A stretch of 64,000 bases of DNA from a virus. How positions within the stretch are numbered: position 1 is the stretch's first letter; the number at the start of each line of letters is the position of its first letter. The translations under genes were made by a program, and so were the position numbers. Below the pieces are notes generated by a model, which worked only from the letters and a program-made list of their open reading frames with translations, did no database searches and was not told where the DNA came from. The stretch lies in the IMG/VR virus record IMGVR_UViG_3300020061_000001, positions 35,007 to 99,006 of that record. One strand, written 5' to 3'. This document shows positions 1 to 64,000 of this stretch, in pieces.

Positions 1-347
1 TTTTGTCTAAGCTGTATAAGCATGATCTTGTCATTAACCCACTCGGTTATTGGACAGGTGGGCTAGATGCCGACACTGGTGCTACAAATCGCAAACTAGG
101 CTCTGATATGGGTGAAGCTGTTACGGGTGGTGGTCTACACGGTAAAGACTTATCTAAAGCGGATGTAGCTGTGAATATTTATGCACATCTTAAAGCGCAA
201 GAGACAGGTGAAGTTGTTGAACTTCATTGTGCAATTGGTGACGAGAAGATTGATGGCAAGGAATACTCGGAAATAGTGGGGATTGCTAGACAATATATAG
301 AACACCTCGGAGGTTTTGAACAGCTTGCACGATGGGGATTAGTTTAA
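1..347 (+). CDS. metK: S-adenosylmethionine synthetase, C-terminal part (cut by window edge)
   Basis: Reading phase begins at base 3 and the gene certainly starts before the window; the TTG at 3 is not a convincing start. The 114 visible residues match the last third of AdoMet synthetases: NPLGYWTGG corresponds to the NPTGRFVIGG segment of E. coli MetK, DTGATNRK to the following GLTGRK segment, and GGGLHGKDLSKAD to the phosphate-binding GGGAFSGKDPSKVD loop. MetK makes AdoMet from methionine and ATP. A phage copy would raise the methyl-donor pool, which could serve DNA methylation; this is inference, since no DNA methyltransferase is visible in the window. An A/T-rich hairpin follows the stop. 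Confidence 0.85.
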   Translation, partial: LSKLYKHDLVINPLGYWTGGLDADTGATNRKLGSDMGEAVTGGGLHGKDLSKADVAVNIYAHLKAQETGEVVELHCAIGDEKIDGKEYSEIVGIARQYIEHLGGFEQLARWGLV

Positions 348-366
348 CGAAAATCTAAAAAAGGTA

Positions 367-401
367 TTGCTTTTTTAACCACAAGCTCGTACAATAGTAG
401 T
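367..401 (+). promoter_or_regulatory. Sigma70-like promoter, predicted leaderless
   Basis: TTGCTT at 367-372, 17 bp spacer, TACAAT at 390-395. The ATG of the Pth2 gene lies 6 nt after the -10 box, so transcription should start at the start codon itself. No Shine-Dalgarno precedes the ATG. Confidence 0.6.
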
Positions 402-950
402 ATGAGAGAAAATCCAATACTATACGTTGTACTGAACAAAGAACTTAATATGAGTGCGGGTAAAGCAGCAGCTCAAGCTGTTCATGCAGCTATGATGTTG
501 CAAGGTGTTGCTGGTAGTAATCAATTTGCGGACAACTACAGGAGAACTGTGGTAGTTCTGGAAGCAGAAAACTCTGAACAAATCAGAAACTTACATGAAT
601 ATTTAAAAAGTGCTCGTATTTATTCACAATATTACATTGACGAGGGTGTAAATGAGATTAGCGCTTATTCTATTACAGCATTGGCGGTTGTCCCGTTTGA
701 TGCAAGTGACGAGCAGAAACGAGAGATATTTGCTCCGTTTAACTTATTTGGCTATGAAGACAACGATGATTACGATGACTGTAACACTGTTTCACCTTAT
801 AAGCCAGATTCTCAAGAGCTACAGACTCTTAAAAGAATCGAGTATACAGTTGGGTTAGTTAAGAGCCAAGTAACACCTGTCCCCAAGACTAAGCGCCCTA
901 ATTTCTTAAAGAGATTGTTAATGCGTGGATACAGAGACTTTGTTTCGTGA
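402..950 (+). CDS. pth2: Peptidyl-tRNA hydrolase, Pth2 (archaeal/eukaryotic) type
   Basis: The N-terminal ~115 residues fit the PTH2 fold: a first beta strand ILYVVLNKEL, then the family's signature helix with SAGKAAAQAVHAA (about residues 18-30, cf. GKxAAQxxHA of Pth2), and a later DEGVNEISAYSITALAVVP stretch matching the D-x-G-x-T-x-I segment before the last strand. PTH2 enzymes cleave stalled peptidyl-tRNA to recycle tRNA. The ~60-residue acidic then basic tail after residue 120 is extra. It is the first of several tRNA/RNA-related genes. Its stop overlaps the GTG of the next gene by two bases, so the pair is probably translated together. Confidence 0.75.
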   Translation: MRENPILYVVLNKELNMSAGKAAAQAVHAAMMLQGVAGSNQFADNYRRTVVVLEAENSEQIRNLHEYLKSARIYSQYYIDEGVNEISAYSITALAVVPFDASDEQKREIFAPFNLFGYEDNDDYDDCNTVSPYKPDSQELQTLKRIEYTVGLVKSQVTPVPKTKRPNFLKRLLMRGYRDFVS

Positions 951-1714
951 AAATCTTGGTGGGCTCAACTGCTCTAGTACAGCATATTGATATTGGTCGC
1001 ACTCCGCAGGACGTTGATTATTTCACTGATGAAGTCATGAAACCTAAAAAGGGTGGTAATGACCCTTTTAGTCACGAGTCATTAAAGGAATATTTTAGTG
1101 ATGTTGATAGAACTGCTAGTTTAGATGAACTTTATTCCATTAAGGTGTCTCATATATTTTGGGATTTGCGCAACGGCACATGGGAAAAACACGCCAGAGA
1201 TATTATGTTAATGCAAGAGAATGGCGCAAAGCTTATAGGGCCTCTTTATAAAGTGCTTTATAAGATATGGCTAGAAATTCACGGTAATAAAAAAGCTAAT
1301 CTTAATCAGATGGCAGGTGAGTTCTTTAATGATAAGGTTGTCAGAATTTATGTTCACGATTCTATCCATGCTTCTGTTGCTTACTATGACACTCCACTTT
1401 ACGAAAGAATATTAGCAGATGACGAAGAAGTAAAAGTAGATAAATCAAAATGGGAGGCTATGCCATTTGAGGATAAGCTTAAATGTGTAAGAGAAGAGGT
1501 ATATGCTACAGCTTTGGAGCGTTTGGTAATTCCGTCCAACTATACCTATAGCCCTCGTAGAGCTTACGCATGGGCACTCCGCAGAACAGTTACATCGCTT
1601 ACTAGAGGTTGGTTCGCATTATTTATTGTCGAGAATCTCGCAGCGCTATGGTCGCCGGATGTTAATTATGTACAAGTTCATAAAGATAATAGTAATAAAC
1701 TAATAAAATTATAA
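947..1714 (+). CDS. Nucleotidyltransferase-fold protein
   Basis: GTG start overlapping the previous stop. Residues 1-30 carry a minimal nucleotidyltransferase signature: G6-S7 after a beta strand, then D22-x-D24 (QDVDYF), the metal-binding pair of the pol-beta superfamily. The remaining ~220 residues are helical with conserved-looking basic patches (RRAYAWALRR). It resembles the phage DUF7275-type predicted nucleotidyltransferases, but I cannot name its substrate. Its position directly after Pth2 and near the RlaP-like and CCA-type enzymes suggests an RNA substrate (inference). Confidence 0.55.
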   Translation: MKILVGSTALVQHIDIGRTPQDVDYFTDEVMKPKKGGNDPFSHESLKEYFSDVDRTASLDELYSIKVSHIFWDLRNGTWEKHARDIMLMQENGAKLIGPLYKVLYKIWLEIHGNKKANLNQMAGEFFNDKVVRIYVHDSIHASVAYYDTPLYERILADDEEVKVDKSKWEAMPFEDKLKCVREEVYATALERLVIPSNYTYSPRRAYAWALRRTVTSLTRGWFALFIVENLAALWSPDVNYVQVHKDNSNKLIKL

Positions 1715-1723
1715 AGGGTATAT

Positions 1724-2047
1724 ATGAGTTTTACAGCAAAAGAAGTAGAAGAGAAAATAAGTGAATTTGAAGAAGCTGGTTATGAATCAACTTATGGTGG
1801 TGGTGTTTACTACGATCTAAAAGGCGAACAAGAAGATATAGAAGTTACAGGTTTTGGAACTTTAAAGTTTGTTGATGAGTACGGTGGTGAAGGTTCTGGT
1901 GACGAGTTTTGGGTAGTGTTTAAGGTCGGCGATCAATTCTTTCGCAAGGAAGGTTGGTACGCTTCTTACGATGGTGGAGAACTTGATGGAGAACTATATG
2001 AGGTGAAGGCAGCAAAAGTGCAACGCACAGAATATGAGAGAATCTAA
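1724..2047 (+). CDS. Acidic phage protein, family A paralog
   Basis: 107 residues, strongly acidic. The C-terminal half (EFWVVFKVGDQFF..GWYASYDGGELDG) recurs in looser form in the genes at 2147 and 2766, so three tandem relatives occur here. The shared core is beta-strand rich with a WYxSYDGxELDG signature common in phage proteins of unknown function. A good Shine-Dalgarno (AAAGGG) precedes the ATG, and the stop overlaps the next ATG (TAATG). Confidence 0.7.
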   Translation: MSFTAKEVEEKISEFEEAGYESTYGGGVYYDLKGEQEDIEVTGFGTLKFVDEYGGEGSGDEFWVVFKVGDQFFRKEGWYASYDGGELDGELYEVKAAKVQRTEYERI

Positions 2048-2154
2048 TGGCTAGTAATGTAAATCGTAAATATAGGCACGTTTACTGCGGAATTGTTCAT
2101 AAGCGTGGAGATTGTAAAAAGGCTAAATTAGCAAAAGGGGAAAGTAATGAGTAA
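2047..2154 (+). CDS. Very small basic protein (35 aa)
   Basis: ATG overlaps the preceding stop (TAATG) and the gene ends overlapping the next ATG. The product begins MASNVNRKYRHVYCGIVHK and is lysine/arginine-rich with two cysteines about 12 residues apart. Function unknown. The double overlap and lack of another gene in this gap support it as real. Confidence 0.6.
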   Translation: MASNVNRKYRHVYCGIVHKRGDCKKAKLAKGESNE

Positions 2155-2554
2155 GACAACATTTACAGTCGATCAACTACAGGCAGCTATTAACGAAGCT
2201 ATTTTGATTGAAAAAATGTTTCCTGATCTCCCTATTAAGCTTCCTTTTACAGACGAGTTTGAATTTTGGCGAGAAGGAACATTTCCTATTACTTTTAAAA
2301 AGATAGGGAATGACCAAGAAGTAACACTAAAATGTAAAGAGTTCTTCGACGGTGAAGAGGGTGGCGACCACAACATGCGTTGTGTTATGACTGTTGGTTG
2401 GGGAAGCGACATGCGTTACTTCTTAAAGACTGGTCTTTACGATAGCTGGGACTCTAGCGAATGGGATGGTCCAATTCTTGAAGTAGAACCTAAAACTATT
2501 GAAGTTATTCAGTGGGTGACTCGCGCCAGTAGAGAACAAGGTAATCAAAACTAA
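2147..2554 (+). CDS. Phage protein, family A paralog (135 aa)
   Basis: GGGGAAAG Shine-Dalgarno upstream. The C-terminal half (DMRYFLKTGLYDSWDSSEWDGPILEV) aligns in spacing with the SYDGGELDG segment of the gene at 1724, with an added ~40-residue helical N-terminus. Function unknown. Overlaps the next start by one base. Confidence 0.7.
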   Translation: MSKTTFTVDQLQAAINEAILIEKMFPDLPIKLPFTDEFEFWREGTFPITFKKIGNDQEVTLKCKEFFDGEEGGDHNMRCVMTVGWGSDMRYFLKTGLYDSWDSSEWDGPILEVEPKTIEVIQWVTRASREQGNQN

Positions 2555-2769
2555 TGAGTAGTTCTCCTTTAATGGTCCAGATTGACCTAGAGTCTATTAC
2601 TACTGGTCGCCAGATGACAACTTGGGTTGAACAGGATGACTTGATAAAGCAGGGTAATCAAGTCAAGCTTAAAAATGAAGATGCTTGGTTAAAAATAGTT
2701 AAAGTATACGAAGACGTGATTGTCCCAAAAGATCAATTGGGCGTCAGAGGGTTTAAGAATAATATATGA
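2554..2769 (+). CDS. Hypothetical protein (71 aa)
   Basis: TAATG coupling with the previous gene and ATGA coupling with the next. Small predicted beta protein (KLKNEDAWLKIVKVYEDVIV). Not recognised. Confidence 0.6.
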   Translation: MSSSPLMVQIDLESITTGRQMTTWVEQDDLIKQGNQVKLKNEDAWLKIVKVYEDVIVPKDQLGVRGFKNNI

Positions 2770-3086
2770 AACCAGTAACATATAGACACAATTGGGACTC
2801 TAAAATGAGTCGAGAAGAAGAGATGGCTGAGAAGTTTGGACAACTTTTAGTTTCTCATGATACAAGTGAAGACTATGAAGAAGAGACATCCTCACTATTT
2901 GTAAGAGATGGTGAGTATACTTGGATTGATTCTAATGGTTGTTCTTGTTGGGACGGTGATTATGATGGTTGGATTCTTGATCTTGAAGAATTAAAAGCAT
3001 TGGCTAAAAAGACTTATGATAATCGTTACGATGGTCGTGATCGAGCTGAAGAACTTGTTGCAGGTTGGGTTTTGGAGAATCTATAA
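2766..3086 (+). CDS. Acidic phage protein, family A paralog (106 aa)
   Basis: Contains EYTWIDSNGCSCWDGDYDG, the family-A signature also seen at 1724 and 2147, in a protein that is about one quarter D/E. Helical tail. ATGA start overlap and TAATG end overlap place it in the same operon. Confidence 0.65.
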   Translation: MKPVTYRHNWDSKMSREEEMAEKFGQLLVSHDTSEDYEEETSSLFVRDGEYTWIDSNGCSCWDGDYDGWILDLEELKALAKKTYDNRYDGRDRAEELVAGWVLENL

Positions 3087-4030
3087 TGTCATATAATGGC
3101 TGGAAAATGATGGACAAGATAGATGTCGCAATAAAGACATCGCCTAGTACTTGGACATTTACAGGATACGTTGTAGAACATGGTGATAAAAGAGGTCTAG
3201 AATCTGCTAAGGACTGGGCGCGTGATCGTAACTATGACTATGCTAAGAAAGAATATACCAAAATATATGAGCCTGACGTTAAGACATTCGACAATGGTGG
3301 CTTCACTGTAAAAATCCTTAAGTCTGCTGGGGGTTCATCACAGGGTGGCCGTTTGTCGTTCTTAGCTTGTGAAGTTGAGAAAGATGGCATAAAGTTTATT
3401 ATCGGCGTGAACGATGCTTTGCTTGTTGATCTTATACGCAATAGCCATATCGACATGGGCGTGATAAGAGAGAAAGTTATGTTCGTTCGTAAGGGCGGTG
3501 TTCCTGGGTTTATTCATGAAAACATGGAAGCCTATAAAGAAGCAATAGCTGACATGAAACAAAAGTCAGACCTCAAAAAGGCTAAAAAGACTAAGAACTG
3601 GGAAATAGGAGGTGTTTATTCTACTCTTACCCAGACTGATATTTGTCTTGGCGAAGTATGGGATACTCTGGAGACTTATGAAGTCGAAGAGAGTTACAGC
3701 AGTTATCGCTGGGGTTCACGTAAGGCAACAAAATATCGTAAACTAGAAAAGCCAGTTAAAATGACAGCATGGATTAGCCTAAGCACTTACACCCACAAGA
3801 ATGGTTTGCCAGAAGACCTTGAAACATTTTTAAAAGAAGAATTGAAAGATCGTACTTACATTTCATTCTCCACAGGAACGCCTCCAGCGCGAACAAAGTC
3901 GGGTCAGTTAAAACTTAAAGACACCGACGGTAAGCTACTTGACACATTGTTTAAGGCTAAGCGTGAGTATGGTAATTATTACAGTGAAGAAGACAGAATT
4001 AAGGGTCGTTACGTGAAGGAGATAAAGTAA
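3086..4030 (+). CDS. Phage protein of unknown function (314 aa)
   Basis: Start chosen at the ATG overlapping the preceding stop (TAATG, product MSYNGWKMMD) rather than the TTG 21 bases earlier. Mixed alpha/beta protein with a lysine-rich middle (DLKKAKKTKNWE) and many aromatic residues. No catalytic motif recognised. Long genes of this type in phage early regions often act on nucleic acid, but nothing here proves it. Confidence 0.7.
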   Translation: MSYNGWKMMDKIDVAIKTSPSTWTFTGYVVEHGDKRGLESAKDWARDRNYDYAKKEYTKIYEPDVKTFDNGGFTVKILKSAGGSSQGGRLSFLACEVEKDGIKFIIGVNDALLVDLIRNSHIDMGVIREKVMFVRKGGVPGFIHENMEAYKEAIADMKQKSDLKKAKKTKNWEIGGVYSTLTQTDICLGEVWDTLETYEVEESYSSYRWGSRKATKYRKLEKPVKMTAWISLSTYTHKNGLPEDLETFLKEELKDRTYISFSTGTPPARTKSGQLKLKDTDGKLLDTLFKAKREYGNYYSEEDRIKGRYVKEIK

Positions 4031-4311
4031 TGAAAGACGCTCTTGGCTCTACACTGGGTAAGGGTGATTTAGTGGCTTATTCACCACAGTCTAATTACAC
4101 TATTAGAATTGCTATTGTAGTGGACCCAACAAAAAATACAATTCTTTCTGGAACTTGCTTACCTGATGGCAATGTCAGTATTCGTGGTCGTGTTGGTAGC
4201 GCTATTAGCAGCCGTCTAGTAAAGTTAGCTAGTCGTTATGAGACAGATGACTACGAAACTATTTATGATGATTTTATAGAAAAATTACAAGAAATGAACA
4301 TAAAGATATGA
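4030..4311 (+). CDS. Hypothetical protein (93 aa)
   Basis: TAATG overlap with the gene before, ATGA overlap with the one after. N-terminal ~60 residues look like a small beta barrel (GKGDLVAYSPQSNYTIRIAIVV), similar in feel to KOW/SH3-like modules, followed by an acidic helix. Not recognised. Confidence 0.65.
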   Translation: MKDALGSTLGKGDLVAYSPQSNYTIRIAIVVDPTKNTILSGTCLPDGNVSIRGRVGSAISSRLVKLASRYETDDYETIYDDFIEKLQEMNIKI

Positions 4312-4598
4312 GATATAGGCACGAAGAATATTCGCCACAGAATAAGATACAATATGTCATTGCAGTTGGCGTACATGAGCTGAGAGCATTGCTTGGAGCT
4401 GTACAGGTGGCTATTAATAATGCTCCTATTATTACAGAAGAAGAAAAAGAACGTTTTAACGCTCTTAGGAGTTCTAGAAAAGGTTTGGCAGAAGCCATTA
4501 AAGTGGCAGAGGCAAAACAAGATGACGGCAAGCGACGTAAGCCATACGTCGGAGAAGGGGAGCAGGGACAGCGTGAAGCCAATATACGTTCTAATTGA
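4308..4598 (+). CDS. Hypothetical helical protein (96 aa)
   Basis: ATGA overlap at its start. All-helical prediction with a basic, glycine-rich tail. The last 26 bases overlap the next gene, whose GTG start lies inside it. Not recognised. Confidence 0.6.
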   Translation: MRYRHEEYSPQNKIQYVIAVGVHELRALLGAVQVAINNAPIITEEEKERFNALRSSRKGLAEAIKVAEAKQDDGKRRKPYVGEGEQGQREANIRSN

Positions 4599-4773
4599 TA
4601 AATCTACAGGGGAGTTTTGGCATCCGCTTGGCCACAACGGTAAGCCTAAATATGTGAAGCGTGGGGTGCAGGCATATCTATCTCCCAAGAAGGCATTGTC
4701 TTCCGCGATGCAATTTCATCCAAAACCTGACCCAGAAACAATAAAAGTAGTCGAGTACAAGGTGAACTTATGA
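4573..4773 (+). CDS. Hypothetical protein (66 aa)
   Basis: The frame is open much further upstream (from 4393), but a GTG at 4573 preceded by AGGGA gives a compact product beginning VKPIYVLIDKSTGEFWHPLG. The upstream extension would lie wholly inside the 4308 gene. Ends ATGA-coupled to the next gene. Unknown function. Confidence 0.6.
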   Translation: MKPIYVLIDKSTGEFWHPLGHNGKPKYVKRGVQAYLSPKKALSSAMQFHPKPDPETIKVVEYKVNL

Positions 4774-4934
4774 ACGAAGATGCCCCAAAGCCACATACAG
4801 AAGAAGAAGTTGCTTTTTGGGAGTCACGAATAGCGAGTGCGGAAACCATCGGAGATGTTGAAGGCACTCTTATATATAGAGGCATCCTAGCGCGTCGTGC
4901 GTTGATATGTATAGCACTGGAAGAAGAACTATGA
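4770..4934 (+). CDS. Small acidic protein (54 aa)
   Basis: Overlaps the previous gene by ATGA. Product starts MNEDAPKPHTEEEVAFWES and is helical and acidic. Its stop overlaps the ATG of the orphaned RlaP start fragment (ATGA), showing that it was once directly coupled to the RlaP-like gene. Confidence 0.6.
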   Translation: MNEDAPKPHTEEEVAFWESRIASAETIGDVEGTLIYRGILARRALICIALEEEL

Positions 4935-4966
4935 AACCAAATAACATTATCCTAGAAGGCGATTAG
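4931..4966 (+). pseudogene. Orphaned N-terminus of the RlaP-like gene
   Basis: A 12-codon ORF reading MKPNNIILEGD then stop. It mirrors the start of the intact RlaP-like gene at 5573 (MNKKPNRIILEGVVGSR), with DNA differences mostly at third codon positions. It keeps the ATGA overlap expected of the original gene start. The simplest reading is that the GIY-YIG gene inserted right after these codons and carried a replacement 5' end for the target gene. Confidence 0.6.
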
Positions 4967-4983
4967 TTTATAATTGATAATAT

Positions 4984-5604
4984 ATGATTGGTTATATTTA
5001 TAAACACACATCACCTTCGGGTAAATCGTACATAGGGCAGACGTTAGGGACATTAAAGAGGCGTTGGGATTCTGGTCACGGATATGCTCCTGCGACTATA
5101 TTCGGCTCGGCAATAAAAAAATATGGTTGGAAAAACTTTGAACATGTAGTTTTGCATATAGTCGAAGCCGAAGACAGTGAAAGTCTCGTAAATGAATTAA
5201 ATGCTCTTGAAATATCTGAGATTGTGGCGCATAATAGTATACATCCAGACGGCTATAACGGTACTCTTGGTGGAAGAAATGGGTTTCGAACTGAAAACCA
5301 AAAATCGCAGATCAGTAAAACACTAACGGGCAGAAAAATATCAGATGAACATAGAGCTAATATATCACTTGCCCTAAAACGAAGATGGCAAGACCCAGTT
5401 TGGCAAGAGAACTTTTCTGAAAAAATGAAAGCCAAATATAGAGAAGAAGACTACAACAAAAAAAGAAGCGCATCGTTGAGTAAAGCGCTAAAAGGGCGTA
5501 CGATGTCAGACGAATGGAAAAAGAGAATGTCTGATGCAGCGAAAAAACGCTGGGAAAACAAAAGGTTAGAAAATGAACAAAAAGCCAAACCGAATTATAC
5601 TTGA
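4984..5604 (+). CDS. GIY-YIG homing endonuclease with NUMOD3 repeats
   Basis: 206 residues. The N-terminal ~90 residues hold the GIY-YIG nuclease core (GYIYKHTSPSGKSYIGQT, then RRW and a conserved N/E region). After it come NUMOD3-like DNA-binding repeats (KTLTGRKISDEHRANISLAL and SKALKGRTMSDEWKKRMS) spaced with basic linkers. This is the usual build of free-standing homing endonucleases. A TATAAT at 4969-4974 lies 9 nt before the ATG. The last 32 bases overlap the start of the RlaP-like gene in another frame, so the homing gene's tail recreates the target's 5' end. Confidence 0.85.
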   Translation: MIGYIYKHTSPSGKSYIGQTLGTLKRRWDSGHGYAPATIFGSAIKKYGWKNFEHVVLHIVEAEDSESLVNELNALEISEIVAHNSIHPDGYNGTLGGRNGFRTENQKSQISKTLTGRKISDEHRANISLALKRRWQDPVWQENFSEKMKAKYREEDYNKKRSASLSKALKGRTMSDEWKKRMSDAAKKRWENKRLENEQKAKPNYT

Positions 5605-6262
5605 GGGAGTCGTAGGCTCAAGAGCATACGGGCTTGCAACTGAGTCTAGTGATACCGATGTTAAAGGTATATATTTACTACCTACTAGCACGGTTCTAGG
5701 TATCAATTTTAATCCACAAAAAACTACCATACAGAACACTAATCCAGACGAAGTTTATCACGAAGTTGGTAAATTTATGAAGCTCGCTGGTGGGGGTAAT
5801 CCAACTGTGTCTGAACTATTGTGGCTTGAAAGTTATACTGTGCTTAATCCTATTGGCAAATTGTTAGTAGATAACCGCAAAATCTTTCTATCAACTCCGG
5901 CAGTCACGAACGCATATCGAGGTTATGCTCTTGGTCAAGCTATGGACTTGAGTAGGAGGCAGGAAGAGGGTAAAGAGGGGTACGATAGTGCTCTTAAAAA
6001 CCGTTTTGCAAAACACACTAGACATTGCTTCCGTTTACTGCTACAATGTAGACAGCTTCTCGAAACAGGCGAATTAACCGTTAGAGTGACTCCTGAGCAG
6101 CGAGAATGGTTATTCAAGATGGGAGAACAGACACCAGAAACGGTTGTTGACGCCTTCATTATTGAAGATAGAAAGATGGAAGATATTAAATCAATCCTTC
6201 CGGACGAGCCTAATTGGAAAAAGATTGATGAATTGCTGTATAGCATAAGGATGGGAAAATGA
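5573..6262 (+). CDS. RlaP-like nucleotidyltransferase
   Basis: Pol-beta-superfamily nucleotidyltransferase of the RlaP (RNA-ligase-associated polymerase) type: G15-S16-R-A-Y-G-L, then D27-x-D29 (SSDTDVKG), followed by the family's WLES segment and a helical C-terminal half containing KNRFAKHTRHCFRLLLQC. RlaP proteins are linked in the literature to RNA repair alongside RNA ligases; no ligase is seen in this window. The start sits inside the 3' end of the GIY-YIG gene. ATGA coupling to the next gene. Confidence 0.75.
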   Translation: MNKKPNRIILEGVVGSRAYGLATESSDTDVKGIYLLPTSTVLGINFNPQKTTIQNTNPDEVYHEVGKFMKLAGGGNPTVSELLWLESYTVLNPIGKLLVDNRKIFLSTPAVTNAYRGYALGQAMDLSRRQEEGKEGYDSALKNRFAKHTRHCFRLLLQCRQLLETGELTVRVTPEQREWLFKMGEQTPETVVDAFIIEDRKMEDIKSILPDEPNWKKIDELLYSIRMGK

Positions 6263-6594
6263 AATTATTAAAATCAGAAGAAGATTTATTAGAGTTTGAT
6301 AATGGCTTAGTTGTTAAAGGTGTTGGTGATGAAGACTGTTGCGCATCTAATTATCTAGACTTTGAACAATTTGAAGTTGGTCAAGAATTTCCAGACATGA
6401 CAGCTAAGCAATTTGCTAAAAAAATAACGCTCAAAGAAGATGGCTTTGCTCTAACATCTAAAGACGGTATGCCTAAGTGGTGTCAAGCGCGTTCAGTTCA
6501 AAACGGTTATTATTCTGACGTCACTACCGTGTATCTTGAGTATAAAGGCGAAGAGATTAAATTAGGTGACCTTAGAGGCGAACAGAGAGATTAA
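6259..6594 (+). CDS. Phage protein, family B paralog (111 aa)
   Basis: Near-twin of the gene at 26587: both open with MK(L/V)(L/I)KSE, share GDxDCCAxNYLDF, FEVGQEFP and PKWCQARSxQNGYYSD. The DCC plus WCQAR cysteines suggest a shared metal or disulfide site. DUF7448-like in appearance; function unknown. Confidence 0.7.
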   Translation: MKLLKSEEDLLEFDNGLVVKGVGDEDCCASNYLDFEQFEVGQEFPDMTAKQFAKKITLKEDGFALTSKDGMPKWCQARSVQNGYYSDVTTVYLEYKGEEIKLGDLRGEQRD

Positions 6595-6595
6595 T

Positions 6596-7573
6596 ATGGA
6601 AAAAGCATTAGCAATACAAAAACAAGTAATTGAAATTCTTGGCACAGAAGATGTCTATCTTGTTGGTGGTTCCGTTCGTGATATTGTTATGGGTAATGAA
6701 CCAAAAGATTATGACTTTACTACTCCTATGCTCCCAGACGATATCGAAGCAGCCGTTAAAAAGGCTGGGCGCAAGTCTTATGGTATTGGCAAGAAGTTCG
6801 GTACTATTGGTTTTAAGGTCCCAGTGAACATATCAGATGAAACTGGTGAAGTAGTCGCCACTGATTACGAATACGTTGAAGTAACAACTTTCCGTTCTGA
6901 GGTATACACAAGCAAGTCTCGCAAGCCAGAAGTAGAGTTTGTTGCTTCATTAGACGAAGACCTTGCTCGTCGTGACTTCACTATGAACGCGATGGTACTT
7001 CGTCCAGATGGGACTATCTATGACCCATACGGAGGCAAGCTTCATATCCACAGCAAGCAAATTGTAACTGTAGGGCTTCCTAAAGATCGTATTCAAGAAG
7101 ACCCTCTTCGCATACTTCGCGCGGCACGTTTTGCAGCTCGTTATAATTTTGAAATTGACCCCAATTTCATCGGTAAGGCAAGGCAACTCGCAGATCGTAT
7201 CTACGATGTATCTGTTGAGCGTTGGGTACAGGAACTTGATAAGCTGCTTATATCAGAGTCTGTAGAAAAGGGCATGACAAGTCTCCAAAAGATGGGGGTT
7301 CTTATAAGAATTTTACCAGAGGTAGAATCTGTGTTGAAAATATACCCATCGTTAAAAGATATTTTACTCTTTGAGGGTGATCGCAGGAATGGTAATCCAG
7401 ACTTTGCTTGGAAACACCTACTTAGTTGGAACGGTCTACCACACGTTAATGAATCTGATAGTTCACGTATTAAAATATCAAAGTATGTGAATATAGGTGT
7501 CTGTGCGCGATTAAAATTCTCCAACGAACGTACAGATATAATACTTGACAACAAGAAGAAAAAACAGGTATAA
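6596..7573 (+). CDS. cca: CCA-adding enzyme / class II tRNA nucleotidyltransferase
   Basis: 325 residues from the ATG at 6596 (the TTG at 6566 lies in the previous gene). All class II landmarks are present: G24-G-S-V-R-D29, metal pair D38-x-D40 (KDYDFTT), motif C RRDFTMNAM at 125-133, motif D-like EDPLRILRAARFAARY, and the ERW motif E segment. These enzymes add or repair the 3' CCA of tRNA. The C-terminal domain is shorter than in bacterial enzymes (~400 aa). With Pth2, RlaP-like and the HAD gene at 17162 it suggests tRNA upkeep during infection. The promoter for the next gene lies inside its last codons. Confidence 0.85.
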   Translation: MEKALAIQKQVIEILGTEDVYLVGGSVRDIVMGNEPKDYDFTTPMLPDDIEAAVKKAGRKSYGIGKKFGTIGFKVPVNISDETGEVVATDYEYVEVTTFRSEVYTSKSRKPEVEFVASLDEDLARRDFTMNAMVLRPDGTIYDPYGGKLHIHSKQIVTVGLPKDRIQEDPLRILRAARFAARYNFEIDPNFIGKARQLADRIYDVSVERWVQELDKLLISESVEKGMTSLQKMGVLIRILPEVESVLKIYPSLKDILLFEGDRRNGNPDFAWKHLLSWNGLPHVNESDSSRIKISKYVNIGVCARLKFSNERTDIILDNKKKKQV

Positions 7574-7580
7574 TTAGTAT
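7545..7580 (+). promoter_or_regulatory. Strong sigma70-like promoter, predicted leaderless
   Basis: Consensus TTGACA at 7545-7550, 18 bp spacer, TATAAT at 7569-7574. The next ATG begins 6 nt later, so the mRNA should start at its AUG. Confidence 0.7.
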
Positions 7581-7892
7581 ATGGTCCCTACAACAAAACA
7601 AAAAATAGAACGTAAATATGTTCCACCAACTTTTATAGATGAAGAGTCTGTTAAAAAACTCTCCCCTGAAAAGCAGCAATATTGGGCGAATAGAATCCGT
7701 GGTCTTCCTGGTCAAGGCCCGAAACCAAAGAAACCAGGAGTAACACTTTCTAGCGATGTGACTACTTACTTTGATAATGAGGGTAACATGGTCACAAAGA
7801 ATCGTGCAGCTCGTCGCCAGCGTCCAACAACTCCACCGTACTACACAAAATCAAATCATGCTCAAAAGAAACTAAGAGGACAAATAAAATAA
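7581..7892 (+). CDS. Basic proline-rich protein (103 aa)
   Basis: First gene after a consensus promoter with no leader. Lysine/proline-rich (GLPGQGPKPKKPG; NRAARRQRPTTPPYY), probably a small nucleic-acid-binding protein, but not recognised. TAATG coupling to the next gene. Confidence 0.65.
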   Translation: MVPTTKQKIERKYVPPTFIDEESVKKLSPEKQQYWANRIRGLPGQGPKPKKPGVTLSSDVTTYFDNEGNMVTKNRAARRQRPTTPPYYTKSNHAQKKLRGQIK

Positions 7893-8287
7893 TGACAAAA
7901 ACACAAACAGAAAATGTACAGGAACTAGAAAAGATAGTCCGCAAAGTTATTCGTTTAGCGTTTAAAGACAATACCTTAGATTATACGGTTCAAATCAGTT
8001 CGTCTAGCTTAGAACCAAGAAAAGTAAAATACGGGTTTATGATTAATGGACTAAAAAAAGAGATCCAGCCTATTGCTATGTCTTTTTATTCTTTTGAAGA
8101 GTGTAAAGCTGTTCTTGAAGGTCTACTAAAGAATGTTAATCCTGTAGAAACAGAAAAAATGTTTCACCAAGGACGAATCAATGTTTACAAAAATGCGATT
8201 ACAAGTCATGAAGATCGCTTAAAATATATTGAAGAACACCCAGATGAAACAGAAGAAGATGCTGCAATCCCAATGGAAGAAGTGTAA
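7892..8287 (+). CDS. Hypothetical protein (131 aa)
   Basis: Alpha/beta N-terminal half with charged strands (YTVQISSSSLEPRKVKYGFMI) and an acidic C-terminus. Coupled by TAATG on both sides. Function unknown. Confidence 0.65.
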   Translation: MTKTQTENVQELEKIVRKVIRLAFKDNTLDYTVQISSSSLEPRKVKYGFMINGLKKEIQPIAMSFYSFEECKAVLEGLLKNVNPVETEKMFHQGRINVYKNAITSHEDRLKYIEEHPDETEEDAAIPMEEV

Positions 8288-8409
8288 TGAAAAATAACCA
8301 AGATTACCCACTATCTGTTAGGATTGCTGGTGGCATGTTCGTCATCGGGATTGCTGCTATATTCCTATCAATAGTGGTAAAACTTATTAGATGGATTCTT
8401 GGCTTCTAG
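8287..8409 (+). CDS. Small single-pass membrane protein (40 aa)
   Basis: One hydrophobic segment (about residues 11-36, IAGGMFVIGIAAIFLSIVV) behind a short polar N-terminus. TAATG start; its end overlaps the next gene by 19 bases. One of many tiny membrane proteins in the early region. Confidence 0.55.
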   Translation: MKNNQDYPLSVRIAGGMFVIGIAAIFLSIVVKLIRWILGF

Positions 8410-8687
8410 TACTATTAGGAGTTGCTGTTTGGCGATTAACTCGCATGTTGTGGTCTGAACGTGGCCCATTGGACATCTTTGTAAGATTTAGAGCAAAATT
8501 AGCTCAGCGTCAGAAACGTATGGGTGGGCTGTACGATCTTGTTAGTTGCTTTTATTGTCTCTCCATATGGGTTGCTAGTATATTTGCAATTTTTCTCGCT
8601 ACAAGTATCTTGACTTTCCTTATGTATACTCTTATACTTAGTGGTATAGCAGTCCTTATTTACGAGTTGCTCAATAAACAGAAATGA
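8391..8687 (+). CDS. DUF1360-like membrane protein (98 aa)
   Basis: N-terminal hydrophobic helix, RLTR motif, then LVSCFYCLSIWVA, the C-x-x-C-x-x-x-W signature of small DUF1360-type membrane proteins, then a second ~30-residue membrane segment. Function unknown. Confidence 0.6.
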   Translation: MDSWLLVLLGVAVWRLTRMLWSERGPLDIFVRFRAKLAQRQKRMGGLYDLVSCFYCLSIWVASIFAIFLATSILTFLMYTLILSGIAVLIYELLNKQK

Positions 8688-8699
8688 GTTATAATAGTT
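8667..8699 (+). promoter_or_regulatory. Sigma70-like promoter before the DNA-modification cassette
   Basis: TTGCTC at 8667-8672, 17 bp, TATAAT at 8690-8695. The first ATG (8700) comes only 4 nt after the -10 box. It lies inside the end of the previous gene and would drive the ParB-TET-glycosyltransferase operon. Confidence 0.65.
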
Positions 8700-8807
8700 A
8701 TGACATTATCACAGAGATTATCAATAAAAATAAACAATGCTCTTGTCGGAACCAGACATGGTAAACGAATGGGCCTGAAACGGATTGAATCAAATGCAAG
8801 TAAATAA
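8700..8807 (+). CDS. Small basic peptide gene (35 aa)
   Basis: Begins MTLSQRLSIKINNALVGTR and overlaps the ParB-like gene's start by 14 bases. Its translation would carry ribosomes into that gene. Basic and possibly nucleic-acid-binding, or a leader peptide. Confidence 0.45.
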   Translation: MTLSQRLSIKINNALVGTRHGKRMGLKRIESNASK

Positions 8808-9435
8808 CCCAAATAAATTGCCAACAGCGCCTATTACAGAGTTTGAAGCAAGCCAAGGTGAATTAAAATATCTTAGTAAAGATAACTACACAAAGCTAAA
8901 GAAAGCTATTGAAAAGAACGGTTTTGATATCCCTCTTGTAGCTTGGGTAGATGAAACTGGCCAGAAATGGCTCCTTGATGGTCACCAACGCCAACATGTT
9001 CTATTGAGAGAGGGTTGGAATGAACCAGTTCCTTATATGCTTCTTGAAGCGCCTGATATGAATGCAGCTATGGCTCGCCTTCTTCAAATTACAAGCCAGT
9101 ACGGTACGATCACGCAAGAGGGTATTGATAACTTTATTGCTACTTATGAGCTTCCAGAACTAGAAGTTTTTGAACTTACTAACTTTGATGGCATCCGTTT
9201 CTATGAACTTGGTGAAGAAGTACAGAGCGTTCCGGAAGACGGTCGTACTCCAGGTGATGCGCTATCTGACACAGAACTCCGTGATAGCATGAGCGTATCT
9301 CTTACATTTGATAAAGCTTCATTTGTAGAATTTATGACATTTGCAAATTACTTCCGTGAACTTTATGGTGTTGATACCGTTACAGATGCAATCGTGCAAG
9401 CTGTGAGGGAAAAATATGAAGACGCTATACGTTAA
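8794..9435 (+). CDS. ParB-like (ParB/Srx fold) DNA-binding/nuclease protein
   Basis: 213 residues from the ATG at 8794 (a TTG nine bases earlier is less likely). The N-terminal ~95 residues form a ParB-N domain: conserved entry (LKYLSKDNYTKLKKAIEKNGF), and the signature WLLDGHQRQHVLL (cf. GxxR/DGHHR of ParB-like proteins). The rest is helical. Such stand-alone ParB proteins are often linked to phage DNA-modification genes. It overlaps the TET/JBP gene by 20 bases, so it very likely works with it, perhaps in choosing sites. Confidence 0.75.
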   Translation: MQVNNPNKLPTAPITEFEASQGELKYLSKDNYTKLKKAIEKNGFDIPLVAWVDETGQKWLLDGHQRQHVLLREGWNEPVPYMLLEAPDMNAAMARLLQITSQYGTITQEGIDNFIATYELPELEVFELTNFDGIRFYELGEEVQSVPEDGRTPGDALSDTELRDSMSVSLTFDKASFVEFMTFANYFRELYGVDTVTDAIVQAVREKYEDAIR

Positions 9436-10279
9436 TCTATCTGAAACACCTAAGAATACTAAAGAACTTCTAAGCCAAAAAGCCTTCGAGAATGATGACC
9501 CTATCATCTCGGAGGATACTGTTATTATTGATGAGGTGTCTGGCGAAACGCTCCTTATTTACAAAGACACCGAAAAGAGCATTGATACAACAGGTATGAT
9601 TGAGGCTTTGAGCAAGGTCAAGTTCTCAGTCAATCGTCGCACGAACGGACTTGTTACTCAATCTGAAATTATTGGCTATCGTCCCCGTATGGTTGGTCTT
9701 GCAGGTAAGAAGACCTGCTCTAAGACTGCTTTTGGGAATAAATACAAGAGTATTGAAGATGAACTATTTGGAGTCGCCCATCTCGCCGAGGGGCTGTACT
9801 CCGAGTTTGCGCCATCTCGTTACCAGAACCACTCTGAACTTGCCACTAATGTTCGTGGTGAATATCTCATGCCAGAGACTCATTTTACCAGTGGAATTAT
9901 TAACAAGAACAATCCACTCAAATATCATATGGACACAGGTAACTTTAAAGATGTGTTCTCTATCATGCTTGGGTTGAAGAAAGATATCAAAGGTGGTTAT
10001 CTCCATATCCCAGAGCTGAAAGTTAATCTAAAGATTAGTAATGGTTCACTTTCTATGTTCGATGGGCAGCGTTTCGTCCACGGCGTGACCCCTATGAAGG
10101 GTACAACTGATAAATCTTATCGCTTCACAATCGTGTTCTACTCGCTTGTTCAAATGTGGAACTGTCTTGAAACTTCGCTCGAAGTAGCTAACGCTAAAAA
10201 GGCGGAAGACCGCAAACTTGAAAAGTTGCTTAGAATGATCGACGAGGAAAGGCAGAAAAATGCAGATAGCAATTCCTAG
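9416..10279 (+). CDS. TET/JBP-family Fe(II)/2-oxoglutarate dioxygenase
   Basis: 287 residues. Complete dioxygenase metal site: H171-M-D173 (LKYHMDTGNF) and H222 (FVHGVTP), with R236 (YRFTIVFYS) in the 2-oxoglutarate-binding position. GGYLHIPEL and LSMFDGQRFVHGV match the spacing of the double-stranded beta helix of TET/JBP enzymes, which hydroxylate 5-methylcytosine or thymine in DNA. The C-terminal ~45 residues are a charged helix. Flanked by ParB-like and glycosyltransferase genes with 20-base overlaps on both sides, the arrangement expected for phage base hypermodification. Whether the substrate is 5mC or T cannot be told from sequence alone. Confidence 0.8.
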   Translation: MKTLYVNLSETPKNTKELLSQKAFENDDPIISEDTVIIDEVSGETLLIYKDTEKSIDTTGMIEALSKVKFSVNRRTNGLVTQSEIIGYRPRMVGLAGKKTCSKTAFGNKYKSIEDELFGVAHLAEGLYSEFAPSRYQNHSELATNVRGEYLMPETHFTSGIINKNNPLKYHMDTGNFKDVFSIMLGLKKDIKGGYLHIPELKVNLKISNGSLSMFDGQRFVHGVTPMKGTTDKSYRFTIVFYSLVQMWNCLETSLEVANAKKAEDRKLEKLLRMIDEERQKNADSNS

Positions 10280-11021
10280 TTATCGTCGCGCAGATAAAAT
10301 ATTCGAACTAACCATAGCCTCACTTATTCGTAGTGGGGCTAATCTTGCTGATGTGACAGTCTTCATTAGTGACCCAAGCGAACACCAAGCCTATGTTGAC
10401 GGTGTAGGTAACATGGTGAAGATCGTTGATTCTGTTCCTACTAAAAGCAAGAATTTAAGCTTTATAATGAACTATTATCCAAAGGGAACACACATTCTAT
10501 TTGTTGATGATGATATTAAGTCCTTTGAGAAGCTATCTAAGGACGGCAAGAAGCTTGTAGAGACAAACCTAGACTTTGCCCGAAAAGGCTTTGAATTATG
10601 CGAGAGAGAAGGCCTGACAACCTGGGGAATTTATGCAGCTCGCAATGCTTTCTTTATGAAGCCGAGAATTACTAAGGGTTTATTCTTACAGGTTGGTAGC
10701 TGTTACGGTTTAATTAACACTGGCGCAGATTATCACCATGTCACCACAGATGAGAAGGAAGACTATCGCCGAGGGTTCCAAGTATTCGCCGAAGAGGGTG
10801 GAATGATTCGAATGGATTATATTACTGTGAACACTGCTTATTACAAAGAATCAGGTGGGATGCAGGAGCGTCGCACGGCCTTAATAATTGAAAGAGCTGC
10901 TAAACTTCTAGCCTTTAACTACCCACAATATTGCAAAGTTTACCAGAGCAAGGGCAAAGGTACATGGGAACTACGGTTAAATAATCATGTCTTTAAAACC
11001 GAGATTCTAGAGACTCTGTGA
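10260..11021 (+). CDS. TET-associated glycosyltransferase (GT-A-like)
   Basis: 253 residues beginning MQIAIPSYRRADKI, the GT-A opening strand, with the nucleotide-sugar/metal motif F81-V-D83-D-D85. The GSCYGLINTGADYH and EDYRRGFQVF segments fit the TAGT (TET/JBP-associated glycosyltransferase) group, which adds sugars to hydroxylated bases made by the dioxygenase. Its start overlaps the TET gene by 20 bases. The last 37 bases overlap, tail to tail, with the minus-strand HNH gene. Confidence 0.75.
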   Translation: MQIAIPSYRRADKIFELTIASLIRSGANLADVTVFISDPSEHQAYVDGVGNMVKIVDSVPTKSKNLSFIMNYYPKGTHILFVDDDIKSFEKLSKDGKKLVETNLDFARKGFELCEREGLTTWGIYAARNAFFMKPRITKGLFLQVGSCYGLINTGADYHHVTTDEKEDYRRGFQVFAEEGGMIRMDYITVNTAYYKESGGMQERRTALIIERAAKLLAFNYPQYCKVYQSKGKGTWELRLNNHVFKTEILETL

Positions 11022-11383
11022 TATTGCCTACAAGCTATGCCAGAGCGAAGTTCCAAGAGTATCCTCGCTGTTGGATATTGGACAGACTTATAATAGTTAC
11101 AATGGCTACAGCAGACTCGGAGATTTTTATAAGCGGAAGTGCCGTAAAATCTCCCAAGTGGGATGAAATGATCGGTATGCCAAGCACCGTCAATTGGGTG
11201 GAGACAGTAGAAGCATTTACCTCCTTGCTTACGATACTGATAGCTTCGCCATCTTTTAAATCCAGGAGTTAGTTTTTTGCGCTCGAACGCATCGCGTTTA
11301 CGTTTAAGAGTAGACGGAGATACAATCTGCATTTCCTTCTTAGTTGTCTTGACCCATGCGCCACCACTCTTGTATATAAACAT
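10985..11383 (-). CDS. HNH endonuclease (minus strand)
   Basis: 132 residues: basic N-terminus, then C-F-Y-C (GGKCFYCLHPIDG), catalytic HTDHFIPL, N-L-R-V-C-C-S-H-C-N, i.e. a zinc-bound HNH core with two CxxC pairs. Free-standing HNH genes in phages are commonly homing nucleases. It lies on the opposite strand at the end of the modification operon, consistent with a late arrival. A TACAAT lies 8 nt before its ATG. Confidence 0.8.
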   Translation of the reverse strand: MFIYKSGGAWVKTTKKEMQIVSPSTLKRKRDAFERKKLTPGFKRWRSYQYRKQGGKCFYCLHPIDGAWHTDHFIPLGRFYGTSAYKNLRVCCSHCNYYKSVQYPTARILLELRSGIACRQYHRVSRISVLKT

Positions 11384-11408
11384 ATATTACTATTGTACAT
11401 AAAAGGGC

Positions 11409-11437
11409 TTGTGTTTTCCTGTAAAAAAGAGCATAAT
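11409..11437 (+). promoter_or_regulatory. Class 1 repeat promoter, copy 1
   Basis: TTGTGT at 11409-11414, exactly 17 bp, CATAAT at 11432-11437, inside the repeated core CTTGTGTTTT...AGAGCATAATTA. The leader carries the shared TAAGAAAGGCTT ribosome-binding block before the ATG at 11470. Confidence 0.75.
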
Positions 11438-11469
11438 TATGTTTAGTAAATCAATAAGAAAGGCTTACT

Positions 11470-11658
11470 ATGAAAATTTCAATTTGCGACATCCACAAAC
11501 TTAAAGAAAATAAGATAGTTGAATCAGTTTATCGCCGTGGTTATACTGGACATACAAAGATAGATGTTTGTGAAGAACATAAAGAATATCCTATGGGCAA
11601 TACACCGGAAGAGTTCATTGAAATTTATCTCAAATTGTCACAGAAGGTAACAGTCTAA
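11470..11658 (+). CDS. Small zinc-knuckle-like protein (62 aa)
   Basis: First gene after a class 1 promoter. Two CxxH pairs (ICDIHK and VCEEHKEY, 27 residues apart) could bind one zinc. Function unknown. TAATG coupling to the next gene. Confidence 0.65.
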   Translation: MKISICDIHKLKENKIVESVYRRGYTGHTKIDVCEEHKEYPMGNTPEEFIEIYLKLSQKVTV

Positions 11659-11966
11659 TGAAGTTTGAAATTGTTAGCAAATGGAATGATATGGATTTTG
11701 GTGGTAGCGCATTATGTGGTTCTGTTATCATCTCTCGAGAAGAATTAGTCAAGCGATTTGGTGAGCCTATCAACCTTGAAGGCGAACGTATTACTGAGCG
11801 TTGGCTTTTTAAGTTCGAAGATGGCACTGTTGCCACTATCTTCAATGACAAAAAGATTCGTCGCCAGAAAGAGAATGAATGGTTTATCGGAGGCTTCGGC
11901 CATTATGATAAGAAAACCAAAGAGAATATCTCGTTTCGTAGTATGAAAGAGCTCTTAGGGGTCTAA
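11658..11966 (+). CDS. Hypothetical beta-rich protein (102 aa)
   Basis: Alternating strands (RWLFKFEDGTVATIF) and a basic C-terminal half. Not recognised. Overlaps the preceding stop by one base. Confidence 0.65.
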   Translation: MKFEIVSKWNDMDFGGSALCGSVIISREELVKRFGEPINLEGERITERWLFKFEDGTVATIFNDKKIRRQKENEWFIGGFGHYDKKTKENISFRSMKELLGV

Positions 11967-11970
11967 GCTT

Positions 11971-12174
11971 ATGGCTAAGAAAGTTTTGGTGGGGCAGTTA
12001 GTAGATTACTACTGGGACTTGAATGATACGATTGAAACAATCGAGATGATGGGTAATATTAGTTCGGAGGAAATAACTGAATTAAGAAATTTGCAAATAT
12101 CTTTAGACACAATATTAACTAACGTAAGCAAGCGGTGGGCTAAAGGGAAGAAAGACGATGTTAGGAATACTTAA
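11971..12174 (+). CDS. Hypothetical helical protein (67 aa)
   Basis: Helical, with a basic end (RWAKGKKDD). Overlaps the next gene by 17 bases. Not recognised. Confidence 0.6.
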   Translation: MAKKVLVGQLVDYYWDLNDTIETIEMMGNISSEEITELRNLQISLDTILTNVSKRWAKGKKDDVRNT

Positions 12175-12349
12175 ACGATTTTGGGAACAACTTACCTGTG
12201 CTCACTTTTGGAAATATGACGGCACTAAAGATGATAGCGAATCTCATTGGCATTGGCACAAAGAAAAATGTGATAATTGTGGTAAAAAACGTGAAGTAAT
12301 GAATGATTATAATCGGGATGCTTGCGGACACTGTTCAGGTGATAATTAA
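12158..12349 (+). CDS. Small zinc-ribbon protein (63 aa)
   Basis: C-D-N-C-G at residues 38-42 and C-G-H-C near the end make a four-cysteine zinc ribbon, preceded by an amphipathic N-terminus and a run of histidines (SHWHWHKEKC). Probably structural or nucleic-acid-binding. Confidence 0.65.
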   Translation: MLGILKRFWEQLTCAHFWKYDGTKDDSESHWHWHKEKCDNCGKKREVMNDYNRDACGHCSGDN

Positions 12350-12354
12350 TCCTA

Positions 12355-12366
12355 TATAATAGGACT
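12355..12366 (+). promoter_or_regulatory. -10 box placed for a leaderless transcript
   Basis: TATAAT at 12355-12360 with the ATG 6 nt later. No good -35 box is seen, so strength is uncertain, but the spacing equals that at 402, 7581 and 55330. Confidence 0.4.
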
Positions 12367-12504
12367 ATGGCAAATCACAAACGTAAAGCAAATTATAAAG
12401 CAAGTCGTTCTTGCGGACTATGTAAACCTCATAAACGAGTTGGCAACGGTAAAGAGCGCACAAAACTAAAATATAAGCTTATCCATGAGATTATGCATAG
12501 ATGA
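12367..12504 (+). CDS. Small basic CxxC protein (45 aa)
   Basis: MANHKRKANYKASRSCGLC opens a very basic protein with one CxxC and CKPHK. No Shine-Dalgarno. Its stop overlaps the NinG ATG (ATGA), indicating coupling to it. Likely nucleic-acid-binding; family not named. Confidence 0.6.
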   Translation: MANHKRKANYKASRSCGLCKPHKRVGNGKERTKLKYKLIHEIMHR

Positions 12505-13040
12505 GCCCAAAGCCATGTAAATGGTGTAGCTCAATTTGGCACAGCAAGAACAAATGTCCAAAACGCGAAAAACAGGCTCTCCCTGACGGTTTTATACAGA
12601 AACGTACAAATGTGCCACTTTTGCGTCAGAAGCCCTCAGACGAGCTTAGATTAGCTTACAAGGGCAGTTCTGAACGTAGCCAGCTAATAGGCTGGGCAGA
12701 TAAATACTTCTCGCTATATATTAGGCAAAGAGATAGTGATGGTTCCGATAATCATTGTTATACTTGTGGCAGAAAATTCCCAATAGATGAACTCCAATGT
12801 GGACATTTTATGTCTCGTCGATTCTTAAAGACCAGATGGGATGAAATAAATTGTCATCCGCAGTGTAATGAATGCAATGTAGACAAGCATGGTAACTTAA
12901 TAGTATACGAAGTATTATTAAGAAGAGATTATGGAGACTTAGAAATAGATAAGCTTAAACAATTCGCTCGATCTGGCAAGAAGGTCAGTCAAGCAGATAT
13001 ACGGGAGGTTATAGATTTATATAAAGGGGTTGTGTTTTAA
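12501..13040 (+). CDS. ninG: NinG (Rap)-like recombination protein
   Basis: 179 residues. An N-terminal CKWCSSIWHSKNKC zinc knuckle precedes the NinG core: YIRQRDSDG, C-Y-T-C-G, QCGHFMSRRFLKTRWDE, C-H-P-Q-C-N-E-C-N, and GNLIVYEVLLRRDYG. NinG/Rap of lambdoid phages acts on branched DNA in recombination. Its presence fits a phage doing its own recombination-dependent replication or repair. Confidence 0.8.
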   Translation: MSPKPCKWCSSIWHSKNKCPKREKQALPDGFIQKRTNVPLLRQKPSDELRLAYKGSSERSQLIGWADKYFSLYIRQRDSDGSDNHCYTCGRKFPIDELQCGHFMSRRFLKTRWDEINCHPQCNECNVDKHGNLIVYEVLLRRDYGDLEIDKLKQFARSGKKVSQADIREVIDLYKGVVF

Positions 13041-13058
13041 CAATAAAAAGAGCATAAT
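13030..13058 (+). promoter_or_regulatory. Class 1 repeat promoter, copy 2
   Basis: TTGTGT at 13030-13035, 17 bp, CATAAT at 13053-13058, overlapping the end of ninG. Transcription would start near 13065 into a stretch without a long gene. Confidence 0.7.
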
Positions 13059-13076
13059 TAAAAGCGTAGTGGTAGA

Positions 13077-13208
13077 ATGCGTCGCAAATACGCAGGAGAA
13101 TCACTAGACGAGCCTTTCTTAGGAGACACCTTAATTGGTGTCTCTTTCCTTGTAGATTATTCTACATCATTAAATCATAGACAGGTTGAACAGGGTGTGA
13201 TATCATAA
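13077..13208 (+). CDS. Possible 43-aa protein (MRRKYAGES...)
   Basis: Open frame downstream of class 1 promoter copy 2, reading MRRKYAGESLDEPFLGDTLI at its start. There is no clear Shine-Dalgarno, and a perfect hairpin lies inside it. It may be a real small gene or chance; the same transcript could instead be a short untranslated RNA. Confidence 0.3.
   Translation: MRRKYAGESLDEPFLGDTLIGVSFLVDYSTSLNHRQVEQGVIS
13121..13150 (+). terminator. Hairpin, possible terminator
   Basis: GAGACACC / GGTGTCTC pair perfectly around a TTAATT loop and are followed by TTTCCTT. The T tract is weak. If it acts, the promoter at 13030 makes a ~85-nt RNA. Confidence 0.45.
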
Positions 13209-13212
13209 ATAT
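13178..13212 (+). promoter_or_regulatory. Sigma70-like promoter of the 13.2-kb structured RNA
   Basis: TAGACA at 13178-13183, 17 bp, TATCAT at 13201-13206. Start predicted at about 13213. Confidence 0.5.
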
Positions 13213-13527
13213 ATGAGCGTTTGTGGTAGCTTAATAAGCATCCTGACGGCTAAAGCACCTAATAGGCTAGAAATAGTAGCGCACATCGGGAAGTAACCAA
13301 GAGCCCGTTGGCAATGAACTGAAAACCTCTGGGTTACACCAGCAGGGCAAGGTTCCTATGGAGTTAAACGGACGCATTACCAAAACCTAGCAAAGATTTA
13401 CTTCGAAACTAGTCAGGGCGTCCGCATGTTGGTAAAGTTCTGGAAACAGAATCCCAACCCACAACCGCGTTCAAGAGGGATGACCATCCTTCGAAAAGTA
13501 GAAGACACCTTTAGCGGGGTGTTTTTT
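13213..13527 (+). ncRNA. Structured non-coding RNA of unknown class (~310 nt)
   Basis: A stretch without long ORFs, bounded by its own promoter and a terminator hairpin. Perfect or near-perfect stems: 13293-13303 with 13327-13337 (10 of 11), CGGACGC 13369-13375 with GCGTCCG 13418-13424, GTTGG 13428-13432 with CCAAC 13454-13458 enclosing GTTCTG/CAGAAT capped by a GAAA tetraloop (13437-13452). I could not match it to tmRNA, RNase P RNA or group I introns. A 27-codon leaderless ORF also starts at 13213, but most of the transcript is not coding. Confidence 0.6.
13505..13527 (+). terminator. Intrinsic terminator of the structured RNA
   Basis: ACACC / GGTGT stem with an 8-nt loop, followed directly by TTTTTT. 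Confidence 0.6.
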
Positions 13528-13588
13528 ATTTACCCTTGCTAAACTCTTAGAAATAGCTTATACTTATAACATATTGAAGGAACTAAAA

Positions 13589-13792
13589 ATGCAGTTAACT
13601 AAGACAGAAAAAAATGAATTATTAGAAATGTTAAAGATGGTTGATGTTAAAAAGCTCGACATTGATGTACAAGATGAGAGTAAAGTCAAATGGTTCAGGT
13701 TTGGTTCTTATAATGGAATGCAAATTGCTAGTGAAATTATTAAGTCTATAAAGGAAAAACCAGATGAAACGACTAAAAGAAATACTCAGTGA
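13589..13792 (+). CDS. Hypothetical protein (67 aa)
   Basis: ATG at 13589 chosen over the TTG at 13574 because AAGGAA sits at the right distance. Helical, lysine/glutamate-rich. Overlaps the next gene by 29 bases. Unknown. Confidence 0.6.
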   Translation: MQLTKTEKNELLEMLKMVDVKKLDIDVQDESKVKWFRFGSYNGMQIASEIIKSIKEKPDETTKRNTQ

Positions 13793-13889
13793 CCGTGAAC
13801 TACAAGTCAGTCTTTTTCTTGTCATCTTCTGGTTAATTGCAATTATATTATTTATTTATATAGCTTTGCACATGCCTGATAACGCATAG
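13764..13889 (+). CDS. Small membrane protein (41 aa)
   Basis: Basic N-terminus (MKRLKEILSDRE) then one hydrophobic helix (VSLFLVIFWLIAIILFIYI). Preceded by GGAAAAACCAG. Unknown function. Confidence 0.5.
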   Translation: MKRLKEILSDRELQVSLFLVIFWLIAIILFIYIALHMPDNA

Positions 13890-13892
13890 CCC

Positions 13893-13928
13893 TTGTGTTT
13901 TTCCTGAGAAAAGAGCATAATAAGTCTT
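13893..13928 (+). promoter_or_regulatory. Class 1 repeat promoter, copy 3 (leaderless)
   Basis: TTGTGT 13893-13898, 17 bp, CATAAT 13916-13921. The ATG at 13929 is 7 nt on, so this copy combines the class 1 core with a leaderless start. Confidence 0.7.
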
Positions 13929-14099
13929 ATGAAAACTCAAGAAGCATATAATCAGTATCTTTTGTACGCTCAGGCACAACATGAATATTATGAAACACTT
14001 ACTTGGGTGTTATTTACAATCTTTATAATTGCCCCTCTTTGTGTGGCTTTAATTTACACCGCTGTAGCAATTTATCTTAATAGAAGGGGCAGACTTTAA
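13929..14099 (+). CDS. Small membrane protein (56 aa)
   Basis: Polar, glutamine/tyrosine-rich N-terminus, then one membrane helix of about 25 residues (VLFTIFIIAPLCVALIYTA) and a basic end RRGRL. Has its own promoter and no leader. Confidence 0.6.
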   Translation: MKTQEAYNQYLLYAQAQHEYYETLTWVLFTIFIIAPLCVALIYTAVAIYLNRRGRL

Positions 14100-14114
14100 A
14101 GTTCAACAAAACGC

Positions 14115-14143
14115 TTGTGTTTTGCGACGATTGAGAGCATAAT
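14115..14143 (+). promoter_or_regulatory. Class 1 repeat promoter, copy 4
   Basis: TTGTGT 14115-14120, 17 bp, CATAAT 14138-14143; the leader again has TAAGAAAGGCTT before the ATG at 14180. Confidence 0.75.
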
Positions 14144-14179
14144 TCATAGTATAAGTGAAATAAGAAAGGCTTATACAAA

Positions 14180-14458
14180 ATGAAAACTCAAATAACAGTA
14201 GAATATCCAACAATAGAAAATGTAGTTATAAAAACCCTAGCAGAAGCTAAGGCTATGGGCTACAAAAGCGCAATCGTTCGCCACGAACCAGTTAATCGCC
14301 CGTATAAAATTCAAGTTAAGCAGGTTAAACGACTTGTTAAAGAAGAGTTTATGGACGATAAAGAATGGGAAAACGAATTAGAAGGTATGGCCAAAGCCCA
14401 AACTGGCATGAGCCGTACTGCTCATCAATCTCGTCTCAAGAAAAGTTGGAATGAGTAA
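14180..14458 (+). CDS. Hypothetical basic protein (92 aa)
   Basis: First gene of a class 1 transcript. N-terminal alpha/beta, then basic helices. TAATG coupling to the next gene. Not recognised. Confidence 0.65.
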   Translation: MKTQITVEYPTIENVVIKTLAEAKAMGYKSAIVRHEPVNRPYKIQVKQVKRLVKEEFMDDKEWENELEGMAKAQTGMSRTAHQSRLKKSWNE

Positions 14459-14901
14459 TGTGTAGCAGTACTCTTCTAACCGTTGCAGAAATGACAGAAC
14501 ATGAACTGATCACTCTACGCAATCGTTTATACGGACAGATTCGAAAGAATGATAGTCCTCGTTTAGATTTGCAATTACACGCAGTTCAAGGAGAACTTAA
14601 AGATCGTGGTTTTATCACTAAGAATAAAGCTCTTCACACGGGAATAGAAATTACTCGTGGTAAAGCTACTATGGTCTTTGATGTAATGGACTCTAGTGTT
14701 CATGTTGAGGGGGCAGCTGTCACATCGGCCCGTAAACATGTTCAAGATATGTTAAAAGAAGGTACTAGAATCCCTGGGGGATGGAACCTGCAAGATAAAG
14801 GAACTGTTGGTCATCATTCTCACGATTATGAGATTAAGCACATGGCCATGAATAAACGTGAAATACAAAATGTAATGTTAAGATTAACGAGAGTGAAATA
14901 A
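14458..14901 (+). CDS. Hypothetical protein (147 aa)
   Basis: N-terminal helix (EMTEHELITLRNRLYGQIRK) and a C-terminal part rich in histidines (GHHSHDYEIKHMAM). Coupled on both sides by TAATG. Unknown. Confidence 0.65.
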   Translation: MCSSTLLTVAEMTEHELITLRNRLYGQIRKNDSPRLDLQLHAVQGELKDRGFITKNKALHTGIEITRGKATMVFDVMDSSVHVEGAAVTSARKHVQDMLKEGTRIPGGWNLQDKGTVGHHSHDYEIKHMAMNKREIQNVMLRLTRVK

Positions 14902-15149
14902 TGAATAAAATAGACCTTGTAAATATTACTCGGCTAGAACTTATAGATCATACTAACTGTGAATCTTGTAAGGGTGTCGGTCGTGTTATCATATCTGGAC
15001 AAGTAGACTCGTTAGAATGCCCAAATTGTCACGGTTTAGGTACGAATGGTCGCACAGTTGTGTTTATCAATCCACGCAAACAGATTGAAACATCAATCCA
15101 AGATGACGGTAGGACACTTAAGATATTTATTAGTAAGAGGCGTCCATGA
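14901..15149 (+). CDS. DnaJ-type zinc-finger protein (82 aa)
   Basis: CESCKGVG and CPNCHGLG, about 20 residues apart, form one DnaJ-like CxxCxGxG zinc unit, followed by two beta strands. Similar units occur at 27093 and in the MuF protein. ATGA coupling to the next gene. Confidence 0.7.
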   Translation: MNKIDLVNITRLELIDHTNCESCKGVGRVIISGQVDSLECPNCHGLGTNGRTVVFINPRKQIETSIQDDGRTLKIFISKRRP

Positions 15150-15271
15150 GTCTAAGAGATGCTTTAACATTTTCTATTACAGCTACTGTTATTTTTCTTA
15201 TTATAGCTTGTATTGCTGTTTGGTTAGTAGGTCGTTACGAAAATAGGAAGACTAAAAGGAGGAAAAAGTAA
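15146..15271 (+). CDS. Small membrane protein (41 aa)
   Basis: One hydrophobic helix (ITATVIFLIIACIAVWLV) then a very basic tail (RYENRKTKRRKK). ATGA start and TAATG end overlaps. Confidence 0.55.
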   Translation: MSLRDALTFSITATVIFLIIACIAVWLVGRYENRKTKRRKK

Positions 15272-15504
15272 TGGAAATTAAAGATATGTTAAGTAAAGCC
15301 CATAAACAAGGCTGTAGCGTAGGAGAACTTGCGCTTGCAGAGTTTATTTTAAAGTCGTATGCTGGTGAAATATCTCCTACGTTAAAAGCTTTTCTTGAAA
15401 AAATAGCCCAAAGTGGGTATGTAGATATAAGTGAAAATGTTGGGAAACCAGCAGAAGATGTTGCGTTACAAGTAAGCGATATATTAAACAAAGTTGTAAA
15501 ATAA
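15271..15504 (+). CDS. Hypothetical helical protein (77 aa)
   Basis: GGAGG Shine-Dalgarno. All helix. The end (DISENVGKPAEDVALQVSDIL) resembles the end of the 35768 gene (GYLDKPEEDVYLLVETQL), hinting at a common fold. Confidence 0.65.
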   Translation: MEIKDMLSKAHKQGCSVGELALAEFILKSYAGEISPTLKAFLEKIAQSGYVDISENVGKPAEDVALQVSDILNKVVK

Positions 15505-15509
15505 AACGC

Positions 15510-15538
15510 TTGTGTTTTCGCACGAAAAGACCTATAAT
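15510..15538 (+). promoter_or_regulatory. Class 1 repeat promoter, copy 5
   Basis: TTGTGT 15510-15515, 17 bp, TATAAT 15533-15538: the only plus-strand copy with a perfect -10 box. Confidence 0.75.
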
Positions 15539-15569
15539 TAAACCATAAGTAATAAGCGAGGGTATAGTA

Positions 15570-15797
15570 ATGGCAACAGAGAAACAAGATATAAAGAAAA
15601 CAGTTAGTAGAGTAATTGATGGAGTCACAAAAGACTTACCAAATGCTGTAAAAGAAAATAAAGGTGCTGCAATTGGCGCAGTTCTTGGCTATTTTTTAGC
15701 TGATACAGTTAAGAAAAATGAAGGTCTTATCACAGCCGTTCTTGGTGGTCTTGTTGGACATGTGATCGACGAGAAAAAGAAAAAGGATGTCTTCTAA
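15570..15797 (+). CDS. Glycine-zipper membrane protein (75 aa)
   Basis: Basic amphipathic N-terminus, then KGAAIGAVLGYFLAD and GLITAVLGGLVGHVI, a paired glycine-zipper motif typical of small membrane-inserting proteins. GAGGG upstream; TAATG to the next gene. Confidence 0.65.
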   Translation: MATEKQDIKKTVSRVIDGVTKDLPNAVKENKGAAIGAVLGYFLADTVKKNEGLITAVLGGLVGHVIDEKKKKDVF

Positions 15798-15886
15798 TGG
15801 GTTTTCTCGGGGATGTAGTAGCACTTCCATTCGTAATTATTGAAGACGTTTCTGGCGCAATCGCAGACGTTCTGGAGGAATTGTAA
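15797..15886 (+). CDS. Tiny hydrophobic acidic peptide (29 aa)
   Basis: Starts MGFLGDVVALPFVIIEDVSG; coupled by TAATG on both sides inside a membrane-protein operon. Confidence 0.5.
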   Translation: MGFLGDVVALPFVIIEDVSGAIADVLEEL

Positions 15887-16224
15887 TGCCAAGCACTAAA
15901 GATGCGCAAAAGGCCGTAATAGAATCTAAAATCCCAGCAAGCGTGAAAGCTGGAATAGAAGCTCTTGCTAAAGGTCTTGGGGTTGCCGCGATTGAACTAT
16001 GGTCAATCTTCGTACGACAGTATGTTGTTAAAGGTCTGACAGAATTGTTCACCGCACTAGTATTGGTAGGCTCAGGAGCTTTCCTTTGCACACTTGTTGG
16101 TTATTGGGGAATTATTCCTATTGCTGCAAGTCTACCGTTCTTCTACGGCACTATTCAATTACTCGGTAACCCTAAGTACTACGCCATCACGGACATTACA
16201 AAAAAGATAAAAGAGCTTAAATAA
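15886..16224 (+). CDS. Two-pass membrane protein (112 aa)
   Basis: Helical N-terminal half, then two hydrophobic segments (GLTELFTALVLVGSGAFL and YWGIIPIAASLPFFYGTI) and a lysine-rich tail. GGAGG upstream. Unknown. Confidence 0.65.
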   Translation: MPSTKDAQKAVIESKIPASVKAGIEALAKGLGVAAIELWSIFVRQYVVKGLTELFTALVLVGSGAFLCTLVGYWGIIPIAASLPFFYGTIQLLGNPKYYAITDITKKIKELK

Positions 16225-16225
16225 C

Positions 16226-16738
16226 ATGATTTTTGTCTTTGAGTCATTACTAGAGAACCGAAAGGCAAAAGTTGATGCGTGGAGAGAACAAGGACAGAGA
16301 TGGGTTAAGGCAAGAAATGCAACCAGTAGTTACGCCCACTATAGTTTTGAAGACTACGAGCGCAGGAACCCAGCGCCATTATCGGTTAAGAAAGTGGCTA
16401 GTTTCGTACTTCCTGGTATTGCTGTGGGTGCAGTTGTTGCCTTTGCTATTTGGGGTATTGCTTCAGTTCCTCCAAAGAAAGTAGACCCAAACAATCCGCA
16501 CGACTGTTCTGTTGTTGTTAAGAAAGATGATAAAGTAGCCGTTACCTATGGCCCCTTTGTAGGAAGTGAAGGAACAGTTATTAACCAAGAAGATGGTTGT
16601 GGGGTAAATATTAAGCTTACTAAATCTACAAACACAAGAGAAGATTGTGTCAAGAAAGGTTATCAAGACTGCCGTTCAGAAAAGAACATCGGTGACGAGC
16701 TAAACGTCGATACATCACAAAATATTACTAAGTTATAG
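16226..16738 (+). CDS. Membrane-anchored protein with KOW-like domain (170 aa)
   Basis: Basic cytoplasmic start, one membrane helix around residues 52-72 (VLPGIAVGAVVAFAIWGI), then an outer domain with DKVAVTYGPFVGSEGTVIN, a KOW/SH3-like barrel, and four cysteines likely in disulfides. Topology suggests an envelope protein, possibly changing the surface of the infected cell (inference). Confidence 0.6.
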   Translation: MIFVFESLLENRKAKVDAWREQGQRWVKARNATSSYAHYSFEDYERRNPAPLSVKKVASFVLPGIAVGAVVAFAIWGIASVPPKKVDPNNPHDCSVVVKKDDKVAVTYGPFVGSEGTVINQEDGCGVNIKLTKSTNTREDCVKKGYQDCRSEKNIGDELNVDTSQNITKL

Positions 16739-16750
16739 GGGTAAAGAACC

Positions 16751-16945
16751 ATGACAAGAAGAGACTACTTATTAGTAGCAGGTTCGCTGGCTAAGTGTGC
16801 TGGTGGACTCACTCAAGATGAGCTGCTCTATGTCGCTGATATGATAGCGAATGAAATGCAGAAACAGAACCCAGCTTTTAAGTATGATCTTTTCTTAGAA
16901 ACCTCAGGTGTGACCAAAGAAACAATCGAAAGGTCAAAGCAATGA
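16751..16945 (+). CDS. Hypothetical helical protein (64 aa)
   Basis: Preceded by GGGGTAAAG. Helical (MTRRDYLLVAGSLAKCAGGL). ATGA coupling. Unknown. Confidence 0.6.
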   Translation: MTRRDYLLVAGSLAKCAGGLTQDELLYVADMIANEMQKQNPAFKYDLFLETSGVTKETIERSKQ

Positions 16946-17169
16946 TTACCGAAAAGCCAAAACTTGTAATCGGCGACATTGTTATTGTTTATATTAGTAG
17001 AATTGGCCTACCTCAGGAAGATGAAATCCATAATCCTAGAATTATGAGTAAGACAGTCACAAGTATAGGTTTTGCAAGTTCTATGTGGGTGTTTAACTAT
17101 GACACTGAGCCATTTTGTTATGACAATGTTGATTACATATTAAGAAAGGGGAAATGGAAACATGCATAA
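16942..17169 (+). CDS. Hypothetical beta protein (75 aa)
   Basis: Strand-rich (KLVIGDIVIVYISRIG) and barrel-like. Overlaps the next gene by 8 bases. Unknown. Confidence 0.6.
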   Translation: MITEKPKLVIGDIVIVYISRIGLPQEDEIHNPRIMSKTVTSIGFASSMWVFNYDTEPFCYDNVDYILRKGKWKHA

Positions 17170-17761
17170 TCTTTATAAAATTGTTGACGAAGAGAATGAA
17201 CACAATGGTCAGCTCGGCGTATTACAAGAGGTTAATGAAGTAGCTCCTCACTTAAGTATGTTTAGCTTGGAATTTTCAGACGGTAGGCAATCAAGTTTTT
17301 TCTCTCATCAATTAGAAAAGATACCGAAAAAGCTTATTTTTCTTGATGTAGATGGCGTTCTTAATAGTCAACACTATGCAGTTGTATCTGAGTCTCGCGG
17401 GGTTCTTGGTATAGACCCATATCCTGCTTTTTTACTAGGGAAGATTGTATTAGATACTGGATGTGAGGTTGTTCTTTCCAGCACTTGGCGCTTATGGAAG
17501 AATGCACGAGAAGATGTGCGCAAACAGGTTGTGGAATTTATTGACATTACGCCTGATTTAGGCAATGTACCGCGCGGTGAAGAGATTCAAAAATGGCTTA
17601 AAGATAATAATTGCGAAGATGCTCGATATGCTATCCTTGACGATAATAGCGACATGCTTGAATCGCAACTTCCGAACTTTTTCCAGACAACTACCGAGTT
17701 CGGCTTAACGCAAAAGATAGCTAAAGCAGTAACCGAACACTTAAATAAGGGGAGTAAATAA
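17162..17761 (+). CDS. HAD-family phosphatase of the RNA-repair (Swiss-army-knife) type
   Basis: 199 residues. Residues 58-66 hold HAD motif I (IFLDVDGVL, D62 and D64). Motif II region is VVLSSTWR at ~103-110, then RGEEIQKWLK and the metal-binding AILDDNSDM. The order D-x-D-G-V-L / SSTWR / RGxEIxxWL / ILDD is that of HAD domains found in Swiss-army-knife RNA-repair proteins. The first ~50 residues look like a small beta domain. It could remove phosphates from damaged RNA ends and fits the RlaP, CCA and Pth2 genes. Confidence 0.7.
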   Translation: MHNLYKIVDEENEHNGQLGVLQEVNEVAPHLSMFSLEFSDGRQSSFFSHQLEKIPKKLIFLDVDGVLNSQHYAVVSESRGVLGIDPYPAFLLGKIVLDTGCEVVLSSTWRLWKNAREDVRKQVVEFIDITPDLGNVPRGEEIQKWLKDNNCEDARYAILDDNSDMLESQLPNFFQTTTEFGLTQKIAKAVTEHLNKGSK

Positions 17762-17762
17762 A

Positions 17763-19031
17763 ATGAGTGATTATCTAGAGTTCAGCAACACAGGTGAAGT
17801 TCCAGTAAATGCTTTTAAATTACTAGGAGCCAGTTCAAAGCGTAACGATTCAACAAAGATTGGTTACTTTGGCACAGGGCTTAAGTATGCCTTGGCCGTA
17901 CTTCTTCGTGAAGGTATCGACTTCAAAGTGTTCTCAGGTAACGATGAGATAAAAATAGGTACTCGCAAGTCTAAGTTCCTCGATCAAATAGTTACAGTTA
18001 TTACCGTTAATGGTGAAAAGACAAGCATCACCATCGAAGCTGGTATTAACTGGGAGACATGGTTCGCTATCCGCGAGATATATAGCAATAACTTAGACGA
18101 AAACGGAACTATGAAATTAGTCACCTCTGTTAGCCCAGAATCGGGTTCAACTAAGATTTACATTGAGCGTAACGAGAAGCTTAAAGATTTAATTGATAAC
18201 TGGTCACAGTACTTTAGTAATACTCGAAGCATACTCTCAGAACATAATGGCAACACTCTTTTGCAGAAGAATAACATAGATAGTTTGACCGTATTTAGAA
18301 TGGGTATTCGTGCGTACACAAATAGAACACAATCAGTATTCGACTATGATACGAGGACACTAAGCATTAATGAGAGCCGTGTGGCCGAACATGACTATGA
18401 AGCAAGGCAACGCTGCGCCGAGATATTAGCTACTTGCGATAACCTAGAAGCAATTAATCACTTCCTTCATTCTGGCGCACATAATATTGAAAAAGATTCT
18501 AACTTCTGGAACTATATTTTCGATGATTCTTTTGGAGAATTTTCAGAAACATGGTACGAAGCTCTTAAAGATAAGAGGATAGTCCCTCAAGAATATGGTG
18601 GTTTTTACGGTGTTACGCCATCCAGTGTAGTTCTGCCAGAGACACTTTGTAAACACCTTTACAATCAGTTTAAAGATCGTCTTACTATTATGGGTTCTAG
18701 CAAGGAAGCATATATAATTATTGACAAGCGCGTTGACTTCATGCAACCTGCTATGACAAGATTGGCTAGTGTTGGTTTTACACACCCACTAGAAGACATA
18801 AAGTTAGCTAAATTTAAGGATAACGACGTACAGGGTTTGGCGGATACCGAAAATGGCTTAATACTTTTAAGCGAAGCCTTAGAAGGTATGAATGACGACC
18901 AAAGAACAGCAATCCTGTTTGAAGAGATCGCCCATACTAAGTCTGGCTATTCAGATAACACAAGAGCGTTTCAGGACTACATTATAAGCCTTGCGGTTGC
19001 ATTAATACCAGTTCCGAAGGTCGTTAAGTAA
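17763..19031 (+). CDS. GHKL-type ATPase-like protein with EExxH motif
   Basis: 422 residues. The N-terminal third resembles a Bergerat ATP-binding fold: NAFKLLGASSK, then YFGTGLKYALAVLLREG (a GxGxK lid). The C-terminal part ends with FEEIAHTKSGYSD, an E-E-x-x-H metal site as in zinc peptidases. Such two-part proteins occur in large phages without known function. An ATP-driven protease or chaperone-like role is possible but unproven. Confidence 0.55.
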   Translation: MSDYLEFSNTGEVPVNAFKLLGASSKRNDSTKIGYFGTGLKYALAVLLREGIDFKVFSGNDEIKIGTRKSKFLDQIVTVITVNGEKTSITIEAGINWETWFAIREIYSNNLDENGTMKLVTSVSPESGSTKIYIERNEKLKDLIDNWSQYFSNTRSILSEHNGNTLLQKNNIDSLTVFRMGIRAYTNRTQSVFDYDTRTLSINESRVAEHDYEARQRCAEILATCDNLEAINHFLHSGAHNIEKDSNFWNYIFDDSFGEFSETWYEALKDKRIVPQEYGGFYGVTPSSVVLPETLCKHLYNQFKDRLTIMGSSKEAYIIIDKRVDFMQPAMTRLASVGFTHPLEDIKLAKFKDNDVQGLADTENGLILLSEALEGMNDDQRTAILFEEIAHTKSGYSDNTRAFQDYIISLAVALIPVPKVVK

Positions 19032-19528
19032 TGAAACTGCCACATGGCAAAGAGCTTCTTAGCTTTCTTCCACTAGCAGAACTGTACACAGAGTATCAGT
19101 TCCATGAACGATTGCAAGTATTCGTCGAAAAGGGAAGAGAATGTGTGGCCTGTGGACGCGTAGGAACGCTTCTAGCGCTAGGTAGAGAGACAGGTGACGC
19201 AAAGTACACTCGGAAACGAAAATCTCATGGGCGCGTCCATATAGACCTTTATACCGATGACTTTGTACTTATGACAGTAGACCACATTATTCCTAAAAAG
19301 GTCTGTAAAGAACTTGGTTGGTCAGATGAAATGATTGAGTCTCTTGACAATAAACAACCAATGTGCGATTCATGTAATAATGGTAAAGGGCATAAGCTTG
19401 TATCTGATGAAGAGTTAGAAAAGCGTCGCGCCCAAATGAAAAAACTAACAAATAGAAGAGTATACGGTTCAGAGATAACAAGAAGCTTAGTCCCGAACAT
19501 ACACGCCTTGCTAGGAGATGCGATATGA
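19031..19528 (+). CDS. HNH endonuclease (165 aa)
   Basis: CVACG, VDHIIPKKVC, N-K-Q-P-M-C-D-S-C-N and KGHKL make a zinc-bound HNH fold. A long helical N-terminus and a basic tail suggest a DNA-binding homing-type enzyme. TAATG and ATGA junctions tie it into the operon. Confidence 0.75.
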   Translation: MKLPHGKELLSFLPLAELYTEYQFHERLQVFVEKGRECVACGRVGTLLALGRETGDAKYTRKRKSHGRVHIDLYTDDFVLMTVDHIIPKKVCKELGWSDEMIESLDNKQPMCDSCNNGKGHKLVSDEELEKRRAQMKKLTNRRVYGSEITRSLVPNIHALLGDAI

Positions 19529-19809
19529 AATCACCATACGAACATGGATATGGTCCATACCAAGACATTTATACAAATAGAACTTTATATATGGAAGAAG
19601 AGAATCTCATATTCCAAGGGTATAAGTTCTTAGGTTGGAATGTAACAGCAGATAAACTCCCAGAATACAGACATTGTATTAATGAAGCACATAATTATTA
19701 TTCAGCTTTTCCTAATGTTTGGAAAAGTGTGCAACATACTCCATCCGGTAGTGATGTGACACAATGGTGTACTAAATGTAGAATTTATTGGAAAGTAGAT
19801 ATGAGCTAA
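19525..19809 (+). CDS. Hypothetical protein (94 aa)
   Basis: Tyrosine- and histidine-rich, with H-C and C-T-K-C at the end (QWCTKCRIYW), so perhaps one metal site. ATGA start. Unknown. Confidence 0.6.
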   Translation: MKSPYEHGYGPYQDIYTNRTLYMEEENLIFQGYKFLGWNVTADKLPEYRHCINEAHNYYSAFPNVWKSVQHTPSGSDVTQWCTKCRIYWKVDMS

Positions 19810-19810
19810 T

Positions 19811-20089
19811 ATGAGTAAACGAGAGATAAGTAAATTGGTTCAAGCTACTATATGTGAGTTTTGCGACACAGAAATTGACACAAAAGTAGACGGATACTGC
19901 TACCATTACATGAAGTCGAGTGATGGTACGACTATTAATCATCATAAGTACAATGTTATTCATATAGTTTTTTCTTGGTTAAAGCCAAAGGAGAACAAGG
20001 TGCGTGGAGATTGGATTTTGTATGACTTTCACGCCTCATGTTTTGATAAATTAATGATTAAATTTTTAGAAGAGAAAGGTAAATCATGA
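19811..20089 (+). CDS. Zinc-binding phage protein (92 aa)
   Basis: ICEFCDTEI, later DFHASCFDK: a CxxC plus HxxC site around a beta core. Unknown function. ATGA end. Confidence 0.6.
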   Translation: MSKREISKLVQATICEFCDTEIDTKVDGYCYHYMKSSDGTTINHHKYNVIHIVFSWLKPKENKVRGDWILYDFHASCFDKLMIKFLEEKGKS

Positions 20090-20337
20090 TTAAACTATCA
20101 AGTGGTGAGCTAAGGGTAAAGAAGATAATCAAACCGACTAAAGCTAAATTCTTTGAGGATATTAAAGAAGGAGATTCAATTGAGATTTTCCATCTTCTTC
20201 AAAGCACAACTGGTGGAGCTAATGGCTTATACGCTTCTGATTTTATGGTAAAGAATTATACACGTAATTCTAAGAAATATATATCAGGTAATAATCTTGT
20301 TCTTCGTCTTAGTTGTTTTGAATTGGAGATATTGTAA
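20086..20337 (+). CDS. Hypothetical beta protein (83 aa)
   Basis: Compact strand-rich protein (DIKEGDSIEIFHLLQ). TAATG to the next gene. Unknown. Confidence 0.6.
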   Translation: MIKLSSGELRVKKIIKPTKAKFFEDIKEGDSIEIFHLLQSTTGGANGLYASDFMVKNYTRNSKKYISGNNLVLRLSCFELEIL

Positions 20338-20498
20338 TGACAAAAGATTATAGGCCATACAAGAATGCAATGTGGCGAGCAAGACATATGAAATTAACTT
20401 TAGCGATGTATATTGTATTCATGGTAGTATGGTTTAGCTTTATAGGAGTATGCTTATTTGGACTCATTCAATTTATTAAATGGGCTTGGAACGCATGA
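20337..20498 (+). CDS. Small membrane protein (53 aa)
   Basis: Basic start, then one long hydrophobic helix (about residues 19-47), tryptophan-rich end. Overlaps the next gene by ATGA. Confidence 0.55.
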   Translation: MTKDYRPYKNAMWRARHMKLTLAMYIVFMVVWFSFIGVCLFGLIQFIKWAWNA

Positions 20499-20692
20499 AA
20501 TTAAATGAATTATATTGGCGATGGAGTCCGGATGGAACTATTTGCTATGTAGAATACGCCTATCTAACAAGATTCTTAAAACGATTAAAAGTAAAAAGAG
20601 TTGCAATGTTCTATTCAAACGATTGGGAAACCCCAAGAGACGCCAGAGGAGCAGCTGAAAATTTTATAGAAAGGACTAAGGAAATAAAATGA
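20495..20692 (+). CDS. Hypothetical basic protein (65 aa)
   Basis: ATG at 20495 (ATGA overlap) preferred to the ATG 15 bases earlier. Product starts MKLNELYWRWSPDGTICYVE; basic with LTRFLKRLKVKRV. Unknown. Confidence 0.55.
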   Translation: MKLNELYWRWSPDGTICYVEYAYLTRFLKRLKVKRVAMFYSNDWETPRDARGAAENFIERTKEIK

Positions 20693-21042
20693 GTACATAT
20701 AAAGACTTGAAGAATCACGTTCATAATACCCTAAAGATTACCAAAGAGGAAATAAGGGAAATTGTTGAATCCACTGTTGAAAAGGTTGTTGAGCGTCGGG
20801 TAGATGTACTCTTACGCGATAAGCTAAATGTTCAGCATCTTGTCGATCACGCTATAGAACAAAAGATTAATGAGAATAACTGGTTTTGGGACGAGAGCGA
20901 AGATAAATTAGACGATTATATTAAAAAAGAAATGGTGCGCAAACTGACTGATGGTGTTAAATTAAAAGTTGAGGTGGTCGGTAAGAAAAGCGACGCTACG
21001 CAAACAGGTGATAGAGTAATGAAAATCAGAAAGAATAAATGA
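20689..21042 (+). CDS. Coiled-coil-like charged protein (117 aa)
   Basis: Long charged helices (KEEIREIVESTVEKVVERRV) then a basic tail. Probably oligomeric. Overlaps both neighbours by 4 bases. Confidence 0.6.
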   Translation: MSTYKDLKNHVHNTLKITKEEIREIVESTVEKVVERRVDVLLRDKLNVQHLVDHAIEQKINENNWFWDESEDKLDDYIKKEMVRKLTDGVKLKVEVVGKKSDATQTGDRVMKIRKNK

Positions 21043-21323
21043 TGTGGTTCTCCAAAAAAGATAAAAAACCTCAACGCGATATCGTTGATACTAAAAAAGT
21101 TTATAAAGTCGTTAAAGAATGGAACGATTCTAAGGCTGAGTTCAGGTACCGTCTATATGTAGGCGAAGAAATATTATGGAGTGACGGAATGAAGACTATG
21201 TCGTTATTTTCTAACCAAGGTACAAGGTATGTTAATAATGAGGGTTGGGCTTTTGTTGATGATGGAGACAAGGCTTGGGCAAGACGAATAGCTAAACACT
21301 ATAAAATAGAGATGATAAAATAA
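21039..21323 (+). CDS. Hypothetical protein (94 aa)
   Basis: Very basic first 20 residues (SKKDKKPQRD), then strands rich in W and Y. TAATG end. Unknown. Confidence 0.6.
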   Translation: MMWFSKKDKKPQRDIVDTKKVYKVVKEWNDSKAEFRYRLYVGEEILWSDGMKTMSLFSNQGTRYVNNEGWAFVDDGDKAWARRIAKHYKIEMIK

Positions 21324-21556
21324 TGAAAACAGAACGAGTAATACGAGTACATTTTACAGGACGTGATAGTTTGCAATTAAGCGGAGATCATGTACCAACA
21401 TTTATAGAGAATTATCAAAGAGCAGTTGGTAATGGCAATTATTATTTCTTTACTAAAGGTAAAGATAGTATTCTTATAAATATCCCTCAAGTCACTTTCA
21501 TAGAAGAAACAACGATTGAGATAAAAGATGAGCGACCCACGCCTACATTATCATAA
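21323..21556 (+). CDS. Hypothetical beta protein (77 aa)
   Basis: Strand-rich, begins MKTERVIRVHFTGRDSLQL. Overlaps the next gene by 29 bases. Unknown. Confidence 0.6.
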   Translation: MKTERVIRVHFTGRDSLQLSGDHVPTFIENYQRAVGNGNYYFFTKGKDSILINIPQVTFIEETTIEIKDERPTPTLS

Positions 21557-21845
21557 CGAACCGCACATACCAACACCATGTACATTAATGCATAGAGGAG
21601 TTCAATTGACACAAGAATTAGAAGCTACACCAGTTTATTACCATGACTGCCCGGCTCTAGGCAAGGATACAAAACTTCCTAGAGCATTAATGGCAGATAG
21701 TAAAGGGGAATATATCCTTTATTACCAACATAAATGCCCGTTTTGTAGTAAAACAGGTGGAGAAATTGAGTATGCTTCCGGCGTAACTCCAACGGCTAAT
21801 GGTTATTTAATAGACCCCAAAATTGCTGAAAAATTACACAACTAA
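21528..21845 (+). CDS. Zinc-ribbon-like protein (105 aa)
   Basis: HKCPFCSKTGGEIEY supplies a CxxC; H-D-C and C-T-L-M-H earlier may complete a site. Class 1 promoter copy 6 starts directly after the stop. Confidence 0.55.
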   Translation: MSDPRLHYHNEPHIPTPCTLMHRGVQLTQELEATPVYYHDCPALGKDTKLPRALMADSKGEYILYYQHKCPFCSKTGGEIEYASGVTPTANGYLIDPKIAEKLHN

Positions 21846-21849
21846 ACGC

Positions 21850-21878
21850 TTGTGTTTTTCGCCGAAAAAGAGCATAAT
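21850..21878 (+). promoter_or_regulatory. Class 1 repeat promoter, copy 6
   Basis: TTGTGT 21850-21855, 17 bp, CATAAT 21873-21878, with the upstream AAACGC that copies 4 and 5 also have. It drives a ~430-nt leader region. Confidence 0.75.
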
Positions 21879-21914
21879 TAATTGTAGAAGAACTTTGACA
21901 ATTCGTACAGTTAC

Positions 21915-22073
21915 ATGGGCACACAAGAGAAGTTGAAAAACCGACGGGTACGTTCTCTCGAAAGAGCAATTCTAGACAGCTTGTGTGTTCTTCATGGCTA
22001 CATAAGTCACCGTGTAAAGAAAGCCCTATCAGCGATGGCTAACGATGAAGCGCCTTATGTAGACCAAAGCTAG
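21915..22073 (+). CDS. Small basic protein (52 aa) in the leader region
   Basis: Begins MGTQEKLKNRRVRSLERAIL and ends in an acidic stretch (MANDEAPYVDQS). It is followed by two adjacent TAG stops. The middle is helical and basic. Weak ribosome site. Its last bases form the left arm of the first hairpin in the structured region, so translation and folding would interfere with each other. Confidence 0.5.
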   Translation: MGTQEKLKNRRVRSLERAILDSLCVLHGYISHRVKKALSAMANDEAPYVDQS

Positions 22074-22295
22074 TAGCAAGAAAGCAAGGGAAATTAACAG
22101 GTCTAATTAACCGCCTTGTGGTGCGTTATTGCTACTAGCCCATGTAACTATATGAATAGTTAGAACATTAACAATTAAAAACACACTATTGGTGAGGTAT
22201 GCAGGTCTCCAACTGAAACGTCATTCGGTAAAAAAGTTGTGTCGTATTGTGTCGCCTTATGTGACGTGTACCTCGCCAGCAATGTGTTTTTAATT
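22069..22295 (+). ncRNA. Structured RNA region: two large hairpin domains
   Basis: Domain 1: an 11-bp perfect stem, GCTAGTAGCAA at 22069-22079 with TTGCTACTAGC at 22129-22139, enclosing CAAGG/CCTTG and AATTA/TAATT. Domain 2: a 13-bp perfect stem (22173-22185 with 22283-22295) continuing as TGGTGAGGTA/TACCTCGCCA (one G-U), with inner CCAACT/AGTTG(T)G and CGTCA/TGACG stems. The right arm of domain 2 ends in a T run, so it may also terminate. It could be a free RNA or the leader of the gene at 22312. Confidence 0.6.
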
Positions 22296-22311
22296 TAAAA
22301 GAAGGGTTATA

Positions 22312-22779
22312 ATGGAAGTTAAAAAGAACTTAAATGGTATGCAGCGTAAAATGCTGGATGAAATCTACACAGAGCAATTCAAAAAGCGTGAGAAGACTAT
22401 TTTGGACGAGCGCGAAAGAGGAAAATCAATTCTTACCGATAAACTCTTAAAAGAATTTGCAAAAGATAAAGAAGTTAAAGCTTATCTTGAAGCAGGAAAG
22501 AAGTTCTTTGAACTTGCACAAAAACTTAAACCTAAATTCGACAAGAACGGTGTTAGTACTAGCGACTATATCACCAAAGTTCCAGCTCTTAGTGTTTATT
22601 GCGGTTACAGAAATGATTACAAAGTATTTCCAGAACTAAATATCTACAGTGAAGAAACTATTCGTATTGAGGGTGTTCTTGCTGAGAAGAAACGTGAAAT
22701 GCGCGCTAAAATCTATGGTGTAGAAGCAAGCTATGAAGAAGTAGATAAAGAGATAAAGGAACTGTTGAAAGATGTCTGA
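22312..22779 (+). CDS. Hypothetical charged helical protein (155 aa)
   Basis: GAAGGG Shine-Dalgarno right after the structured region. Long K/E-rich helices with a short central beta patch. Overlaps the next gene by 8 bases. Not recognised. Confidence 0.65.
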   Translation: MEVKKNLNGMQRKMLDEIYTEQFKKREKTILDERERGKSILTDKLLKEFAKDKEVKAYLEAGKKFFELAQKLKPKFDKNGVSTSDYITKVPALSVYCGYRNDYKVFPELNIYSEETIRIEGVLAEKKREMRAKIYGVEASYEEVDKEIKELLKDV

Positions 22780-23131
22780 TTTAAGTAGTAGACAGAGCGC
22801 TGAATTGGCGTTTTTGCTCAATAACGGTGTAAGTATGGAAATTATATCAGTTGGTGGCGGTCTATTTGATGTTTCGTGGGTAGAGTATTCTCTATTTATG
22901 CCAGAAGTGCAGAAGGTCATGGCAGGGGTTGATAATCTTGATGATTTTGACGGTGTTCATCAATTAGATTGTCCGGATTATGTTGGCTATGGGGATACAT
23001 TATCAGAGGCTCTTACGGAATTTATGGATAAGAACAATGAATTTTGTGAAATGTTTAATGGTAGTGAAGAAGATTCAGAAACTATACTTGATCAGTATGT
23101 GCAATCCATAAAAGATAAACACGAACTTTAA
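22772..23131 (+). CDS. Hypothetical acidic protein (119 aa)
   Basis: Acidic, many aromatics (DCPDYVGYGDTLSEALTEFM, a HicB-like look at that segment). Not assigned. A good terminator hairpin follows. Confidence 0.6.
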   Translation: MSDLSSRQSAELAFLLNNGVSMEIISVGGGLFDVSWVEYSLFMPEVQKVMAGVDNLDDFDGVHQLDCPDYVGYGDTLSEALTEFMDKNNEFCEMFNGSEEDSETILDQYVQSIKDKHEL

Positions 23132-23148
23132 TTACAGTTGTTGTAAGG

Positions 23149-23178
23149 TAGGCACTAGAGATAGTGTCTATTTTCTTT
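23149..23178 (+). terminator. Intrinsic terminator
   Basis: TAGGCACTA / TAGTGTCTA (9 bp with one G-U) around a GAGA loop, then TTTTCTTT. It separates the gene at 22772 from class 1 promoter copy 7. Confidence 0.65.
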
Positions 23179-23199
23179 GAAGAATCTTTATGAAAAAGC

Positions 23200-23228
23200 T
23201 TGTGTTTTCAAATGAAAGAGAGCATAAT
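23200..23228 (+). promoter_or_regulatory. Class 1 repeat promoter, copy 7
   Basis: TTGTGT 23200-23205, 17 bp, CATAAT 23223-23228; leader with TAAGAAAGGCTT before the ATG at 23264. Confidence 0.75.
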
Positions 23229-23263
23229 TAAAATATAAAGACAGTAAGAAAGGCTTTAGAAAA

Positions 23264-23344
23264 ATGAGTACTAAAAAACAAAACTTGGTTGAAGGAATAG
23301 TACTTTTTGTATTGTTCTTCTTTGTCATCAACGGAGCGCTATAA
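23264..23344 (+). CDS. Tiny membrane peptide (26 aa)
   Basis: Six polar residues then one hydrophobic helix (VEGIVLFVLFFFVINGAL). It occupies the first position after a class 1 promoter with a strong ribosome site, so is probably well expressed. TAATG end. Confidence 0.55.
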   Translation: MSTKKQNLVEGIVLFVLFFFVINGAL

Positions 23345-23805
23345 TGAGTCATTGTCAAATTTGCGCTCGAGAGATAAAATCCAATACTGGCACTATAGCC
23401 CACCATGGTTTTTTACGCCCTGGTAATGGCTGGGGACAAACCTCTAGTTGTGAAGGCGCTAAGTATCTTCCTTATGAGCAAAGCCGTGATCGTATTCCAG
23501 AAGTAGTTGAGAACTATAAAAAGTATCGACAAAATAATATTGAGGCAGAAACAGATTACATGGCTAATCCTCCTGCAACTATTACTCGTTTCGCTATGAG
23601 CAGTTACGGGAAGAATGAAACTTTCGTCCGACCTGAAAACTTTGACTCTAAAAAAGCAATGGAAAAAGGTTCTTGGGGCTTTGGCGAAGGATACTGGATG
23701 GAGTTTAGTAAACGAGTGCGAGAATGTCAGAAAAATATTAAGAGCCTAGACGCGGAGATTGAGTTCCTTAAACTACGATGGCTTACATGGAAGAAGGTAG
23801 CGTAA
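23344..23805 (+). CDS. Zinc-binding phage protein (153 aa)
   Basis: Opens with CQICAREIKS, then AHHGFLRPGNGWGQTSSC: a CxxC...HH...C site seen in many phage proteins of unknown function. A long charged helix closes the protein. Confidence 0.65.
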   Translation: MSHCQICAREIKSNTGTIAHHGFLRPGNGWGQTSSCEGAKYLPYEQSRDRIPEVVENYKKYRQNNIEAETDYMANPPATITRFAMSSYGKNETFVRPENFDSKKAMEKGSWGFGEGYWMEFSKRVRECQKNIKSLDAEIEFLKLRWLTWKKVA

Positions 23806-24146
23806 TGAACTACGCAGAATATAGAGAAAAGCAGGGCACTAACAACTCACATGTTGCTCAAAAGTATGCAGCAGGTAATAATGCTAGGGGCAAAAAAACA
23901 TGGGGCGCTACAAGCCATACAGAAGATTTGAGAAATGACACAGAGTTTCGTGAGAATATTGATAAATTGTTTTCTCATAAACATACATCATATGCTGGTA
24001 AGAAGAATGTTCATATTTGTGTGACATGCCTTAAACCTGTCGGTATAATAACTAGGAGAAAACAAAAAGACAAGTTTATTGTTGGTAAAGGATATACTGG
24101 TTTATTGTGCGCTTATCATTTAAGGCTCGAGAAGGAATTATCATAG
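23805..24146 (+). CDS. Hypothetical basic protein with CxxC (113 aa)
   Basis: ATG at 23805 (TAATG overlap, GAAGG upstream) preferred to the ATG 27 bases earlier. Contains ICVTCLKPVG and CAYH near the end, a possible zinc site. Confidence 0.6.
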   Translation: MNYAEYREKQGTNNSHVAQKYAAGNNARGKKTWGATSHTEDLRNDTEFRENIDKLFSHKHTSYAGKKNVHICVTCLKPVGIITRRKQKDKFIVGKGYTGLLCAYHLRLEKELS

Positions 24147-24148
24147 TT

Positions 24149-24430
24149 ATGAGTAAAAATGTTAATGATACTAGCAACGAAAAGTTCGTAGAACTATGGG
24201 TTGCTGCCTACAAAGATGAGATTGGTCTTATGGGGCTTGTGAAACAGCAGGACTGGCAATACGGTCAGGTGTCAGCTCGCGCCAGCGGTTTGCGCCGAGC
24301 AGGAGTAAAACTCCCCACAATGAAGTCGCCCAACCAGAAAAATAACTATCTTACTGTAAACTCAAAAACACTAAATGACATTATTGTAAAAGAACTAGGC
24401 GAAGACGCACTAAACTGGAGGACAAGGTAA
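24149..24430 (+). CDS. Helix-turn-helix-like protein (93 aa)
   Basis: Start taken at the ATG at 24149. The middle (DWQYGQVSARASGLRRAGVK) reads like a helix-turn-helix, as in many large phages. Could bind DNA; target unknown. Confidence 0.5.
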   Translation: MSKNVNDTSNEKFVELWVAAYKDEIGLMGLVKQQDWQYGQVSARASGLRRAGVKLPTMKSPNQKNNYLTVNSKTLNDIIVKELGEDALNWRTR

Positions 24431-24600
24431 TGGCTATCAATTTATTACATTTCTCGTCGGTTTTGTTGATATTTATAGGCGTATTCTTTATGATAGCTTC
24501 TTATGAAGAACATACCCAAGATAAAAAAACTAGCCAACGCTTTATGCGGGCTAGTACTTTCTTATTCCTAGTTGCCGCCCTACTTATGGGGGTAGAGTAA
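24430..24600 (+). CDS. Two-pass small membrane protein (56 aa)
   Basis: Two hydrophobic helices (LLHFSSVLLIFIGVFFMIA and FLFLVAALLMGV) joined by a charged loop. TAATG junctions on both sides. Confidence 0.55.
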   Translation: MAINLLHFSSVLLIFIGVFFMIASYEEHTQDKKTSQRFMRASTFLFLVAALLMGVE

Positions 24601-24812
24601 TGAAACATACCATAGCAGTTATTATATTTTTAGGGCTACTTGTTTGGTTTACAATCTGGCTAACAGGTAATCTTAATGACGGTAGAGAGCAAAAGTGTAA
24701 AGAACAGTTTGGATATTCTTGGCATTATTCACAGAAATATGGTGCAGACTGTATAGATTCTAATACGGGTGAAGGTAGATATTTTAAGGAGCTTAAAAAT
24801 GAAATGCGCTAA
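24600..24812 (+). CDS. Membrane-anchored protein with outer cysteines (70 aa)
   Basis: N-terminal signal-anchor (TIAVIIFLGLLVWFTIWL), then an outer ~45 residues with two cysteines (QKCKEQFG; ADCIDS), like the DUF-type periplasmic stubs of phages. Confidence 0.55.
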   Translation: MKHTIAVIIFLGLLVWFTIWLTGNLNDGREQKCKEQFGYSWHYSQKYGADCIDSNTGEGRYFKELKNEMR

Positions 24813-25260
24813 TAATGGTGGTGCAGCAATAGGGGCTGGTCATGACTGTATCTGTGTAGATGAAAAAGGCCATAACGGTAACCATGGTTGCGAGTGTGGC
24901 GCTCTTTGGCCAAGTGGTGCTGGATTCTTTGTGCCTATGGATATTTCGCCCCACGATGAAGAATTAAAGAGACATGAATTGTCTGAAACCTTAAAAGGCA
25001 AAAACCTAAGAGCCCTACTGAAATGGGTGTATGACCATGGACAGTTAAAAGGTGAGTTCCCAGACCAATCTATCAGTAAGGATTTTGTTCTTAAGTTAGC
25101 TGAAAAAGCTATCAAAGATCGTGACACCAAACGTGATGCTTATATTATCGGTGAGGATGATAAAACAAACCCGTACAATCCCGACGGTCATGATGAGAAT
25201 CGGTTGAGAGCCAAACAACGTCAACGTGCATATATATGGGATAGTAAGGAGCAAGTATGA
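24799..25260 (+). CDS. Hypothetical protein with N-terminal cysteine/histidine cluster (153 aa)
   Basis: ATG at 24799 with AGGAG upstream, overlapping the previous gene by 14 bases. Residues 10-45 have several C and H (GHDCICVDEKGHNGNHGCEC), probably a zinc site; the rest is helical. Unknown. Confidence 0.6.
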   Translation: MKCANNGGAAIGAGHDCICVDEKGHNGNHGCECGALWPSGAGFFVPMDISPHDEELKRHELSETLKGKNLRALLKWVYDHGQLKGEFPDQSISKDFVLKLAEKAIKDRDTKRDAYIIGEDDKTNPYNPDGHDENRLRAKQRQRAYIWDSKEQV

Positions 25261-25412
25261 GGAAAATACATGTTTTATATCAAAATATAGCCGTTCTTGG
25301 AACAGTTTCGCAAAAAACTCGCTGTTCTTGTGGGGCAAAACTGACTAAACCTGTAACCCGTATTTACTTTAAGAAATTAATTGGCGACGTAAACACTACT
25401 TATGCAAATTGA
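25257..25412 (+). CDS. Small CxC protein (51 aa)
   Basis: ATGA overlap. Strand-rich, basic, with CSCGAKLTKPVTRIYF. Unknown. Confidence 0.5.
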   Translation: MRKIHVLYQNIAVLGTVSQKTRCSCGAKLTKPVTRIYFKKLIGDVNTTYAN

Positions 25413-25424
25413 GGAGCAACAGAT

Positions 25425-25703
25425 ATGAGTTCTATAAAAAACAATCGTGATCTACGTGAACGCTTTGAGGCTAATATGCTTGATGGCGAGAAGATAGAAG
25501 AGAGTGGCAACGCTATGCTATCTGCTGTAGATGTTTGGGCGTTTCTTAAAGAAGCTGTTAAAGATGTTAGAATATCTGAGGTCAATGGTATTAGAGAACG
25601 CGCAGGGTACGACATAACCGACACCTATAGGCTTACAGGTTATTCTATTACGCAAAGGGTTCGTGAGATAGAGCGCGAAGGGGAGGAGAAGAGCCATGCT
25701 TGA
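25425..25703 (+). CDS. Hypothetical acidic helical protein (92 aa)
   Basis: GAGGAG Shine-Dalgarno. Helical. Overlaps the next gene by 8 bases. Unknown. Confidence 0.6.
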   Translation: MSSIKNNRDLRERFEANMLDGEKIEESGNAMLSAVDVWAFLKEAVKDVRISEVNGIRERAGYDITDTYRLTGYSITQRVREIEREGEEKSHA

Positions 25704-25947
25704 TGGAAAAGAACCGGATTTTATTAACCCGGAGGGCACTAAGTGGTGGAAAGATACTAACTTAACTGAATATGCTCAAGAACAAATCAACAAAGAACAT
25801 GCTGTATTTGAAATCCAAACTACTAATGGAAAACAGAGTAGAGTCCTTATTGATAAAAATGGAGTTCTTGAAGAAGACGGAAGTTTAGAGGCTATGGCTT
25901 TTAAGATTGATAAATGGGCGTTAATAATAAATGGGAGTTTAAGGTAA
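25696..25947 (+). CDS. Hypothetical protein (83 aa)
   Basis: Contains a strand pair VFEIQTTNGKQSRVLIDKNG. TAATG end. Unknown. Confidence 0.6.
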   Translation: MLDGKEPDFINPEGTKWWKDTNLTEYAQEQINKEHAVFEIQTTNGKQSRVLIDKNGVLEEDGSLEAMAFKIDKWALIINGSLR

Positions 25948-26042
25948 TGAGCCAAAAACTATTTAATTTTATTATTATATGGCTTCTTATTTTAGTGACA
26001 GTTCTTTTTGGCGTTATGATCTGGAAGCTGATAACGGAATGA
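25947..26042 (+). CDS. Tiny membrane protein (31 aa)
   Basis: Essentially one hydrophobic helix (FIIIWLLILVTVLFGVMIW). TAATG start, ATGA end. Confidence 0.5.
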   Translation: MSQKLFNFIIIWLLILVTVLFGVMIWKLITE

Positions 26043-26338
26043 GTGATAAAGAATATACAGAAGAACTTGAGAAGATTGTTATATTTCTTTGTGATGTTTA
26101 TACAAAAGGCCAAGATAGTCTAGCTTGTCAGACAAATAAAGATGGTACTCAACCTGATGAAAAGTGGCTGAATGTATTTATGTCGTTTCCCACAATCCAA
26201 GGTAGCATGAATAGAATATATGTTAGTCGTATTGGCAACCTGAGAACCTCTCTATTAAACCGTGAATCAGTTAGTATGTCTTTTGAGGAAGTGTTTGAAA
26301 AACTAAAAATTGGAAGACGCGAAAAGGGGAAAGAATAA
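26039..26338 (+). CDS. Hypothetical protein (99 aa)
   Basis: ATG at 26039 (ATGA overlap) chosen over one 60 bases earlier that lies inside the membrane peptide gene. Helical. Unknown. Confidence 0.6.
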   Translation: MSDKEYTEELEKIVIFLCDVYTKGQDSLACQTNKDGTQPDEKWLNVFMSFPTIQGSMNRIYVSRIGNLRTSLLNRESVSMSFEEVFEKLKIGRREKGKE

Positions 26339-26587
26339 ATGTTTAAACTATTAAGTGATAGCGAATTAGCAACCGAGGTTGGAAGCTTTGAGTTGAGGTA
26401 TAGTGATGGTCAAGTTAATCAAGGTGAATTAGATGGTTTACTAACTATTATTAAAGAGCAAAAGATCGCCCATGCGGATAAAGTAATAGGCGATAGTAAT
26501 GAATTTATTGCGTGTGATGATCTCCATCACGATGCTTATAAAGTGCAACCGAGAATTAAGTCAGTTCTAAGGGGGAGAAATAAGTAA
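26339..26587 (+). CDS. Hypothetical protein (82 aa)
   Basis: Starts directly after the previous stop, with GGGGAAAG upstream. Helical. TAATG end. Unknown. Confidence 0.6.
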   Translation: MFKLLSDSELATEVGSFELRYSDGQVNQGELDGLLTIIKEQKIAHADKVIGDSNEFIACDDLHHDAYKVQPRIKSVLRGRNK

Positions 26588-26919
26588 TGAAAGTGATTAA
26601 ATCAGAAGAGAGCTTATTAGAGTTCGATAACGGATTAGTCATAGCGGGGGAAGGTGATACTGATTGTTGCGCCCATAATTATCTTGATTTTACGCAATTC
26701 GAAGTTGGGCAAGAGTTTCCAACAATGACCGCAGGTGAGTTCTTTGACGCCGTAAACCTGAAAGGTGATGGCTTTGGTCTTAATGCATCTGATGGACTTC
26801 CTAAGTGGTGCCAAGCGCGTTCAAGGCAGAATGGTTATTATTCAGACAGAACAGAATTGAGTGTCTTATATGGGGGTAAGACTATTAGCTTAGGTAAGTT
26901 GTCAGGGGAACAGGAATAA
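26587..26919 (+). CDS. Phage protein, family B paralog (110 aa)
   Basis: Second copy of the family at 6259, about two-thirds alike by eye: GDTDCCAHNYLDF, FEVGQEFP and PKWCQARSRQNGYYSD are shared. The copies are 20 kb apart in the same kind of operon, so this is probably an old duplication. Function unknown. Confidence 0.7.
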   Translation: MKVIKSEESLLEFDNGLVIAGEGDTDCCAHNYLDFTQFEVGQEFPTMTAGEFFDAVNLKGDGFGLNASDGLPKWCQARSRQNGYYSDRTELSVLYGGKTISLGKLSGEQE

Positions 26920-26922
26920 ATA

Positions 26923-27096
26923 ATGGGTGAAATCATAGGGACAATTATTGGCATTTTACTGTTCTTGGGTTCTATTACTTTCTTACAGTGGTTAGCCGTT
27001 AAACACCCTCCTTATGATTGGAAAGCAGATGCCCGTAAGTATCGCGCCCAAAAAGAAAAAGAGTTAGAAGACTATAAAAGGAGCCTAGAGAAATGA
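26923..27096 (+). CDS. Membrane-anchored coiled protein (57 aa)
   Basis: N-terminal hydrophobic helix (IIGTIIGILLFLGSITFL) then a charged helix (KYRAQKEKELEDYKRS). ATGA end. Confidence 0.55.
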   Translation: MGEIIGTIIGILLFLGSITFLQWLAVKHPPYDWKADARKYRAQKEKELEDYKRSLEK

Positions 27097-27320
27097 CCCC
27101 AGAACTACAAAGGCGAATCAACAGAGTGTTTAGTAACGCAGCTTGTTATAGGTGTGATGGTAGTGCTATACGTGGGCAGTCTCCTAGTAATCCGGGTGGT
27201 GACCCATGCGATGATTGTTCGCAGACGGGTATTGCTGACGATGGTACAAGGCTGGAAGATGTGAGAGAGCAAATTAACGAAGTCATTAACGGTTACATAA
27301 AAGAGTTTGAGGCTAAGTAA
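27093..27320 (+). CDS. DnaJ-like zinc protein (75 aa)
   Basis: CYRCDGS and CDDCSQTG, 19 residues apart, resemble the CxxCxG units of DnaJ. Helical ends. TAATG end. Related in pattern to the gene at 14901 and to the MuF N-terminus. Confidence 0.65.
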   Translation: MTPELQRRINRVFSNAACYRCDGSAIRGQSPSNPGGDPCDDCSQTGIADDGTRLEDVREQINEVINGYIKEFEAK

Positions 27321-27541
27321 TGAGTCTATTAGGTAAAGCAATAACAGAAGCTCAGGCAGAAATGAATGATCATTTTATAAAGAACCACGTCGAATATGAT
27401 TTAGCGGTGAAGAAACGTGATGCACTCGAGATAGAAATGGAAAATGCTTATAATCTTGCTTACGCTCTTCAAACGCAGTATAATGATATAGAAGAGAAGA
27501 TAGAAAATTATAACCAAGAACAGGCGGCATTAGATGAGTGA
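27320..27541 (+). CDS. Coiled-coil protein (73 aa)
   Basis: Nearly all heptad-like helix (KKRDALEIEMENAYNLAYAL). Overlaps the next gene by 8 bases. Confidence 0.6.
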   Translation: MSLLGKAITEAQAEMNDHFIKNHVEYDLAVKKRDALEIEMENAYNLAYALQTQYNDIEEKIENYNQEQAALDE

Positions 27542-27713
27542 TCTGAAAAATGTAAGTAAGTACAATAATGTTTTACTTTTTATAATCTCAATACCATTCA
27601 TTATTCTTGCTTGGTTATTTTGGATAATATTCTATGTTTTGGCCTTAATCGCTTGCCTTATTGGTCGCCGAAGAGCTTTAAATGCTTTATATAAAACAAA
27701 GGAGTTAATGTAG
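27534..27713 (+). CDS. Membrane protein (59 aa)
   Basis: A ~35-residue hydrophobic stretch (LLFIISIPFIILAWLFWIIF) that may cross twice, then a basic tail. The stop overlaps the next GTG. Confidence 0.55.
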   Translation: MSDLKNVSKYNNVLLFIISIPFIILAWLFWIIFYVLALIACLIGRRRALNALYKTKELM

Positions 27714-27838
27714 TGATAATAGTTTTAATCTTAACTGGAATTTTACAATCATTGGGAGTGCACGATGCTGTGCTCCTATGGCAATGGTTCGGCGATAATC
27801 TGTTACTAACAATCATCCTAACAATCTTCCTTGCATAA
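27713..27838 (+). CDS. Small membrane protein (41 aa, GTG start)
   Basis: TAGTG overlap; AAGGAG sits upstream. Two short hydrophobic helices separated by HDAVLLWQWFGDN. Unknown. Confidence 0.45.
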   Translation: MIIVLILTGILQSLGVHDAVLLWQWFGDNLLLTIILTIFLA

Positions 27839-27862
27839 TAACTAACAAAAGAGGCGAATACT

Positions 27863-28315
27863 ATGTCCGAGACTTTTCAGAATACCGCCAATAATCATCA
27901 CCTTCTGTTCCCTAGAGCTCTCCATGAAGCTATGGGTCCAACTAAGTTACTGCGTAACAACATGGGTATGCAAGCATTGATAGATGTAGATAGCCATAAT
28001 GAAATACATAGAGAGTTGAATATAGTTCCGGTTTTAGATTTTCATAATGCTTCTCGAGTCGTTTCCGGTATGAGAAAGCGTCGCCCATTGAATCCACAAG
28101 ACCCCCTACAATCTATAGACACCTATATGTTCCTTGTCCAAGAGGCTACAATGCACCCGCGCAACAGAGAGTTAGATGTAGAGTTAGGAGACTTAGTTAT
28201 TAGGGCTATGGAGTTACAGCGTCCTATCGTGGCACAGGGCATTTCGCGCAAAACAATCATAGACTTAGGGCACTTCGCCCACCTTAAAAACATCCCATTA
28301 GACGGAGCAGCGTAA
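27863..28315 (+). CDS. Hypothetical phage protein (150 aa)
   Basis: GAGGCG upstream. Histidine-rich N-terminal third (NNHHLLFPRALHEAMG) and helical remainder. Phages often carry such HH-L-F-P proteins; role unknown. TAATG end. Confidence 0.6.
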   Translation: MSETFQNTANNHHLLFPRALHEAMGPTKLLRNNMGMQALIDVDSHNEIHRELNIVPVLDFHNASRVVSGMRKRRPLNPQDPLQSIDTYMFLVQEATMHPRNRELDVELGDLVIRAMELQRPIVAQGISRKTIIDLGHFAHLKNIPLDGAA

Positions 28316-28740
28316 TGGAGACTAAAAAATTTCTTAGTAGTCTTCCTCTAGACGAATTAACATCCAACCAATATCAAGAGCTTGTTGATTATATAGAAAG
28401 TAGGAAGGACACCACTCGTAATGAAGTAGCATCAGAGCTGCAAAAATACCGCGATGATTTGTTATCCAGTAGAGGGATAAAGAGCCCAGGCTGGATAGGG
28501 AAAAATGAATTACAGGTGTTTATAGATGGGCTAAGAGGTGGTAGCGCTAATGAGCGACTTAGACCAGAGTTTGTACAGGCAATGTGCCCAGAGATGGGCT
28601 GTAGGAGAATGTCGTTTGTTCATGTGGATTATGAGTTAAGGTATGTGGATAATTTCGCCCGAAATAAATTCATCAAGTCAGTTACGAGTAATCTAATAGG
28701 AAAACTAAAGGGCGAACACGACAAGGGGTTACATGAGTAA
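28315..28740 (+). CDS. Hypothetical helical protein (141 aa)
   Basis: All helix; two cysteines in MCPEMGCRRM. Overlaps the next start by 8 bases. Unknown. Confidence 0.6.
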   Translation: METKKFLSSLPLDELTSNQYQELVDYIESRKDTTRNEVASELQKYRDDLLSSRGIKSPGWIGKNELQVFIDGLRGGSANERLRPEFVQAMCPEMGCRRMSFVHVDYELRYVDNFARNKFIKSVTSNLIGKLKGEHDKGLHE

Positions 28741-28963
28741 GACAAGACGCAAAGTACCGTGCCCGATAGATAATACACATCTTGGGTATGATGTCCTCGT
28801 AGAGACACGGGTTAATGACAAATATATCTATCACTGCCACGGTTGTGATACCTACTGGATTGTTACTTGGATTAAGAAGAAGTCTGTTAGCGGAAAGAGT
28901 TGGTCATGGGCTATTAAGAATGTGAGAGATGAGTTCGGTAGAAGTTTTGATTATATTGGCTAA
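28733..28963 (+). CDS. Zinc-ribbon protein (76 aa)
   Basis: VPCPIDNTHLGYD and YHCHGCDTYWIV give a C...CxxC ribbon. Last gene before class 1 promoter copy 8. Confidence 0.6.
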   Translation: MSKTRRKVPCPIDNTHLGYDVLVETRVNDKYIYHCHGCDTYWIVTWIKKKSVSGKSWSWAIKNVRDEFGRSFDYIG

Positions 28964-28971
28964 GAAAGCCC

Positions 28972-29000
28972 TTGTGTTTTTAGCAATTTAAGAGCATAAT
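28972..29000 (+). promoter_or_regulatory. Class 1 repeat promoter, copy 8
   Basis: TTGTGT 28972-28977, 17 bp, CATAAT 28995-29000; leader TAAGAAAGGCTT before a TTG start at 29035. Confidence 0.75.
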
Positions 29001-29034
29001 TAAACTTAGTAAAACACATAAGAAAGGCTTTACT

Positions 29035-29277
29035 TTGAAAACTTTAGTAGAATCAGTTATTAAATTCAATGGACGTATCTTGTATGGTGCTGATTCGTTC
29101 GGCAATAAACATGACCAAGATTTGTTAGTTAAGAGTAAAAATGGTTATTCACAGTCCGGTCAAGTGGCGGTAATTATTGATCACGGTACTATATCAGACA
29201 CTAAAGTGTGTAAAAATAGAGCTGAGGCATTTAAATATATTGAAGAGACAGTTCCGTCTCAAGGTATAATGGCATAA
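29035..29277 (+). CDS. Hypothetical protein with TTG start (80 aa)
   Basis: TTG is chosen because it sits exactly where the ATG does after the repeated AAGAAAGGCTTACT leader (compare 11470). Strand-rich (GQVAVIIDHGTISDTKV). Unknown. Confidence 0.6.
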   Translation: MKTLVESVIKFNGRILYGADSFGNKHDQDLLVKSKNGYSQSGQVAVIIDHGTISDTKVCKNRAEAFKYIEETVPSQGIMA

Positions 29278-29279
29278 TC

Positions 29280-29504
29280 ATGCTTACTATAAGATTAACA
29301 GCTACAGTAGGAGCAATCTTAAAAGCTTCTTTTGTTAAGAATTTAAAGGATTATTGCTGGTTGAAAAATTATGCTATAGAGATAATTGAAAATAAACATT
29401 TAACTTATTCTGACTATCGTATAGCTATTACCGTACCTGATGAGAAATATGATATCGCCCATGAGGCTATTAAAAGTTGGCTTAATAAGATAAGAACTTA
29501 CTAG
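29280..29504 (+). CDS. Hypothetical protein (74 aa)
   Basis: Alpha/beta; no strong ribosome site. Starts MLTIRLTATVGAILKASFVK. Unknown. Confidence 0.55.
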   Translation: MLTIRLTATVGAILKASFVKNLKDYCWLKNYAIEIIENKHLTYSDYRIAITVPDEKYDIAHEAIKSWLNKIRTY

Positions 29505-29505
29505 C

Positions 29506-29862
29506 ATGGAGTGGGGAAGGCAAACTGATAACGACCCCTGGATGAGACTGGGTGACCCATATCAGAGTAGTAGTTTTGATGGTAATCTAGACGGTAAATA
29601 CCTTTTCTTTAGTACGGATCAAGCTCTCCTTATGAGAATAATGGAGAATGAAATAGCTATGCATGGTTTTGAAGTGGCTAAGGTTATTAGGAACCCTAAA
29701 GGCGATGAATATGTTGCCTGTCTTTATTGGCACAATCCAGATAGGAAGTATGAGCTCGCCCAAAGACATAAAAATACTCCAAATCTAAAGTATCGTTATT
29801 ATAAGTTTAATTCAGATACAAGAGCTGGTAAGTATAGTAAGCAGTTCTTAAGCATTAAATAG
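29506..29862 (+). CDS. Hypothetical protein (118 aa)
   Basis: Start lies next to the previous stop. Aromatic and basic second half. Last early gene before the late block. Unknown. Confidence 0.55.
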   Translation: MEWGRQTDNDPWMRLGDPYQSSSFDGNLDGKYLFFSTDQALLMRIMENEIAMHGFEVAKVIRNPKGDEYVACLYWHNPDRKYELAQRHKNTPNLKYRYYKFNSDTRAGKYSKQFLSIK

Positions 29863-29890
29863 TGTATTTCTAAAATATATTGCGTCCCGG

Positions 29891-29919
29891 TGGGCATATT
29901 TTTTATATTGTTGTATAAT
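29891..29919 (+). promoter_or_regulatory. Promoter before the terminase genes
   Basis: TGGGCA at 29891-29896, 17 bp, TATAAT at 29914-29919. The leader then has an AGCCGA/TCGGCT hairpin (29939-29955). Likely opens the late block. Confidence 0.5.
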
Positions 29920-29984
29920 AGGGCTATAACCCAAATAAAGCCGAGTCGTTCGGCTAAATATATATAAAAAGAGAGCAAAAACAA

Positions 29985-30425
29985 ATGCCAGGACTATCAC
30001 CAGACCCCGAAAAGAGGGAAAAACAACTATCTAACTTGTTAGACCCAAGTGAAGCAGGTAAACTAGGCGGTCGGCCTAAAGGAAGCAAGAACTGGTCTAC
30101 AGTAGTCCAAGAGTTATTAGACGATGAAGAACTCTTTACGAAGCTTACCGAGAATCTAAAGAATAAACCACAGTGGTTAGAATCTACTGGCACTAAAACT
30201 CTTATGCAAGCAGTCACTATTGCTCAAGTGTTAAAAGCAATGGGTGGTTCTCATTTCTCTGCTGAGTGGCTGCGCAAGACGGGTTTTGGCGATAAGATAG
30301 ACATCACGAGCGGTGGTGAAACAATTAAAATGCAACCTATTGTGATTAGCGATATTAAACCTCGTAACTTCATAGAGGGACAGATTATAGAACCGAAAGA
30401 GGTTGAAGATGGCTCTGCTACTTAA
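29985..30425 (+). CDS. terS: Terminase small subunit (probable)
   Basis: 146 residues directly upstream of, and overlapping, the large terminase. Opens with a basic GKLGGRPKGSKNWSTVVQELL motif, common at the start of small terminases and related DNA-binding phage proteins, then helices and a beta tail. It would recognise the packaging site on phage DNA. Called mainly from position and this motif. Confidence 0.65.
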   Translation: MPGLSPDPEKREKQLSNLLDPSEAGKLGGRPKGSKNWSTVVQELLDDEELFTKLTENLKNKPQWLESTGTKTLMQAVTIAQVLKAMGGSHFSAEWLRKTGFGDKIDITSGGETIKMQPIVISDIKPRNFIEGQIIEPKEVEDGSAT

Positions 30426-31824
30426 GTCTAAGCAGCAAGAAGTTATCAATATTATCAATGACCGACCAGAGATTGATGAAATAGTCCTTATCGGTCCGAC
30501 TGGTGTTGGTAAGTCTGCACTCGCAGCCCATGTGTTCATTTCTATATGTGAAGCTTTTCCGATGACTCAGGTATTTGTATGGCGTAAGAACTTCTCCACT
30601 GCTCGTAAGACAATCTGGCGTACTTATAAAAAGATGCTTACCGATATGAATATGATCGAAGAGCAGCATTATCACCTTAACGAAGGTTCTCTCCTTATTG
30701 AGTTCCCTAATAAAAGTATTGTTACCTTTGCCGAAGCAGATGCTACTAAAGACCGTGATCAGAACAAGATTAAGGGCCTAGACATTACAGCTAATCAGAT
30801 TGAAGAGAGCAATGAGTTTATAGAGGATGCAGTTGACATGGTAATGAGTCGTAAGGGACGTGCTAACCAAAATGGCCAACCATCCATTAACATCCTTACA
30901 ATGAACCCAAATAACGGTTGGACTAAGAGTCGTTATTATGATAAATGGAAAAAGGGAGAGCTGCCAGCTAATGTTATGGTGATTGAGTTCACCTTGCAAG
31001 ATTCATGGCAGAGTGATTCCGATATTAATTCTCTTATTAAAAGCAAGCCTAAATGGTGGGTAGAACGCTACCTAAAGAATAACTGGAATTATCTAGATGA
31101 AGATCATGCTCTTATTAGCGGTTATCTCTGGGAGAAGGCTGGCATATTCCATCTCCCTCAGCCAGAACGTGATGAACATGGGCAAATAATCCCCAGAGAC
31201 CCACGTTACAAGCTTGACAAGGTCATTGGAGTCGATGTGAGTGACAATGGTCCAGATGCTACAGTCCTATCCCTTATAGAGTATGGAGTGCTTACAGAAC
31301 AAAGAGAACTTAAACTACCAGAACGTCAATACGGTCTTAACTCAGATATAGATAGTCGTCCCACGGGATATTTATTAGCACAACAGTTAATTGCTTTCGC
31401 AGAGAGTAAAGGATTCAACAAGGGACAAGCGCGACAAATAAGCCTAGAGGTGAATGGTGTTGGTACAGCCATGCGTGATGGTATGAAAGTACTGGGCTGG
31501 CACATAGACGAATATACCGCTACAGGTAAGTCGCGCAACGAAACAATGCTGAATATGCGTAGAGCCTTAGACGAAGGGGAAGTCCAAGTCTTACAGAAGG
31601 AGTCTTATAGAGGACATGATGATGAATTATGGAGAGAGATTAGTGCTCACGAGACAGATATGGTGGATGGGGTGGAGAAAGTAACTAAGAAAGACAAGAT
31701 TAAAGAGATTCTTGGGCGCTCTCCTGACTATGCTGACTCCTTCTCTATTGCAGTACGAATGCATAGTAAGTTTCATGGTAAAATTAAAGATGATAAACAT
31801 AACATGAACAGGCTGGGATTATAG
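30409..31824 (+). CDS. terL: Terminase large subunit
   Basis: 471 residues from the ATG at 30409 (a TTG two codons earlier is also open). Walker A is G29-P-T-G-V-G-K35-S36, followed by VFVWRKNF adenine-side motif, the Walker B region NQIEESNE and the coupling motif ILTMNPNN. The RNase-H-like nuclease half starts with VIGVDVSDNGPDATVLSL and ends with a second acidic site near RSPDYADSFSIA. This is the ATP-driven packaging motor and nuclease. Overlaps terS by 17 bases. Confidence 0.9.
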   Translation: MALLLKSKQQEVINIINDRPEIDEIVLIGPTGVGKSALAAHVFISICEAFPMTQVFVWRKNFSTARKTIWRTYKKMLTDMNMIEEQHYHLNEGSLLIEFPNKSIVTFAEADATKDRDQNKIKGLDITANQIEESNEFIEDAVDMVMSRKGRANQNGQPSINILTMNPNNGWTKSRYYDKWKKGELPANVMVIEFTLQDSWQSDSDINSLIKSKPKWWVERYLKNNWNYLDEDHALISGYLWEKAGIFHLPQPERDEHGQIIPRDPRYKLDKVIGVDVSDNGPDATVLSLIEYGVLTEQRELKLPERQYGLNSDIDSRPTGYLLAQQLIAFAESKGFNKGQARQISLEVNGVGTAMRDGMKVLGWHIDEYTATGKSRNETMLNMRRALDEGEVQVLQKESYRGHDDELWREISAHETDMVDGVEKVTKKDKIKEILGRSPDYADSFSIAVRMHSKFHGKIKDDKHNMNRLGL

Positions 31825-31831
31825 CTGTTGT

Positions 31832-31844
31832 TCTGTTATACTTA
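31832..31844 (+). promoter_or_regulatory. Late-type extended -10 promoter, copy A
   Basis: TCTGTTATACTTA: TG-T-TATACT extended -10 with no clear -35, 56 nt before the portal ATG. The same core recurs at 36465, 36764 and 56368. Confidence 0.5.
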
Positions 31845-31899
31845 TATTAGATAACAATACCGTAGAGTATAGCCTAAAAACAGAGAAAAACACACATAT

Positions 31900-33282
31900 A
31901 TGAACCCACTCCAAAGAGTTCGTAACGCAGTTAGAGCCTTCACTAAAGAGCCATACGCTGTCAAGACGAACAACTCCACAATTGCAAATGAGTTCCTGCG
32001 CTTCGGTGCGCGCCCTAAAATGGGACTACTAATTGACGACCCCGTATTAACAGATGAAGACTTCTACTCGGGATATGGCTTTGTCATTATCGAGCGTCGT
32101 GCTAACCGTGCTGTCATCCTCGGTACTGAGTACACTTACACAAAGAGTACTAAAAAAGATGGTAGCTCGAGCGAACACCCTTATCTTAAACTAATTAATG
32201 ATTCCCTTGACTTCACGGCTGAGGACTTCTGGTATGAATACTCTCGTTACATGGATTTAGAGGGTGTACATTATGTTCTTGCAGTTCGTGCAGTAACTGA
32301 CCGTGTTACAAGCAATGGTTATAAGAAGGTCGGTGCAATACAAAGCATGGAGATTCTTAACCCTTATCAAGTACGTCGTGTATTCGATTCTAAGGGTGAA
32401 CTTGGTGGGTATGTTGAACAGCGTGACGGCATGGTTCGTGATATTCCTAAAGAAATGATTATTGAGGTTATTAAGAAGAACCCAGTAAATCGTAAGAAGA
32501 GTTTCTCTCTAAGTGATGCTGCCAGTGATGCGCAGTTCGTTCTTAAACAGGCTGCTGATTATACTCGTAAAAGCATTAGAAATAATATCAATGCTCCTGG
32601 CCTTATTACATCTGACATTATCATGGAAGACTACGAGTTTGAGAACTTCAAGCAACGTGTTAAAGAACACACGCAAGGTGAACCATTATTTGGTAATGGC
32701 CCATCTGCTATTGCCTACCACGATACCTCTGTTGACTTAAACAAATCTGCTCTAAGCACGGTTAACTCTGATAACCGCGATCAGATTATTTCTGTTGGTG
32801 GTACAAGCAAGAACCAAATCGGCCTAGACCAAGCTGGCACAGGTCGTGAAACAGCAGCAGTACAGAAGGATGACTTCACAGAGAATGCTGTTATGCCTAT
32901 GGTTAAGAAGATGATCGGCGCACTTAACATGGATTATAAGCGTTATTATCCAGATGAATTTAAGACTACTGGATTTGAGATTGCTCTTAAAAACCCTCTA
33001 TCTAAAGACTTTGAAAACAAACTTAAAGAAGTAGAGCTTAACCAGTCACAATTAGCATTTAAGAACACTCTTATTGCTGCTGGCTACGAGGAAGATATCG
33101 CTACCCAGTTTGTTATGGGTGAAATTGATATGCATGCTCTTGGTATGCCTACATTAGAAGCTGAATTATCTGAAACTGATGCTCTTACTGCCGCTCTTGT
33201 GAAGGCGGGTGCAACTCCGGAAGAGATAGCACAGATTATTGGCACTTCTCAAAATGAAGACCTGTCTAATACGGTAAGTTAA
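31900..33282 (+). CDS. Portal protein
   Basis: 460 residues, placed between terL and the MuF protein. Has the SPP1-type portal features: early GFVIIERRANRAV strand, ILNPYQVRRVFDSKGE, a FSLSDAASDAQFV helix, and RNNINAPGLITSDI before a long C-terminal helix region. It forms the ring at the capsid vertex through which DNA passes. Starts after a late promoter. Confidence 0.85.
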   Translation: MNPLQRVRNAVRAFTKEPYAVKTNNSTIANEFLRFGARPKMGLLIDDPVLTDEDFYSGYGFVIIERRANRAVILGTEYTYTKSTKKDGSSSEHPYLKLINDSLDFTAEDFWYEYSRYMDLEGVHYVLAVRAVTDRVTSNGYKKVGAIQSMEILNPYQVRRVFDSKGELGGYVEQRDGMVRDIPKEMIIEVIKKNPVNRKKSFSLSDAASDAQFVLKQAADYTRKSIRNNINAPGLITSDIIMEDYEFENFKQRVKEHTQGEPLFGNGPSAIAYHDTSVDLNKSALSTVNSDNRDQIISVGGTSKNQIGLDQAGTGRETAAVQKDDFTENAVMPMVKKMIGALNMDYKRYYPDEFKTTGFEIALKNPLSKDFENKLKEVELNQSQLAFKNTLIAAGYEEDIATQFVMGEIDMHALGMPTLEAELSETDALTAALVKAGATPEEIAQIIGTSQNEDLSNTVS

Positions 33283-33283
33283 T

Positions 33284-35323
33284 ATGGCCGAGACTACTCA
33301 ACCCACTCCACAGCCAAAGAAAGACACTTTATCTGTATTAAAGGAAGCATTAAAGCTCGCTCAGGAGACGCATCTAGTCACTCCAGAGGAGAATGAAGCA
33401 AAGGTAGCTTCTGCTCTTAAAGACGCTAAAAAGCTCTTAAAACAGCTCAGGGGAGAGCCTGTAGCGAACTTCTTTGATATTGATTCAGAAGATCGTGCCG
33501 TTCCAGAGAATGGTGGTAATTGCCGTTGTTGTGGTGGTAAGGGTGAACATGATACTGGCGCAGAATGTTATGGTTGTGATGCTAGTGGTTTAGACCGTGA
33601 CTATGCTGGTCCAAACCCTTGCGACAACGCAAAAGAAAAAGAAGATGATGCAGAACATGATGAAAATGTAGGGTTTAATGGATTAATCATTAAAGAAGTT
33701 AATGCTAAAATAACTCCCGATGAACAGCGTCAAATAGACTTAGCTACAGAACAATTCAAGCAGAGTGTTCAAAGAGTAGACAATCAGATTCTTAACATGT
33801 ATGTACAAGCCGTACAGAATGGGGACTATGCCGAGGCAGAGGCGATTCTAGCCAATGCAATTGAATCACAGCAGACTAATACTCTTATGTTCGCACTTTT
33901 GACTATTGGGGTTATCCTGCTTCCTCTCTACGCACGTCAACGTATTAGTGCTCTATTCCGTCAGTTTGGGCTACACACTGTATTTGCTCGTACTGACAAA
34001 ACAGAGAATGATTTACGTCTGCAAGCAAAGCGCGGTGCAGAATCGCATGTTCGTACAATTGCTAAGGATATTAAGAACTCATTAGATGATGCTATCGACG
34101 ATCAGTTGACTAACCCATCTATTGAGGCACAAGTAAAGGACAAATATGAAGAAACAGCAGACAAAGATGGTAAAGCTTTCGTCACGAAAGTTAAATCCAA
34201 TACAGAGATTTATGCTTTCGCCCGTGACGCTATTCTTCGTGGGGAAACTCGTCAATCTGTTATTAAGGCGCTACAGGAAAACTTCTCGGAAATAGGGAAG
34301 AAACGCGCTAATGTAATTGCTGGCAATGAGGCTAATCGTGTCTTCACTATGAGCCAGTTCGATGCAGACCAGCAATTCCTCGCCCAGAATAAACTAACAC
34401 CAAAAGCTTATAAGCGTCTAGTAAGCAATACAGGACACCCAGAAGCTATTTGTAAGTACATCATCGACAAGACTGCTGCTGAACCTATTCCATTCACACA
34501 GGACTTTGTTCCATTTGGTAAGACTATTACTGTTAAAGACAACGGTAAGACATATAAGTTCACCGCCAACTACGAGAAGCTACAGAGCGGTCACATACAT
34601 GTAAACTGTCACTGTCGTTATGAACTTCTCATTAAGCAGGATGATGGTTCATTCTTCAACACCTACGATGGTAAGGTCCTTAATGAGGTTGCCTTTGAGG
34701 AAAAGAAGCACAAGCGCGATAAGGATGGCAAGTTCGCTAAGAAAGCAGGGGTAAAAGACCTCGACCTATCTGCTATAGATAATGTTAAAGACTTCAACAA
34801 GATGATTGAAACTGCTTACTTTGAGGGTTCTATGGGCCATCACAGCGAAGACGTAACAGATAGTGTCCGTGCTTATCAGGGTCACTTCTATGATGCCATT
34901 AACATACATGCTCGTAGCCAAATGCTAGATGACCCTCTTACCTTCTACGGTAATGAGAGTACTTACGGTGAAGTTATTGATAACATTAATGCTGCTGCTA
35001 ACATGTCATTGAGTAGCAAGGTACTTGTTTATAGAGGTACAGAGATTCCACACCACCAACTTCTTGATGTTGGAGAGGTAGTGAGTGCTCGTAGCTTTGT
35101 AAGTACTAGTGTCGATAAGAAGATAGCTGGTAAATTCCAACCTAAGGATGGTTCTATGTTTGTAATCACAGCTAAAAAGGGACAGAAAGTGATCGTCCCT
35201 GACTATGTTACTTATGGTAAGCGCGGGATTACAATGGGCGAAGCAGAGGTGTTAATGCCCAGCGATTCTGTCCTCACAATCACTAAGATTGATGGTGATA
35301 CTGTGTATGCAGAGCTAAATTAG
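33284..35323 (+). CDS. MuF-type head protein fused to an ADP-ribosyltransferase
   Basis: 679 residues in three parts. Residues ~80-115 carry a DnaJ-like zinc unit (CRCCGGKG, CYGCDASG). The middle has a MuF/minor-head domain: NVIAGNEANRVF helix, VSNTGHPEAICKYI, and the closing HVNCHCRYELL. The end is a VIP2/ARTC-like ADP-ribosyltransferase with all three catalytic marks: R584 (VYRGTE), S607-T-S609 (SFVSTS) and E653-x-E655 (MGEAEV). MuF proteins ride in the capsid and can be ejected with the DNA, so this domain may modify a host protein at infection. Follows the portal by one base. Confidence 0.85.
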   Translation: MAETTQPTPQPKKDTLSVLKEALKLAQETHLVTPEENEAKVASALKDAKKLLKQLRGEPVANFFDIDSEDRAVPENGGNCRCCGGKGEHDTGAECYGCDASGLDRDYAGPNPCDNAKEKEDDAEHDENVGFNGLIIKEVNAKITPDEQRQIDLATEQFKQSVQRVDNQILNMYVQAVQNGDYAEAEAILANAIESQQTNTLMFALLTIGVILLPLYARQRISALFRQFGLHTVFARTDKTENDLRLQAKRGAESHVRTIAKDIKNSLDDAIDDQLTNPSIEAQVKDKYEETADKDGKAFVTKVKSNTEIYAFARDAILRGETRQSVIKALQENFSEIGKKRANVIAGNEANRVFTMSQFDADQQFLAQNKLTPKAYKRLVSNTGHPEAICKYIIDKTAAEPIPFTQDFVPFGKTITVKDNGKTYKFTANYEKLQSGHIHVNCHCRYELLIKQDDGSFFNTYDGKVLNEVAFEEKKHKRDKDGKFAKKAGVKDLDLSAIDNVKDFNKMIETAYFEGSMGHHSEDVTDSVRAYQGHFYDAINIHARSQMLDDPLTFYGNESTYGEVIDNINAAANMSLSSKVLVYRGTEIPHHQLLDVGEVVSARSFVSTSVDKKIAGKFQPKDGSMFVITAKKGQKVIVPDYVTYGKRGITMGEAEVLMPSDSVLTITKIDGDTVYAELN

Positions 35324-35325
35324 GC

Positions 35326-35354
35326 TTGTGTTTTTAGCAAAAAAAGAGCATAAT
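35326..35354 (+). promoter_or_regulatory. Class 1 repeat promoter, copy 9
   Basis: TTGTGT 35326-35331, 17 bp, CATAAT 35349-35354, directly after the MuF gene. The only plus-strand class 1 copy inside the late block. Confidence 0.75.
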
Positions 35355-35374
35355 AGAGATTGAATGGAGAGTTT

Positions 35375-35551
35375 ATGATTAAAGAATACATGGTAGGAAC
35401 ACTGAAAGATACCCCGTTACTGAAAGTAACTCTTAATGATAAACAGTATTTTGTAGATGTAGAAAAGAAAGAAGTCTTCTCAGATGAGAAGGGTCTTCCT
35501 AAGATTAAAGATAAAGAACTTATCAAAGCCGTTCTAGAGGCAGCACAATAG
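35375..35551 (+). CDS. Hypothetical protein (58 aa)
   Basis: ATG at 35375 (TGGAG upstream) preferred to the TTG 15 bases earlier. Small strand-helix protein, MIKEYMVGTLKDTPLLKVTL. Overlaps a GTG start. Confidence 0.55.
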   Translation: MIKEYMVGTLKDTPLLKVTLNDKQYFVDVEKKEVFSDEKGLPKIKDKELIKAVLEAAQ

Positions 35552-35754
35552 TGGGAGAATCAGAAAGCCTAACGATTCTTAAGTACAAGCTACATGGAGC
35601 CTACAAGTTCCATGTGATGGATAAGTTCGACAACCCTGATGAACCAAAGCGTCTTGATGCAATGATAGAATATGCTGCTGAACTTGCCGATCTATATGAT
35701 GAAGCATATGAAGAGCTTTGGATTAAGACTTGTCCTATCTTCCCAACACGCTAA
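35551..35754 (+). CDS. Hypothetical helical protein (67 aa, GTG start)
   Basis: Acidic helices; TAGTG junction with the gene before. Unknown. Confidence 0.55.
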   Translation: MGESESLTILKYKLHGAYKFHVMDKFDNPDEPKRLDAMIEYAAELADLYDEAYEELWIKTCPIFPTR

Positions 35755-35767
35755 AGGAAAAACAAAC

Positions 35768-35989
35768 ATGCCACCAAAACCAAGTGATGACTACGGACAT
35801 GGCCAGATGATGGGTATGCTTGTAGTCATTCAACTATTTGAAAATGCCCGTGATGCTGGCACAACTATAAACGAGAAAGTGTTAGAAAACATCAAGAAGA
35901 TTGCTGCTGGCGACCTTGCTGGTTACCTAGATAAGCCAGAAGAAGATGTATACTTGTTAGTAGAAACACAATTAAAGGAAATTAAATGA
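35768..35989 (+). CDS. Hypothetical helical protein (73 aa)
   Basis: ATG at 35768 after AAAGGA; the longer frame runs back into the previous gene. Starts MPPKPSDDYGHGQMMGMLVV. ATGA end. Confidence 0.55.
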   Translation: MPPKPSDDYGHGQMMGMLVVIQLFENARDAGTTINEKVLENIKKIAAGDLAGYLDKPEEDVYLLVETQLKEIK

Positions 35990-36108
35990 TTCACGATATT
36001 GTAACTAAAATCATGGCCTCTTATCTCGAAGGCATTAAAATAAAGTTTACAAAAGAAGAATCAGAATACTTACTGCAAGATATATTGGCAGCAAGAAGAA
36101 GGAAATAA
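35986..36108 (+). CDS. Small helical protein (40 aa)
   Basis: ATGA overlap; begins MIHDIVTKIMASYLEGIKIK and ends in RRRK. Unknown. Confidence 0.5.
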   Translation: MIHDIVTKIMASYLEGIKIKFTKEESEYLLQDILAARRRK

Positions 36109-36109
36109 A

Positions 36110-36373
36110 ATGAAAAGTATAGAACAATTACTTGAGCTAAGAAACAATCCCTACTACAAACTTAGTAGTGAAGAGCAGAAGCGTCTAGATGATTTTTTAT
36201 CGAAGAAGTCGGAACGTACCGACCGAGTGAAAGCCAATGGCAGCAACTACGAGAAAAATATCCCTGCAACTGTGATTAACAAGAATGTGCCTAAAAAAGA
36301 AACAGGTGATATCCCAACTATCAATGATAAGGTGTCTGCACCACGCTTAGAACATCCCTCTGACGCGTTCTAA
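36110..36373 (+). CDS. Hypothetical charged protein (87 aa)
   Basis: GGAAAT upstream. Polar and probably disordered after residue 35 (VKANGSNYEKNIPATVINKN). Followed by a strong terminator. Confidence 0.55.
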   Translation: MKSIEQLLELRNNPYYKLSSEEQKRLDDFLSKKSERTDRVKANGSNYEKNIPATVINKNVPKKETGDIPTINDKVSAPRLEHPSDAF

Positions 36374-36397
36374 GCCTCTCTAAGCCGTTTTAACAAG

Positions 36398-36460
36398 AAA
36401 AAGGCACAAATCCCCATTCCCCACAGTAAGTCTCGCTGTGGGGCTTGTTTTTTGCCTTTT
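36398..36460 (+). terminator. Strong intrinsic terminator
   Basis: CCCCACAG (36419-36426) pairs with CTGTGGGG (36436-36443), followed by a run of six T (36447-36452). An outer AAAAGGCA/TGCCTTTT pairing lengthens it. Confidence 0.8.
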
Positions 36461-36464
36461 TGTT

Positions 36465-36475
36465 TCTGTTATACT
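36465..36475 (+). promoter_or_regulatory. Late-type extended -10 promoter, copy B
   Basis: TCTGTTATACT, 36 nt before the ATG at 36512, right after the terminator. Confidence 0.55.
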
Positions 36476-36511
36476 AAAGGAAGATATAAATAAAAATCCA
36501 AACGAGATTAC

Positions 36512-36763
36512 ATGCAAAAAGAAAACCCCTTAAAAGACTCAAACGCATTGCCACAGGCTTCAACTGTGCTTTTAGAAGTGCGTTGCCCGTATGAACGCAT
36601 TAGCAAGTCTGATCAAAAACTATATAAATGCAACTCATTATGTGTTAAAGTAACTCCAAACAGTGGTGGAGAAGCTCGTTGTCGCAAATGTGGGCTTAAT
36701 TTCCTATTTGGTGCTGATGAAGATGCACAAATTCAAACAGGCGTAAGAGTCCAAGCAATCTAG
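36512..36763 (+). CDS. Zinc-ribbon protein (83 aa)
   Basis: Cysteines in CPYERI, KCNSLCVKV and RCRKCGLNF form a probable zinc ribbon, faintly like Mu Com. It has its own late promoter ahead of a structured leader RNA, so a regulatory role is conceivable but not shown. Confidence 0.55.
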   Translation: MQKENPLKDSNALPQASTVLLEVRCPYERISKSDQKLYKCNSLCVKVTPNSGGEARCRKCGLNFLFGADEDAQIQTGVRVQAI

Positions 36764-36776
36764 TCTGTTATACTTA
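36764..36776 (+). promoter_or_regulatory. Late-type extended -10 promoter, copy C
   Basis: TCTGTTATACTTA just after the stop of the zinc-ribbon gene; transcription would begin near 36783 at the start of the structured leader. Confidence 0.55.
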
Positions 36777-36783
36777 GTTTAGA

Positions 36784-36905
36784 CACAAAATCCTAGCGAT
36801 TAGTGCAACGTTCCTTCGGAAGTGGTAAGGCTTTCATGATAAGGTGTCTAAGTTTCCTAGCGATGGAAACGATGTTGCAAAAACTTAGACTTACCGAAGG
36901 AAAAT
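36784..36905 (+). promoter_or_regulatory. Structured 5' leader that can hide the ribosome site
   Basis: Nested stems: CCTTC (36813-36817) with GAAGG (36896-36900), GGTAAG (36824-36829) with CTTACC (36890-36895), GTCTAAGTTT (36846-36855) with AAACTTAGAC (36881-36890). GAAGG is the Shine-Dalgarno of the gene at 36906, so folding blocks it. TGCAAC (36804-36809), outside the stems, matches GTTGCA (36874-36879) in the inner loop, allowing a pseudoknot. CCTAGCGAT occurs twice (36792, 36856). Confidence 0.6.
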
Positions 36906-37241
36906 ATGGACTCGATTAGTATTAGATATGGGGAAAGCGTAACGCTTCCACTTGACGCCGCAGATGTTACCGCTGTAACTGCTGCTATTTTTATAGGAAA
37001 GCCTGGACAGGCTTATGTTCTTACACAGAGCATTTCTCTTACGGATGGCGAGGGAGTATTTTTCTTTACTGGCGCAGAGACTGAAATTCCTCTGGGGACA
37101 TATTATTATCAGATCAATGTTACAGGAACCGTTGGTGAACCAGCTAAATACCCATCTCCATCTGGTGATTGTGATGGTTGTGAATCAGAGTTCCCAATAT
37201 TCGAAGTTTGTGAAGCTCTTGATCAAATAGAGGTATCGTAA
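36906..37241 (+). CDS. Probable virion protein with beta domain (111 aa)
   Basis: Beta-sandwich-like: [20 protein letters not shown], then alternating strands and [14 protein letters not shown] near the end. Lies under a structured leader and is coupled (TAATG) to the tail-fibre gene, so probably a fibre-associated or decoration protein. Confidence 0.5.
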
Positions 37242-40200
37242 TGGCACAAAGAATTATTCTCAATAAGCGCGAGAAGACTATTAAAGTTGTCAATCGCACT
37301 CATAATATTAGATTACAACACACAGGCAAAGTAGGCCCAGAGGGACCTGTCGGGCCTCCAGCATCTAATCTTGTTACTAGCGTAAATGGTAAGCAAGGTG
37401 TAGTTATCATCGACAAGACTGATATCGGACTTTCCAGTGTTGATAACACCTCTGATATCAACAAACCCGTAAGCACAGCAACACAAACAGCTCTTAACTT
37501 AAAAGCTAATATCTCTAGTTTAGCGTCGGTAGCTCTTTCAGGGGCATACAATGACCTTACAGGCAAACCTACGTTAGGCTCTGTAGCTTCTCACGAATTT
37601 AACGAATTTGCTACTGCTACTCAAGGAACAAAGGCTGACAGTGCAGTACAAGCTGTTATTGCTGGTACAAATGTAACTGTAGATAATACAGACCCTCGTA
37701 ACCCTGTAGTATCCTCAATTGGTTCAACTGCGCCACAAATTTATGATGCAGTTGTTCCTGATGACTATGCGACTCTTACAGATGCTCTAAATGCGGCCTC
37801 AAACGGGGATTCTATCTTCGTAAAATCAGGTAGTTATACAGAAACAGGGGGAACATTCGCTCTCACTGGTATTTCTATTCACGGTGCTGGTAGTGGTAAC
37901 ACAATCTTGACATTAAGCAATAGCTTAACACTGTCTGGCGAGCTCCTTACATTCAAAGATGTTACTGTAAATACAAATTCAGGTAAAAATTTAACAATAT
38001 CAGGACAATATAGTGTTATTGAGAACTGTTATGTAAAAAATGGAACAACATCTGGGTTCTTCACAACGGGTCTTTATACTGACGTTATTGCAAGCAGAAT
38101 TGAAGCCTCTAGCGGTAGTGGACAGGTTATCATTGGTTCAAGAGGTAGAGTTACTGGTAGCCACTTTATCGTGCCTCATACAGTCGCTGGTGGTATTGAA
38201 TTAAACCAAAATGTATCATTTTCCGGTAACTTTGTTTATGCATTCGCTGTTAATAATGGCGGTGGACCACTAATTCACACAATTGGCGAGCATTGTTCTA
38301 TTGCAGGTAACTCATTCTTCTGTAAAAATGGTGAAGCTTGTTCTATGGACTATAGGACTGCATTTACAGGTAACTCTGTATTCCAAGCTGGTGGTAATGC
38401 TGTAACAGCTATTGATGGTGATATTGTTAGTGGGAACACTATTTACTTAAACTATCAGGGTTCAGCCGTGCTGATGAATGGCACAACTCCTGGGTTCGCT
38501 ACTACAGTAACTGGAAATAGCATCTCAAGTGTGGGTTCTGCCCCCGCTACTCAAGCGCCACAAGTTGGATTTGTTGGTGTAACAGTTGGAGGAGGACAAG
38601 ATAAGGGTATTATTTCTGGTAACTCTATTGCTGGTTTCGCAACGGGTGTCCATGTTTCTTCTGGTGCAGAAGCTACTCTTATCACAGATAACGCATTCAC
38701 ATTCTTTACTACTGCTGTTGATAACGATGGTTCAGATACGATTATTCAGGATAATCAAGGTGCAAACAATTTCCCAGTAGATTCGGATGGCGTTCAATCT
38801 ATATCTGGAGACGGTATTATAAATGTAGATAACAGTGACTTTCCTAATGTCGCTTTAAGTGTAGACCCTAATAACGGTATATGGAATGCGAGAGCTTTAG
38901 CCGGAACAGATTTAGACCTTTCATCATTTGCCTCAGTTTCTAATGGCGATTCTATAGTATATGACATATTAAACGGGTGGCAATCACGTGCCTTAGCTAA
39001 AGGTGATGTAGGCCTCAGCAATGTAGATAACACTTCCGACGCAAGCAAACCAGTCTCTACAGCAACATCTATGGCGTTGAGTGGTAAAGAAGCAACAATT
39101 ACCGCAACGACGACTGCGGACTACTACCGTGGCGACAAAACATTCCAGCCATTGAACAAAGCTGCTGTTGGTCTTAGTAATGTTGACAATACTAGTGACA
39201 CTACTAAAAATGCGGCTTCTGTAACTCTAACCAACAAAACTATTTCAGGTGCAAGCAATACTATATCTAATATTGCTATTGCTGCTATTGCTGCTACTGG
39301 TACGCCTGGAGCTGGTAATTACCTTCGCGGTGATGGTCAGTGGCAAACTCCTCCTGATACGAGTTATGCTGAAATACCGTCTGCTGAAATTACAGCCGGA
39401 ACAAGTTCAGTATCACGTGCGATATCCGGTAGAAGAGCTCAGGAAATTGTGCTTAAAGCAGTTGCGGCTGCTCCGCAGGGAGATGTTACGCTTGCTGGGG
39501 TACAAACACTTACTAATAAGACACTTACTTCACCAGTCATCAACACTCCAACTGGTATCGTCAAAGGTGATGTTGGACTTGGGAATGTTGATAATACCTC
39601 CGACGCCTCAAAGCCTATTTCAACTCTTCAACAGACAGCTTTAGATACTAAGGTTCAAATTGGTGGAGATATCGGCGGAACAATTAGCTCTCCTAAAATT
39701 AAAAGAACAGTGAGACAAACTGTTACCAGAGATAATACAAGAGTTGCCGATTATACTGCCGATGGGACAGCTGACGATGTTGAAATTCAAGCCGCTATTA
39801 ATGCTGTAAACACTGCTGGTGGTGGTGTAGTTGAAATTCTTGCAGGGACTAACCCTTATAGAATTGCGGCTACTCTAACGGTTCCAGAGAATGTGACCGT
39901 TCGCGGTGAACGCATGGCTCGCCAGTCATCTGGGGGAGTAACTTTCAAAACATCTGCATCAGTGACTCTTACTGATATGGTTCAAATTACTGGGACTACA
40001 AACCCTAGTACAAACGCTGATCTTAAACACGATATTGTATTCGAAAATATTACCTTTGACGGTAACAATACGACTACAAACAATGTCAAGCTAACCAACC
40101 AAGATACAGTTAAATTTAGAAACTGTCGTTTTGTGCAATCAACGAATGCACTTGTTACTGTTTGGGACTCATCGTCCGACCCTACTGCTGCCACCATTCC

Positions 40201-41425
40201 TGGAGGAATTTACCTAGATTGGTGTAACGTATCATCTACATCTGGAATTGGTATTGATCTTCAATACCAAACTCAATGTTGGATATCTAACTGTTGGTTC
40301 ACAGGCACAACTGTATCAACGTGGATTAACCTTAAATCAAGCAATAAGATTCACATTGTAAACTGTGAGTTTAATACAGCTACAAACGCTATAAGACTAC
40401 AAGATACTGCAACTGTGGCAACTAATGATATTACAATTATTGGCAATGTGTTTGCTGTAGGGACTGGTAACAGAGCATGGAAAGAAGAACGTACTCATGC
40501 TAACAGTGTTGATGTAATGATAAGTGGTACAATCCCATCAGGAGTTATCTATGATACGCTTGTAAACTATGCTACAAACGATGTTAGCACAACAGTGGGT
40601 AAGTTCCCGTTCAATGTTTTGTCTACAGCTGCTGCCGACAAACTAGTTACCTTAAAGGGATTTGCTTCTCAGTCTGGTCGCTATATAGAGGCGCAGAACA
40701 GTGCTGGCACAGCTATTGCTTACATGAACAGTGGTGGTAACTGGTATGTAAATAACGGTTCAACATCTGCTGTATCTTACGGATTTACATCCGAGATTAA
40801 CACGGGTATGTATCGTATTGGTGCGTCTAATCTTGGCTTTGCACTTGGTGGTACAAAATACCTAGATCTATCTACAACTGCTGCTACATTCACTTCTGAT
40901 GTTGTAGTTCCAGATGAAGCTTATGATGCAACAGCTTGGAACGCTTCATTAGAAGTCCCTACTAAGAATGCCGTAAGAGATAAAATAGAAACTCTACAAC
41001 CACTCGACAGTGAATTAACTGCAATTGCTGGTCTTACATCAGCGGCAGATACTTTGCCTTACTTCACAGGTTCTGGTACAGCCAGTCTTGCGACATTTAC
41101 TACAGCTGGGCGCGCATTAGTGGATGATGCTGATGCTGCTGCGCAACGAACTACACTAGGGCTTGGAAGTATCGCTACCCAAGCGTCATCAAGCGTTACA
41201 ATTACTGGCGGTTCAATTACAGGTATAACCGACCTAACTGTTGCTGATGGAGGTACTGGGGTATCAACACTTACAGGTCTTGTGAAAGGTAACGGTACAA
41301 GCGCATTTACAGCAGCAGTCGCTGGTACTGATTATGTTGCCTCAACAACTGTAGCTAAAATAAGCCAGGGTACATCTGCCCCTTCTAGCCCTGCTACAGG
41401 TGATCTTTGGGTGGACACTAACTAA
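37241..41425 (+). CDS. Tail fibre / tailspike with beta-helix domains
   Basis: 1394 residues. Starts with a short [11 protein letters not shown] collagen-like patch, then four copies of a phage-fibre repeat: (V/I)[17 protein letters not shown] at ~66, ~590, ~640 and ~785. Two right-handed beta-helix regions follow the pattern of pectate-lyase-like tailspikes: one from ~165 to ~500 ([16 protein letters not shown], many NSxF/GNxI turns) and one from ~845 to ~1070 ([20 protein letters not shown]). The end has [20 protein letters not shown]. It probably binds, and may cut, a surface glycan. Coupled by TAATG to the next gene. Confidence 0.8.
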
Positions 41426-42684
41426 TGTTGAAATATGCTACTGGTGCGGAATGGAAAATCGCAACTGCTGGTTTTGAATGGGAAACTTCAACAGGTGGTA
41501 TAACGGTTAACAGTACAACCCCTATCACAGGAGGTTCTGAAATACGAGCCAATGCAGCCGCAACTACCCCCTCATTTACGCACACATACATGGCCACTGC
41601 CGTAGCAACTGATCGTTTCTTCACATTTAACCTTAAGATCGTTAGTGCCCCAGCTGGTACGATAACTATTGCTTTATTCAGGGACAATGTTAACGGCAAT
41701 GGTCCAATGATTCAATTAAACAGCAATAATACTTTGCGTCTTTTTGATGCGCAGGGTCCAATACAGCGCGGTTCAGATAGCTCTGCTCTTACAACAGGCA
41801 CAGTTTATCAGGTTGGACTTCGCTATAACCGTGCTGCTGGTACTTGTGAAGGAACAATAAATGGTGTTGCATTCGCATCTGGCGCAACAGGTGTAACAAT
41901 GGACATGAATGTTATTCGTTTAGGTGTTATTGATTCCGGTACTTGTGACCTACGTTTTGACAATGTTATTGTTAATGACAGCTCAGGTTCGGTGAATAAC
42001 ACGTATGCTCCTGTTGGCTCAAAGGTTGCTATTTTACTACCTACTGCTGCTGGTGACAATGCTGCTACTACTGGTGTTTATTCATATATCAACGAGTTAC
42101 CTCCTACTGATACAGCTACATCTGGTAGCACAATGATTGAGCTAGATAACAATGGTGATATTGCTGATTACAACGTGACAGATTCATCGACTGCTGGTAT
42201 AGGGTCTTCTGACATTATTTCAGGGGTGTTCGTATTGGCGCGTGTGCGCGAGGAAGCTGCTGGGACATCTAGTTACCAGTTGCGTATTAAATCAGCATCG
42301 GGAGGTACAGTAACTTCAACATCATCGGTTGATGCTGGTAACACAACCCCTCGTACTAACCCAAATGGTACAACTGCTTTTGGGTTGCCTCTTGTTTCCG
42401 AAACAGACCCTACCACTGGTGTCGCTTGGACTGCAACAGGTACAAACTCTATAGACAATGCACAGATTGGTGTTGCGAACACTGACGCTGATAGTACTCC
42501 TGATCTATGGGTACTTGCTATGGCTGCTATGGTTGTTTATTACCCTAGCGCATCTGGAAAGATCAAGGTTTATAATGGCTCATCTTTTGTTGCAAAACCT
42601 GTTAAAGTATGGAATGGTAGTGCTTGGGTAACCAAACCTGTAAAGAGGTGGAACGGTTCTAGCTGGGTAACTACGACTTACTAG
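41425..42684 (+). CDS. Tail-fibre-associated carbohydrate-binding protein
   Basis: 419 residues. The first ~190 look like a laminin-G/lectin jellyroll (FTFNLKIVSAPAGTITIALF, CDLRFDNVIVND). The C-terminus holds three tandem short repeats of the form VW-NG-S-W-V-KPVK (e.g. VKVWNGSAWVTKPVKRWNG). It follows the fibre in an overlapped pair, so is likely an adhesin at the same tail tip. Confidence 0.65.
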   Translation: MLKYATGAEWKIATAGFEWETSTGGITVNSTTPITGGSEIRANAAATTPSFTHTYMATAVATDRFFTFNLKIVSAPAGTITIALFRDNVNGNGPMIQLNSNNTLRLFDAQGPIQRGSDSSALTTGTVYQVGLRYNRAAGTCEGTINGVAFASGATGVTMDMNVIRLGVIDSGTCDLRFDNVIVNDSSGSVNNTYAPVGSKVAILLPTAAGDNAATTGVYSYINELPPTDTATSGSTMIELDNNGDIADYNVTDSSTAGIGSSDIISGVFVLARVREEAAGTSSYQLRIKSASGGTVTSTSSVDAGNTTPRTNPNGTTAFGLPLVSETDPTTGVAWTATGTNSIDNAQIGVANTDADSTPDLWVLAMAAMVVYYPSASGKIKVYNGSSFVAKPVKVWNGSAWVTKPVKRWNGSSWVTTTY

Positions 42685-42730
42685 GGTTAGCTTGCTTTAT
42701 TACTTAAAGGTTTCAAAAAAGCATTTCGTG

Positions 42731-42736
42731 TATAAT
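42731..42736 (+). promoter_or_regulatory. -10 box before the capsid gene
   Basis: TATAAT at 42731-42736 preceded by TG; no clear -35. About 105 nt of leader before the capsid ATG, with a 20-codon basic ORF (42778-42840) that ends one base before it. Confidence 0.45.
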
Positions 42737-42777
42737 AACAAATGAAGGTATCCAGAGACTAGTTAAAGTACCAAGAT

Positions 42778-42840
42778 ATGATAACCATTAAACAAAAACA
42801 CCTTAAAAAAATACAGAAACAGAAAACGAGAAAGAAGTAA
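42778..42840 (+). CDS. Possible leader peptide (20 aa)
   Basis: Reads MITIKQKHLKKIQKQKTRKK and stops directly before the capsid ATG. Very basic. Could help deliver ribosomes to the capsid gene; could be chance. Confidence 0.25.
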   Translation: MITIKQKHLKKIQKQKTRKK

Positions 42841-45054
42841 ATGGAAAAAAACAAAAACCAATTACAAGTCTCAGTTTCTAAGAACAGTTTTACGGACGAG
42901 GGTGATGGATTAATTTCTTTCCCTGGTGGTCTAACTATTACTGATGATTCTGTCCAGCGCAATGGTACAAAGTATGACATCAACTCGATGGACATCAACC
43001 AGTACGGAAAGCAGATTACTGCTGACCACGTAGATTCACTTGGCAACTTAATTGGTAAAGCAATTGGTGTCGCTAAGCAAGGAAATCGCGTTATTGTCTC
43101 AGCTATTCAATACGCTGTTAAAGAGAACGCATATGCCAAATTGGCTTATGACCTATTTGTAGGAGGTTTCTCAAACGCATTCAGTATTGAAACAATGGGG
43201 CCATATCCCGATGAACAAGATAGAATCTTTTATAACGCTGAGCTTGTAGGATTATCACAGGTAGTATTACCAAATAACTATAACGCTGTTGCAAATCAAT
43301 TTAACGAGATTGTTCATAATTCACTTGAACGCTCTAAGTCAAATGGTATGGACGTTACAGGCATCGAAGCCAGTATCAAAAATGCCGTTGAGGAAGAAAG
43401 CATGACAAAAGAAGAAAAAGAAAAACTCGCTGTTGAAGAAGCTGCTAAGATTGAAGCTGAGAAATTAGCTGCCGAGAAAGTCGCTAATGATGCAGAAGAA
43501 GCAAAACTTGCTGCTGAAAAAGAAGCTAAGGAATTAGCCGAAAAAGAAGAAGCAGAGAAAAAAGAAGCAGAAGAAAAAGCTGCTAAAGAGGAAGCTGATA
43601 AAAAAGCTGCCGAAGAAAAGGAAGCTGCTGACAAGCTAGCTGCCGAAGAAGCCCAAGCGAAAGCAGAAGCTGACAAAAAAGCAGAGGAAGAAGCTGCCGA
43701 AGCGAAAGCTAAGGAAGAAGCCGAAGAAGCTGCAAAACAAGAAGAATTAAACAAAAAGGAAAACCAAATGACTAAAGAAGAACAAGCAGAAGTTATTGCT
43801 AATGCCATCGCTGCTGCTCTTAAGCCTATTCAAGAAGAACTAGCAACAGCTAAAGCTGACGCTAAGAACGCCCTTGACAAATCTGCTCAAGCTCCTGAGT
43901 TCCGTGCTATTGCCGAAGCTGAAAAAGCTAAAAGCGACGCACTTGATGAACTATCAGCAGAAGAACTATTCGGTATGCAGTTAAATGCTGCTGTACTAGT
44001 AGAACGTATGAACAGTGTTGAAGGTGCTAAAACTCTTAACGCAATCAACGTAAAGAACCTAAATGCTCTTAAAGAAGCTAAGATTGTTAAAAACTCCCTT
44101 ACTCTTGAAGACCTAGGTAACTTCGTTATTGCTCCTGAGCTTTACACAGAGATCGCTAACAAGCGTAACGACTACACTGCTCTATTGAATATCACAACTT
44201 GGAAAGAAACTAGCTCTCTTGAGTTTGGTTGGTTAACACGTGACTCTGACATCGACATGCAATCAGTTGCAATGGGTGCTCTAGGTGATGTTGAATCTCC
44301 AGACACACTTGACGGTGAAGTTCTTGGTCAACCTACTAACGCTCGTTTGAAGCCTGTAAGCATCCCTGGTTACGGCGCACACATGGACAAACTAGAAGAG
44401 ATCGCTGCTATCACACCTATCTCTATCAACGTTATCCAACACGCTGCTGCTGATATCCTTGCTGACGTTGCAGAAGGTTACCGTTCAGACTATGACCGTA
44501 AGCGCGCACAACTAGTTGTAGCTCGTCTACAGCAAGCTGTTAACGGCAACGGACAAGTTCACACAATGGACCTATCTGATGGTCTACTAGGTTGGGCACA
44601 AACTGTAGCTCTTGCATCTGATGCAACAAGCACAGGTACTCTTGTATTCAACAACAAGACAAAGGCTTTCTTGATCGGTCAGGCTGTTTCTACAAACAAC
44701 GCTGCTGTTCTACAGGAAGTATCACAGGGAACAATCTTCGGAACTCCATTCGTAGTTGTACCTAACGACATCCTACCTACTATTAACACTACTGAGACAC
44801 GTTCATTCATGGTCTACGGACAAGCTGTGACTATCACAACTGCTGTATTCTACGGTGACCTATCTACCTTCACAGGTCGTGTGTCTGGTGGCCTAAAGTA
44901 CGACGTTGATGGTTCTGCTTCATACGAAATCGGTGGTAAGACTTACTCAGCCTTCCAACGTAACGAAATCGTGCTTCGTGGTTCATTCAAACGTGGTGGT
45001 GTAGTAAGAGACGTCCGTCTGATTGCTGCTATCGCAAGCGTTGCTGTTTCCTAG
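42841..45054 (+). CDS. Fused prohead protease, scaffold and major capsid protein
   Basis: 737 residues. N-terminal ~170 resemble an HK97-type prohead protease (KQITADHVDSLGNLIGKAIG, NAFSIETMGPYP). Residues ~175-310 are an almost pure A/E/K coiled coil, the scaffold or delta region. From ~315 on it is an HK97-fold capsid protein (E-loop-like SSLEFGWLTRDSDIDM, spine helix VIQHAAADILADVAEG, ending in KRGGVVRDVRLIAA). Two in-frame internal starts have good ribosome sites: ATG 43402 (GAGGAAG) and ATG 43768 (AAGGAAA; 428-residue product), so scaffold and capsid could also be made separately. Confidence 0.8.
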   Translation: MEKNKNQLQVSVSKNSFTDEGDGLISFPGGLTITDDSVQRNGTKYDINSMDINQYGKQITADHVDSLGNLIGKAIGVAKQGNRVIVSAIQYAVKENAYAKLAYDLFVGGFSNAFSIETMGPYPDEQDRIFYNAELVGLSQVVLPNNYNAVANQFNEIVHNSLERSKSNGMDVTGIEASIKNAVEEESMTKEEKEKLAVEEAAKIEAEKLAAEKVANDAEEAKLAAEKEAKELAEKEEAEKKEAEEKAAKEEADKKAAEEKEAADKLAAEEAQAKAEADKKAEEEAAEAKAKEEAEEAAKQEELNKKENQMTKEEQAEVIANAIAAALKPIQEELATAKADAKNALDKSAQAPEFRAIAEAEKAKSDALDELSAEELFGMQLNAAVLVERMNSVEGAKTLNAINVKNLNALKEAKIVKNSLTLEDLGNFVIAPELYTEIANKRNDYTALLNITTWKETSSLEFGWLTRDSDIDMQSVAMGALGDVESPDTLDGEVLGQPTNARLKPVSIPGYGAHMDKLEEIAAITPISINVIQHAAADILADVAEGYRSDYDRKRAQLVVARLQQAVNGNGQVHTMDLSDGLLGWAQTVALASDATSTGTLVFNNKTKAFLIGQAVSTNNAAVLQEVSQGTIFGTPFVVVPNDILPTINTTETRSFMVYGQAVTITTAVFYGDLSTFTGRVSGGLKYDVDGSASYEIGGKTYSAFQRNEIVLRGSFKRGGVVRDVRLIAAIASVAVS

Positions 45055-45072
45055 TCGAAATTAGCATGAACT

Positions 45073-45097
45073 TACCCCTGTCTTCTGGGCAGGGGTA
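45073..45097 (+). terminator. Hairpin after the capsid gene
   Basis: TACCCCTG / CAGGGGTA, 8 bp perfect with a 9-nt loop. No T run, so it may slow RNA decay or set mRNA ratios rather than terminate. Confidence 0.45.
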
Positions 45098-45130
45098 CAA
45101 CATAGAAACTAAAACAAAAAGGGAACTAGA

Positions 45131-45889
45131 GTGGACCTAGCTAAATATGAAGAACTAACAGGTACAACTGTTGCCGAAGCGGATAAGGTGCGTGTAAACG
45201 CTACCATTCGTAGAAGTAACGTCCTGCTAGAATCAGCGCTAGGTTACTCTCTCTCCCAAAACAAGAACCTTGACAAACAAGAACTTGGAAAAGTACAATT
45301 TCAGGGTGCGTATCCTTACTACCCTGTGACTCAAGAAACACTTCTTCCGGCTGACGAACAAGAAGGCGACTATCGCTTGTTTTACTACAACGATATTGAC
45401 CCTTACATTAAGACAGACCCTGCTCGTAATATCTACCATGTAAAATTGGTACAAGCCCAAAATGATGACGAGTTCGTTACTATTTGGGACTTGGACGACT
45501 TTACTAGCAAGAATGCTCGAAAGTTCAGCAAATGGATTCAGAAGTCAACCACTTGGTTCAATTGGGGCTGGTATAGTTGGTTAGTTAGAAAAGTTGGAAG
45601 CGGAAACGGGCTTATGGTCGCAGTTGATGCTGATTGGCTTGATTGCACTAATATGCCAAGTGATCTTGCTTACCTTTGGGCAGATATGGTGACTTATTAT
45701 TCAGACGACAATTACTCGGTATCGGGTAGTATAAAATCTGAATCAGTAAATGGTCATAGTTGGTCTAGAACTAATTCTGGCGGAGGAAAAGGTGAAGATC
45801 TTTCTCCTGATGAATCTGTTGGAGGGAGTAAAATCCTTAGTCAATATGCTGGGCCAAATGGCACTGCTGCCTCTAGGAACCCTGCGTAA
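45131..45889 (+). CDS. Head-tail connector / adaptor (252 aa, GTG start)
   Basis: AAAAGGG precedes the GTG. First gene after the capsid protein. N-terminal helices (YEELTGTTVAEADKVRVNAT; NVLLESALGY) are as in gp6/gp15-type adaptors; the rest is an added beta-rich region. Called mainly by position. TAATG end. Confidence 0.6.
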   Translation: MDLAKYEELTGTTVAEADKVRVNATIRRSNVLLESALGYSLSQNKNLDKQELGKVQFQGAYPYYPVTQETLLPADEQEGDYRLFYYNDIDPYIKTDPARNIYHVKLVQAQNDDEFVTIWDLDDFTSKNARKFSKWIQKSTTWFNWGWYSWLVRKVGSGNGLMVAVDADWLDCTNMPSDLAYLWADMVTYYSDDNYSVSGSIKSESVNGHSWSRTNSGGGKGEDLSPDESVGGSKILSQYAGPNGTAASRNPA

Positions 45890-46260
45890 TGTCTAATCGC
45901 CCAGTAAAAACTCCTGATATAGCCTACATCACCTCTCTCACTAAAAATGGGTATGGTGATGTTACTATAACAGAGGAAAACGAAATTGCCTGCGCCTTCT
46001 TTGACTCGTTCTCACAAGAGCAAGACTCGAACCAGGAGCTAACGCAATCTGATGCCTATGCATACTTAGATGTAAATAATGCTTTCATTAAAGGTTTAGG
46101 CTATATGCTACAGGGTCTGTATTTCAAGACTAACGTCTTCGGAATTGACCACTGGTATATAATAACTACAGTAGAGGTCGCACAGAGAAAGCTTCTAACC
46201 AATGAAGTAAACAATGTGCTGGTCAACCTACAAGTGGCTGCCGACCCAACAGGAGCATAA
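45889..46260 (+). CDS. Head completion / neck protein (123 aa)
   Basis: Beta-rich small protein in the usual place for a head-closure (gp16/H-like) protein. No distinctive motif. Starts MSNRPVKTPDIAYITSLTKN. Confidence 0.5.
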   Translation: MSNRPVKTPDIAYITSLTKNGYGDVTITEENEIACAFFDSFSQEQDSNQELTQSDAYAYLDVNNAFIKGLGYMLQGLYFKTNVFGIDHWYIITTVEVAQRKLLTNEVNNVLVNLQVAADPTGA

Positions 46261-46261
46261 G

Positions 46262-46633
46262 ATGCCAACTATCAGAATCAAGGTGAAGAAGCAAGGAAAC
46301 TTCGACTTTAGAGGAAAAACCGCTAAAGTCCAACTCCAAGCTCAAACCGGAATGAGACAGTTGATCGAGGACATCCATAGAACCTCTCGCCCAATTACTC
46401 CTATGCTCACAGGTGACTTACGAGGAGATGTGAAGAAATCCGTATCTCGTCTAGGTGATAGAGTAAGAGGTGTAATCGAGTGGGCAAGACCCTATGCATG
46501 GTATCAAGAGCGTGGTTATACAAGTGGCCCCGTAAAGCGGTACACAACTCCAGGTACGAAGGCACACTTTGCAGAGGAATCTGTAAAAAAAGTAACATCA
46601 AGTTCTAAGAAGTATTTCGGTAAAAAGATATGA
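46262..46633 (+). CDS. HK97-gp10-like neck protein (123 aa)
   Basis: ATG at 46262 preferred; the longer frame lies within the gene before. TPMLTGDLRGDVKKSV and YAWYQERGYTSG match the pattern of gp10/minor-capsid proteins (P-x-x-T-G-x-L-R... YA-x-x-x-E-x-G). Basic. ATGA end. Confidence 0.65.
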   Translation: MPTIRIKVKKQGNFDFRGKTAKVQLQAQTGMRQLIEDIHRTSRPITPMLTGDLRGDVKKSVSRLGDRVRGVIEWARPYAWYQERGYTSGPVKRYTTPGTKAHFAEESVKKVTSSSKKYFGKKI

Positions 46634-47031
46634 TAACTCCAACGACAGTTTCAGAATCATTCATTAAATGGATGGAAGACAACAGTTACGGTACGTTTGG
46701 CACAGATATCTATCTGAATCAAATACCAGATACCGCCCCTGATAATGCCTATTGGATTGTCACAGCAGGAGGAGATGTCACTCAGTTGAATGTTACTCGG
46801 GAGAGTATACAGCAATTCAGCACACAGATATTCTACCGAAACAAATCCGGTGAAGTAGTCGAGCATAATCTGTTCGCTCTTAACCAACAAGTGAATGCGC
46901 GTGGTATATTCGCAATAGATGGTTTCGATCTCTATTCAATCGAAGCATCCATGCCAGAAGATAACGACAGAGATGCCGAAAATCGTCGCCAAGGTTCATT
47001 TGTTGTAGCGATTCAAATATATGTTAGTTAA
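46630..47031 (+). CDS. Tail terminator-like protein (133 aa)
   Basis: Between neck protein and tail tube, the place of the tail terminator. Contains FSTQIFYRNKSGEV and FVVAIQIYVS strands typical of that fold. Supported by order more than by motif. Confidence 0.55.
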   Translation: MITPTTVSESFIKWMEDNSYGTFGTDIYLNQIPDTAPDNAYWIVTAGGDVTQLNVTRESIQQFSTQIFYRNKSGEVVEHNLFALNQQVNARGIFAIDGFDLYSIEASMPEDNDRDAENRRQGSFVVAIQIYVS

Positions 47032-47053
47032 ATAAAAGAAAAAGGAAATAAAA

Positions 47054-47560
47054 ATGGCAACATTAAAAGGTCCATTCATTGTAAAATGGGGAAGCAACAC
47101 ACTATCAAACGTGCAAGACTACTCATTCGATTACAGCGTAGACTCAAACGACTACACCACTATTGACGGTAACAAAATTACAATTGAGGGTGCAATTTCA
47201 GCTTCTGTATCGCTACAACTTCTACGAAGTGATGTAGCTGCTCTAGCGGTTGTACTCCCACAGTACTTTGTTCCACAAGGCGGAACAATGTCTACAGGTG
47301 AAATAGTAGCTAACTCAACTGGTGCGATTGACATCGTAGCAGCAAGCTGTAACACTACTCCTGTTTATAATAACCTAGACATCATTAGCTGTGGTACAAA
47401 CGCTACAGTTGTGCGTCTAGTAAATGCCCGTTCAACAATTGACTCAATTGATCTACAGGACTCTACAGTTCTTACGTTCACAGTTAAGTTCGTTGGTGAG
47501 CCAGCAAGCCAAGATGCAGCAGTACAGGTGTTCACATCTTCAACTGATTCAATCAGCTAG
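47054..47560 (+). CDS. Major tail tube protein
   Basis: 168 residues, strong AAAGGAAA ribosome site, beta-rich (FIVKWGSNTLSNVQDYSFDY; ISASVSLQLLRSDVAALAVV). Position right before the chaperones and tape measure and its expected size fit the tube subunit of a siphovirus. Confidence 0.75.
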   Translation: MATLKGPFIVKWGSNTLSNVQDYSFDYSVDSNDYTTIDGNKITIEGAISASVSLQLLRSDVAALAVVLPQYFVPQGGTMSTGEIVANSTGAIDIVAASCNTTPVYNNLDIISCGTNATVVRLVNARSTIDSIDLQDSTVLTFTVKFVGEPASQDAAVQVFTSSTDSIS

Positions 47561-47718
47561 TACCCCTTAAAAAATAAACATGCAAAAACAGCCATTTTAA
47601 GCGCCTTTGGTAGCGGAGGGGGACAAGTTCCCTACTTCGCGCCTAACACGCCTTAGAACGGCTTAGAACAGCTCACAGAGCATATATAGAACCATTAAGT
47701 CCACAGGAGACAATTAAT
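47561..47718 (+). other. 158-base gap with hairpins
   Basis: Holds no gene. GGGGAC (or GGGGGAC) and GTTCCC pair over an AA loop around 47619-47634 in a GC-rich patch, and CTTAGAACGGCTTAGAAC repeats CTTAGAAC. May be a terminator or processing site between tube and chaperone genes. Confidence 0.35.
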
Positions 47719-48054
47719 ATGGAAAACGCACCAGTACAATATCAATTAGGTACAGATAACACTAAAAAAGCATTCACATTTTCGCTAGGCGACCTTGTCT
47801 ATTCTTTCCGTTACCCGACTACTCGCGAAATGCGCGAGCTCAGTAAAATGAATCAAGAGTTACAAAAGCTTGTAGAAGAAAAAGCTGATGAAAAAGTCAT
47901 CAAAAAGCAGAGCGATGCAAGCGAAGCAAAAATGAATGCACTTGTTACACCAGTTGGACACGAAAACACTATTAGCGAAGTCCTTGAAGACCAACCTATT
48001 AATGTAGTTCGTGACTTCCGTAGCATGATGTCTAAAGAAATCAATCTAGGATAG
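47719..48054 (+). CDS. Tail assembly chaperone (first)
   Basis: 111 residues: beta N-terminus (KKAFTFSLGDLVYSFRYPTT), then charged helices. In the expected place and size for the short chaperone (gpG-like). GGAGA upstream. Confidence 0.6.
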   Translation: MENAPVQYQLGTDNTKKAFTFSLGDLVYSFRYPTTREMRELSKMNQELQKLVEEKADEKVIKKQSDASEAKMNALVTPVGHENTISEVLEDQPINVVRDFRSMMSKEINLG

Positions 48055-48058
48055 TTTC

Positions 48059-48364
48059 ATGGAAACGGAAGGCAGAACTGTTGAAGTTCAGTCTGTCCAT
48101 CAAGCAAAGGTTGAGTCTACTAACCCAGCGTTTGGCGAGAATCGTATTCTCTATGCTACTGTGTGTTATCACTTTCCGCAGTACAAACTTGAAGATGTAG
48201 AGGCAATGCCTTATAGAGATGTTGCACTTTTACTTCAAACAGCAAGTCAAATAGAAGCAGCACATTTATATAATCTGACAATGATTGCATCTGCTCCTCA
48301 TAGTAAAGACGGTAAGGGTGTTAAATCACTCATGGAACATTTTAGAAAGATACTCGAGAAATAA
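48059..48364 (+). CDS. Tail assembly chaperone (second)
   Basis: 101 residues, ATG four bases after the previous stop. Helical, with YKLEDVEAMPYRDVALLLQT. In many siphophages this part is reached by frameshifting from the first; here only a 5-base window between stops (48050-48054) would allow that, so separate initiation is more likely. Confidence 0.55.
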   Translation: METEGRTVEVQSVHQAKVESTNPAFGENRILYATVCYHFPQYKLEDVEAMPYRDVALLLQTASQIEAAHLYNLTMIASAPHSKDGKGVKSLMEHFRKILEK

Positions 48365-48366
48365 CA

Positions 48367-51300
48367 ATGGCAGGCAAAGGCGAAACAGTAAAATATATTA
48401 TCGACGCTGATACCTCTGGCTTTTCTAGAGGTATGGTTTCCGCTGCTGCACAAGCAGATGCTGCTGGTACAAGAATTAATCGTTCTCTTTCTAAGACATC
48501 TAAGAGCTCTGAAAATAACTTCAAAGATATACGTGCTAATGCGCAAACTGCTGCTTCGTCAATCCGTAACTTTGGTGTTGCATTCCAAGCATTTAATACA
48601 ACAACAGCAATTGTTGGTGTAACAGCGCTTTCAGGGGCGTTTTTAGAGCTATCCGGGGCTTTGGCTGCTGCCGGAAGCTCTATTTCGGTTCTTGTGCCTG
48701 TTCTCGCGCAGGGTATAGCTGCTTCAACAGCCTTTAAGACTGGTGTATCTGGTCTTGGCGAAGCTTTCAAAGCTATTGGCAAGAATGATGGTAAAGCATT
48801 CCAAGAATCACTACAGAACCTTGGCCCCGCAGCAACATCAGTCGCATTCGCTATTGGTGGCCTTAATAAAGCTTTAAATAGCATTAAACTCAATACTCAG
48901 CAAGCATTATTAGCCGGAATTGGCGATACGCTTCTACAATTGGGTGCTAATGTTCTCCCTACAGTTAATGCAGGTTTTCAGATAATCGGACAAAGCATGA
49001 ATCGCGCCTTTAATCAAGCTGCTGAACTCGCAGGCAGCCCTGCTTTTAGTGGTTTATTAGGTCAAATCTTTAATGATACTGCTCGTACTGTAGACACATT
49101 ATCCGGTGCGCTTGCCCCTCTTCTAACTATATTTAGTAACTTATACACTATTACAGCTCCATATGTTCAATTACTATCTCAATTTATAGTTGATCTAACA
49201 AATGCAGGTGCTGCATATCTAAGTAGTGCAAGAGGCCAAGCTTCTCTTAACTTGGCAATCCAGCAAGGTATTGTGGCATTGCAACAAATCGGCAGTCTTG
49301 TTGGATCAGTATTCAGCTTTTTGACATCAGTATTCCGTACATCTGTGGCTAGTGGTACATCTCTTATTGCAACAATTACAGGAATTGTAAATCAAATGAC
49401 CGCCTGGGTAAACAGCGCAAAAGGTCAAGCTCAACTTGCAGCTCTATTTCAGTTCACAGCTCTTACGATTAAGACGGTTGCAAATGTAGTTGGTGAAGCT
49501 TTGAGCTCATTCTTTTCTATCTTGCAAGTTATTTCCAGCCTAAACCCTGTAGTACAACAAATGATTGTTAACTTCTTAGCATCTGCTTTGGTGATTCGCC
49601 CTGTTGTAAGTTACTTCTCTCAATTATACCTAGCTGTTCGTGTGCTAGCAGTTACAATATTCAACTTCATTGAACAGGCGATTGTTATGGTAGGTGCTCT
49701 AGGAGCAGTTGCTTCTATTGCCTTGCTTGTCGCTGGTGGGCTAGTAATACTTGGTTCAATTATCCGTGGGCCACTTGGTAGCGCATTTATTATTATCGGA
49801 GTTGCGATTGCCACTTATATTGGCCTATCCTATGTACTAACTATTGCGAGTAATGCTGCTGCACAAGCTCTTATCCGCCAAGGTTCTGCTTCAATAGCGA
49901 CCGCTGGTTCTCAAGAGATATTGGCTTTCACAACTAATATGGCTGCGGTCACAATGATCGGTATGGCAGAGGCTTCTCTGGCTGCTGGCACAAGTCTAAG
50001 CTTCGCTGCCCGTGGCGCTTTGTTTCTACAGGCTGCATTAGTACCGTTACTTGCTGCTGCTGTTGGGGTGCTTATTATTCTTGGTATGCTTGGAGTATTC
50101 TCTAGTAAAGCAAAGGAAACACAAACTGCTTCAACTGGCCTAGGGGGATCTCTAAGCGCTCTACAGAAATCATTGAAGAATGTAGGTTCAAGTGGCAACA
50201 AAGCTGCTACAGGAGGCTTAGGTAACCTTACAGACCAACTTAATCAAGTAGGCACTGCCACAGAAGCTGCTACTGGTAATCTGGCTTCATTTGATAAGAT
50301 GAATGTCTTAACTGATAACTCTGCTGCTGGTGCTGGGATTGCTGGGCTTCCTGGTCTTCCTGCTGCTGACTTAGGTGGCCTTGGTGCAGGTGGTGGTGTT
50401 GTCACTCCCGAGATTAACACAGAAGACTTTGACAAAACACTTGGAGATATGACAAAACAATTTGAGAATCTACAAGGTAAATTCGATGAGGGATTCCCTA
50501 ACCCATTCGATGCTATTGGCAAATTTATCAATTCTAATCCAGTCCCATTCTTTATTGCATTCGCGGTTATTCTTGGTATTATTATTGCTCTATTCGTTAC
50601 AGGTGCAGTTTCAATAGGGCTAGCAACACTTCCTCTAACGCTTATTGTTGTTGCAATTGCTGCTATTATTGCGATTGCCATTTTACTCTTTAAAAACTGG
50701 GATGCAGTGTGGAAAGCTATTACAGATGTAGTATCTGGATTTGGCAATTTCATTAAAGAATTATTTGTAGGCATTGGAAAATTTATTGGCGATGCTCTAG
50801 CTGGAATTGGTAAATTTTTCTCAGATATATTCGCAGGGATAGGTGTTGTCATCAAGTTCTATGTGGATACTTATATCGCTATATTTAAATTTGCTGCCGA
50901 GGGGATAGCTAATGCCTTTGGCGCTACAGTTCAGTTCTTCCAAGATGTTTGGAACGGTATTACTAATGTGTTCAGTGTTGTAGCTGGCTTCTTCGGTGAT
51001 ATATTCAATAAAGCCTGGGAAAGCATTAAGAGTGCATTTGGTGCTGTAGGAAACTTCTTCCGTGGGGTTTGGGATTCGATTGTTAATATATTCGGGTCAA
51101 TTGGCGCAACTATTGGTGATGCAATTGGTGGAGCATTTAAGGTCGTTGTAAATGCGGTTTTAAACTATGTTTCCGGCATCGTAAATACAGTTATTGATTT
51201 GATTAATGGGGCACTTGATCTTATTAACAAGATTCCAGGTGTAAAGCTTGGTAAATTGCCTAAAGTAAACCTCCCTCGTCTTGCTACAGGTGGTGTTGTA

Positions 51301-51606
51301 ACATCTCCTACCTTTGCTCAGATCGGCGAAAATGGTGCAGAAGCAGTTATGCCATTAGAGAATAATACTGAGTGGATTGATAAGCTTGCTTCAAAGATTA
51401 ATGGTGGCAATAATACAGGTGTAAGTAACGCTGGCCCAGACATGATTCCTGTTACAAATATTAAAGATCAACCAACTACTCGCATAGAAATTAATATGTC
51501 TGGTGTATTGGCTACAAGTGAACAAGAAAAGAGAAAACTAGCGGAAATGATTGGTAAACAACTAGAAAATTCACTCCGCGCTAAAGGATTAAGGGGAACA
51601 TTCTAA
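48367..51606 (+). CDS. Tape measure protein
   Basis: 1079 residues, the largest late protein after the fibre. Helical first third with many A/S/G/T; several long hydrophobic segments (~450-520 and ~695-760, e.g. PVPFFIAFAVILGIIIALFV); then repeated helical units with F-G-x-I-x-x-x-F-x-x-x-W (WNGITNVFSVVAGFFGDIFN); end region ATGGVVTSPTFAQIGENGAE, typical of tape measures. Sets tail length and helps DNA cross the membrane. Confidence 0.9.
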   Translation: MAGKGETVKYIIDADTSGFSRGMVSAAAQADAAGTRINRSLSKTSKSSENNFKDIRANAQTAASSIRNFGVAFQAFNTTTAIVGVTALSGAFLELSGALAAAGSSISVLVPVLAQGIAASTAFKTGVSGLGEAFKAIGKNDGKAFQESLQNLGPAATSVAFAIGGLNKALNSIKLNTQQALLAGIGDTLLQLGANVLPTVNAGFQIIGQSMNRAFNQAAELAGSPAFSGLLGQIFNDTARTVDTLSGALAPLLTIFSNLYTITAPYVQLLSQFIVDLTNAGAAYLSSARGQASLNLAIQQGIVALQQIGSLVGSVFSFLTSVFRTSVASGTSLIATITGIVNQMTAWVNSAKGQAQLAALFQFTALTIKTVANVVGEALSSFFSILQVISSLNPVVQQMIVNFLASALVIRPVVSYFSQLYLAVRVLAVTIFNFIEQAIVMVGALGAVASIALLVAGGLVILGSIIRGPLGSAFIIIGVAIATYIGLSYVLTIASNAAAQALIRQGSASIATAGSQEILAFTTNMAAVTMIGMAEASLAAGTSLSFAARGALFLQAALVPLLAAAVGVLIILGMLGVFSSKAKETQTASTGLGGSLSALQKSLKNVGSSGNKAATGGLGNLTDQLNQVGTATEAATGNLASFDKMNVLTDNSAAGAGIAGLPGLPAADLGGLGAGGGVVTPEINTEDFDKTLGDMTKQFENLQGKFDEGFPNPFDAIGKFINSNPVPFFIAFAVILGIIIALFVTGAVSIGLATLPLTLIVVAIAAIIAIAILLFKNWDAVWKAITDVVSGFGNFIKELFVGIGKFIGDALAGIGKFFSDIFAGIGVVIKFYVDTYIAIFKFAAEGIANAFGATVQFFQDVWNGITNVFSVVAGFFGDIFNKAWESIKSAFGAVGNFFRGVWDSIVNIFGSIGATIGDAIGGAFKVVVNAVLNYVSGIVNTVIDLINGALDLINKIPGVKLGKLPKVNLPRLATGGVVTSPTFAQIGENGAEAVMPLENNTEWIDKLASKINGGNNTGVSNAGPDMIPVTNIKDQPTTRIEINMSGVLATSEQEKRKLAEMIGKQLENSLRAKGLRGTF

Positions 51607-52001
51607 TGGCATATGAAATAAGACTACATGATAGCACAACTACTTGGACTTCTCCTGCTCCCAACACCCCATTATCTGAACAGGTAATCGAGGCTTCTTC
51701 TGAAGTGACAACATTAGATCTTAATATCTATGTTGATCTATTGAACACTAAACGCAGCTGGACAATTAACTTTGGATACATGAATGCGGTAGATTATGCT
51801 GCATTAAGAGGTTTCTATAATCGTCAATTTACAAATCTGGAGTTTCCAGATGTAACCATAGTAGATTTAGGAGTAAGTTCTGTAGTTGTTAAAGCTAGTC
51901 TAAATGACCAAAATATTACAGACGAATCTGGGTTGGTAGAGAACGTACAACTCATCCTGCGAGAAACAATACAATCAACCACAGGGTACTTCGTCTCATA
52001 A
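51606..52001 (+). CDS. Distal tail protein (probable)
   Basis: 131 residues, TAATG-coupled to the tape measure. Beta-rich (RSWTINFGYMNAVDYAALRG), as expected for the hub at the tail's end. Called by place and fold look. Confidence 0.6.
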   Translation: MAYEIRLHDSTTTWTSPAPNTPLSEQVIEASSEVTTLDLNIYVDLLNTKRSWTINFGYMNAVDYAALRGFYNRQFTNLEFPDVTIVDLGVSSVVVKASLNDQNITDESGLVENVQLILRETIQSTTGYFVS

Positions 52002-53566
52002 TGCAAGCCGTATCACCATCATTCCATCAAAAGTCTCAAGCTGGCATCCGTAAACACAGATGGTCTCTTGCTATGTCTTTTGATAAGGAATTTGATGATT
52101 CTCGAACATTTTTTACGCTAGATTCTTCAACTTTAGATGGAACAGATGTACTTTCGCCCGTTGGAGATAATCCAATTCAATTCTGGGACTTTTATTCTTA
52201 CACTGCCTATACAGATAGAGTTATTTCACTTGAGTGGAGCAGAGAAATAGATTTTCCATTCTCTGTGCAGTCATCGACAGCCAGTGTTGTTCTTAATAAC
52301 TTTGATAATTATTTCTCTTCCCATACTAATAGCCCAATTAACCAATACTTGATCCCCGGTAGGCCGACTAAACTATTTGCTGGATATGAAAATGAGCCTT
52401 TGCTGCAACAGTTTGTTGGTCTAACCCAAGATAAGCCAGAGTTAGACCAGTCTGCAAGAACTGCTAAGTTCGAATCTCTTGATTACCTGAATGAAATCTT
52501 TAAACTTGAACTTTCTGAATCAGTCGCTATGTCTAATGTCAGAACTGATGAAGCTCTTGCTGCTTTATTACAACAGTTTGGTATTGAGTCTTACCAATAT
52601 GTTCTCGCGCGCGGAAGAAATGTTATCCCGTTTCTATTCTTAGAAGAGGGGAAAAGTGCTGCTGATGCGTTTAGAGATATTATGCAAGCAGAGGGTGGAC
52701 AACTATGGATTGACGAGCAGGGAGTTATTAGATTTGATCAGCGTCTTGTCCCTGTAGATGGCCCAGTTTTTACATTCAATGAATCAAACATTTCTACTAT
52801 TTCTACTACTGGCGATACTGAAATTATTAACAGAGTAAAAATAACATCTAATATAAGATCTGTACAACAGTTCCAGCCTATCCATGCTGGTTCTGGTGAA
52901 TTATCTAGCCCTACTCTTTCACAGCCTGTTGTTATTCCTGCTGGAAGCACTGGATTATACCAGATAAAACTTACAGACCCACTTGCTGGGTATAGCGAAC
53001 CAGCTTTAGGATACTTATCAGGGGACTCATGGTTTACGACTACAACGGTTGGTGGCACTCCTGTTATAACAGGTACATCCGTCACTGATTCGTCTATTTC
53101 TATTAATACTTTAACTTTGACTTTCACAAATGTCAATCTTTTTGATGTGTATATAGATGCTATTGAGGTGTATGGTGAACCAGCTAAAATCGTTGATACT
53201 ATTAACTACGAAGCTTTCGATCAAGATAGTATTGATGAGTACGGAGAGCATTTATTACCAATTGAGAATGATCTTTTTGGTTCTGAATCAAACTGTGAAT
53301 CATTCGCTTATACCGTAATTGATGCCTATTCACAGTTTGATAGTATTATCGAAATGTCTGTTAAAGGTAATCCTGCGCTACAACTAGGTGATATAATATG
53401 GGTAGATACAACTAAGATAACTGGTCAATTCCAAATAATAAAAATATCCAATTCAATAAACCCAGGTGGAGTTGATCAAATAATAAAAGCTAAGCGTTAC
53501 AACCCAAGAGAGTGGTTTATGTTAAACACTTCTACATTGGATGGAACAGATGTTTTGGCACCATAA
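52001..53566 (+). CDS. Tail tip / tail-associated hub protein
   Basis: 521 residues. Contains STLDGTDVLSPVGDN near the start and almost the same words at its end (STLDGTDVLAP), plus LEWSREIDFPFSVQSSTASV and the hub-like QLGDIIWVDTTKITGQFQII. Resembles the Tal/gp27-like hub proteins that sit below the distal tail protein. Confidence 0.6.
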   Translation: MQAVSPSFHQKSQAGIRKHRWSLAMSFDKEFDDSRTFFTLDSSTLDGTDVLSPVGDNPIQFWDFYSYTAYTDRVISLEWSREIDFPFSVQSSTASVVLNNFDNYFSSHTNSPINQYLIPGRPTKLFAGYENEPLLQQFVGLTQDKPELDQSARTAKFESLDYLNEIFKLELSESVAMSNVRTDEALAALLQQFGIESYQYVLARGRNVIPFLFLEEGKSAADAFRDIMQAEGGQLWIDEQGVIRFDQRLVPVDGPVFTFNESNISTISTTGDTEIINRVKITSNIRSVQQFQPIHAGSGELSSPTLSQPVVIPAGSTGLYQIKLTDPLAGYSEPALGYLSGDSWFTTTTVGGTPVITGTSVTDSSISINTLTLTFTNVNLFDVYIDAIEVYGEPAKIVDTINYEAFDQDSIDEYGEHLLPIENDLFGSESNCESFAYTVIDAYSQFDSIIEMSVKGNPALQLGDIIWVDTTKITGQFQIIKISNSINPGGVDQIIKAKRYNPREWFMLNTSTLDGTDVLAP

Positions 53567-53766
53567 TGGCGATACAAGTAAAGAAGAAATATACAGGACA
53601 ACAATCTACCTCTGTTCTTAGCGGGCAGCTTAGATTTGAAGAGGGAAATAACCGTCTTATTCTTCACGACGGGACTAATTATCGTATGGTTATTGGCCTC
53701 TTACCAGACGGGTCAGTTGGAATTGTTATTAGCAAGCCAGGATTCGACGTATTTGAGGTGCTTTAA
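53566..53766 (+). CDS. Small minor tail protein (66 aa)
   Basis: ATG at 53566 overlapping the previous stop. Strand-rich (SGQLRFEEGNNRLILHDGTN, a motif common in fibre and tip proteins). TAATG end. Confidence 0.6.
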   Translation: MAIQVKKKYTGQQSTSVLSGQLRFEEGNNRLILHDGTNYRMVIGLLPDGSVGIVISKPGFDVFEVL

Positions 53767-54515
53767 TGGTTGATCTCCGTAAACTATATTTTCATAGTAG
53801 TTATGGCATTGATCAAATTATAGGGTCTTACGCCGGAAATTTCACGGCTAATGCGCCTACATTCGGGGGGTCGCCCGAATCGACAAATAAAGTTATAACT
53901 ACAAATATACCAGAGTCAACATTCTTTCAGGGTATATTTTCTATAGATGGTATTAAATGGTTTAAGTTTAACAATGATACTAGTATTGTTGTGTTAGGGA
54001 GTGAGGTGTCTGTATACGGGGGTTCAACTCCTGGGTCATTAACTCTTACAGCAGTAAATTCAACGACTAGTTCTCCGGTGTCTTTTAATGTCTTTTATAG
54101 AGTTGCTCTAATTGCCAAACCAGATCAGGGCAGAATAGACCCACAACCAACAATAGCGGAAATTATATTTAATTCTGAAGAGAACTATTTAAAAATTGTC
54201 AACGATAGTACAACCAATATCTCTCTAGGAATTGGTGGGACAACCAAACATAGAGACCCTCATAATTTGGGATATTTTCCACAAGCTATGGCGTATCTTG
54301 AGACAGATGCTACCTATGGAGTTCTCCCAGCAGCGCTATATGAGCTTGATACCGTAATGCGCTTTCTTTCCACTGTAACTGTGCCTAACGAATCAGAGAC
54401 AGGTTCCGGCAGCTCCGGTATATACCTTACAGATGCTAATACGGTTGTTTCGATTGGCGCAGGTGCTACAGCATTTGCAGGTAAACTTTATGTCAGGACT
54501 TACGGCGATGATTGA
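53766..54515 (+). CDS. Minor tail protein (249 aa)
   Basis: Beta-rich, contains VFYRVALIAKPDQGRIDPQP and GYFPQAMAYLETDATYG. Likely structural at the tail tip. Overlaps the next gene by 8 bases. Confidence 0.55.
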   Translation: MVDLRKLYFHSSYGIDQIIGSYAGNFTANAPTFGGSPESTNKVITTNIPESTFFQGIFSIDGIKWFKFNNDTSIVVLGSEVSVYGGSTPGSLTLTAVNSTTSSPVSFNVFYRVALIAKPDQGRIDPQPTIAEIIFNSEENYLKIVNDSTTNISLGIGGTTKHRDPHNLGYFPQAMAYLETDATYGVLPAALYELDTVMRFLSTVTVPNESETGSGSSGIYLTDANTVVSIGAGATAFAGKLYVRTYGDD

Positions 54516-54915
54516 TATTACTAAAATACAATTTGCTTCTCAATTTGCTGGGTTAGGGAATAATCAAACTCTAGCCTCTTCACACGTCATAGCACCTATT
54601 AGCATGATCTCTGGAGGTACTACTTCTACAAGGATAGCTATACCCCTAGAAAGAACTGACACTTTAAATCGTCTTCAAATTCAGCTTGGGGGGATAGAGG
54701 ATGACGTCTGGCATCCTATTACTGGACAATTTCTTTGGTACGATAATAAAGTAGTCGCAAGTGCGAATCAACTTTTTATTATAAACACGTCTTCTGATTC
54801 AAATAATAATTTGATAATCAATGTTGGTAGATCAAACCAGACTCTCGGTACTATAACTCTTAGTGGTTTTACTTTAAATGTTAAAGTTAGAGTTATGCGA
54901 CCACCATTTGTTTAG
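54508..54915 (+). CDS. Minor tail protein (135 aa)
   Basis: ATG at 54508 chosen (overlaps the previous stop). Beta-rich (TSTRIAIPLERTDTLNRLQI). Its stop meets the minus-strand gene tail to tail with a 4-base overlap. Confidence 0.5.
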   Translation: MIDITKIQFASQFAGLGNNQTLASSHVIAPISMISGGTTSTRIAIPLERTDTLNRLQIQLGGIEDDVWHPITGQFLWYDNKVVASANQLFIINTSSDSNNNLIINVGRSNQTLGTITLSGFTLNVKVRVMRPPFV

Positions 54916-55250
54916 TGAACTTGGTCAGGATACTTTTTTGAACATGCGTCTATCTGATCGGCGCGTTTTTTATTTATAGTTTCCCACTCAGATGGTGAAA
55001 GCTTATACATAATATCCCCGTCAGGTTCAGTATAAGAATCCTTAGTCAGGACATAAGATCTGTACTCAACTTCAGAAGCGTTTGTGCAGTCTTCCCAGTT
55101 ACTAGTTTCTGGAATTGAATTATTTACTGGGGTTGCCGGGGCCTGTAATTTATGGACTGATAATATAATTATTACTATAGCAATAGCTCCTAAGATAGAG
55201 ATAAGGACTAATAGTAGGATATTGCTAAATTTCGAATTAATCATTTTCAT
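54912..55250 (-). CDS. Membrane-anchored moron-like protein (112 aa)
   Basis: N-terminal membrane anchor (NILLLVLISILGAIAIVIII), then an outer domain with two cysteines (EDCTNAS; DACSKKY). A lone minus-strand gene in the tail block with its own class 1 promoter, as expected for a moron. It might alter the cell surface or exclude other phages (inference). Confidence 0.6.
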   Translation of the reverse strand: MKMINSKFSNILLLVLISILGAIAIVIIILSVHKLQAPATPVNNSIPETSNWEDCTNASEVEYRSYVLTKDSYTEPDGDIMYKLSPSEWETINKKRADQIDACSKKYPDQVH

Positions 55251-55257
55251 AAGACCT

Positions 55258-55286
55258 ATTATACTCTTTTTTTATCAAAAACACAA
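55258..55286 (-). promoter_or_regulatory. Class 1 repeat promoter, minus-strand copy 10
   Basis: On the minus strand: TTGTGT (55286-55281), 17 bp, TATAAT (55263-55258). Drives the gene at 55250-54912; its ATG is 7 nt past the -10 box, so it is also near-leaderless. Confidence 0.7.
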
Positions 55287-55294
55287 GCCCAATC

Positions 55295-55329
55295 TTGCAA
55301 AACTTATCTTATTTTGTTACAATGAGTAT
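55295..55329 (+). promoter_or_regulatory. Sigma70-like promoter, predicted leaderless
   Basis: TTGCAA 55295-55300, 17 bp, TACAAT 55318-55323, ATG 6 nt later. Back to back with minus-strand class 1 copy 10. Confidence 0.65.
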
Positions 55330-55653
55330 ATGAAACAATATGCAGAACACGATAAAGTTGGTATCTTCCACGCGCTTAGAAGAGATGATATGTATGTTAG
55401 AACATTTTCTGGAGGTTATCCATATCTTAATAATGGAACGCTAGTCCGTTCTAACACTCTTAGTCCTCTTTACTCATATGGTAAAAACTATGAAAAAGAA
55501 GGCAAGAAATTTGCCTTCTTTGTGTGGACAACGAATAGCGATCAATCTTCAATAGAAGAACTATTTGAATCACTTTTGCAAAAAGTAACAAGTAAACAGA
55601 TAGAAGAAATAGAGAGTACTGGTTCTTTTGCTTACGTGGATAGCAACTCTTAA
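55330..55653 (+). CDS. Hypothetical protein (107 aa), leaderless
   Basis: The frame is open from 55084, but the ATG at 55330 sits perfectly after a promoter and the extra part overlaps the minus-strand gene. Starts MKQYAEHDKVGIFHALRRDD. Alpha/beta; unknown. Ends with a 4-base tail-to-tail overlap. Confidence 0.6.
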   Translation: MKQYAEHDKVGIFHALRRDDMYVRTFSGGYPYLNNGTLVRSNTLSPLYSYGKNYEKEGKKFAFFVWTTNSDQSSIEELFESLLQKVTSKQIEEIESTGSFAYVDSNS

Positions 55654-56219
55654 ACTGATTCGTAAGTTATCTCTAAGACAAATTTATCGCCGTTTGTCCA
55701 GCTCTGAGTACTGCTAGAGACTCCACCACCAGTATTGACAAGTTGAATATAGGCTTGAACAGCCCCAAAGGTATCTATGTTAGATACGGGCCAAGCTTCA
55801 AAGGCTGAACCAGTTCTTAAACCCCATCCTGAACCCATAAAGAATGTACTAGATTTTGGCGTCACAGGTAGAGACCATCGGAATGCCCCTGTTCCAGAAG
55901 ATGTTGTGCTACCATACTGCAAAAATATCCTTGCAGTTATCATTTTACCTACTTTATTGTAGGCTCCTGTGAGTGTCCCGTTACCAAGTGTAGGGTTTAC
56001 ACTAGATGCAGTCCATGTTGGGGTATAAGATTGCCACGCAGCTCCTGGTTCTCCTGCTGTAGTAGATAGTTTGGCATTAGTAATAGTCCCAGACCCTATA
56101 CCGCTACCAGTTGATAGACCGCTGTAAGTAAACTCGATATTTTCTATCATGTCATCTAGAAATTCAGCAGTAAGAGGTGTGAACGGTACTGCGTCCATTC
56201 CTGGGTTTGGTAATGCCAT
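55650..56219 (-). CDS. Fibre-like receptor-binding protein, minus strand (189 aa)
   Basis: Reads ALPNPGMDAVPFTPLTAEFL, a common opening of small phage fibre proteins, then AAWQSYTPTWTASSVNPTLG and strand-rich C-terminal repeats ending with a TNGDKFVLEITYESV tail. Likely a tail appendage on the opposite strand with its own promoter, possibly exchanged between phages. Confidence 0.65.
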   Translation of the reverse strand: MALPNPGMDAVPFTPLTAEFLDDMIENIEFTYSGLSTGSGIGSGTITNAKLSTTAGEPGAAWQSYTPTWTASSVNPTLGNGTLTGAYNKVGKMITARIFLQYGSTTSSGTGAFRWSLPVTPKSSTFFMGSGWGLRTGSAFEAWPVSNIDTFGAVQAYIQLVNTGGGVSSSTQSWTNGDKFVLEITYESV

Positions 56220-56310
56220 TTTTTATTCTCCGTAGTAGGTCTTAAGATTATTTAGACTCTTCTATTATTTTTATTTTAACCAGATATTTAATCAGGTATC
56301 TATTACCTTA

Positions 56311-56319
56311 ATTATACCA
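56311..56319 (-). promoter_or_regulatory. Extended -10 promoter on the minus strand
   Basis: TGGTATAAT on the minus strand, about 90 nt before the fibre-like gene at 56219. Confidence 0.5.
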
Positions 56320-56367
56320 TAACAGAGGAGTAAGAGCCCCTTTAACTACCAGATGAACAATGACCAG

Positions 56368-56380
56368 TCTGTTATAATAA
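56368..56380 (+). promoter_or_regulatory. Late-type extended -10 promoter, copy D
   Basis: TCTGTTATAATAA (TG-T-TATAAT), 22 nt before the ATG at 56403. Divergent from the minus-strand promoter at 56311. Confidence 0.55.
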
Positions 56381-56402
56381 GTCACAGAGATAAAAACAAA
56401 AA

Positions 56403-56780
56403 ATGGCCGTAACTAACCCCTTAATTATCATCAATGGCGTATCATTGTCTACCAGTCAAATCAATGACTATACTTTGACATATAGCAAGCTCTGGAAAAA
56501 TGCGAATAGGGATATGAACGGTAACATATCGGCAACACTTATCGGTATATATCCTAACATTAGTGTGGTCACTTCCATATTAGATTTTGCACATGCTCAA
56601 TCACTTTCCTCAGCATTAAACGATGACTATTTTTCAGTAACCTATTGGGACACTCAAACTAGTTCACAAAAGACCGCTCAATACTATGCTGCTGACCACG
56701 ACATTAAATTAATTAACCAATGTAAGTACGGACAAGTAACAGTACAACTTGTTCCTGTTAGCAAAGCTAACTACATTTAG
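56403..56780 (+). CDS. Phage structural-type protein (125 aa)
   Basis: Beta-rich: IIINGVSLSTSQINDYTLTY, later KYGQVTVQLVPVSKANYI. Looks like small tail or baseplate proteins that begin with ING-V-x-L. Starts a new late transcript toward the lysis genes. Confidence 0.5.
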   Translation: MAVTNPLIIINGVSLSTSQINDYTLTYSKLWKNANRDMNGNISATLIGIYPNISVVTSILDFAHAQSLSSALNDDYFSVTYWDTQTSSQKTAQYYAADHDIKLINQCKYGQVTVQLVPVSKANYI

Positions 56781-56789
56781 GAGGCCAGT

Positions 56790-56897
56790 ATGGCAAAGAT
56801 AGAAAAAAAGAAAATAATGCGTGATGGCAAGAAAGTTACTATCATCCGAGTTGATGGTGACACTAACTGGCAATTTGTGGAGGAATCTAATGGCTAA
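56790..56897 (+). CDS. Small basic protein (35 aa)
   Basis: AGGAGG Shine-Dalgarno. Starts MAKIEKKKIMRDGKKVTIIR. Overlaps the next ATG by 8 bases. The next gene's MAKIER start mirrors it. Confidence 0.55.
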   Translation: MAKIEKKKIMRDGKKVTIIRVDGDTNWQFVEESNG

Positions 56898-57285
56898 GAT
56901 AGAACGCGGTTCATTTACACCAAACGGTACGCCACCTTTCACTACAACGGTGTTTTTTAATGACGGCACTCTGCTCGCAGATGTTATCCAGTTCTCGAAT
57001 GGGCCATCCGCAACGGGGAGTGATGGTATATGCCACTCTAGTAATGGAATGATGACACCTACGCAGCAAACTACTAAGGCTCTTATTTTTGCAAGCAGTG
57101 CTCTTGGTGGAAAAACTGAACAAGTTAATAATAAATGTTTATTGCACTATAACCTATCTGGTGGTGTAATAACTAAAGTTCTCCAAGGTAGCTTTAACAG
57201 CATGTCTACTGCTGGGGAGTTCACGATCAACATTGATACGTTATCTGGCACACAACCAATTTATTTTGTAGCAACACAATACTAA
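56890..57285 (+). CDS. Minor structural protein (131 aa)
   Basis: ATG at 56890 with GGAGGA upstream; the longer frame lies in the previous gene. Beta-rich, includes CHSSNGMMTPTQQTTKALIF. Unknown. Confidence 0.5.
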   Translation: MAKIERGSFTPNGTPPFTTTVFFNDGTLLADVIQFSNGPSATGSDGICHSSNGMMTPTQQTTKALIFASSALGGKTEQVNNKCLLHYNLSGGVITKVLQGSFNSMSTAGEFTINIDTLSGTQPIYFVATQY

Positions 57286-57286
57286 G

Positions 57287-57664
57287 ATGCCTAAAATGAC
57301 TAAGAAAACACAGGAAGAATCGGAACAACCTGCAAAGGTGTACCAACTAGACGCTTTGAATGATAAATTTGATAACTTTGAGCGCCAAGCTAACTCAGAA
57401 TTTGCTGATATTAAGGAGAGTTTAAAAGCCCTCCTTCTTAAAACAGATACTCAGGTTAGCCCACAACAGATGAATGACAATATTTTAGCTTTGGATAAAA
57501 AGTCTCGCGCTTCATTAGAAGACGAGATAAAAAAAATTCACCTTGAGTATAGTCCCGTTAAAAAGAATATTTCTAAAGCGCTCTGGTTGATTGTTGGTAC
57601 TATGTTTGCTGTTGTTGGACAACTAATTGTGTTTCTTATTACACTGTCAGGTAAGGCTACTTAA
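57287..57664 (+). CDS. XhlA/holin-like membrane-anchored coiled coil (125 aa)
   Basis: Charged helices, then a C-terminal membrane helix (ALWLIVGTMFAVVGQLIVFL). This build is that of hemolysin XhlA-type partners found beside endolysin genes. May aid lysis. Confidence 0.55.
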   Translation: MPKMTKKTQEESEQPAKVYQLDALNDKFDNFERQANSEFADIKESLKALLLKTDTQVSPQQMNDNILALDKKSRASLEDEIKKIHLEYSPVKKNISKALWLIVGTMFAVVGQLIVFLITLSGKAT

Positions 57665-57666
57665 AT

Positions 57667-58194
57667 ATGAAAAAAGAAAAACTACTAATTTCCATGGTAA
57701 TATTGCTGCTGCTGGCCTTCTTGACGAGTGTAGGTATTCTTTTTTACTATGTTACACACCCCCAAGATATTACTTCCGTTGTCCAGAAGAGTGTAGAAGA
57801 AGAGCTAAAGAAGTATCATATAAATACTGATAATTTAAGTCTCGATGAATCTAAAATTGTCCTAGCTGTTGCGCAATATTGTGCTGCTGACCCTAATAAC
57901 TGTCGTGGGCCACAAGGCGATACAGGTGCTACGGGTTTACAAGGGCTAAAGGGCGATAGTGGTACAATTGGAGCAAACGGTAAAGATGCCGTAAATGGTG
58001 AGAATGGCACAAACGGTGCTGATGGCAAGGACGGCGCTGAGGGAACTCAAGGACCACCAGGAGAAAAGGGTGAACCGGGGCCGAAAACAGAAAGACGCTG
58101 TAACGCCGAAGAGCGCCGTATGGAATGGCGCAACGAAGGTGATGAAAATTGGCAGGTAGAGTATTATCTCTCACCACTACAAAGTTGTCCTTAA
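57667..58194 (+). CDS. Membrane-anchored collagen-like protein (175 aa)
   Basis: N-terminal membrane helix (LLISMVILLLLAFLTSVGIL), short helix with one cysteine, then ~23 Gly-x-y triplets from ~77 to ~140 (GPQGDTGATGLQGLKGDSG...GPPGEKGEPGP), and a basic end with two cysteines. A trimeric stalk is expected. Being made with the lysis genes, it may be a spacer in the envelope rather than a virion fibre. Confidence 0.7.
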   Translation: MKKEKLLISMVILLLLAFLTSVGILFYYVTHPQDITSVVQKSVEEELKKYHINTDNLSLDESKIVLAVAQYCAADPNNCRGPQGDTGATGLQGLKGDSGTIGANGKDAVNGENGTNGADGKDGAEGTQGPPGEKGEPGPKTERRCNAEERRMEWRNEGDENWQVEYYLSPLQSCP

Positions 58195-58207
58195 AGGAGA
58201 GGTACAA

Positions 58208-58483
58208 ATGAAATTTATAAATCTCAAAGAAGATCTATCATCAGTAGTTATACCACTTATTATACTTATTTTGATTAGTGAGTTCAGTTTGATTGCAGTT
58301 ACGATTAGTAACCAAAATTACAACCAAAAACAACGTGAAATTAGCAGGACTACAACGTTTACAGTGTTGCAAGAATCTCTTGCTACTAAGTGTTTACTAC
58401 TTGTCCCGACTGCACAACGTGGAGAAGAGACTATTGACAGATGCAACGAAGAAGCTAAAGTAAAAGTAGAGGCTATGAGATAA
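58208..58483 (+). CDS. Small membrane protein of the lysis block (91 aa)
   Basis: AAAGGAGAGG upstream. One membrane helix (SVVIPLIILILISEFSLIAV), then a polar outer part with two cysteines. Could be a spanin-like or holin-associated protein; not certain. Confidence 0.5.
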   Translation: MKFINLKEDLSSVVIPLIILILISEFSLIAVTISNQNYNQKQREISRTTTFTVLQESLATKCLLLVPTAQRGEETIDRCNEEAKVKVEAMR

Positions 58484-58504
58484 TAGTAGTAAGGTAAAAA
58501 ATAT

Positions 58505-60136
58505 ATGGCAAAATCACTACAAGCTTGGATGAACCAAGTATACAATAAAAAAATAGACCTAGATAACCAAAGTTATGATTGTGTTGACGTATCAAAAAGT
58601 TGGGTAGAATATCTTACTGATGTTTCTTGGACTCAAAGCGCGGGTTGGGGAAATGCTGTAGATATATATCGCTTCTGGTCTTCTACTTATCTTGATAAAA
58701 TTCCAGCAGGAAATGCTCCACGCCTAGGAGATATATTTGTTTCTAATGGACAAATGGGTGGTGGTTTCGGGCACACTGGTGTAGTTGTGGCTATTAATGG
58801 TCCAAACATAACAATTTATCAACAAGATTCATTTATGCAAGTTCCTGTTTATACAGGGGTATTCAATGCTTATGCAAGTTATGTTCAAGGTTGGTTACGT
58901 CCTAACGGTAACGCTCCCTTCACTATTGGGGATGATGCTCCACTCGAAGGTTTCCAGCGTGTAGCGAGTTATGCTGCCAAATACCGTGATGCAGCTAGTT
59001 CGTCAGGTAACCTACTACAAACATTTGTAGGTGGCTTAGCTTACGATTTCAAGGGATTTGTACATGGTGAAAGCGTAGACGGTAATGATATTTGGTTTGT
59101 CGGGCGTTATACAGGTGGCTATGTTTGGAGCGGTGCATTCGACGATAAGGGAACACATGATCTTCCTGATCTAACTCCAGCTACTAAGCCAGTTCTACTT
59201 GGGTATCAACGTGAAGTTGCTAACTCTGTTATTAACTATCGCAAAACTCCTGTCCCAGCACCGGATAATGTTATTAAGACATTTAACCCTGCCGACGTTC
59301 TAGACTTTGATGCCTGGACACACGGTACGCTTGTTGACGGTAGTGATGTTTGGTTCCGTGGCAAATACACAGGTGGTTGGGCACACTCCGGTGGTTTCAC
59401 GGACCAAACCACTCATGATCTTCAAGAAGTGACAGTAGATACGGTTCCGGTAGTCACGCCTCCCGTTTACCCAGTCCCTACAATAGATAAAGAGGTGACT
59501 AAGGTTGTTAATAAAAAGCACGGGCTTGATAAAAGTTATGTCCCTGCTGATCTTGTTGATGTTGGCTCTGGACAAAGACTTCGCAAAGAAGCTGCTGATA
59601 GTCTTAAGTTGATGCAGACACAACAAACCTTAACTCCTGCTTCTGGTTATCGTTCTTACGAGACGCAAGAAACGCTTTACAATAATTATGTTAAGCAAGA
59701 TGGGAAAGAGGCTGCTGATCGCTATTCTGCTCGTCCAGGATTCAGCGAACATCAAACTGGGTTAACTATGGACTTCTCGCCTATCGAGGATTCTTTCTCG
59801 ACTTCTGCTGCTTCTACTTGGTTAACCGCCAATGCTTACAAGTATGGTTGGATTCTTCGTTACACAGCTCCAAAAGAGCCTATCACAGGCTACATGAGCG
59901 AACCTTGGCACTGGCGTTACGTAGGGATAATTGTTGCGACAGATATGCGCAACACAGGTGTTCTAACACTTGAGGAATACTATAAAGTAGAAGGTGGTGG
60001 TTATAAAGATGAGTCAACAACTCCTACAGACCCAGTTGAACCAGATGACCCAACTAAAAGTCCTCTATGGGCAATATTCGTAGCTATTGGTAAGTTCATC
60101 AACGATATCATTGCTAAATTAACAAATAAAAAATAA
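58505..60136 (+). CDS. Endolysin: CHAP plus VanY-type peptidase
   Basis: 543 residues. N-terminal CHAP amidase/endopeptidase (SYDCVDVSKSW with the catalytic Cys; FGHTGVVVAI with the His). Two related ~70-residue wall-binding repeats follow (GFQRVASYAAKYRDAA... and GYQREVANSVINYRKT..., each ending in GGW/Y-(A/V)-(H/W)SG-x-F-x-D-x-x-THDL). Next is a D-Ala-D-Ala carboxypeptidase domain with zinc ligands H416, D423 (SEHQTGLTMDF) and H469 (EPWHWRY). A short hydrophobic tail (WAIFVAIGKFINDIIAKL) ends it. Two cutting activities suggest a peptide-crosslinked wall. Confidence 0.9.
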   Translation: MAKSLQAWMNQVYNKKIDLDNQSYDCVDVSKSWVEYLTDVSWTQSAGWGNAVDIYRFWSSTYLDKIPAGNAPRLGDIFVSNGQMGGGFGHTGVVVAINGPNITIYQQDSFMQVPVYTGVFNAYASYVQGWLRPNGNAPFTIGDDAPLEGFQRVASYAAKYRDAASSSGNLLQTFVGGLAYDFKGFVHGESVDGNDIWFVGRYTGGYVWSGAFDDKGTHDLPDLTPATKPVLLGYQREVANSVINYRKTPVPAPDNVIKTFNPADVLDFDAWTHGTLVDGSDVWFRGKYTGGWAHSGGFTDQTTHDLQEVTVDTVPVVTPPVYPVPTIDKEVTKVVNKKHGLDKSYVPADLVDVGSGQRLRKEAADSLKLMQTQQTLTPASGYRSYETQETLYNNYVKQDGKEAADRYSARPGFSEHQTGLTMDFSPIEDSFSTSAASTWLTANAYKYGWILRYTAPKEPITGYMSEPWHWRYVGIIVATDMRNTGVLTLEEYYKVEGGGYKDESTTPTDPVEPDDPTKSPLWAIFVAIGKFINDIIAKLTNKK

Positions 60137-60145
60137 GGAAAAAAT

Positions 60146-60394
60146 ATGACAATTTTCACAACTAAGTTCTGGGCTGATACAGCCGAACGCTCACTTAAAA
60201 CTGTTGCACAAGCTCTACTAGCTCTTATGGTAGTAGGCGATCAAGTATTTGACATACTTACGGTTAACTGGCAACAAGCTCTAGGTGTTGCTGTTGGCGC
60301 TGGTGTAATCTCGATTCTAACAAGTATCGTATCTGCTACTGTTACATCCAGTGACTCAGCTTCGCTTGCTGTTAAGACAATTCCTAAAGGCTAA
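60146..60394 (+). CDS. Holin, r1t-like
   Basis: 82 residues: FTTKFWADTAERSLKTVAQALLALMVVG matches the F-W-x-x-x-x-E-R-x-x-K-T-x-A-Q-x-x-L-A start of r1t-type holins, then a second membrane helix (ALGVAVGAGVISILTSIVSA). Follows the endolysin with AAGGAAA as ribosome site. Forms membrane holes that release the endolysin. Confidence 0.8.
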   Translation: MTIFTTKFWADTAERSLKTVAQALLALMVVGDQVFDILTVNWQQALGVAVGAGVISILTSIVSATVTSSDSASLAVKTIPKG

Positions 60395-60396
60395 AT

Positions 60397-60474
60397 ATGT
60401 TTCGTAAGATTCGTAGTAAGCTTGGCTCCCTACTGTTTGATTTAGCAGCTTGGGTATCTCCCAACAGAAAGTAA
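60397..60474 (+). CDS. Tiny amphipathic peptide (25 aa)
   Basis: Starts three bases after the holin stop: MFRKIRSKLGSLLFDLAAWV. Amphipathic with a basic start. Could be a lysis helper; may be chance. Confidence 0.4.
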   Translation: MFRKIRSKLGSLLFDLAAWVSPNRK

Positions 60475-60480
60475 ATCTTT

Positions 60481-60507
60481 AAGAAGCTAGCGTTACTAGC
60501 TTCTTTT
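60481..60507. terminator. Bidirectional terminator
   Basis: AAGAAGCTAG / CTAGCTTCTT, 10 bp perfect with a 5-nt loop, T run on the plus side and the complementary run on the minus side. It sits between the lysis genes and the convergent minus operon. Confidence 0.8.
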
Positions 60508-60741
60508 AATTTCCCCTGGTATTTCCCATCTAGGTAGAATTTGCATTTCCTGCCATTCAAAGTGCATATCATATTCGGGATAATGTCTTTCGATAAAGTC
60601 TTGTACGTCATGAAGATCGCGGTCTGATGTTGTGTCTAGAGTTGTTACTTCTTCGATAGATACATCTTCACTATGGTCAATTACACCCTGGCATATGATA
60701 TCACCTGCACTATCAAATGTTCTATAAACAAATATTTTCAT
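60496..60741 (-). CDS. Hypothetical acidic protein (81 aa)
   Basis: Last gene of the minus operon; ATGA overlap with the gene before. Starts MKIFVYRTFDSAGDIICQGV. Its stop lies in the terminator. Unknown. Confidence 0.6.
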   Translation of the reverse strand: MKIFVYRTFDSAGDIICQGVIDHSEDVSIEEVTTLDTTSDRDLHDVQDFIERHYPEYDMHFEWQEMQILPRWEIPGEIKRS

Positions 60742-60929
60742 ATAATCCCATTTTCCTTGAACTCATCAGTTAAGTCAAATTTCTTTGCTAGTTTAGTGAA
60801 GTAAGCATTCCATTGGGCGATGACACCCATGCTCAGGCTTTTATCACTCTGCCATTGTTGCCAGTTAATGGCTTCTTGTCGAGCTTCGTCTTCTGTTTTG
60901 GCATGGTCTTGAGGCTTCGGTACTTTCAT
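60738..60929 (-). CDS. Hypothetical helical protein (63 aa)
   Basis: ATGA overlaps on both sides. Polar, tryptophan-rich (WQQWQSDKSLSMGVIAQWNA). Unknown. Confidence 0.6.
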   Translation of the reverse strand: MKVPKPQDHAKTEDEARQEAINWQQWQSDKSLSMGVIAQWNAYFTKLAKKFDLTDEFKENGII

Positions 60930-61333
60930 CGTAGAATAATCTCTTTCCAGCTTTCGTCCATATCATAATCTACTTCTCGAAGATCGGTAATCCATTTGTC
61001 GATATCACCATCAACTTTCAAGAACGAATAAACAAGAACCTTAGTAGCATCGGTACTTGAGATTCTGTCGCCCATAACACACATTCCGAGCCAGTCGAAT
61101 ATACGATAGCAAGGTGCAAAAGGTACAATAGAACCATTCACATTTGCTTTAGCATTCCGACTTAGATCGTGGTATGTCATACCAATATTCCCGCCGAAAT
61201 AATCAACAGTTCCAAGGACACACTCTAACTCTTCATCTGTTAAATTGTTAGTAAGCCCATTGTTCCTTTTGTCTTTAGACTTTAATGCCATCACTTTATC
61301 CCAAGTGCTAGTTGCAGGTATCGCAGTATCCAT
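60926..61333 (-). CDS. Hypothetical protein (135 aa)
   Basis: The frame is open to 61402, but the ATG at 61333 has GGGGGAGG six bases before it and leaves only a 26-base overlap with the upstream gene. Alpha/beta, MDTAIPATSTWDKVMALKSK at the start. Unknown. Confidence 0.55.
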   Translation of the reverse strand: MDTAIPATSTWDKVMALKSKDKRNNGLTNNLTDEELECVLGTVDYFGGNIGMTYHDLSRNAKANVNGSIVPFAPCYRIFDWLGMCVMGDRISSTDATKVLVYSFLKVDGDIDKWITDLREVDYDMDESWKEIILR

Positions 61334-61475
61334 TCGCATCCTCCCCCTCACGCTCGCCACCAAATAGTTCACAACCGCATTCTTTACAGTTTGTGAATAC
61401 ATTTGACGATGGCGTGATTTGACTAATATTTATGATCACGTTATCGTTTTCGTCGATATGTACTGGTTCGTTCAT
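61308..61475 (-). CDS. Small zinc-ribbon protein (55 aa)
   Basis: First gene of the minus operon, right after a class 1 promoter and the TAAGAAAGGCTT leader. Acidic start MNEPVHIDENDNVIINISQI, then NCKECGCELFGG and CDTC, a four-cysteine ribbon. Its second half overlaps the next gene's start. Confidence 0.65.
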   Translation of the reverse strand: MNEPVHIDENDNVIINISQITPSSNVFTNCKECGCELFGGEREGEDANGYCDTCN

Positions 61476-61506
61476 ATTGTCTAAGCCTTTCTTAACTTAT
61501 AATTTA

Positions 61507-61535
61507 ATTATGCTCTCATTTAACGAAAAACACAA
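61507..61535 (-). promoter_or_regulatory. Class 1 repeat promoter, minus-strand copy 11
   Basis: Minus strand: TTGTGT (61535-61530), 17 bp, CATAAT (61512-61507). Drives the four-gene minus operon. Confidence 0.75.
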
Positions 61536-61582
61536 GCCCATTGTTGCGCAATTTTAAGCTATGTTTTGTGATAATAACAGTG

Positions 61583-61588
61583 TATAAT
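61583..61588 (+). promoter_or_regulatory. -10 box before the glutaredoxin leader
   Basis: TATAAT at 61583-61588 preceded by TG, no clear -35; divergent from class 1 copy 11. Confidence 0.4.
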
Positions 61589-61610
61589 TAGAATAGAACA
61601 ATTAACAGAA

Positions 61611-61643
61611 AAATATGTCTTAGTGGCGAGAGACATATTTTTT
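61611..61643 (+). terminator. Leader terminator before glutaredoxin
   Basis: AAATATGTCT / AGACATATTT, 10 bp perfect with a 10-nt loop, then seven or more T. It lies between promoter and gene, so it acts as an attenuator or lets some polymerase pass. Confidence 0.65.
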
Positions 61644-61666
61644 TCCCATTAAAATAAGGAGATTTA

Positions 61667-61888
61667 ATGCTAAAAATCTATACTACAACACATTGTGCAT
61701 ACTGCATAATGGTAAAACACTTCCTAGATAAAAAAGGCGTGGAATATGAAACGATTAACATAGAAGAACAGCCAGAGAAGCAAGAAGAGGCATTCAAACT
61801 TTCCGGCGTGTCGTCCGTACCAATAACAACAAATGGGGAATCAGTCGTAGTTGGCTGGAATCCTTCTAAACTAATGGGGCTAATCTAA
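61667..61888 (+). CDS. Glutaredoxin / NrdH-like redoxin
   Basis: 73 residues: TTHCAYCIMVKHFLDKKGV gives the C-A-Y-C active site, and SGVSSVPIT the cis-proline loop, then a G-W-x-P end. Such redoxins supply electrons to ribonucleotide reductase; no reductase is seen in this window. AAGGAG ribosome site. Confidence 0.85.
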   Translation: MLKIYTTTHCAYCIMVKHFLDKKGVEYETINIEEQPEKQEEAFKLSGVSSVPITTNGESVVVGWNPSKLMGLI

Positions 61889-62031
61889 TGTCAGCAGAAG
61901 AACTAAACGAAAAACTAAGACTAATCAACGAAGCTATGGAGAACGCTAAGAACGACCCCGACAGAGAACGTACATTCCTAGATGCCATTGTTGACCCAGC
62001 AGATGCAACTGCTTGCGAAGGTTGCCAATAA
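61888..62031 (+). CDS. Small acidic protein with CxxC end (47 aa)
   Basis: TAATG overlap with glutaredoxin. MSAEELNEKLRLINEAMENA helix, ending in CEGCQ. The C-terminal CxxC beside a redoxin hints that it could be a redox partner (inference). Confidence 0.55.
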   Translation: MSAEELNEKLRLINEAMENAKNDPDRERTFLDAIVDPADATACEGCQ

Positions 62032-62033
62032 TT

Positions 62034-62096
62034 GCTATAATAAAATAGTTATCAGCCGGGCAAAACACAAGAGACTTCCACTTAGGGAGTTTCTTT
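62034..62096 (+). other. Extended -10 box and terminator: short RNA unit
   Basis: TGCTATAAT (62034-62041 core) is followed ~35 nt later by GAGACTTCC / GGGAGTTTC (9 bp with two G-U) and TTTG. If active it gives a ~50-nt RNA, or just ends the glutaredoxin transcript. Confidence 0.4.
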
Positions 62097-62221
62097 GTTA
62101 TAATAGGGAGAGTGAAATGCAGACTACTTGAATGGTTTAGTCGGTTTCATCCTTAACAATTTGATTGCAACGCCAAGTTAAACAAACGCACTCCCTCACA
62201 TGATAGTGTTAAAAACGAAAG
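62097..62221 (+). promoter_or_regulatory. Promoter and folded leader of the VWA gene
   Basis: TGTTATAAT extended -10 at 62097-62104. The leader pairs GGGAGAGTG with CACTCCCT just ahead of the gene, enclosing GACTA/TAGTC and TTAAC/GTTAA stems: a possible three-way junction. Function unknown. Confidence 0.45.
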
Positions 62222-63010
62222 ATGAATAATAAGATGACAAAAGATTTAACTTGGAAACTAAAAAACCAACCAACGGGTGCAGAGATTGCAGAGTTGGTAA
62301 AACTAAACGTACTTACGGCAGATGAAGCGCGCGATATTATCTTCAATAAAGGTAAACGCGAAGATGCCTCTAAGCTGACGACAGTTGTTCACGTATTGCT
62401 AGACAGCTCGGGGTCTATGGAGTCCGCGCGCAATGCAACTATCGAAGGATACAACGAGTATGTAAACTCTCTCAAGAAAGATGGTGGCAAATATAAATTC
62501 AGCCTTACAGCTTTTGACAGCGACAGAAATGGCAGTCTCCGTCTCAACAAGATACATGATTCAATGTATGTTGATGATGTGCCAGAACTCACTAGAGAGA
62601 CTTACGTTCCAGACGGCGGCACACCGCTTCATGATGCGTTCTGCACCGTGTTGAAGGATGTGAAGTCTCGTAAAGACGAGAAACACCTCTTTGTCGTATT
62701 GACAGATGGTGGTGAGAATATGTCTAAAGAGTTCACCGCTAAAGATATGAAAGAACTTAAAAAGCAAAAAGAAAATGAAGGTAACTGGACATTCGTGTAC
62801 CTTGGTGCAAACCAAGACGCGTTCGCTACTTCATCAGCCTATGGGTTCTCAACCTCAAACACGAGTAACTTCAACACTACAGGAGCAGGTATCAAGGCTA
62901 TGGTCGTGAGCCTCTCAAGTGCTACTCGTTCGTACAGTGCATCGCCTACTATGACGACCGACTCGTACTTCACTCGCACACAGCAGGAAGAAAACGAAAA
63001 AACTAAATAA
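62222..63010 (+). CDS. VWA (von Willebrand factor A) domain protein
   Basis: 262 residues. After a ~50-residue helical start, the VWA domain has the full MIDAS D61-x-S63-x-S65 (VLLDSSGSM), the threonine in PDGGTPLHDA and the aspartate in VVLTDGGENMS. VWA proteins bind partners through a metal ion; in phages the partner is unknown. The serine/threonine-rich tail may be disordered. Confidence 0.85.
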   Translation: MNNKMTKDLTWKLKNQPTGAEIAELVKLNVLTADEARDIIFNKGKREDASKLTTVVHVLLDSSGSMESARNATIEGYNEYVNSLKKDGGKYKFSLTAFDSDRNGSLRLNKIHDSMYVDDVPELTRETYVPDGGTPLHDAFCTVLKDVKSRKDEKHLFVVLTDGGENMSKEFTAKDMKELKKQKENEGNWTFVYLGANQDAFATSSAYGFSTSNTSNFNTTGAGIKAMVVSLSSATRSYSASPTMTTDSYFTRTQQEENEKTK

Positions 63011-63043
63011 TATAACATGCTAGGCGTTGCAACCTAATCCAAT

Positions 63044-63085
63044 AAGCCCTCTGTGGCCTTTTCTAAGGCTCTGTGAGGGCTTTTT
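63044..63085 (+). terminator. Intrinsic terminator after the VWA gene
   Basis: AAGCCCTC (63044-63051) with GAGGGCTT (63075-63082), inner GGCCTT/AAGGCT, then TTTTTG. Confidence 0.75.
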
Positions 63086-63195
63086 GTTATAAAGTAGGGA
63101 AAATGTGCGTCTTGAGTTCTAAGTCGCGTTACAGAAGCCGAAAATAGCAATTATTGTAATTTTATTTGACAAAAACGATAAAGGTTATACTTAAA

Positions 63196-63262
63196 GTAGA
63201 CGTTAGGGTGTCTGCTAAAATAGATATATAAGAACTCCACAGCCCTAACTGTGGAGTTTTTT
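63196..63262 (+). promoter_or_regulatory. Two-hairpin leader with kissing-loop potential and terminator
   Basis: Hairpin 1: GTAGAC (63196-63201) with GTCTGC (63210-63215), loop GTTAGGGT. Hairpin 2: AACTCCACAG (63233-63242) with CTGTGGAGTT (63249-63258), loop CCCTAA, then T run. The loops pair perfectly (TTAGGG with CCCTAA). A TTATACT lies just upstream at 63185-63191 with TTGACA at 63166, but that spacing is short. Confidence 0.55.
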
Positions 63263-63275
63263 GTTTAGGGACAAA

Positions 63276-63674
63276 ATGAAAACACAAACAGAATGGCGCA
63301 AAATAGACGGGTTCCCAAATTATGAGGTGTCAAATATGGGGGATGTCAGAAACGTAAAGACTGATAGAATATTAAAAAAGAATAACAGATCCACTGGATA
63401 CCAGACACACAGTCTCTACGATACTAATCGGAATCTTATTACGTTCAGAGTACATAGACTAGTCGCTAAGACATTCTTATCGAATCCTGACAATCTACCA
63501 GAGGTAGACCACATTAATCGAATCAAACACGACAACAGGGCTTCAAATCTTAGGTGGAGTTCTCGTGGTACGAACATAAAAAACAAAGTTGCTAATGTCG
63601 GCGTGGTGCAACATATTATAGACCTGCACAATAGTGGCTATTCTAACGAAACTATATACGAACTCCTAAAATGA
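63276..63674 (+). CDS. NUMOD4-HNH homing endonuclease
   Basis: 132 residues from the ATG at 63276 (AGGGA upstream; the TTG 15 bases earlier is inside the hairpin region). NUMOD4: EWRKIDGFPNYEVSNMGDVR. HNH_3: VHRLVAKTFL, PEVDHINRIKHDNRASNLRW. Then a short helix-turn-helix-like end. A free-standing homing nuclease behind a leader terminator. Confidence 0.85.
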   Translation: MKTQTEWRKIDGFPNYEVSNMGDVRNVKTDRILKKNNRSTGYQTHSLYDTNRNLITFRVHRLVAKTFLSNPDNLPEVDHINRIKHDNRASNLRWSSRGTNIKNKVANVGVVQHIIDLHNSGYSNETIYELLK

Positions 63675-63683
63675 GTACAGAGC

Positions 63684-64000
63684 CTATTTTAAGCGATTTT
63701 CTGTATACATAATAAAGTCACGAAGACTACCGGAATTATTCTTCCATGCAAATTCTTTAGCTAAGTTAATTAAAGTGCCTTTATTAACTTGAACCTTTTC
63801 CTTGGTCTGAACAATAATTTCTTTTTCAGGTTGAACAATAGCATCGGCTACTTGCTTAGGAGTCGGTGTGACTCTAACATCTTCGCACACCGTCCAAGTT
63901 TTCCTAAACGATCTAGTAGGGTTATGGGAGATAATGCCTCGTTTGATCATACTATTAACAAGCCCGTTGCCATTAGCATAATCATTCGATGTGGCATCAG
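63684..64000 (-). CDS. Minus-strand protein, cut by the window edge
   Basis: The ATG at 63950 is not the start: the frame stays open to the window's right end with protein-like sequence (NDYANGNGLVNSMIKRGIIS). About 105 residues are visible; basic, VTPTPKQVADAIVQPEKEII in the middle and a helical end SLRDFIMYTENRLK. Not recognised. It runs tail to tail with the HNH gene. Confidence 0.6.
   Translation of the reverse strand, partial: DATSNDYANGNGLVNSMIKRGIISHNPTRSFRKTWTVCEDVRVTPTPKQVADAIVQPEKEIIVQTKEKVQVNKGTLINLAKEFAWKNNSGSLRDFIMYTENRLK

Follow-up and report, generated by a model that had tools for sequence, protein, structure and literature searches.

A clustered, predicted RNA-repair island with a CCA-adding enzyme in a tRNA-rich viral genome

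In bacteriophage T4, Pnkp and RNA ligase repair tRNA against PrrC. This repair is mentioned in PMC10264068, and the same enzyme set as that reported here, with the same roles assigned, is described for jumbo phages in section 3.4.9 of PMC7824862. The set is already known from jumbo phages, and the locus analyzed here is a clustered case of it, in which all members of the jumbo-phage description were found (ligase with Pnkp, RlaP with CCA enzyme and PTH2, and many tRNAs). Xanthomonas phage XacN1 likewise has an ATP-dependent RNA ligase, RlaP, CCA enzyme, PTH2, a Swiss-army-knife (SAK) HAD phosphatase and many tRNAs. The XacN1 genome is 384 kb compared to roughly 100 kb for the phages here, its PTH2, RlaP, CCA enzyme and ligases are scattered over the genome instead of being packed in 5–10 kb, and a tmRNA above cut-off was found here but not in XacN1. 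Because PTH2, RlaP, CCA enzyme and ligase are unclustered in XacN1, clustering is not necessary for function. As in T4, the present locus pairs an ATP-dependent RNA ligase with a Pnkp composed of kinase and HAD phosphatase parts; unlike in T4, the ligase is a PF09414 protein of the mycobacteriophage-type family phrog_968, and RlaP, CCA enzyme and Pth2 are added. Mycobacteriophage Bask21, which we take to belong to cluster E, has a ligase 43% identical to the one here with Pnkp three genes away (gp88/gp91), but gave no PTH2, RlaP or CCA enzyme match and has 2 tRNAs. The closest CCA enzyme in INPHARED (42%) is that of Rhodococcus phage NiceHouse, which also encodes RlaP, RNA ligase and 32 tRNAs over the cut-off; unlike here, its repair genes are far apart and no PTH2 match was obtained.

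The locus lies in a 99-kb viral record, IMGVR_UViG_3300020061_000001, of which a stretch of 64,000 nt (record positions 35,007–99,006; the window) was analyzed. An earlier note had proposed five genes for RNA upkeep: Pth2, a nucleotidyltransferase-fold protein, an RlaP-like protein, a CCA-adding enzyme with all motifs and a SAK-type HAD phosphatase. All five are real and lie at or near the places given there (Table 1), and the E-values of their assignments rule out chance. The description of these genes as dispersed was not borne out, as Pth2, RlaP and the CCA enzyme form, in this order, the downstream half of one compact RNA-repair island; its upstream half directly precedes the window. Absence of an RNA ligase or kinase from the genome had been named as grounds for refutation, and both were found directly upstream of the window. 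With RNA ligase and Pnkp immediately adjacent, the RNA-repair island is well supported, although two of the five proposed members do not belong to its core: the nucleotidyltransferase-fold protein (DUF7275) is accessory and the HAD gene lies outside the island. The note had proposed that the set rescues host tRNAs damaged by anticodon nucleases or other RNA-targeting defences; this reading is partly supported, and any tRNAs rescued may belong to the host or to the phage.

Table 1. Features of the island and its surroundings. Positions refer to the window unless marked L003 or record.
Feature	Position	Strand	Evidence
RNA ligase, ATP-dependent	L003:13353-14636 = record 32353-33636, just upstream of window		PF09414 5.6e-13
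T4-type Pnkp	L003:14643-15545 = record 33643-34545, just upstream of window		AAA_33 1.1e-16, HAD_PNKP 4.2e-27
MetK-like (S-adenosylmethionine synthetase N-terminal domain), 3' part	1..347 (full ORF L003:15508-16353)	+	PF00438 4.3e-11
Pth2-type peptidyl-tRNA hydrolase	402..950	+	PF01981 1.6e-15, 57.8 bits vs cut-off 23
DUF7275 protein, putative AbiEii/MenT-like nucleotidyltransferase fold, accessory	947..1714	+	PF23940 1.7e-62, PHROG 6944 2.2e-100
Conserved protein co-occurring with RlaP	3086..4030	+	tblastn + alignment
Homing endonuclease, inserted just before RlaP	4984..5604	+	PHROG 314 4.3e-29, NUMOD3
RlaP-type nucleotidyltransferase, predicted to fill in ends during RNA repair	5573..6262	+	PF10127 1.3e-23, 84.4 bits vs cut-off 23
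Short class II CCA-adding enzyme (tRNA nucleotidyltransferase)	6596..7573	+	PF01743 (PolyA_pol) 7.9e-28, PF12627 7.8e-11
Swiss-army-knife HAD phosphatase (HAD_SAK_2)	17162..17761	+	PF18143 5.3e-23, 82.3 bits vs cut-off 27.5

The order ligase–Pnkp–Pth2–CCA enzyme was the same in 6/6 related viral records, and with an upstream metallophosphoesterase (MPP) and GT2 the shared order extends to MPP–GT2–ligase–Pnkp–Pth2–CCA; these records are relatives of one another, so the shared order does not represent six independent events. RlaP was found in five of the six. From ligase to CCA enzyme the genes span 5.3–7.0 kb in five records and 10.2 kb in this one, and ligase identity across the related records ranges from 48% to 93%. 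Parts of the set are also kept together elsewhere, ligase–Pnkp–RlaP in the distant record L008 and RlaP–CCA enzyme in L022. Where dN/dS could be computed (dS was saturated in many pairs), it was low for the ligase (0.06–0.14), CCA enzyme (0.11–0.19) and Pth2 (0.17–0.41), showing that these island genes are under purifying selection, and the family motifs of Pth2, RlaP, CCA enzyme and ligase were invariant in the aligned relatives. Glycosyltransferases, a MetK-like gene and a TET/TAGT DNA-modification cassette surround the island, and DUF7275, MetK and the homing endonuclease vary in presence around it. PADLOC returned weak matches for DUF7275 and the upstream metallophosphoesterase and none for the core enzymes. 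Megablast of window positions 1–25000 against INPHARED gave no match.

Pnkp matched T4 polynucleotide kinase in the PDB at 2.7e-25. Pth2 was present in 6/6 related records, with MSxGKxxAQxxHA-type residues and D80 invariant in six sequences; at 41.5 bits it falls below the NCBIfam Pth2 equivalog cut-off of 126 and gave no tblastn match in INPHARED at 1e-5. It is best described as a divergent member of the PTH2 domain family with a predicted hydrolase function. The CCA enzyme starts at the same position as in its relatives and was also found in all six records, in one of them split over two frames. Its GGxVRD, KDxDF, RRDFT and EDxLRxLRxxRF segments are invariant; these, with DxD as the core of the second, are the catalytic motifs of class II CCA-adding enzymes. 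Among NCBIfam models, those for CCA enzymes scored higher than PcnB (195 versus 130 bits), with all equivalog cut-offs above the scores obtained, and a solved CCA-adding enzyme was matched at 9.6e-40. The protein has 325 aa compared to 404–421 aa in the three best-matching solved CCA enzymes, its C-terminal part being short, and this short form is common to the relatives (314–354 aa). In RlaP, the GS...DxD and HE residues were invariant in seven sequences. The conserved protein at 3086–4030 occurs in 5/6 related records and is missing where RlaP is missing. Its model (pLDDT 64.7) gave no PDB match with E ≤ 0.001, and its one distant INPHARED relative is in Bacillus phage P59, where nine proteins scanned (the relative and eight neighbors) included no recognizable RNA-repair family.

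The nucleotidyltransferase label of the DUF7275 protein is supported by its AlphaFold2 model (pLDDT 89.2) and by the residues G6-S7...D22-x-D24, invariant in 23 sequences. Of the nine best VIA-align rows for the model (Z 5.4–8.0), one was an AbiEi antitoxin and the other eight were either nucleotidyltransferases or poly(A) polymerases of viruses; a further viral poly(A) polymerase followed at Z 3.9. With plain Foldseek, E values were 0.1 or worse. Searches of viral contigs returned no DUF7275 protein with a single-sequence query and 30 with an alignment query. As a core member of the kit it was rejected, since PF23940 was found in 1/6 related records, with a 28-residue remnant in another. The homing endonuclease is an invader of the island and stands outside the repair kit; the query with it gave no match at the island loci of the relatives. 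Between Pnkp and Pth2 in this record, the MetK-like ORF begins before the window and matches TIGR01034 at 6e-14, below its cut-off. The SAK-HAD gene lies 10 kb from the island and is kept, outside it, in four of the six related records (two records are short); it is a candidate 3'-phosphatase of RNA repair.

We propose, with a probability of roughly 0.7, that the island maintains a functional tRNA pool while the phage infects its host; both the identity of the substrate as tRNA and the order of the steps we infer. Transfer RNAs would be cut by a host or phage-induced RNase. Pnkp would then open and remove the 2',3'-phosphate and phosphorylate the 5'-OH, perhaps helped by the upstream metallophosphoesterase and SAK-HAD, after which RlaP would replace lost nucleotides and the ligase would seal the break. 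Damaged 3' tails would be rebuilt by the CCA enzyme, while Pth2 and the phage tmRNA would free tRNAs stuck as peptidyl-tRNA, and the phage tRNAs would supply spare adaptors. The RNA ligase and Pnkp could also act on RNAs other than tRNA. As the main source of the RNA damage, we lean slightly towards host defence.

A competing explanation assigns the CCA enzyme and Pth2 to the making of tRNAs encoded by the phage itself, through maturation and recycling within a near-autonomous decoding set. The earlier note was right that the window is without any tRNA gene, but the record carries 28 (19 amino acids) together with a tmRNA, all outside the window at record positions 2,699–19,398. Their anticodons would decode 60/61 sense codons, provided that U34 can read entire four-codon boxes and that a sub-threshold tRNA-Arg(TCT) is counted, and this wealth of tRNA genes would suit own-tRNA production. 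Against it, CCA is already encoded in 83/85 tRNA genes examined in four of these records. This count leaves aside two sub-threshold tRNA-like matches of this record (CCA follows both), 2/25 rows from G003, of which one fell beyond the fetched stretch and the other scored below the cut-off, and the only row from G004, which was sub-threshold; G005 had no row. With CCA so widely encoded, the enzyme probably does not serve to mature tRNAs of the phage itself; maturation as its main role was rated low, and 3'-end repair is the more likely role as judged from these genes. Moreover, ligase, Pnkp and RlaP are not known to take part in maturing intron-less tRNAs. In phages a CCA enzyme can also serve a different purpose, as NiceHouse combines a related CCA enzyme with tRNA genes mostly without CCA (encoded in 3/32), and this precedent speaks for own-tRNA production. 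Among the other controls, CCA was encoded in 1/34 tRNA genes of Streptomyces phage Annadreamy and 28/29 of XacN1; the named phages were picked as good single-gene matches and hence are not a random sample. Not entered in these counts were an Annadreamy row that fell beyond the fetched stretches, rows below the threshold in Annadreamy and NiceHouse and, in XacN1, one partial row as well as the duplicate of each repeated row; Optimus, Bask21 and WXIN (0–2 tRNAs over the cut-off) were left out. Taken together, we regard production of the phage's own tRNAs as an improbable purpose of the two enzymes.

Repair could instead be directed at damage that the phage itself causes by host RNA breakdown, or at ordinary 3'-end wear, and not at defence damage. 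Phage-induced breakdown of host tRNAs has a literature, and a full replacement set of 28 tRNA genes suits a phage during whose infection host tRNAs are left to break down. Enzymes that heal and seal 2',3'-phosphate and 5'-OH ends, however, suit endonuclease cuts better than exonuclease wear, judging from the families, and a partial search revealed no tRNase among the proteins scanned. We consider this origin of the damage doubtful. That unrelated auxiliary genes adjoin by chance is very unlikely: the mixed surroundings and the variable genes described above would fit such an assembly, but the ligase–Pnkp–Pth2–CCA order persists in 6/6 records while ligase identity drops to 48%, and the groupings in L008 and L022 likewise oppose it.

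For the CCA enzyme, a more specific and quite tentative reading, which we hold to be probably incorrect as a whole, is that of counter-defence restoring tRNA tails cut by host immunity, for example by CRISPR effectors of the Cas12a3 kind, with the conserved protein at 3086–4030 as a new RlaP partner. If so, spare phage tRNAs would give no protection against such effectors; the CCA enzyme would cover the 3' tails and ligase, Pnkp and RlaP the anticodon loop, so that both exposed ends of tRNA would be protected. A CCA enzyme in a phage with CCA-encoding tRNAs is a direct candidate in relation to the Cas12a3 work of PMC12851939, a matter for which genome comparison alone is insufficient. A link between CCA enzymes and Cas12a3 was not found in print within a limited literature search. 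The two roles of phage CCA enzymes can be separated by a genomic test, namely the presence or absence of CCA in the tRNA genes that the phage itself carries, and the repair set from ligase to CCA enzyme, at about 5–10 kb, could be cloned as one unit.

Hints to the host point in different directions. Ligase relatives in genomes were on Actinomycetota contigs in 6/7 cases, but the terminase resembles those of Bacteroidetes phages, at 26–28%, and the encoded CCA of the tRNA genes here is unlike the two actinophages tested, Annadreamy and NiceHouse.

Every one of the five RNA-upkeep genes claimed in the earlier note was confirmed by profile searches, and the ATG at 6596 assigned as the start of the CCA gene agrees with the relatives. 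The window spans positions 35,007–99,006 of a record of 99,006 bases. Just upstream of it, on the same strand, five genes follow one another: first those for a metallophosphoesterase and a glycosyltransferase-like protein, next that for an RNA ligase (PF09414, 5.6e-13), then one for a polynucleotide kinase-phosphatase (Pnkp; AAA_33 plus HAD_PNKP), which matches T4 Pnkp at 2.7e-25 among PDB structures, and last a MetK-like gene extending across the window's start. The earlier note had named the lack of an RNA ligase or kinase in the genome among the findings that would refute tRNA rescue; both are encoded immediately before the window, so this refutation fails.

Features of the record (bare positions count within the window; L003, stretch of the record just upstream of the window; L002, stretch outside the window bearing the tRNA/tmRNA end)
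Feature	Position	Strand	Evidence
Metallophosphoesterase	L003:11626-12327		
PTH2	402-950		profile search
DUF7275	947-1714		profile search
RlaP	5573-6262		profile search
CCA-type nucleotidyltransferase	6596-7573		profile search
ParB-like protein, TET/JBP dioxygenase, TET-associated glycosyltransferase (consecutive)	8785-11021		PF12851 4.4e-18 (dioxygenase); PF20691 5.3e-9 (glycosyltransferase)
SAK-type HAD	17162-17761		profile search
SAK-HAD neighbor	17763-19031		
vWA-domain proteins (two)	62222-63010; L002:9278-10312		
R2K-clade ATP-grasp protein	L002:17506-18234	minus	PF14243 1.3e-7
tmRNA	L002:19046-19398		Rfam 86.3 bits

Single-gene scans of viral contigs recovered, besides others, five related records; none of the scans gave all five. 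Counting the present record, the order metallophosphoesterase, GT2, ligase, Pnkp, Pth2 and CCA was found in 6/6 records, with RlaP positioned between Pth2 and CCA in five. Because the six records are relatives, the shared order is a single inherited arrangement held under selection rather than six independent events; the comparison covers related records only, on incomplete contigs. From ligase to CCA the present record measures 10.2 kb, against 5.3–7.0 kb in the other five; its stretch has taken in MetK, DUF7275, a homing endonuclease and small genes. Ligase identity among the records was 48 to 93%. For unsaturated pairs with the present record, dN/dS was 0.06–0.14 (ligase), 0.11–0.19 (CCA enzyme) and 0.17–0.41 (Pth2), while synonymous change was saturated in all pairs for Pnkp and RlaP. 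The CCA gene of the shortest record is split into two frames and may be broken or misassembled. Among more distant viral records, ligase, Pnkp and RlaP lie together in L008, as do RlaP and CCA in L022. By-eye reading of translations from L008:16000-18950 also revealed apparent 7-deazaguanine (queuosine) synthesis genes.

The metallophosphoesterase, kept upstream of the ligase in all six records, weakly matches ApaH and phrog_8238, a family named RNA ligase whose other part matches Pnkp; it is a candidate 2',3'-phosphoesterase from these matches.

Pnkp proteins heal 2',3'-phosphate and 5'-OH ends, RlaP proteins are predicted to add lost nucleotides, RNA ligases seal breaks, CCA enzymes rebuild tails and Pth2 proteins release peptidyl-tRNA. 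Within the island, Pnkp would heal ends, RlaP refill them and the ligase seal them, while the CCA enzyme would restore tails and Pth2 free peptidyl-tRNA. For jumbo phages, the same enzymes are proposed to have these roles against tRNA-cutting immunity (PMC7824862, section 3.4.9). XacN1 encodes the same families, but its ligases, PTH2, RlaP and CCA enzyme are scattered across the genome, whereas those of the present record are clustered; the mycobacteriophage Bask21 shares the ligase-Pnkp pair but lacks PTH2, RlaP and CCA. The island is, in short, a clustered representative of already known RNA-repair enzyme sets.

The genome-wide search for tRNAs proposed in the earlier note located 28 tRNA genes for 19 amino acids, together with a tmRNA, at the record's opposite end; tRNA-Trp was not found in the union of ARAGORN and Rfam predictions used for this count. 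The tmRNA also scored over cut-off in three relatives, and its tag, read by eye, has 24 residues and a C-terminal LV instead of LAA. If the CCA enzyme completed the phage's own tRNAs, CCA-less tRNA genes would be predicted, but CCA is encoded in 27/28 genes here and in 22/23, 11/11 and 23/23 in three relatives (83 of 85 over the four records), which makes 3'-end repair, whether of the phage's tRNAs or of the host's, the better reading here than maturation. Encoded CCA is not general in tRNA-rich phages, being present in 1/34 genes of Streptomyces phage Annadreamy, 3/32 of Rhodococcus phage NiceHouse and 28/29 of XacN1 in a small, hand-picked control. Annadreamy gave no PolyA_pol match; NiceHouse bears a related CCA enzyme, for which maturation is a possible role, and XacN1 bears one too. 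At 325 aa the present enzyme is short, like those of the relatives (314–354 aa), and it scores under the cut-offs of full-length CCA models. A phage CCA enzyme could reverse immunity cuts, for instance by Cas12a3-type CRISPR effectors, that spare the discriminator base; this link is our own, and no paper drawing it turned up in the literature library searched.

The DUF7275 model is good (pLDDT 89.2) and, with the invariant GS...DxD residues, supports a predicted nucleotidyltransferase fold. MenT1, MenT4, TglT, JHP933 and a giant-virus poly(A) polymerase were among the nine best VIA-align rows (Z 5.4–8.0); plain Foldseek gave no significant match. PF23940 matched in one of the six records, and another carries a 28-residue DUF7275 remnant following Pth2. 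Small proteins related to the 1724-2047 gene accompany DUF7275 in 25/30 loci of viral contigs, and it therefore belongs to a separate module of its own. At another viral locus (L078:4010-8355), DUF7275 lies close to Pnkp and a CCA-like gene, an independent hint that it can enter RNA-repair sets.

The protein at 3086-4030 is a candidate RlaP partner by association only: it is present in all five RlaP-bearing records, absent where RlaP is absent and directly adjoins RlaP, in either order, in four relatives. Its gene is split into two frames in one record. The model is poor (pLDDT 64.7) and had no PDB match at E <= 0.001.

Beside the island lies a DNA base hypermodification cassette (ParB-like, TET and TET-associated glycosyltransferase), of which all three genes had tblastn matches in 3/5 relatives and just the ParB-like and TET genes in a fourth; in the fifth, tblastn found no cassette gene inside the examined locus. 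The SAK-HAD neighbor resembles a GHKL ATPase by eye and matches only PHROGs of unknown function. The R2K-clade ATP-grasp protein belongs to a family linked to conflict systems, and the two vWA-domain proteins are encoded in the record's outer parts.

Follow-up and report, generated by a model that had tools for sequence, protein, structure and literature searches.

Why should a phage gene have two beginnings? The window, a 64,000-nt stretch of viral DNA (positions 35,007-99,006 of the IMG/VR record IMGVR_UViG_3300020061_000001), carries an endonuclease gene that sits between a short stub of RlaP-like coding sequence and a full-length, re-headed RlaP gene. A sequence-only reading of this locus had proposed that a GIY-YIG homing gene entered at the start of the RlaP gene and left a copy of the N-terminus behind; all of its coordinates held on re-checking. 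This arrangement raises the questions of which of the two starts is the older one, how far the newer one extends and by what route it arrived. The features of the locus, as read here, are as follows.

4770-4934, plus strand: small gene of 54 amino acids, function unknown; its stop TGA (4932-4934) overlaps the original RlaP start (ATGA, 4931-4934)
4919-4926, plus strand: Shine-Dalgarno-like sequence GGAAGAAG ahead of the original RlaP start (the stub), by direct sequence reading
4931-4966, plus strand: stub, the original RlaP 5' end (MKPNNIILEG), truncated behind codon 10 and ending in GAT TAG; 22 of 24 nucleotides as in L003, 21 of 24 as in L001
4961-4965, plus strand: probable left junction of the insertion, by comparison with L001 and L003; relatives go on with GGCGTAAC, the window has GGCG-ATT-AG
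4965-4986, plus strand: leader of the endonuclease gene, AGTTTATAATTGATAATATATG, with a promoter-like TATAAT near the start codon and without a Shine-Dalgarno sequence
4984-5604, plus strand: free-standing GIY-YIG homing-endonuclease-like gene of 206 amino acids (phrog_314, conserved residues, I-TevI fold, NUMOD3 at residues 171-187)
5560-5565, plus strand: Shine-Dalgarno-like sequence AAAAGG ahead of the new RlaP start, within the endonuclease ORF, by direct sequence reading
5573-5752, plus strand: new RlaP 5' segment, approximately codons 1-60, diverged from all relatives, with the GSxAYG and SDxD motifs kept
5753-6262, plus strand: native RlaP 3' part (PF10127), nearest to L001 and L002

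The stub is an orphan reading frame of 11 codons, with its ATG at 4931 and its stop TAG at 4964-4966, which reads MKPNNIILEGD-stop and ends 17 nt before the endonuclease ORF. Its ATGA overlap with the preceding gene is real, and the overlap of the endonuclease gene with the RlaP start, reported earlier as 32 bases, is exactly 32 nt (4984-5604 and 5573-6262). The whole RlaP-family nucleotidyltransferase ORF (5573-6262) begins MNKKPNRIILEGV, matches the PF10127 profile at E 1.3e-23, and contains the nucleotidyltransferase motif GSxAYG...SDxD with the invariant residues G15 S16, S26 D27 and D29. The insertion point lies within the stretch that encodes this conserved catalytic start, IILEGxxGSxAYG...SDxD.

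The resemblance between stub and working start exceeds chance, because, across the six frames of the whole 64 kb, no place other than 4934 and 5582 matches the peptide KPNRIILEG at six or more of its nine positions, and because the stub-to-start alignment score, obtained from the first 30 RlaP residues and the 700 nt preceding the endonuclease gene, was reached by none of 200 shuffles. An equal score was found once when 81 ORFs of at least 100 amino acids were compared with their own upstream DNA; it belonged to one probably spurious ORF on the minus strand, which overlaps real genes.

The order of the two starts was established from relatives. Five RlaP relatives were identified in IMG/VR contigs (L001, L002, L003, L017, and L018), with amino acid identities of 81, 78, 70, 59, and 51%, respectively. 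The endonuclease gene adjoins RlaP in none of them, and querying their records with the window protein gave no copy at any other place, a weak negative in that the records may be incomplete. L001, L003, and L017 have a single RlaP start, which like that of the orphan adjoins or overlaps the stop of the ORF before it. In L001 and L003 this start reads ATG AAR CCA GAT AAC ATW ATT CTA GAA GGC GTA AC, with the native front around AACATTATTCTAGAAGGCGTAAC, and that of L017 is similar; L002 and L018 have RlaP fronts of another type. In the 24-nt core CCA..GGC, the orphan matches L003 at 22 positions and L001 at 21, while the working start matches the orphan at 16 and L001/L003 at 14-15. At eight codons the orphan and the working start specify the same residue, and six of these eight have different spellings; the differences between the two are mostly synonymous. 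L001 and L003 thus match the orphan better, which makes the orphan the older start and the working one the newcomer. Judged by these relatives, the stub is the ancestral RlaP start, and the insertion site no longer has its usual spelling in the window phage. The claim that the two are versions of one start was thus borne out, since relatives without the endonuclease begin RlaP with the sequence of the stub. Their starts at the preceding stop (L001, L003, and L017) likewise support insertion into a coupled gene that received a fresh 5' end, and none of the five relatives, which lack the homing gene at RlaP, shows a mini-ORF ahead of a distinct RlaP start. No homologue of the gene at 4770-4934 was found, and none of the RlaP relatives has one. 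In L001, the counterpart of the gene at approximately 3083-4030 in the window appears as two overlapping frames just before RlaP (3077-3995), a split that would reflect a frameshift or a sequencing error. Searches for DNA relatives among phage records found none, and a search for relatives in cellular genomes confirmed none.

The probable left junction, at 4961-4965, is the point from which the relatives run on with GTAAC. As the record is a metagenomic virus contig, an assembly artefact that merged two phage variants could be proposed, but a k-mer join needs a junction stretch common to both variants, whereas relatives lacking the insert share nothing with the window after GGCG; the flanking ORFs are also intact, and such an artefact is considered highly improbable. 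GIY-YIG enzymes are often intron-encoded, and the stub and the gene lie in the right order for the stub to be the 5' exon of a self-splicing intron that holds the endonuclease. However, only about 23 nt separate the stub from an ORF that itself runs into RlaP, and RlaP downstream comes with a complete start that would be superfluous behind an intron, so that this explanation is given almost no credence. A group I intron was rejected, as the interval 4700-5900 has no Rfam match up to E 1 and offers no room for one. RNA structure at either junction was no better than in shuffled sequences.

The extent of the new front is revealed by its divergence. It reads MNKKPNRIILEGVVGSRAYG, uses other codon spellings, and has diverged further than the remainder of RlaP. 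Over codons 4-61, the window RlaP shares 67, 64, and 69% amino acid identity with L001, L002, and L003, respectively, and over codons 62-226 it shares 85, 82, and 70%; L001 and L003 are 86 and 70% identical to each other in the same two parts. The boundary at codon 61 in this comparison was picked after the alignment had been viewed, and the Fisher values that go with it are descriptive. Where L001, L002, and L003 agree, the window differs from them at 9 of 40 sites in the stretch ending at residue 60 and at 3 of 104 sites after that. A maximum chi-square breakpoint scan placed the change after residue 60 (permutation p 0.017). The scan repeated with each relative in turn as the odd one returned p 0.73 (L001), 0.18 (L002), and 0.03 (L003), so that by itself this test is moderate evidence. 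Topology-switching sites that unite the window with L001, counted against those that unite L001 with L003, change from 2:13 in the front to 33:7 in the rest (Fisher 4e-6), or from 4:10 to 33:9 when L002 replaces L001 (p 0.001). Part of the contrast between front and body may come from an unusual likeness of L001 and L003 in the front. The body tree groups the window with L001 and L002 (85/95), and a grouping of L001, L002, and L003 without the window is rejected (AU p 0.017). In the front tree, a weak one of 58 columns, the window lies outside all others, and forcing it together with L001 and L002 gives AU p 0.057. A probable origin of the front in a diverged donor is the simplest reading, though short of proof, and the working RlaP gene would most simply be a hybrid, in which the endonuclease and a second 5' end are joined to the native 3' part. 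The sequence-only reading had a fresh 5' end supplied but overlooked its length, as the replaced segment seems to reach approximately codon 60 and not the first codons alone.

The same divergence bears on an explanation that invokes no foreign donor. The RlaP 5' end might have been doubled within the phage, with the endonuclease entering between the copies and the working copy drifting or being selected to lose the enzyme's recognition sequence. The new front does encode nearly the same first residues (KPNRIILEG), and donor searches with the new front and with GSRAYGLAT found only distant RlaP genes. The divergence, however, extends to about codon 60 with amino acid changes and then drops sharply, whereas selection against a single recognition site would be expected to leave a shorter and mainly synonymous trace, and prior duplication is regarded as unlikely. 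We consider it probable, with fairly good confidence, that the endonuclease entered RlaP after codon 10 and was joined to a second 5' end of approximately 60 codons, the old end being left as the stub.

The identity of the endonuclease was assessed from both profile and structure. The protein matches the PHROG 314 homing endonucleases (4e-29) and has a PF07460 NUMOD3 motif at residues 171-187 (22.2 bits; cut-off 20.4), and residues Y6, Y16, R27, E76, and N92 do not vary across seven homologues. The GIY-YIG profile PF01541 did not match the window protein up to E 1, and it does match the homologue L006 (1.1e-6). A PDB sequence search gave no useful match. Its AlphaFold2 model has a mean pLDDT of 72.5, with values above 80 in six of the first nine blocks of ten residues, and the best structural match is the I-TevI catalytic domain (Z 9.2 and 9.1; rmsd 2.5 over 80 residues). 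By its modelled fold and its catalytic Y, Y, R, E, and N residues, the protein is homing-endonuclease-like, of the GIY-YIG type. The window protein lacks the longer C-terminal extension that homologues L005 and L006 carry, and it may be inactive. Homologous genes lie directly before genes for a tape-measure protein (L005), a terminase (L006), and a T4-type portal (L012), with overlapping stop and start. No significant stub was found at other endonuclease loci in the seven relatives tried (L012 with little upstream DNA), and no relative was found with the same endonuclease at RlaP.

The proposed entry of the endonuclease with a second RlaP front can be cast as a homing event. The enzyme would cut the conserved coding sequence of the first RlaP motif in a phage without the endonuclease gene, and the cut would be repaired by copying a donor that carries the endonuclease together with its own RlaP front, likely a diverged relative (co-conversion). 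Repair guided by RlaP homology on the right and joined just after codon 10 on the left would yield the observed gene order. Because the new front keeps GSxAYG and SDxD in another spelling, the resulting copy would be immune to the enzyme. From this arrangement we infer a donor origin, an active endonuclease, a cut site in the conserved stretch, and resistance of the new spelling. A more tentative idea, which we hold as possible and somewhat doubtful, is that the endonuclease and the RlaP front form one mobile unit, which cuts an RNA-repair gene at its most conserved portion and delivers a recoded, uncuttable front without the aid of an intron or intein. Such a unit would be a natural counterpart, in a phage, of synthetic homing drives with a recoded-rescue design.

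Expression of the rearranged genes can be considered from their leaders. We infer that RlaP still works from the new ribosome-binding site inside the endonuclease ORF, and the host gene probably survives. The endonuclease gene has no Shine-Dalgarno sequence. TATAAT located 4-9 nt before an ATG occurs at 15 places in the window, against 7.4 expected, and the phage may therefore use promoters next to start codons; a promoter-like site at 7545-7583 combines TATAAT before an ATG with a perfect TTGACA. These motifs suggest leaderless promoters in this phage, and the leader at 4965-4986 may be the endonuclease's own promoter. Directly after the stub stands the 11-mer AGTTTATAATT, which occurs once in the window and is also found directly before the genome's second GIY-YIG gene.

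This second gene lies outside the window (L037, minus strand, 1749->1108; G000:C1 ~20,570-21,215), contains one in-frame TGA, overlaps the start of a RusA-like gene, and is too distant to be detected by a search with the window protein. L046 represents the empty site between an 81-aa gene and RusA. The locus was rejected as another re-headed case: judged by the empty site, the native RusA start persists downstream of the endonuclease stop, which makes this insertion one of the ordinary between-genes type. An HNH endonuclease gene (PF01844, 2.6e-6) occupies 10985-11383 of the window on the minus strand, opposite the plus-strand gene block, and the records of L001, L002, L003, and L017 also contain HNH genes.

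The locus indicates that a selfish gene can occupy conserved catalytic coding sequence without an intron or intein while the host gene is kept whole. Hybrids of this kind distort gene trees, and searches for stubs beside endonuclease genes offer a cheap means of finding homing sites and the polarity of insertion from sequence alone. Elements of the arrangement are familiar in phages. PMC2988022 describes phage genes split by endonucleases, Aeh1 mobE in nrdA and T4 mobA in gene 60, which like the window place a free-standing endonuclease within a phage gene at a functionally critical position. Those targets stay in two pieces, whereas in the window a second 5' end made RlaP whole again and a stub remained. 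The T4 seg endonucleases SegF and SegG mediate marker exclusion with co-conversion of donor flanks (PMC2988022). There, too, a free-standing GIY-YIG gene adjoins its likely target gene, and flank co-conversion from a donor is what is proposed for the window; activity has been demonstrated in T4 and is putative in the window, and the passages on the seg enzymes do not mention that any piece of the old start of the target is left over. Searches of open-access papers found no phage gene with both a new N-terminus and the stub of the old one kept, which is not proof of absence.

The closest parallels are gene hybrids formed by mobile ORFs in fungal mitochondria, namely Allomyces atp6 and Glomus atp6, atp9, cox2, and nad3, in which the endonuclease ORF carries a diverged C-terminus and the native end stays behind as a remnant nearer to relatives (PMC3630166). 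The window shares with them an endonuclease ORF inside a host gene, a diverged copy of one end, a native remnant, and one joined reading frame. The fungal hybrids have a replaced C-terminus, mostly LAGLIDADG enzymes, and a mitochondrial setting, whereas the window has a replaced N-terminus, a GIY-YIG enzyme, and a phage genome. Of the traits that mark such endonuclease-borne hybrids, a native-end remnant that resembles relatives and a diverged new end are present here, and C-terminal replacement is absent. The window case therefore works like the fungal hybrids and, because it is the N-terminus that was replaced, is not classed as one of them.

Follow-up and report, generated by a model that had tools for sequence, protein, structure and literature searches.

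The analysed window, a stretch of 64,000 nucleotides with a GC content of 39.8%, corresponds to positions 35007–99006 of an IMG/VR virus contig of 99,006 bp (G000), which carries terminase, portal and tail genes and represents a tailed phage. A megablast comparison of a 24-kb stretch of G000 with 50,697 named phage records gave no match, and close relatives were contigs G001–G004 (loci L004–L007), with TET identities of 72–88%. Three genes lie on the forward strand at positions 8794–11021 of the window in the following order: a gene for a ParB/Srx-fold protein of 213 aa (8794–9435), a gene for a predicted TET/JBP Fe(II)/2-oxoglutarate DNA pyrimidine dioxygenase of 287 aa (9416–10279) and a gene for a TET-associated GT-A glycosyltransferase (TAGT) of 253 aa (10260–11021). 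The open reading frame of the first gene spans 8785–9435; the best start is the ATG at 8794, in agreement with L005, and not the TTG at 8785. As noted in the preliminary description of this DNA, which was made from the sequence without database searches, the genes are coupled by two overlaps of 20 bp each (9416–9435 between ParB and TET, and 10260–10279 between TET and TAGT). Both overlaps were kept in the relatives L005 and L006, which suggests translational coupling.

The same description placed the three genes under one promoter (TTGCTC-17-TATAAT, 8667–8695). The candidate –10 element TATAAT (8690–8695, forward strand) was indeed conserved in L005 and L006 amid otherwise divergent sequence; however, the –35 element is poor (TTGCTC, 8667–8672), and a promoter scan showed no excess over shuffled sequences (10 found versus 9.4 expected). 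The cassette promoter is thus only suggestive. An HNH endonuclease gene on the reverse strand (10985–11383) converges on the 3΄ end of the TAGT gene with a 37-bp overlap, and an HNH-type gene occupies the equivalent place in L005 and L006. At G000:32353–35353 (L003:12353–15353) and window positions 6566–7573, we observed an RNA repair set (RNA ligase, PNK-phosphatase and CCA-adding-like genes) together with a 281-aa protein in which only an N-terminal S-adenosylmethionine synthetase domain was detected.

The family membership of the proteins was assessed with profiles, alignments and structural models; an NCBIfam search with all three gave no match. The dioxygenase matched the Pfam family Tet_JBP (PF12851) with E = 4.4e-18 and 65.5 bits, against a curated cut-off of 34.9, and a profile built from 13 TETs matched TET2, Naegleria Tet1 (NgTet1) and the algal CMD1 in the PDB. 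Its H171-x-D173...H222...R236 site, which had been described as intact, comprises the HxD...H iron triad and the arginine for 2-oxoglutarate. A loss of these residues was looked for on alignment, and all four were identical in 93 of 93 homologues. TET/JBP homologues (PHROG 6059 and RefSeq Bclasvirinae gene 2) are widely labelled 'queuine tRNA-ribosyltransferase', apparently a propagated misannotation.

The third protein likewise scored above the curated cut-off of its Pfam family, TAGT (PF20691; E = 5.3e-9, 36.7 bits versus 27.5), and in PHROGs it matched a family named beta-glucosyl-HMC-alpha-glucosyltransferase (E = 8e-9); a sequence search of the PDB matched no chain. The V-D-D-D previously pointed out in a GT-A-like enzyme occupies residues 82–85, and D84 of this acidic DxD-type motif was invariant in 23 homologues. 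The AF2 model (pLDDT 92) had the expected fold, and Foldseek matched it to GT-A enzymes (POMGnT1 first, followed by GnT-I, COLGALT1 and others) with TM-scores near 0.5, which indicate the fold and not the sugar specificity. Surface glycans or virion proteins are frequent targets of phage glycosyltransferases, and other enzymes of such type are encoded on G000; the TAGT could therefore be imagined to act on a phage protein or the cell surface, unconnected with the oxygenase. We consider this very improbable, since the TAGT frame overlaps that of the TET gene, the protein matches a TET-associated family, and 32 of 54 loci have a member of this family next to TET.

For the first protein, a Pfam search with the single sequence did not detect the ParB identity; however, the ParB-like assignment of the preliminary description was borne out by other means. 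The protein matched the ParB-like PHROG 723 (E = 2.7e-7), a profile of its family matched Noc/Spo0J/ParB in the PDB with E values of approximately 1e-15 (with weaker matches to SbnI and sulfiredoxin), and PF02195 was found in 19 of 36 family members. The AF2 model (pLDDT 81) also had the expected fold, the ParB N-terminal fold of the ParB/Srx superfamily, with Foldseek matches to ParB, Noc, KorB, SerK and Srx. The GxxR motif of the superfamily is well preserved (G66 in 36/36 and R69 in 31/36 members), and the window protein has DGHQR (DGHxR) where partition ParBs have GERR, as seen in Noc. Among 65 non-redundant TETs, 55 loci were testable, and in 50 of these a ParB gene was located no more than 2.5 kb upstream, whereas 495 kb of background sequence contained no ParB match. 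This near-invariant position beside TET argues for a function together with the oxygenase. The ParB-like protein is a near-obligate TET partner, probably a DNA- or nucleotide-binding factor that would load or target the oxygenase, with targeting as our best guess.

TET relatives were found in at least 500 loci of viral contigs (512 stretches in one scan). A single scan of cellular genomes identified only five distant relatives, mostly in Actinomycetota, which are too few for naming a host. Near the TET genes of 54 loci, a TAGT-type glycosyltransferase was observed in 32, a GT-B-like glycosyltransferase in 5, a kinase in 9 and ADDT in 9, so that the third gene of the cassette is modular. In two loci (L051 and L056, including one 327-kb contig), two TET genes stand in tandem, accompanied by several ParB genes and by kinase/ADDT genes. 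Named phages carry comparable sets: ParB-TET-GT-PIG-L in the mycobacteriophage Acadian and in the Arthrobacter phages Altadena and Klevey, where a small ORF or a gap separates ParB from TET; ParB-TET-ADDT-kinase in CaiB; and ParB-TET-kinase in Kharcho. In Acadian (Bclasvirinae), genes 1–3 belong to the same three families as those of the window, in the same order and overlapping or near-abutting, with identities of only approximately 27% (TET) and 34% (TAGT). The thymidine hypermodification sets of Gordonia cluster DR (CaiB) and the Rhodococcus phage Tonitrus have the same ParB-TET core at the head, but ADDT/aGPT-Pplase2 and a 5hmU DNA kinase as third and fourth genes, where the window has TAGT. 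Published descriptions assign such gene sets to nucleotide or thymidine hypermodification (PMC9302106; PMC11955845), and the cassette therefore belongs to a known kind. Iyer et al. 2013 (NAR 41:7635; cited in PMC9302106) reportedly predicted TET/JBP-TAGT systems, which likewise combine an oxygenase with a TET-associated glycosyltransferase for in-DNA hypermodification. The cassette type is thus already described, but the phage that carries it here is a new, lower-GC environmental lineage. The role of the ParB partner and the substrate base appear to be undescribed in the accessible literature.

The preliminary description was undecided as to whether the oxygenase acts on 5-methylcytosine or thymine, and our results narrow the choice to thymine. 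It had also proposed a search of the genome for a cytosine methyltransferase. No C5-cytosine methylase (PF00145), which a 5-methylcytosine TET system would require of the phage, was detected on the 99-kb G000 or in its relatives G002–G004; the family was present in 5 of 51 TET records overall and in none of the ten phage genomes carrying a homologue. These absences disfavor 5-methylcytosine, but G000 is a fragment and may be incomplete, so a methylase could lie outside the contig or come from the host. A TS-fold dCMP/dUMP hydroxymethylase (PF00303) was also not found on G000, which makes T4-type modified-nucleotide synthesis, with hydroxymethylation at the nucleotide level, unlikely.

Further evidence comes from the third gene. 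In the sister phage L007, whose TET is 72% identical, a P-loop kinase takes the place of TAGT after the TET gene. As a single protein, this kinase had no match in Pfam or, by sequence, in the PDB; with our own profile, it matched the kinase family of the CaiB/Kharcho type (E = 1e-23), which is found alongside ADDT in gene sets like those annotated as 5hmU DNA kinase systems (PMC11955845). ADDT and Ploopntkinase3 neighbours have counterparts in the genes of Tonitrus that are annotated as a set for thymidine hypermodification (PMC11955845). Kinase and glycosyltransferase genes were nearly exclusive (1/9 versus 35/45; Fisher's exact test, P = 3e-4, relatedness not corrected), and at least five switches between them were required on a TET tree, a quick one with several long branches, on which 'KIN' denotes kinase or ADDT and rows labelled 'both' were excluded from the five. 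An over-long ORF probably explains the 'both' label of Acadian as an artefact. Most simply read, these data mean that TET would make one hydroxymethyl base, 5hmU, extendable by either module. The lack of a C5-methyltransferase and the exchange of the glycosyltransferase for modules of the 5hmU pathway thus favor thymine as the likelier target.

Alternatively, the same cassette might oxidise 5-methylcytosine, provided by a host or unseen phage methylase, to yield glycosylated 5hmC as in 5mC-TET phages. The PDB neighbours of the TET family, TET2, NgTet1 and CMD1, are compatible with this possibility, and in L018/L019 a ParB, a C5-cytosine methyltransferase, a second ParB and TET form one gene group, so some members of the family may act on 5-methylcytosine. 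However, given the missing methyltransferase in G000, three close relatives and ten phage genomes, and the 5hmU-type DNA kinase in the sister phage, we regard this alternative as unlikely.

We further considered the sugar. A PIG-L deacetylase gene is located outside the window at G000:27605–28246, approximately 16 kb from the cassette, and encodes intact PHFDD and HPDH motifs (PHFDD as read from the translation). In the phage collection, this protein matched only three records of two TAGT mycobacteriophages, plus one Vibrio phage. In the actinophages with the closest TAGT (Acadian, Altadena and Klevey), PIG-L directly follows the glycosyltransferase, and in L057/L058 and L092 it follows TET and a GT-B-like gene, assigned from sequence motifs with no match in Pfam. 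Together with GlcNAc transferases, POMGnT1 among them, as best fold matches of TAGT, these observations raise the possibility that the sugar is N-acetylglucosamine, later deacetylated by the phage PIG-L to leave a positively charged amino sugar on the base. The match to a GT-A fold is nevertheless generic, and the PIG-L gene of G000 belongs to another glyco-gene group (G000:25952–32284, L003:5952–12284; outside the window) with a GT-methyltransferase fusion, a SAM methyltransferase and GT4-like and GT2-like genes. The PIG-L slot, located between this fusion and the GT4 gene, varies among relatives and is occupied by a nucleotidyltransferase (NTP transferase) in G003 and by an FkbM-like methyltransferase, assigned by eye, in G002. 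Moreover, the co-occurrence of PIG-L and TAGT across all records was not significant (P = 0.16–0.29). Because the PIG-L gene is distant and two relatives lack it, we treat an amino-sugar base as only a hypothesis, and a rather doubtful one. Its full form is less probable still: TET would produce 5hmU, TAGT would add GlcNAc and PIG-L would deacetylate it on the DNA, giving a cationic amino-sugar thymine at sites to which the ParB-family protein guides the oxygenase.

Taken together, family membership and gene context support the preliminary interpretation, and it is likely that the cassette modifies the phage's own DNA after replication. TET/JBP would hydroxylate a pyrimidine at its methyl group once the base is part of the DNA, and this base is most likely thymine, which would become 5-hydroxymethyluracil; TAGT would transfer a sugar from a nucleotide-sugar onto the hydroxymethyl group, giving a base-J-like base; the ParB-like protein would probably load or target the oxygenase; and the glycosylated base would shield the phage DNA from host nucleases. 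In the base J pathway of kinetoplastids, thymine in DNA is hydroxylated by JBP1/2 and then glycosylated by JGT. The proposed scheme follows the same logic, but the cassette is viral, lacks a J-binding domain, uses a GT-A TAGT and includes a ParB partner. To our knowledge, no member of this TET/JBP-TAGT clade has been solved or assayed.

ParB-TET cassettes are common among environmental virome phages, judging from the number of related loci in a single scan. The natural exchange of a glycosyltransferase for a DNA kinase beside closely related TETs offers a clean comparative test of the substrate, and the system can be directly assayed in cultured actinophages that carry the same genes, such as Acadian and Altadena.
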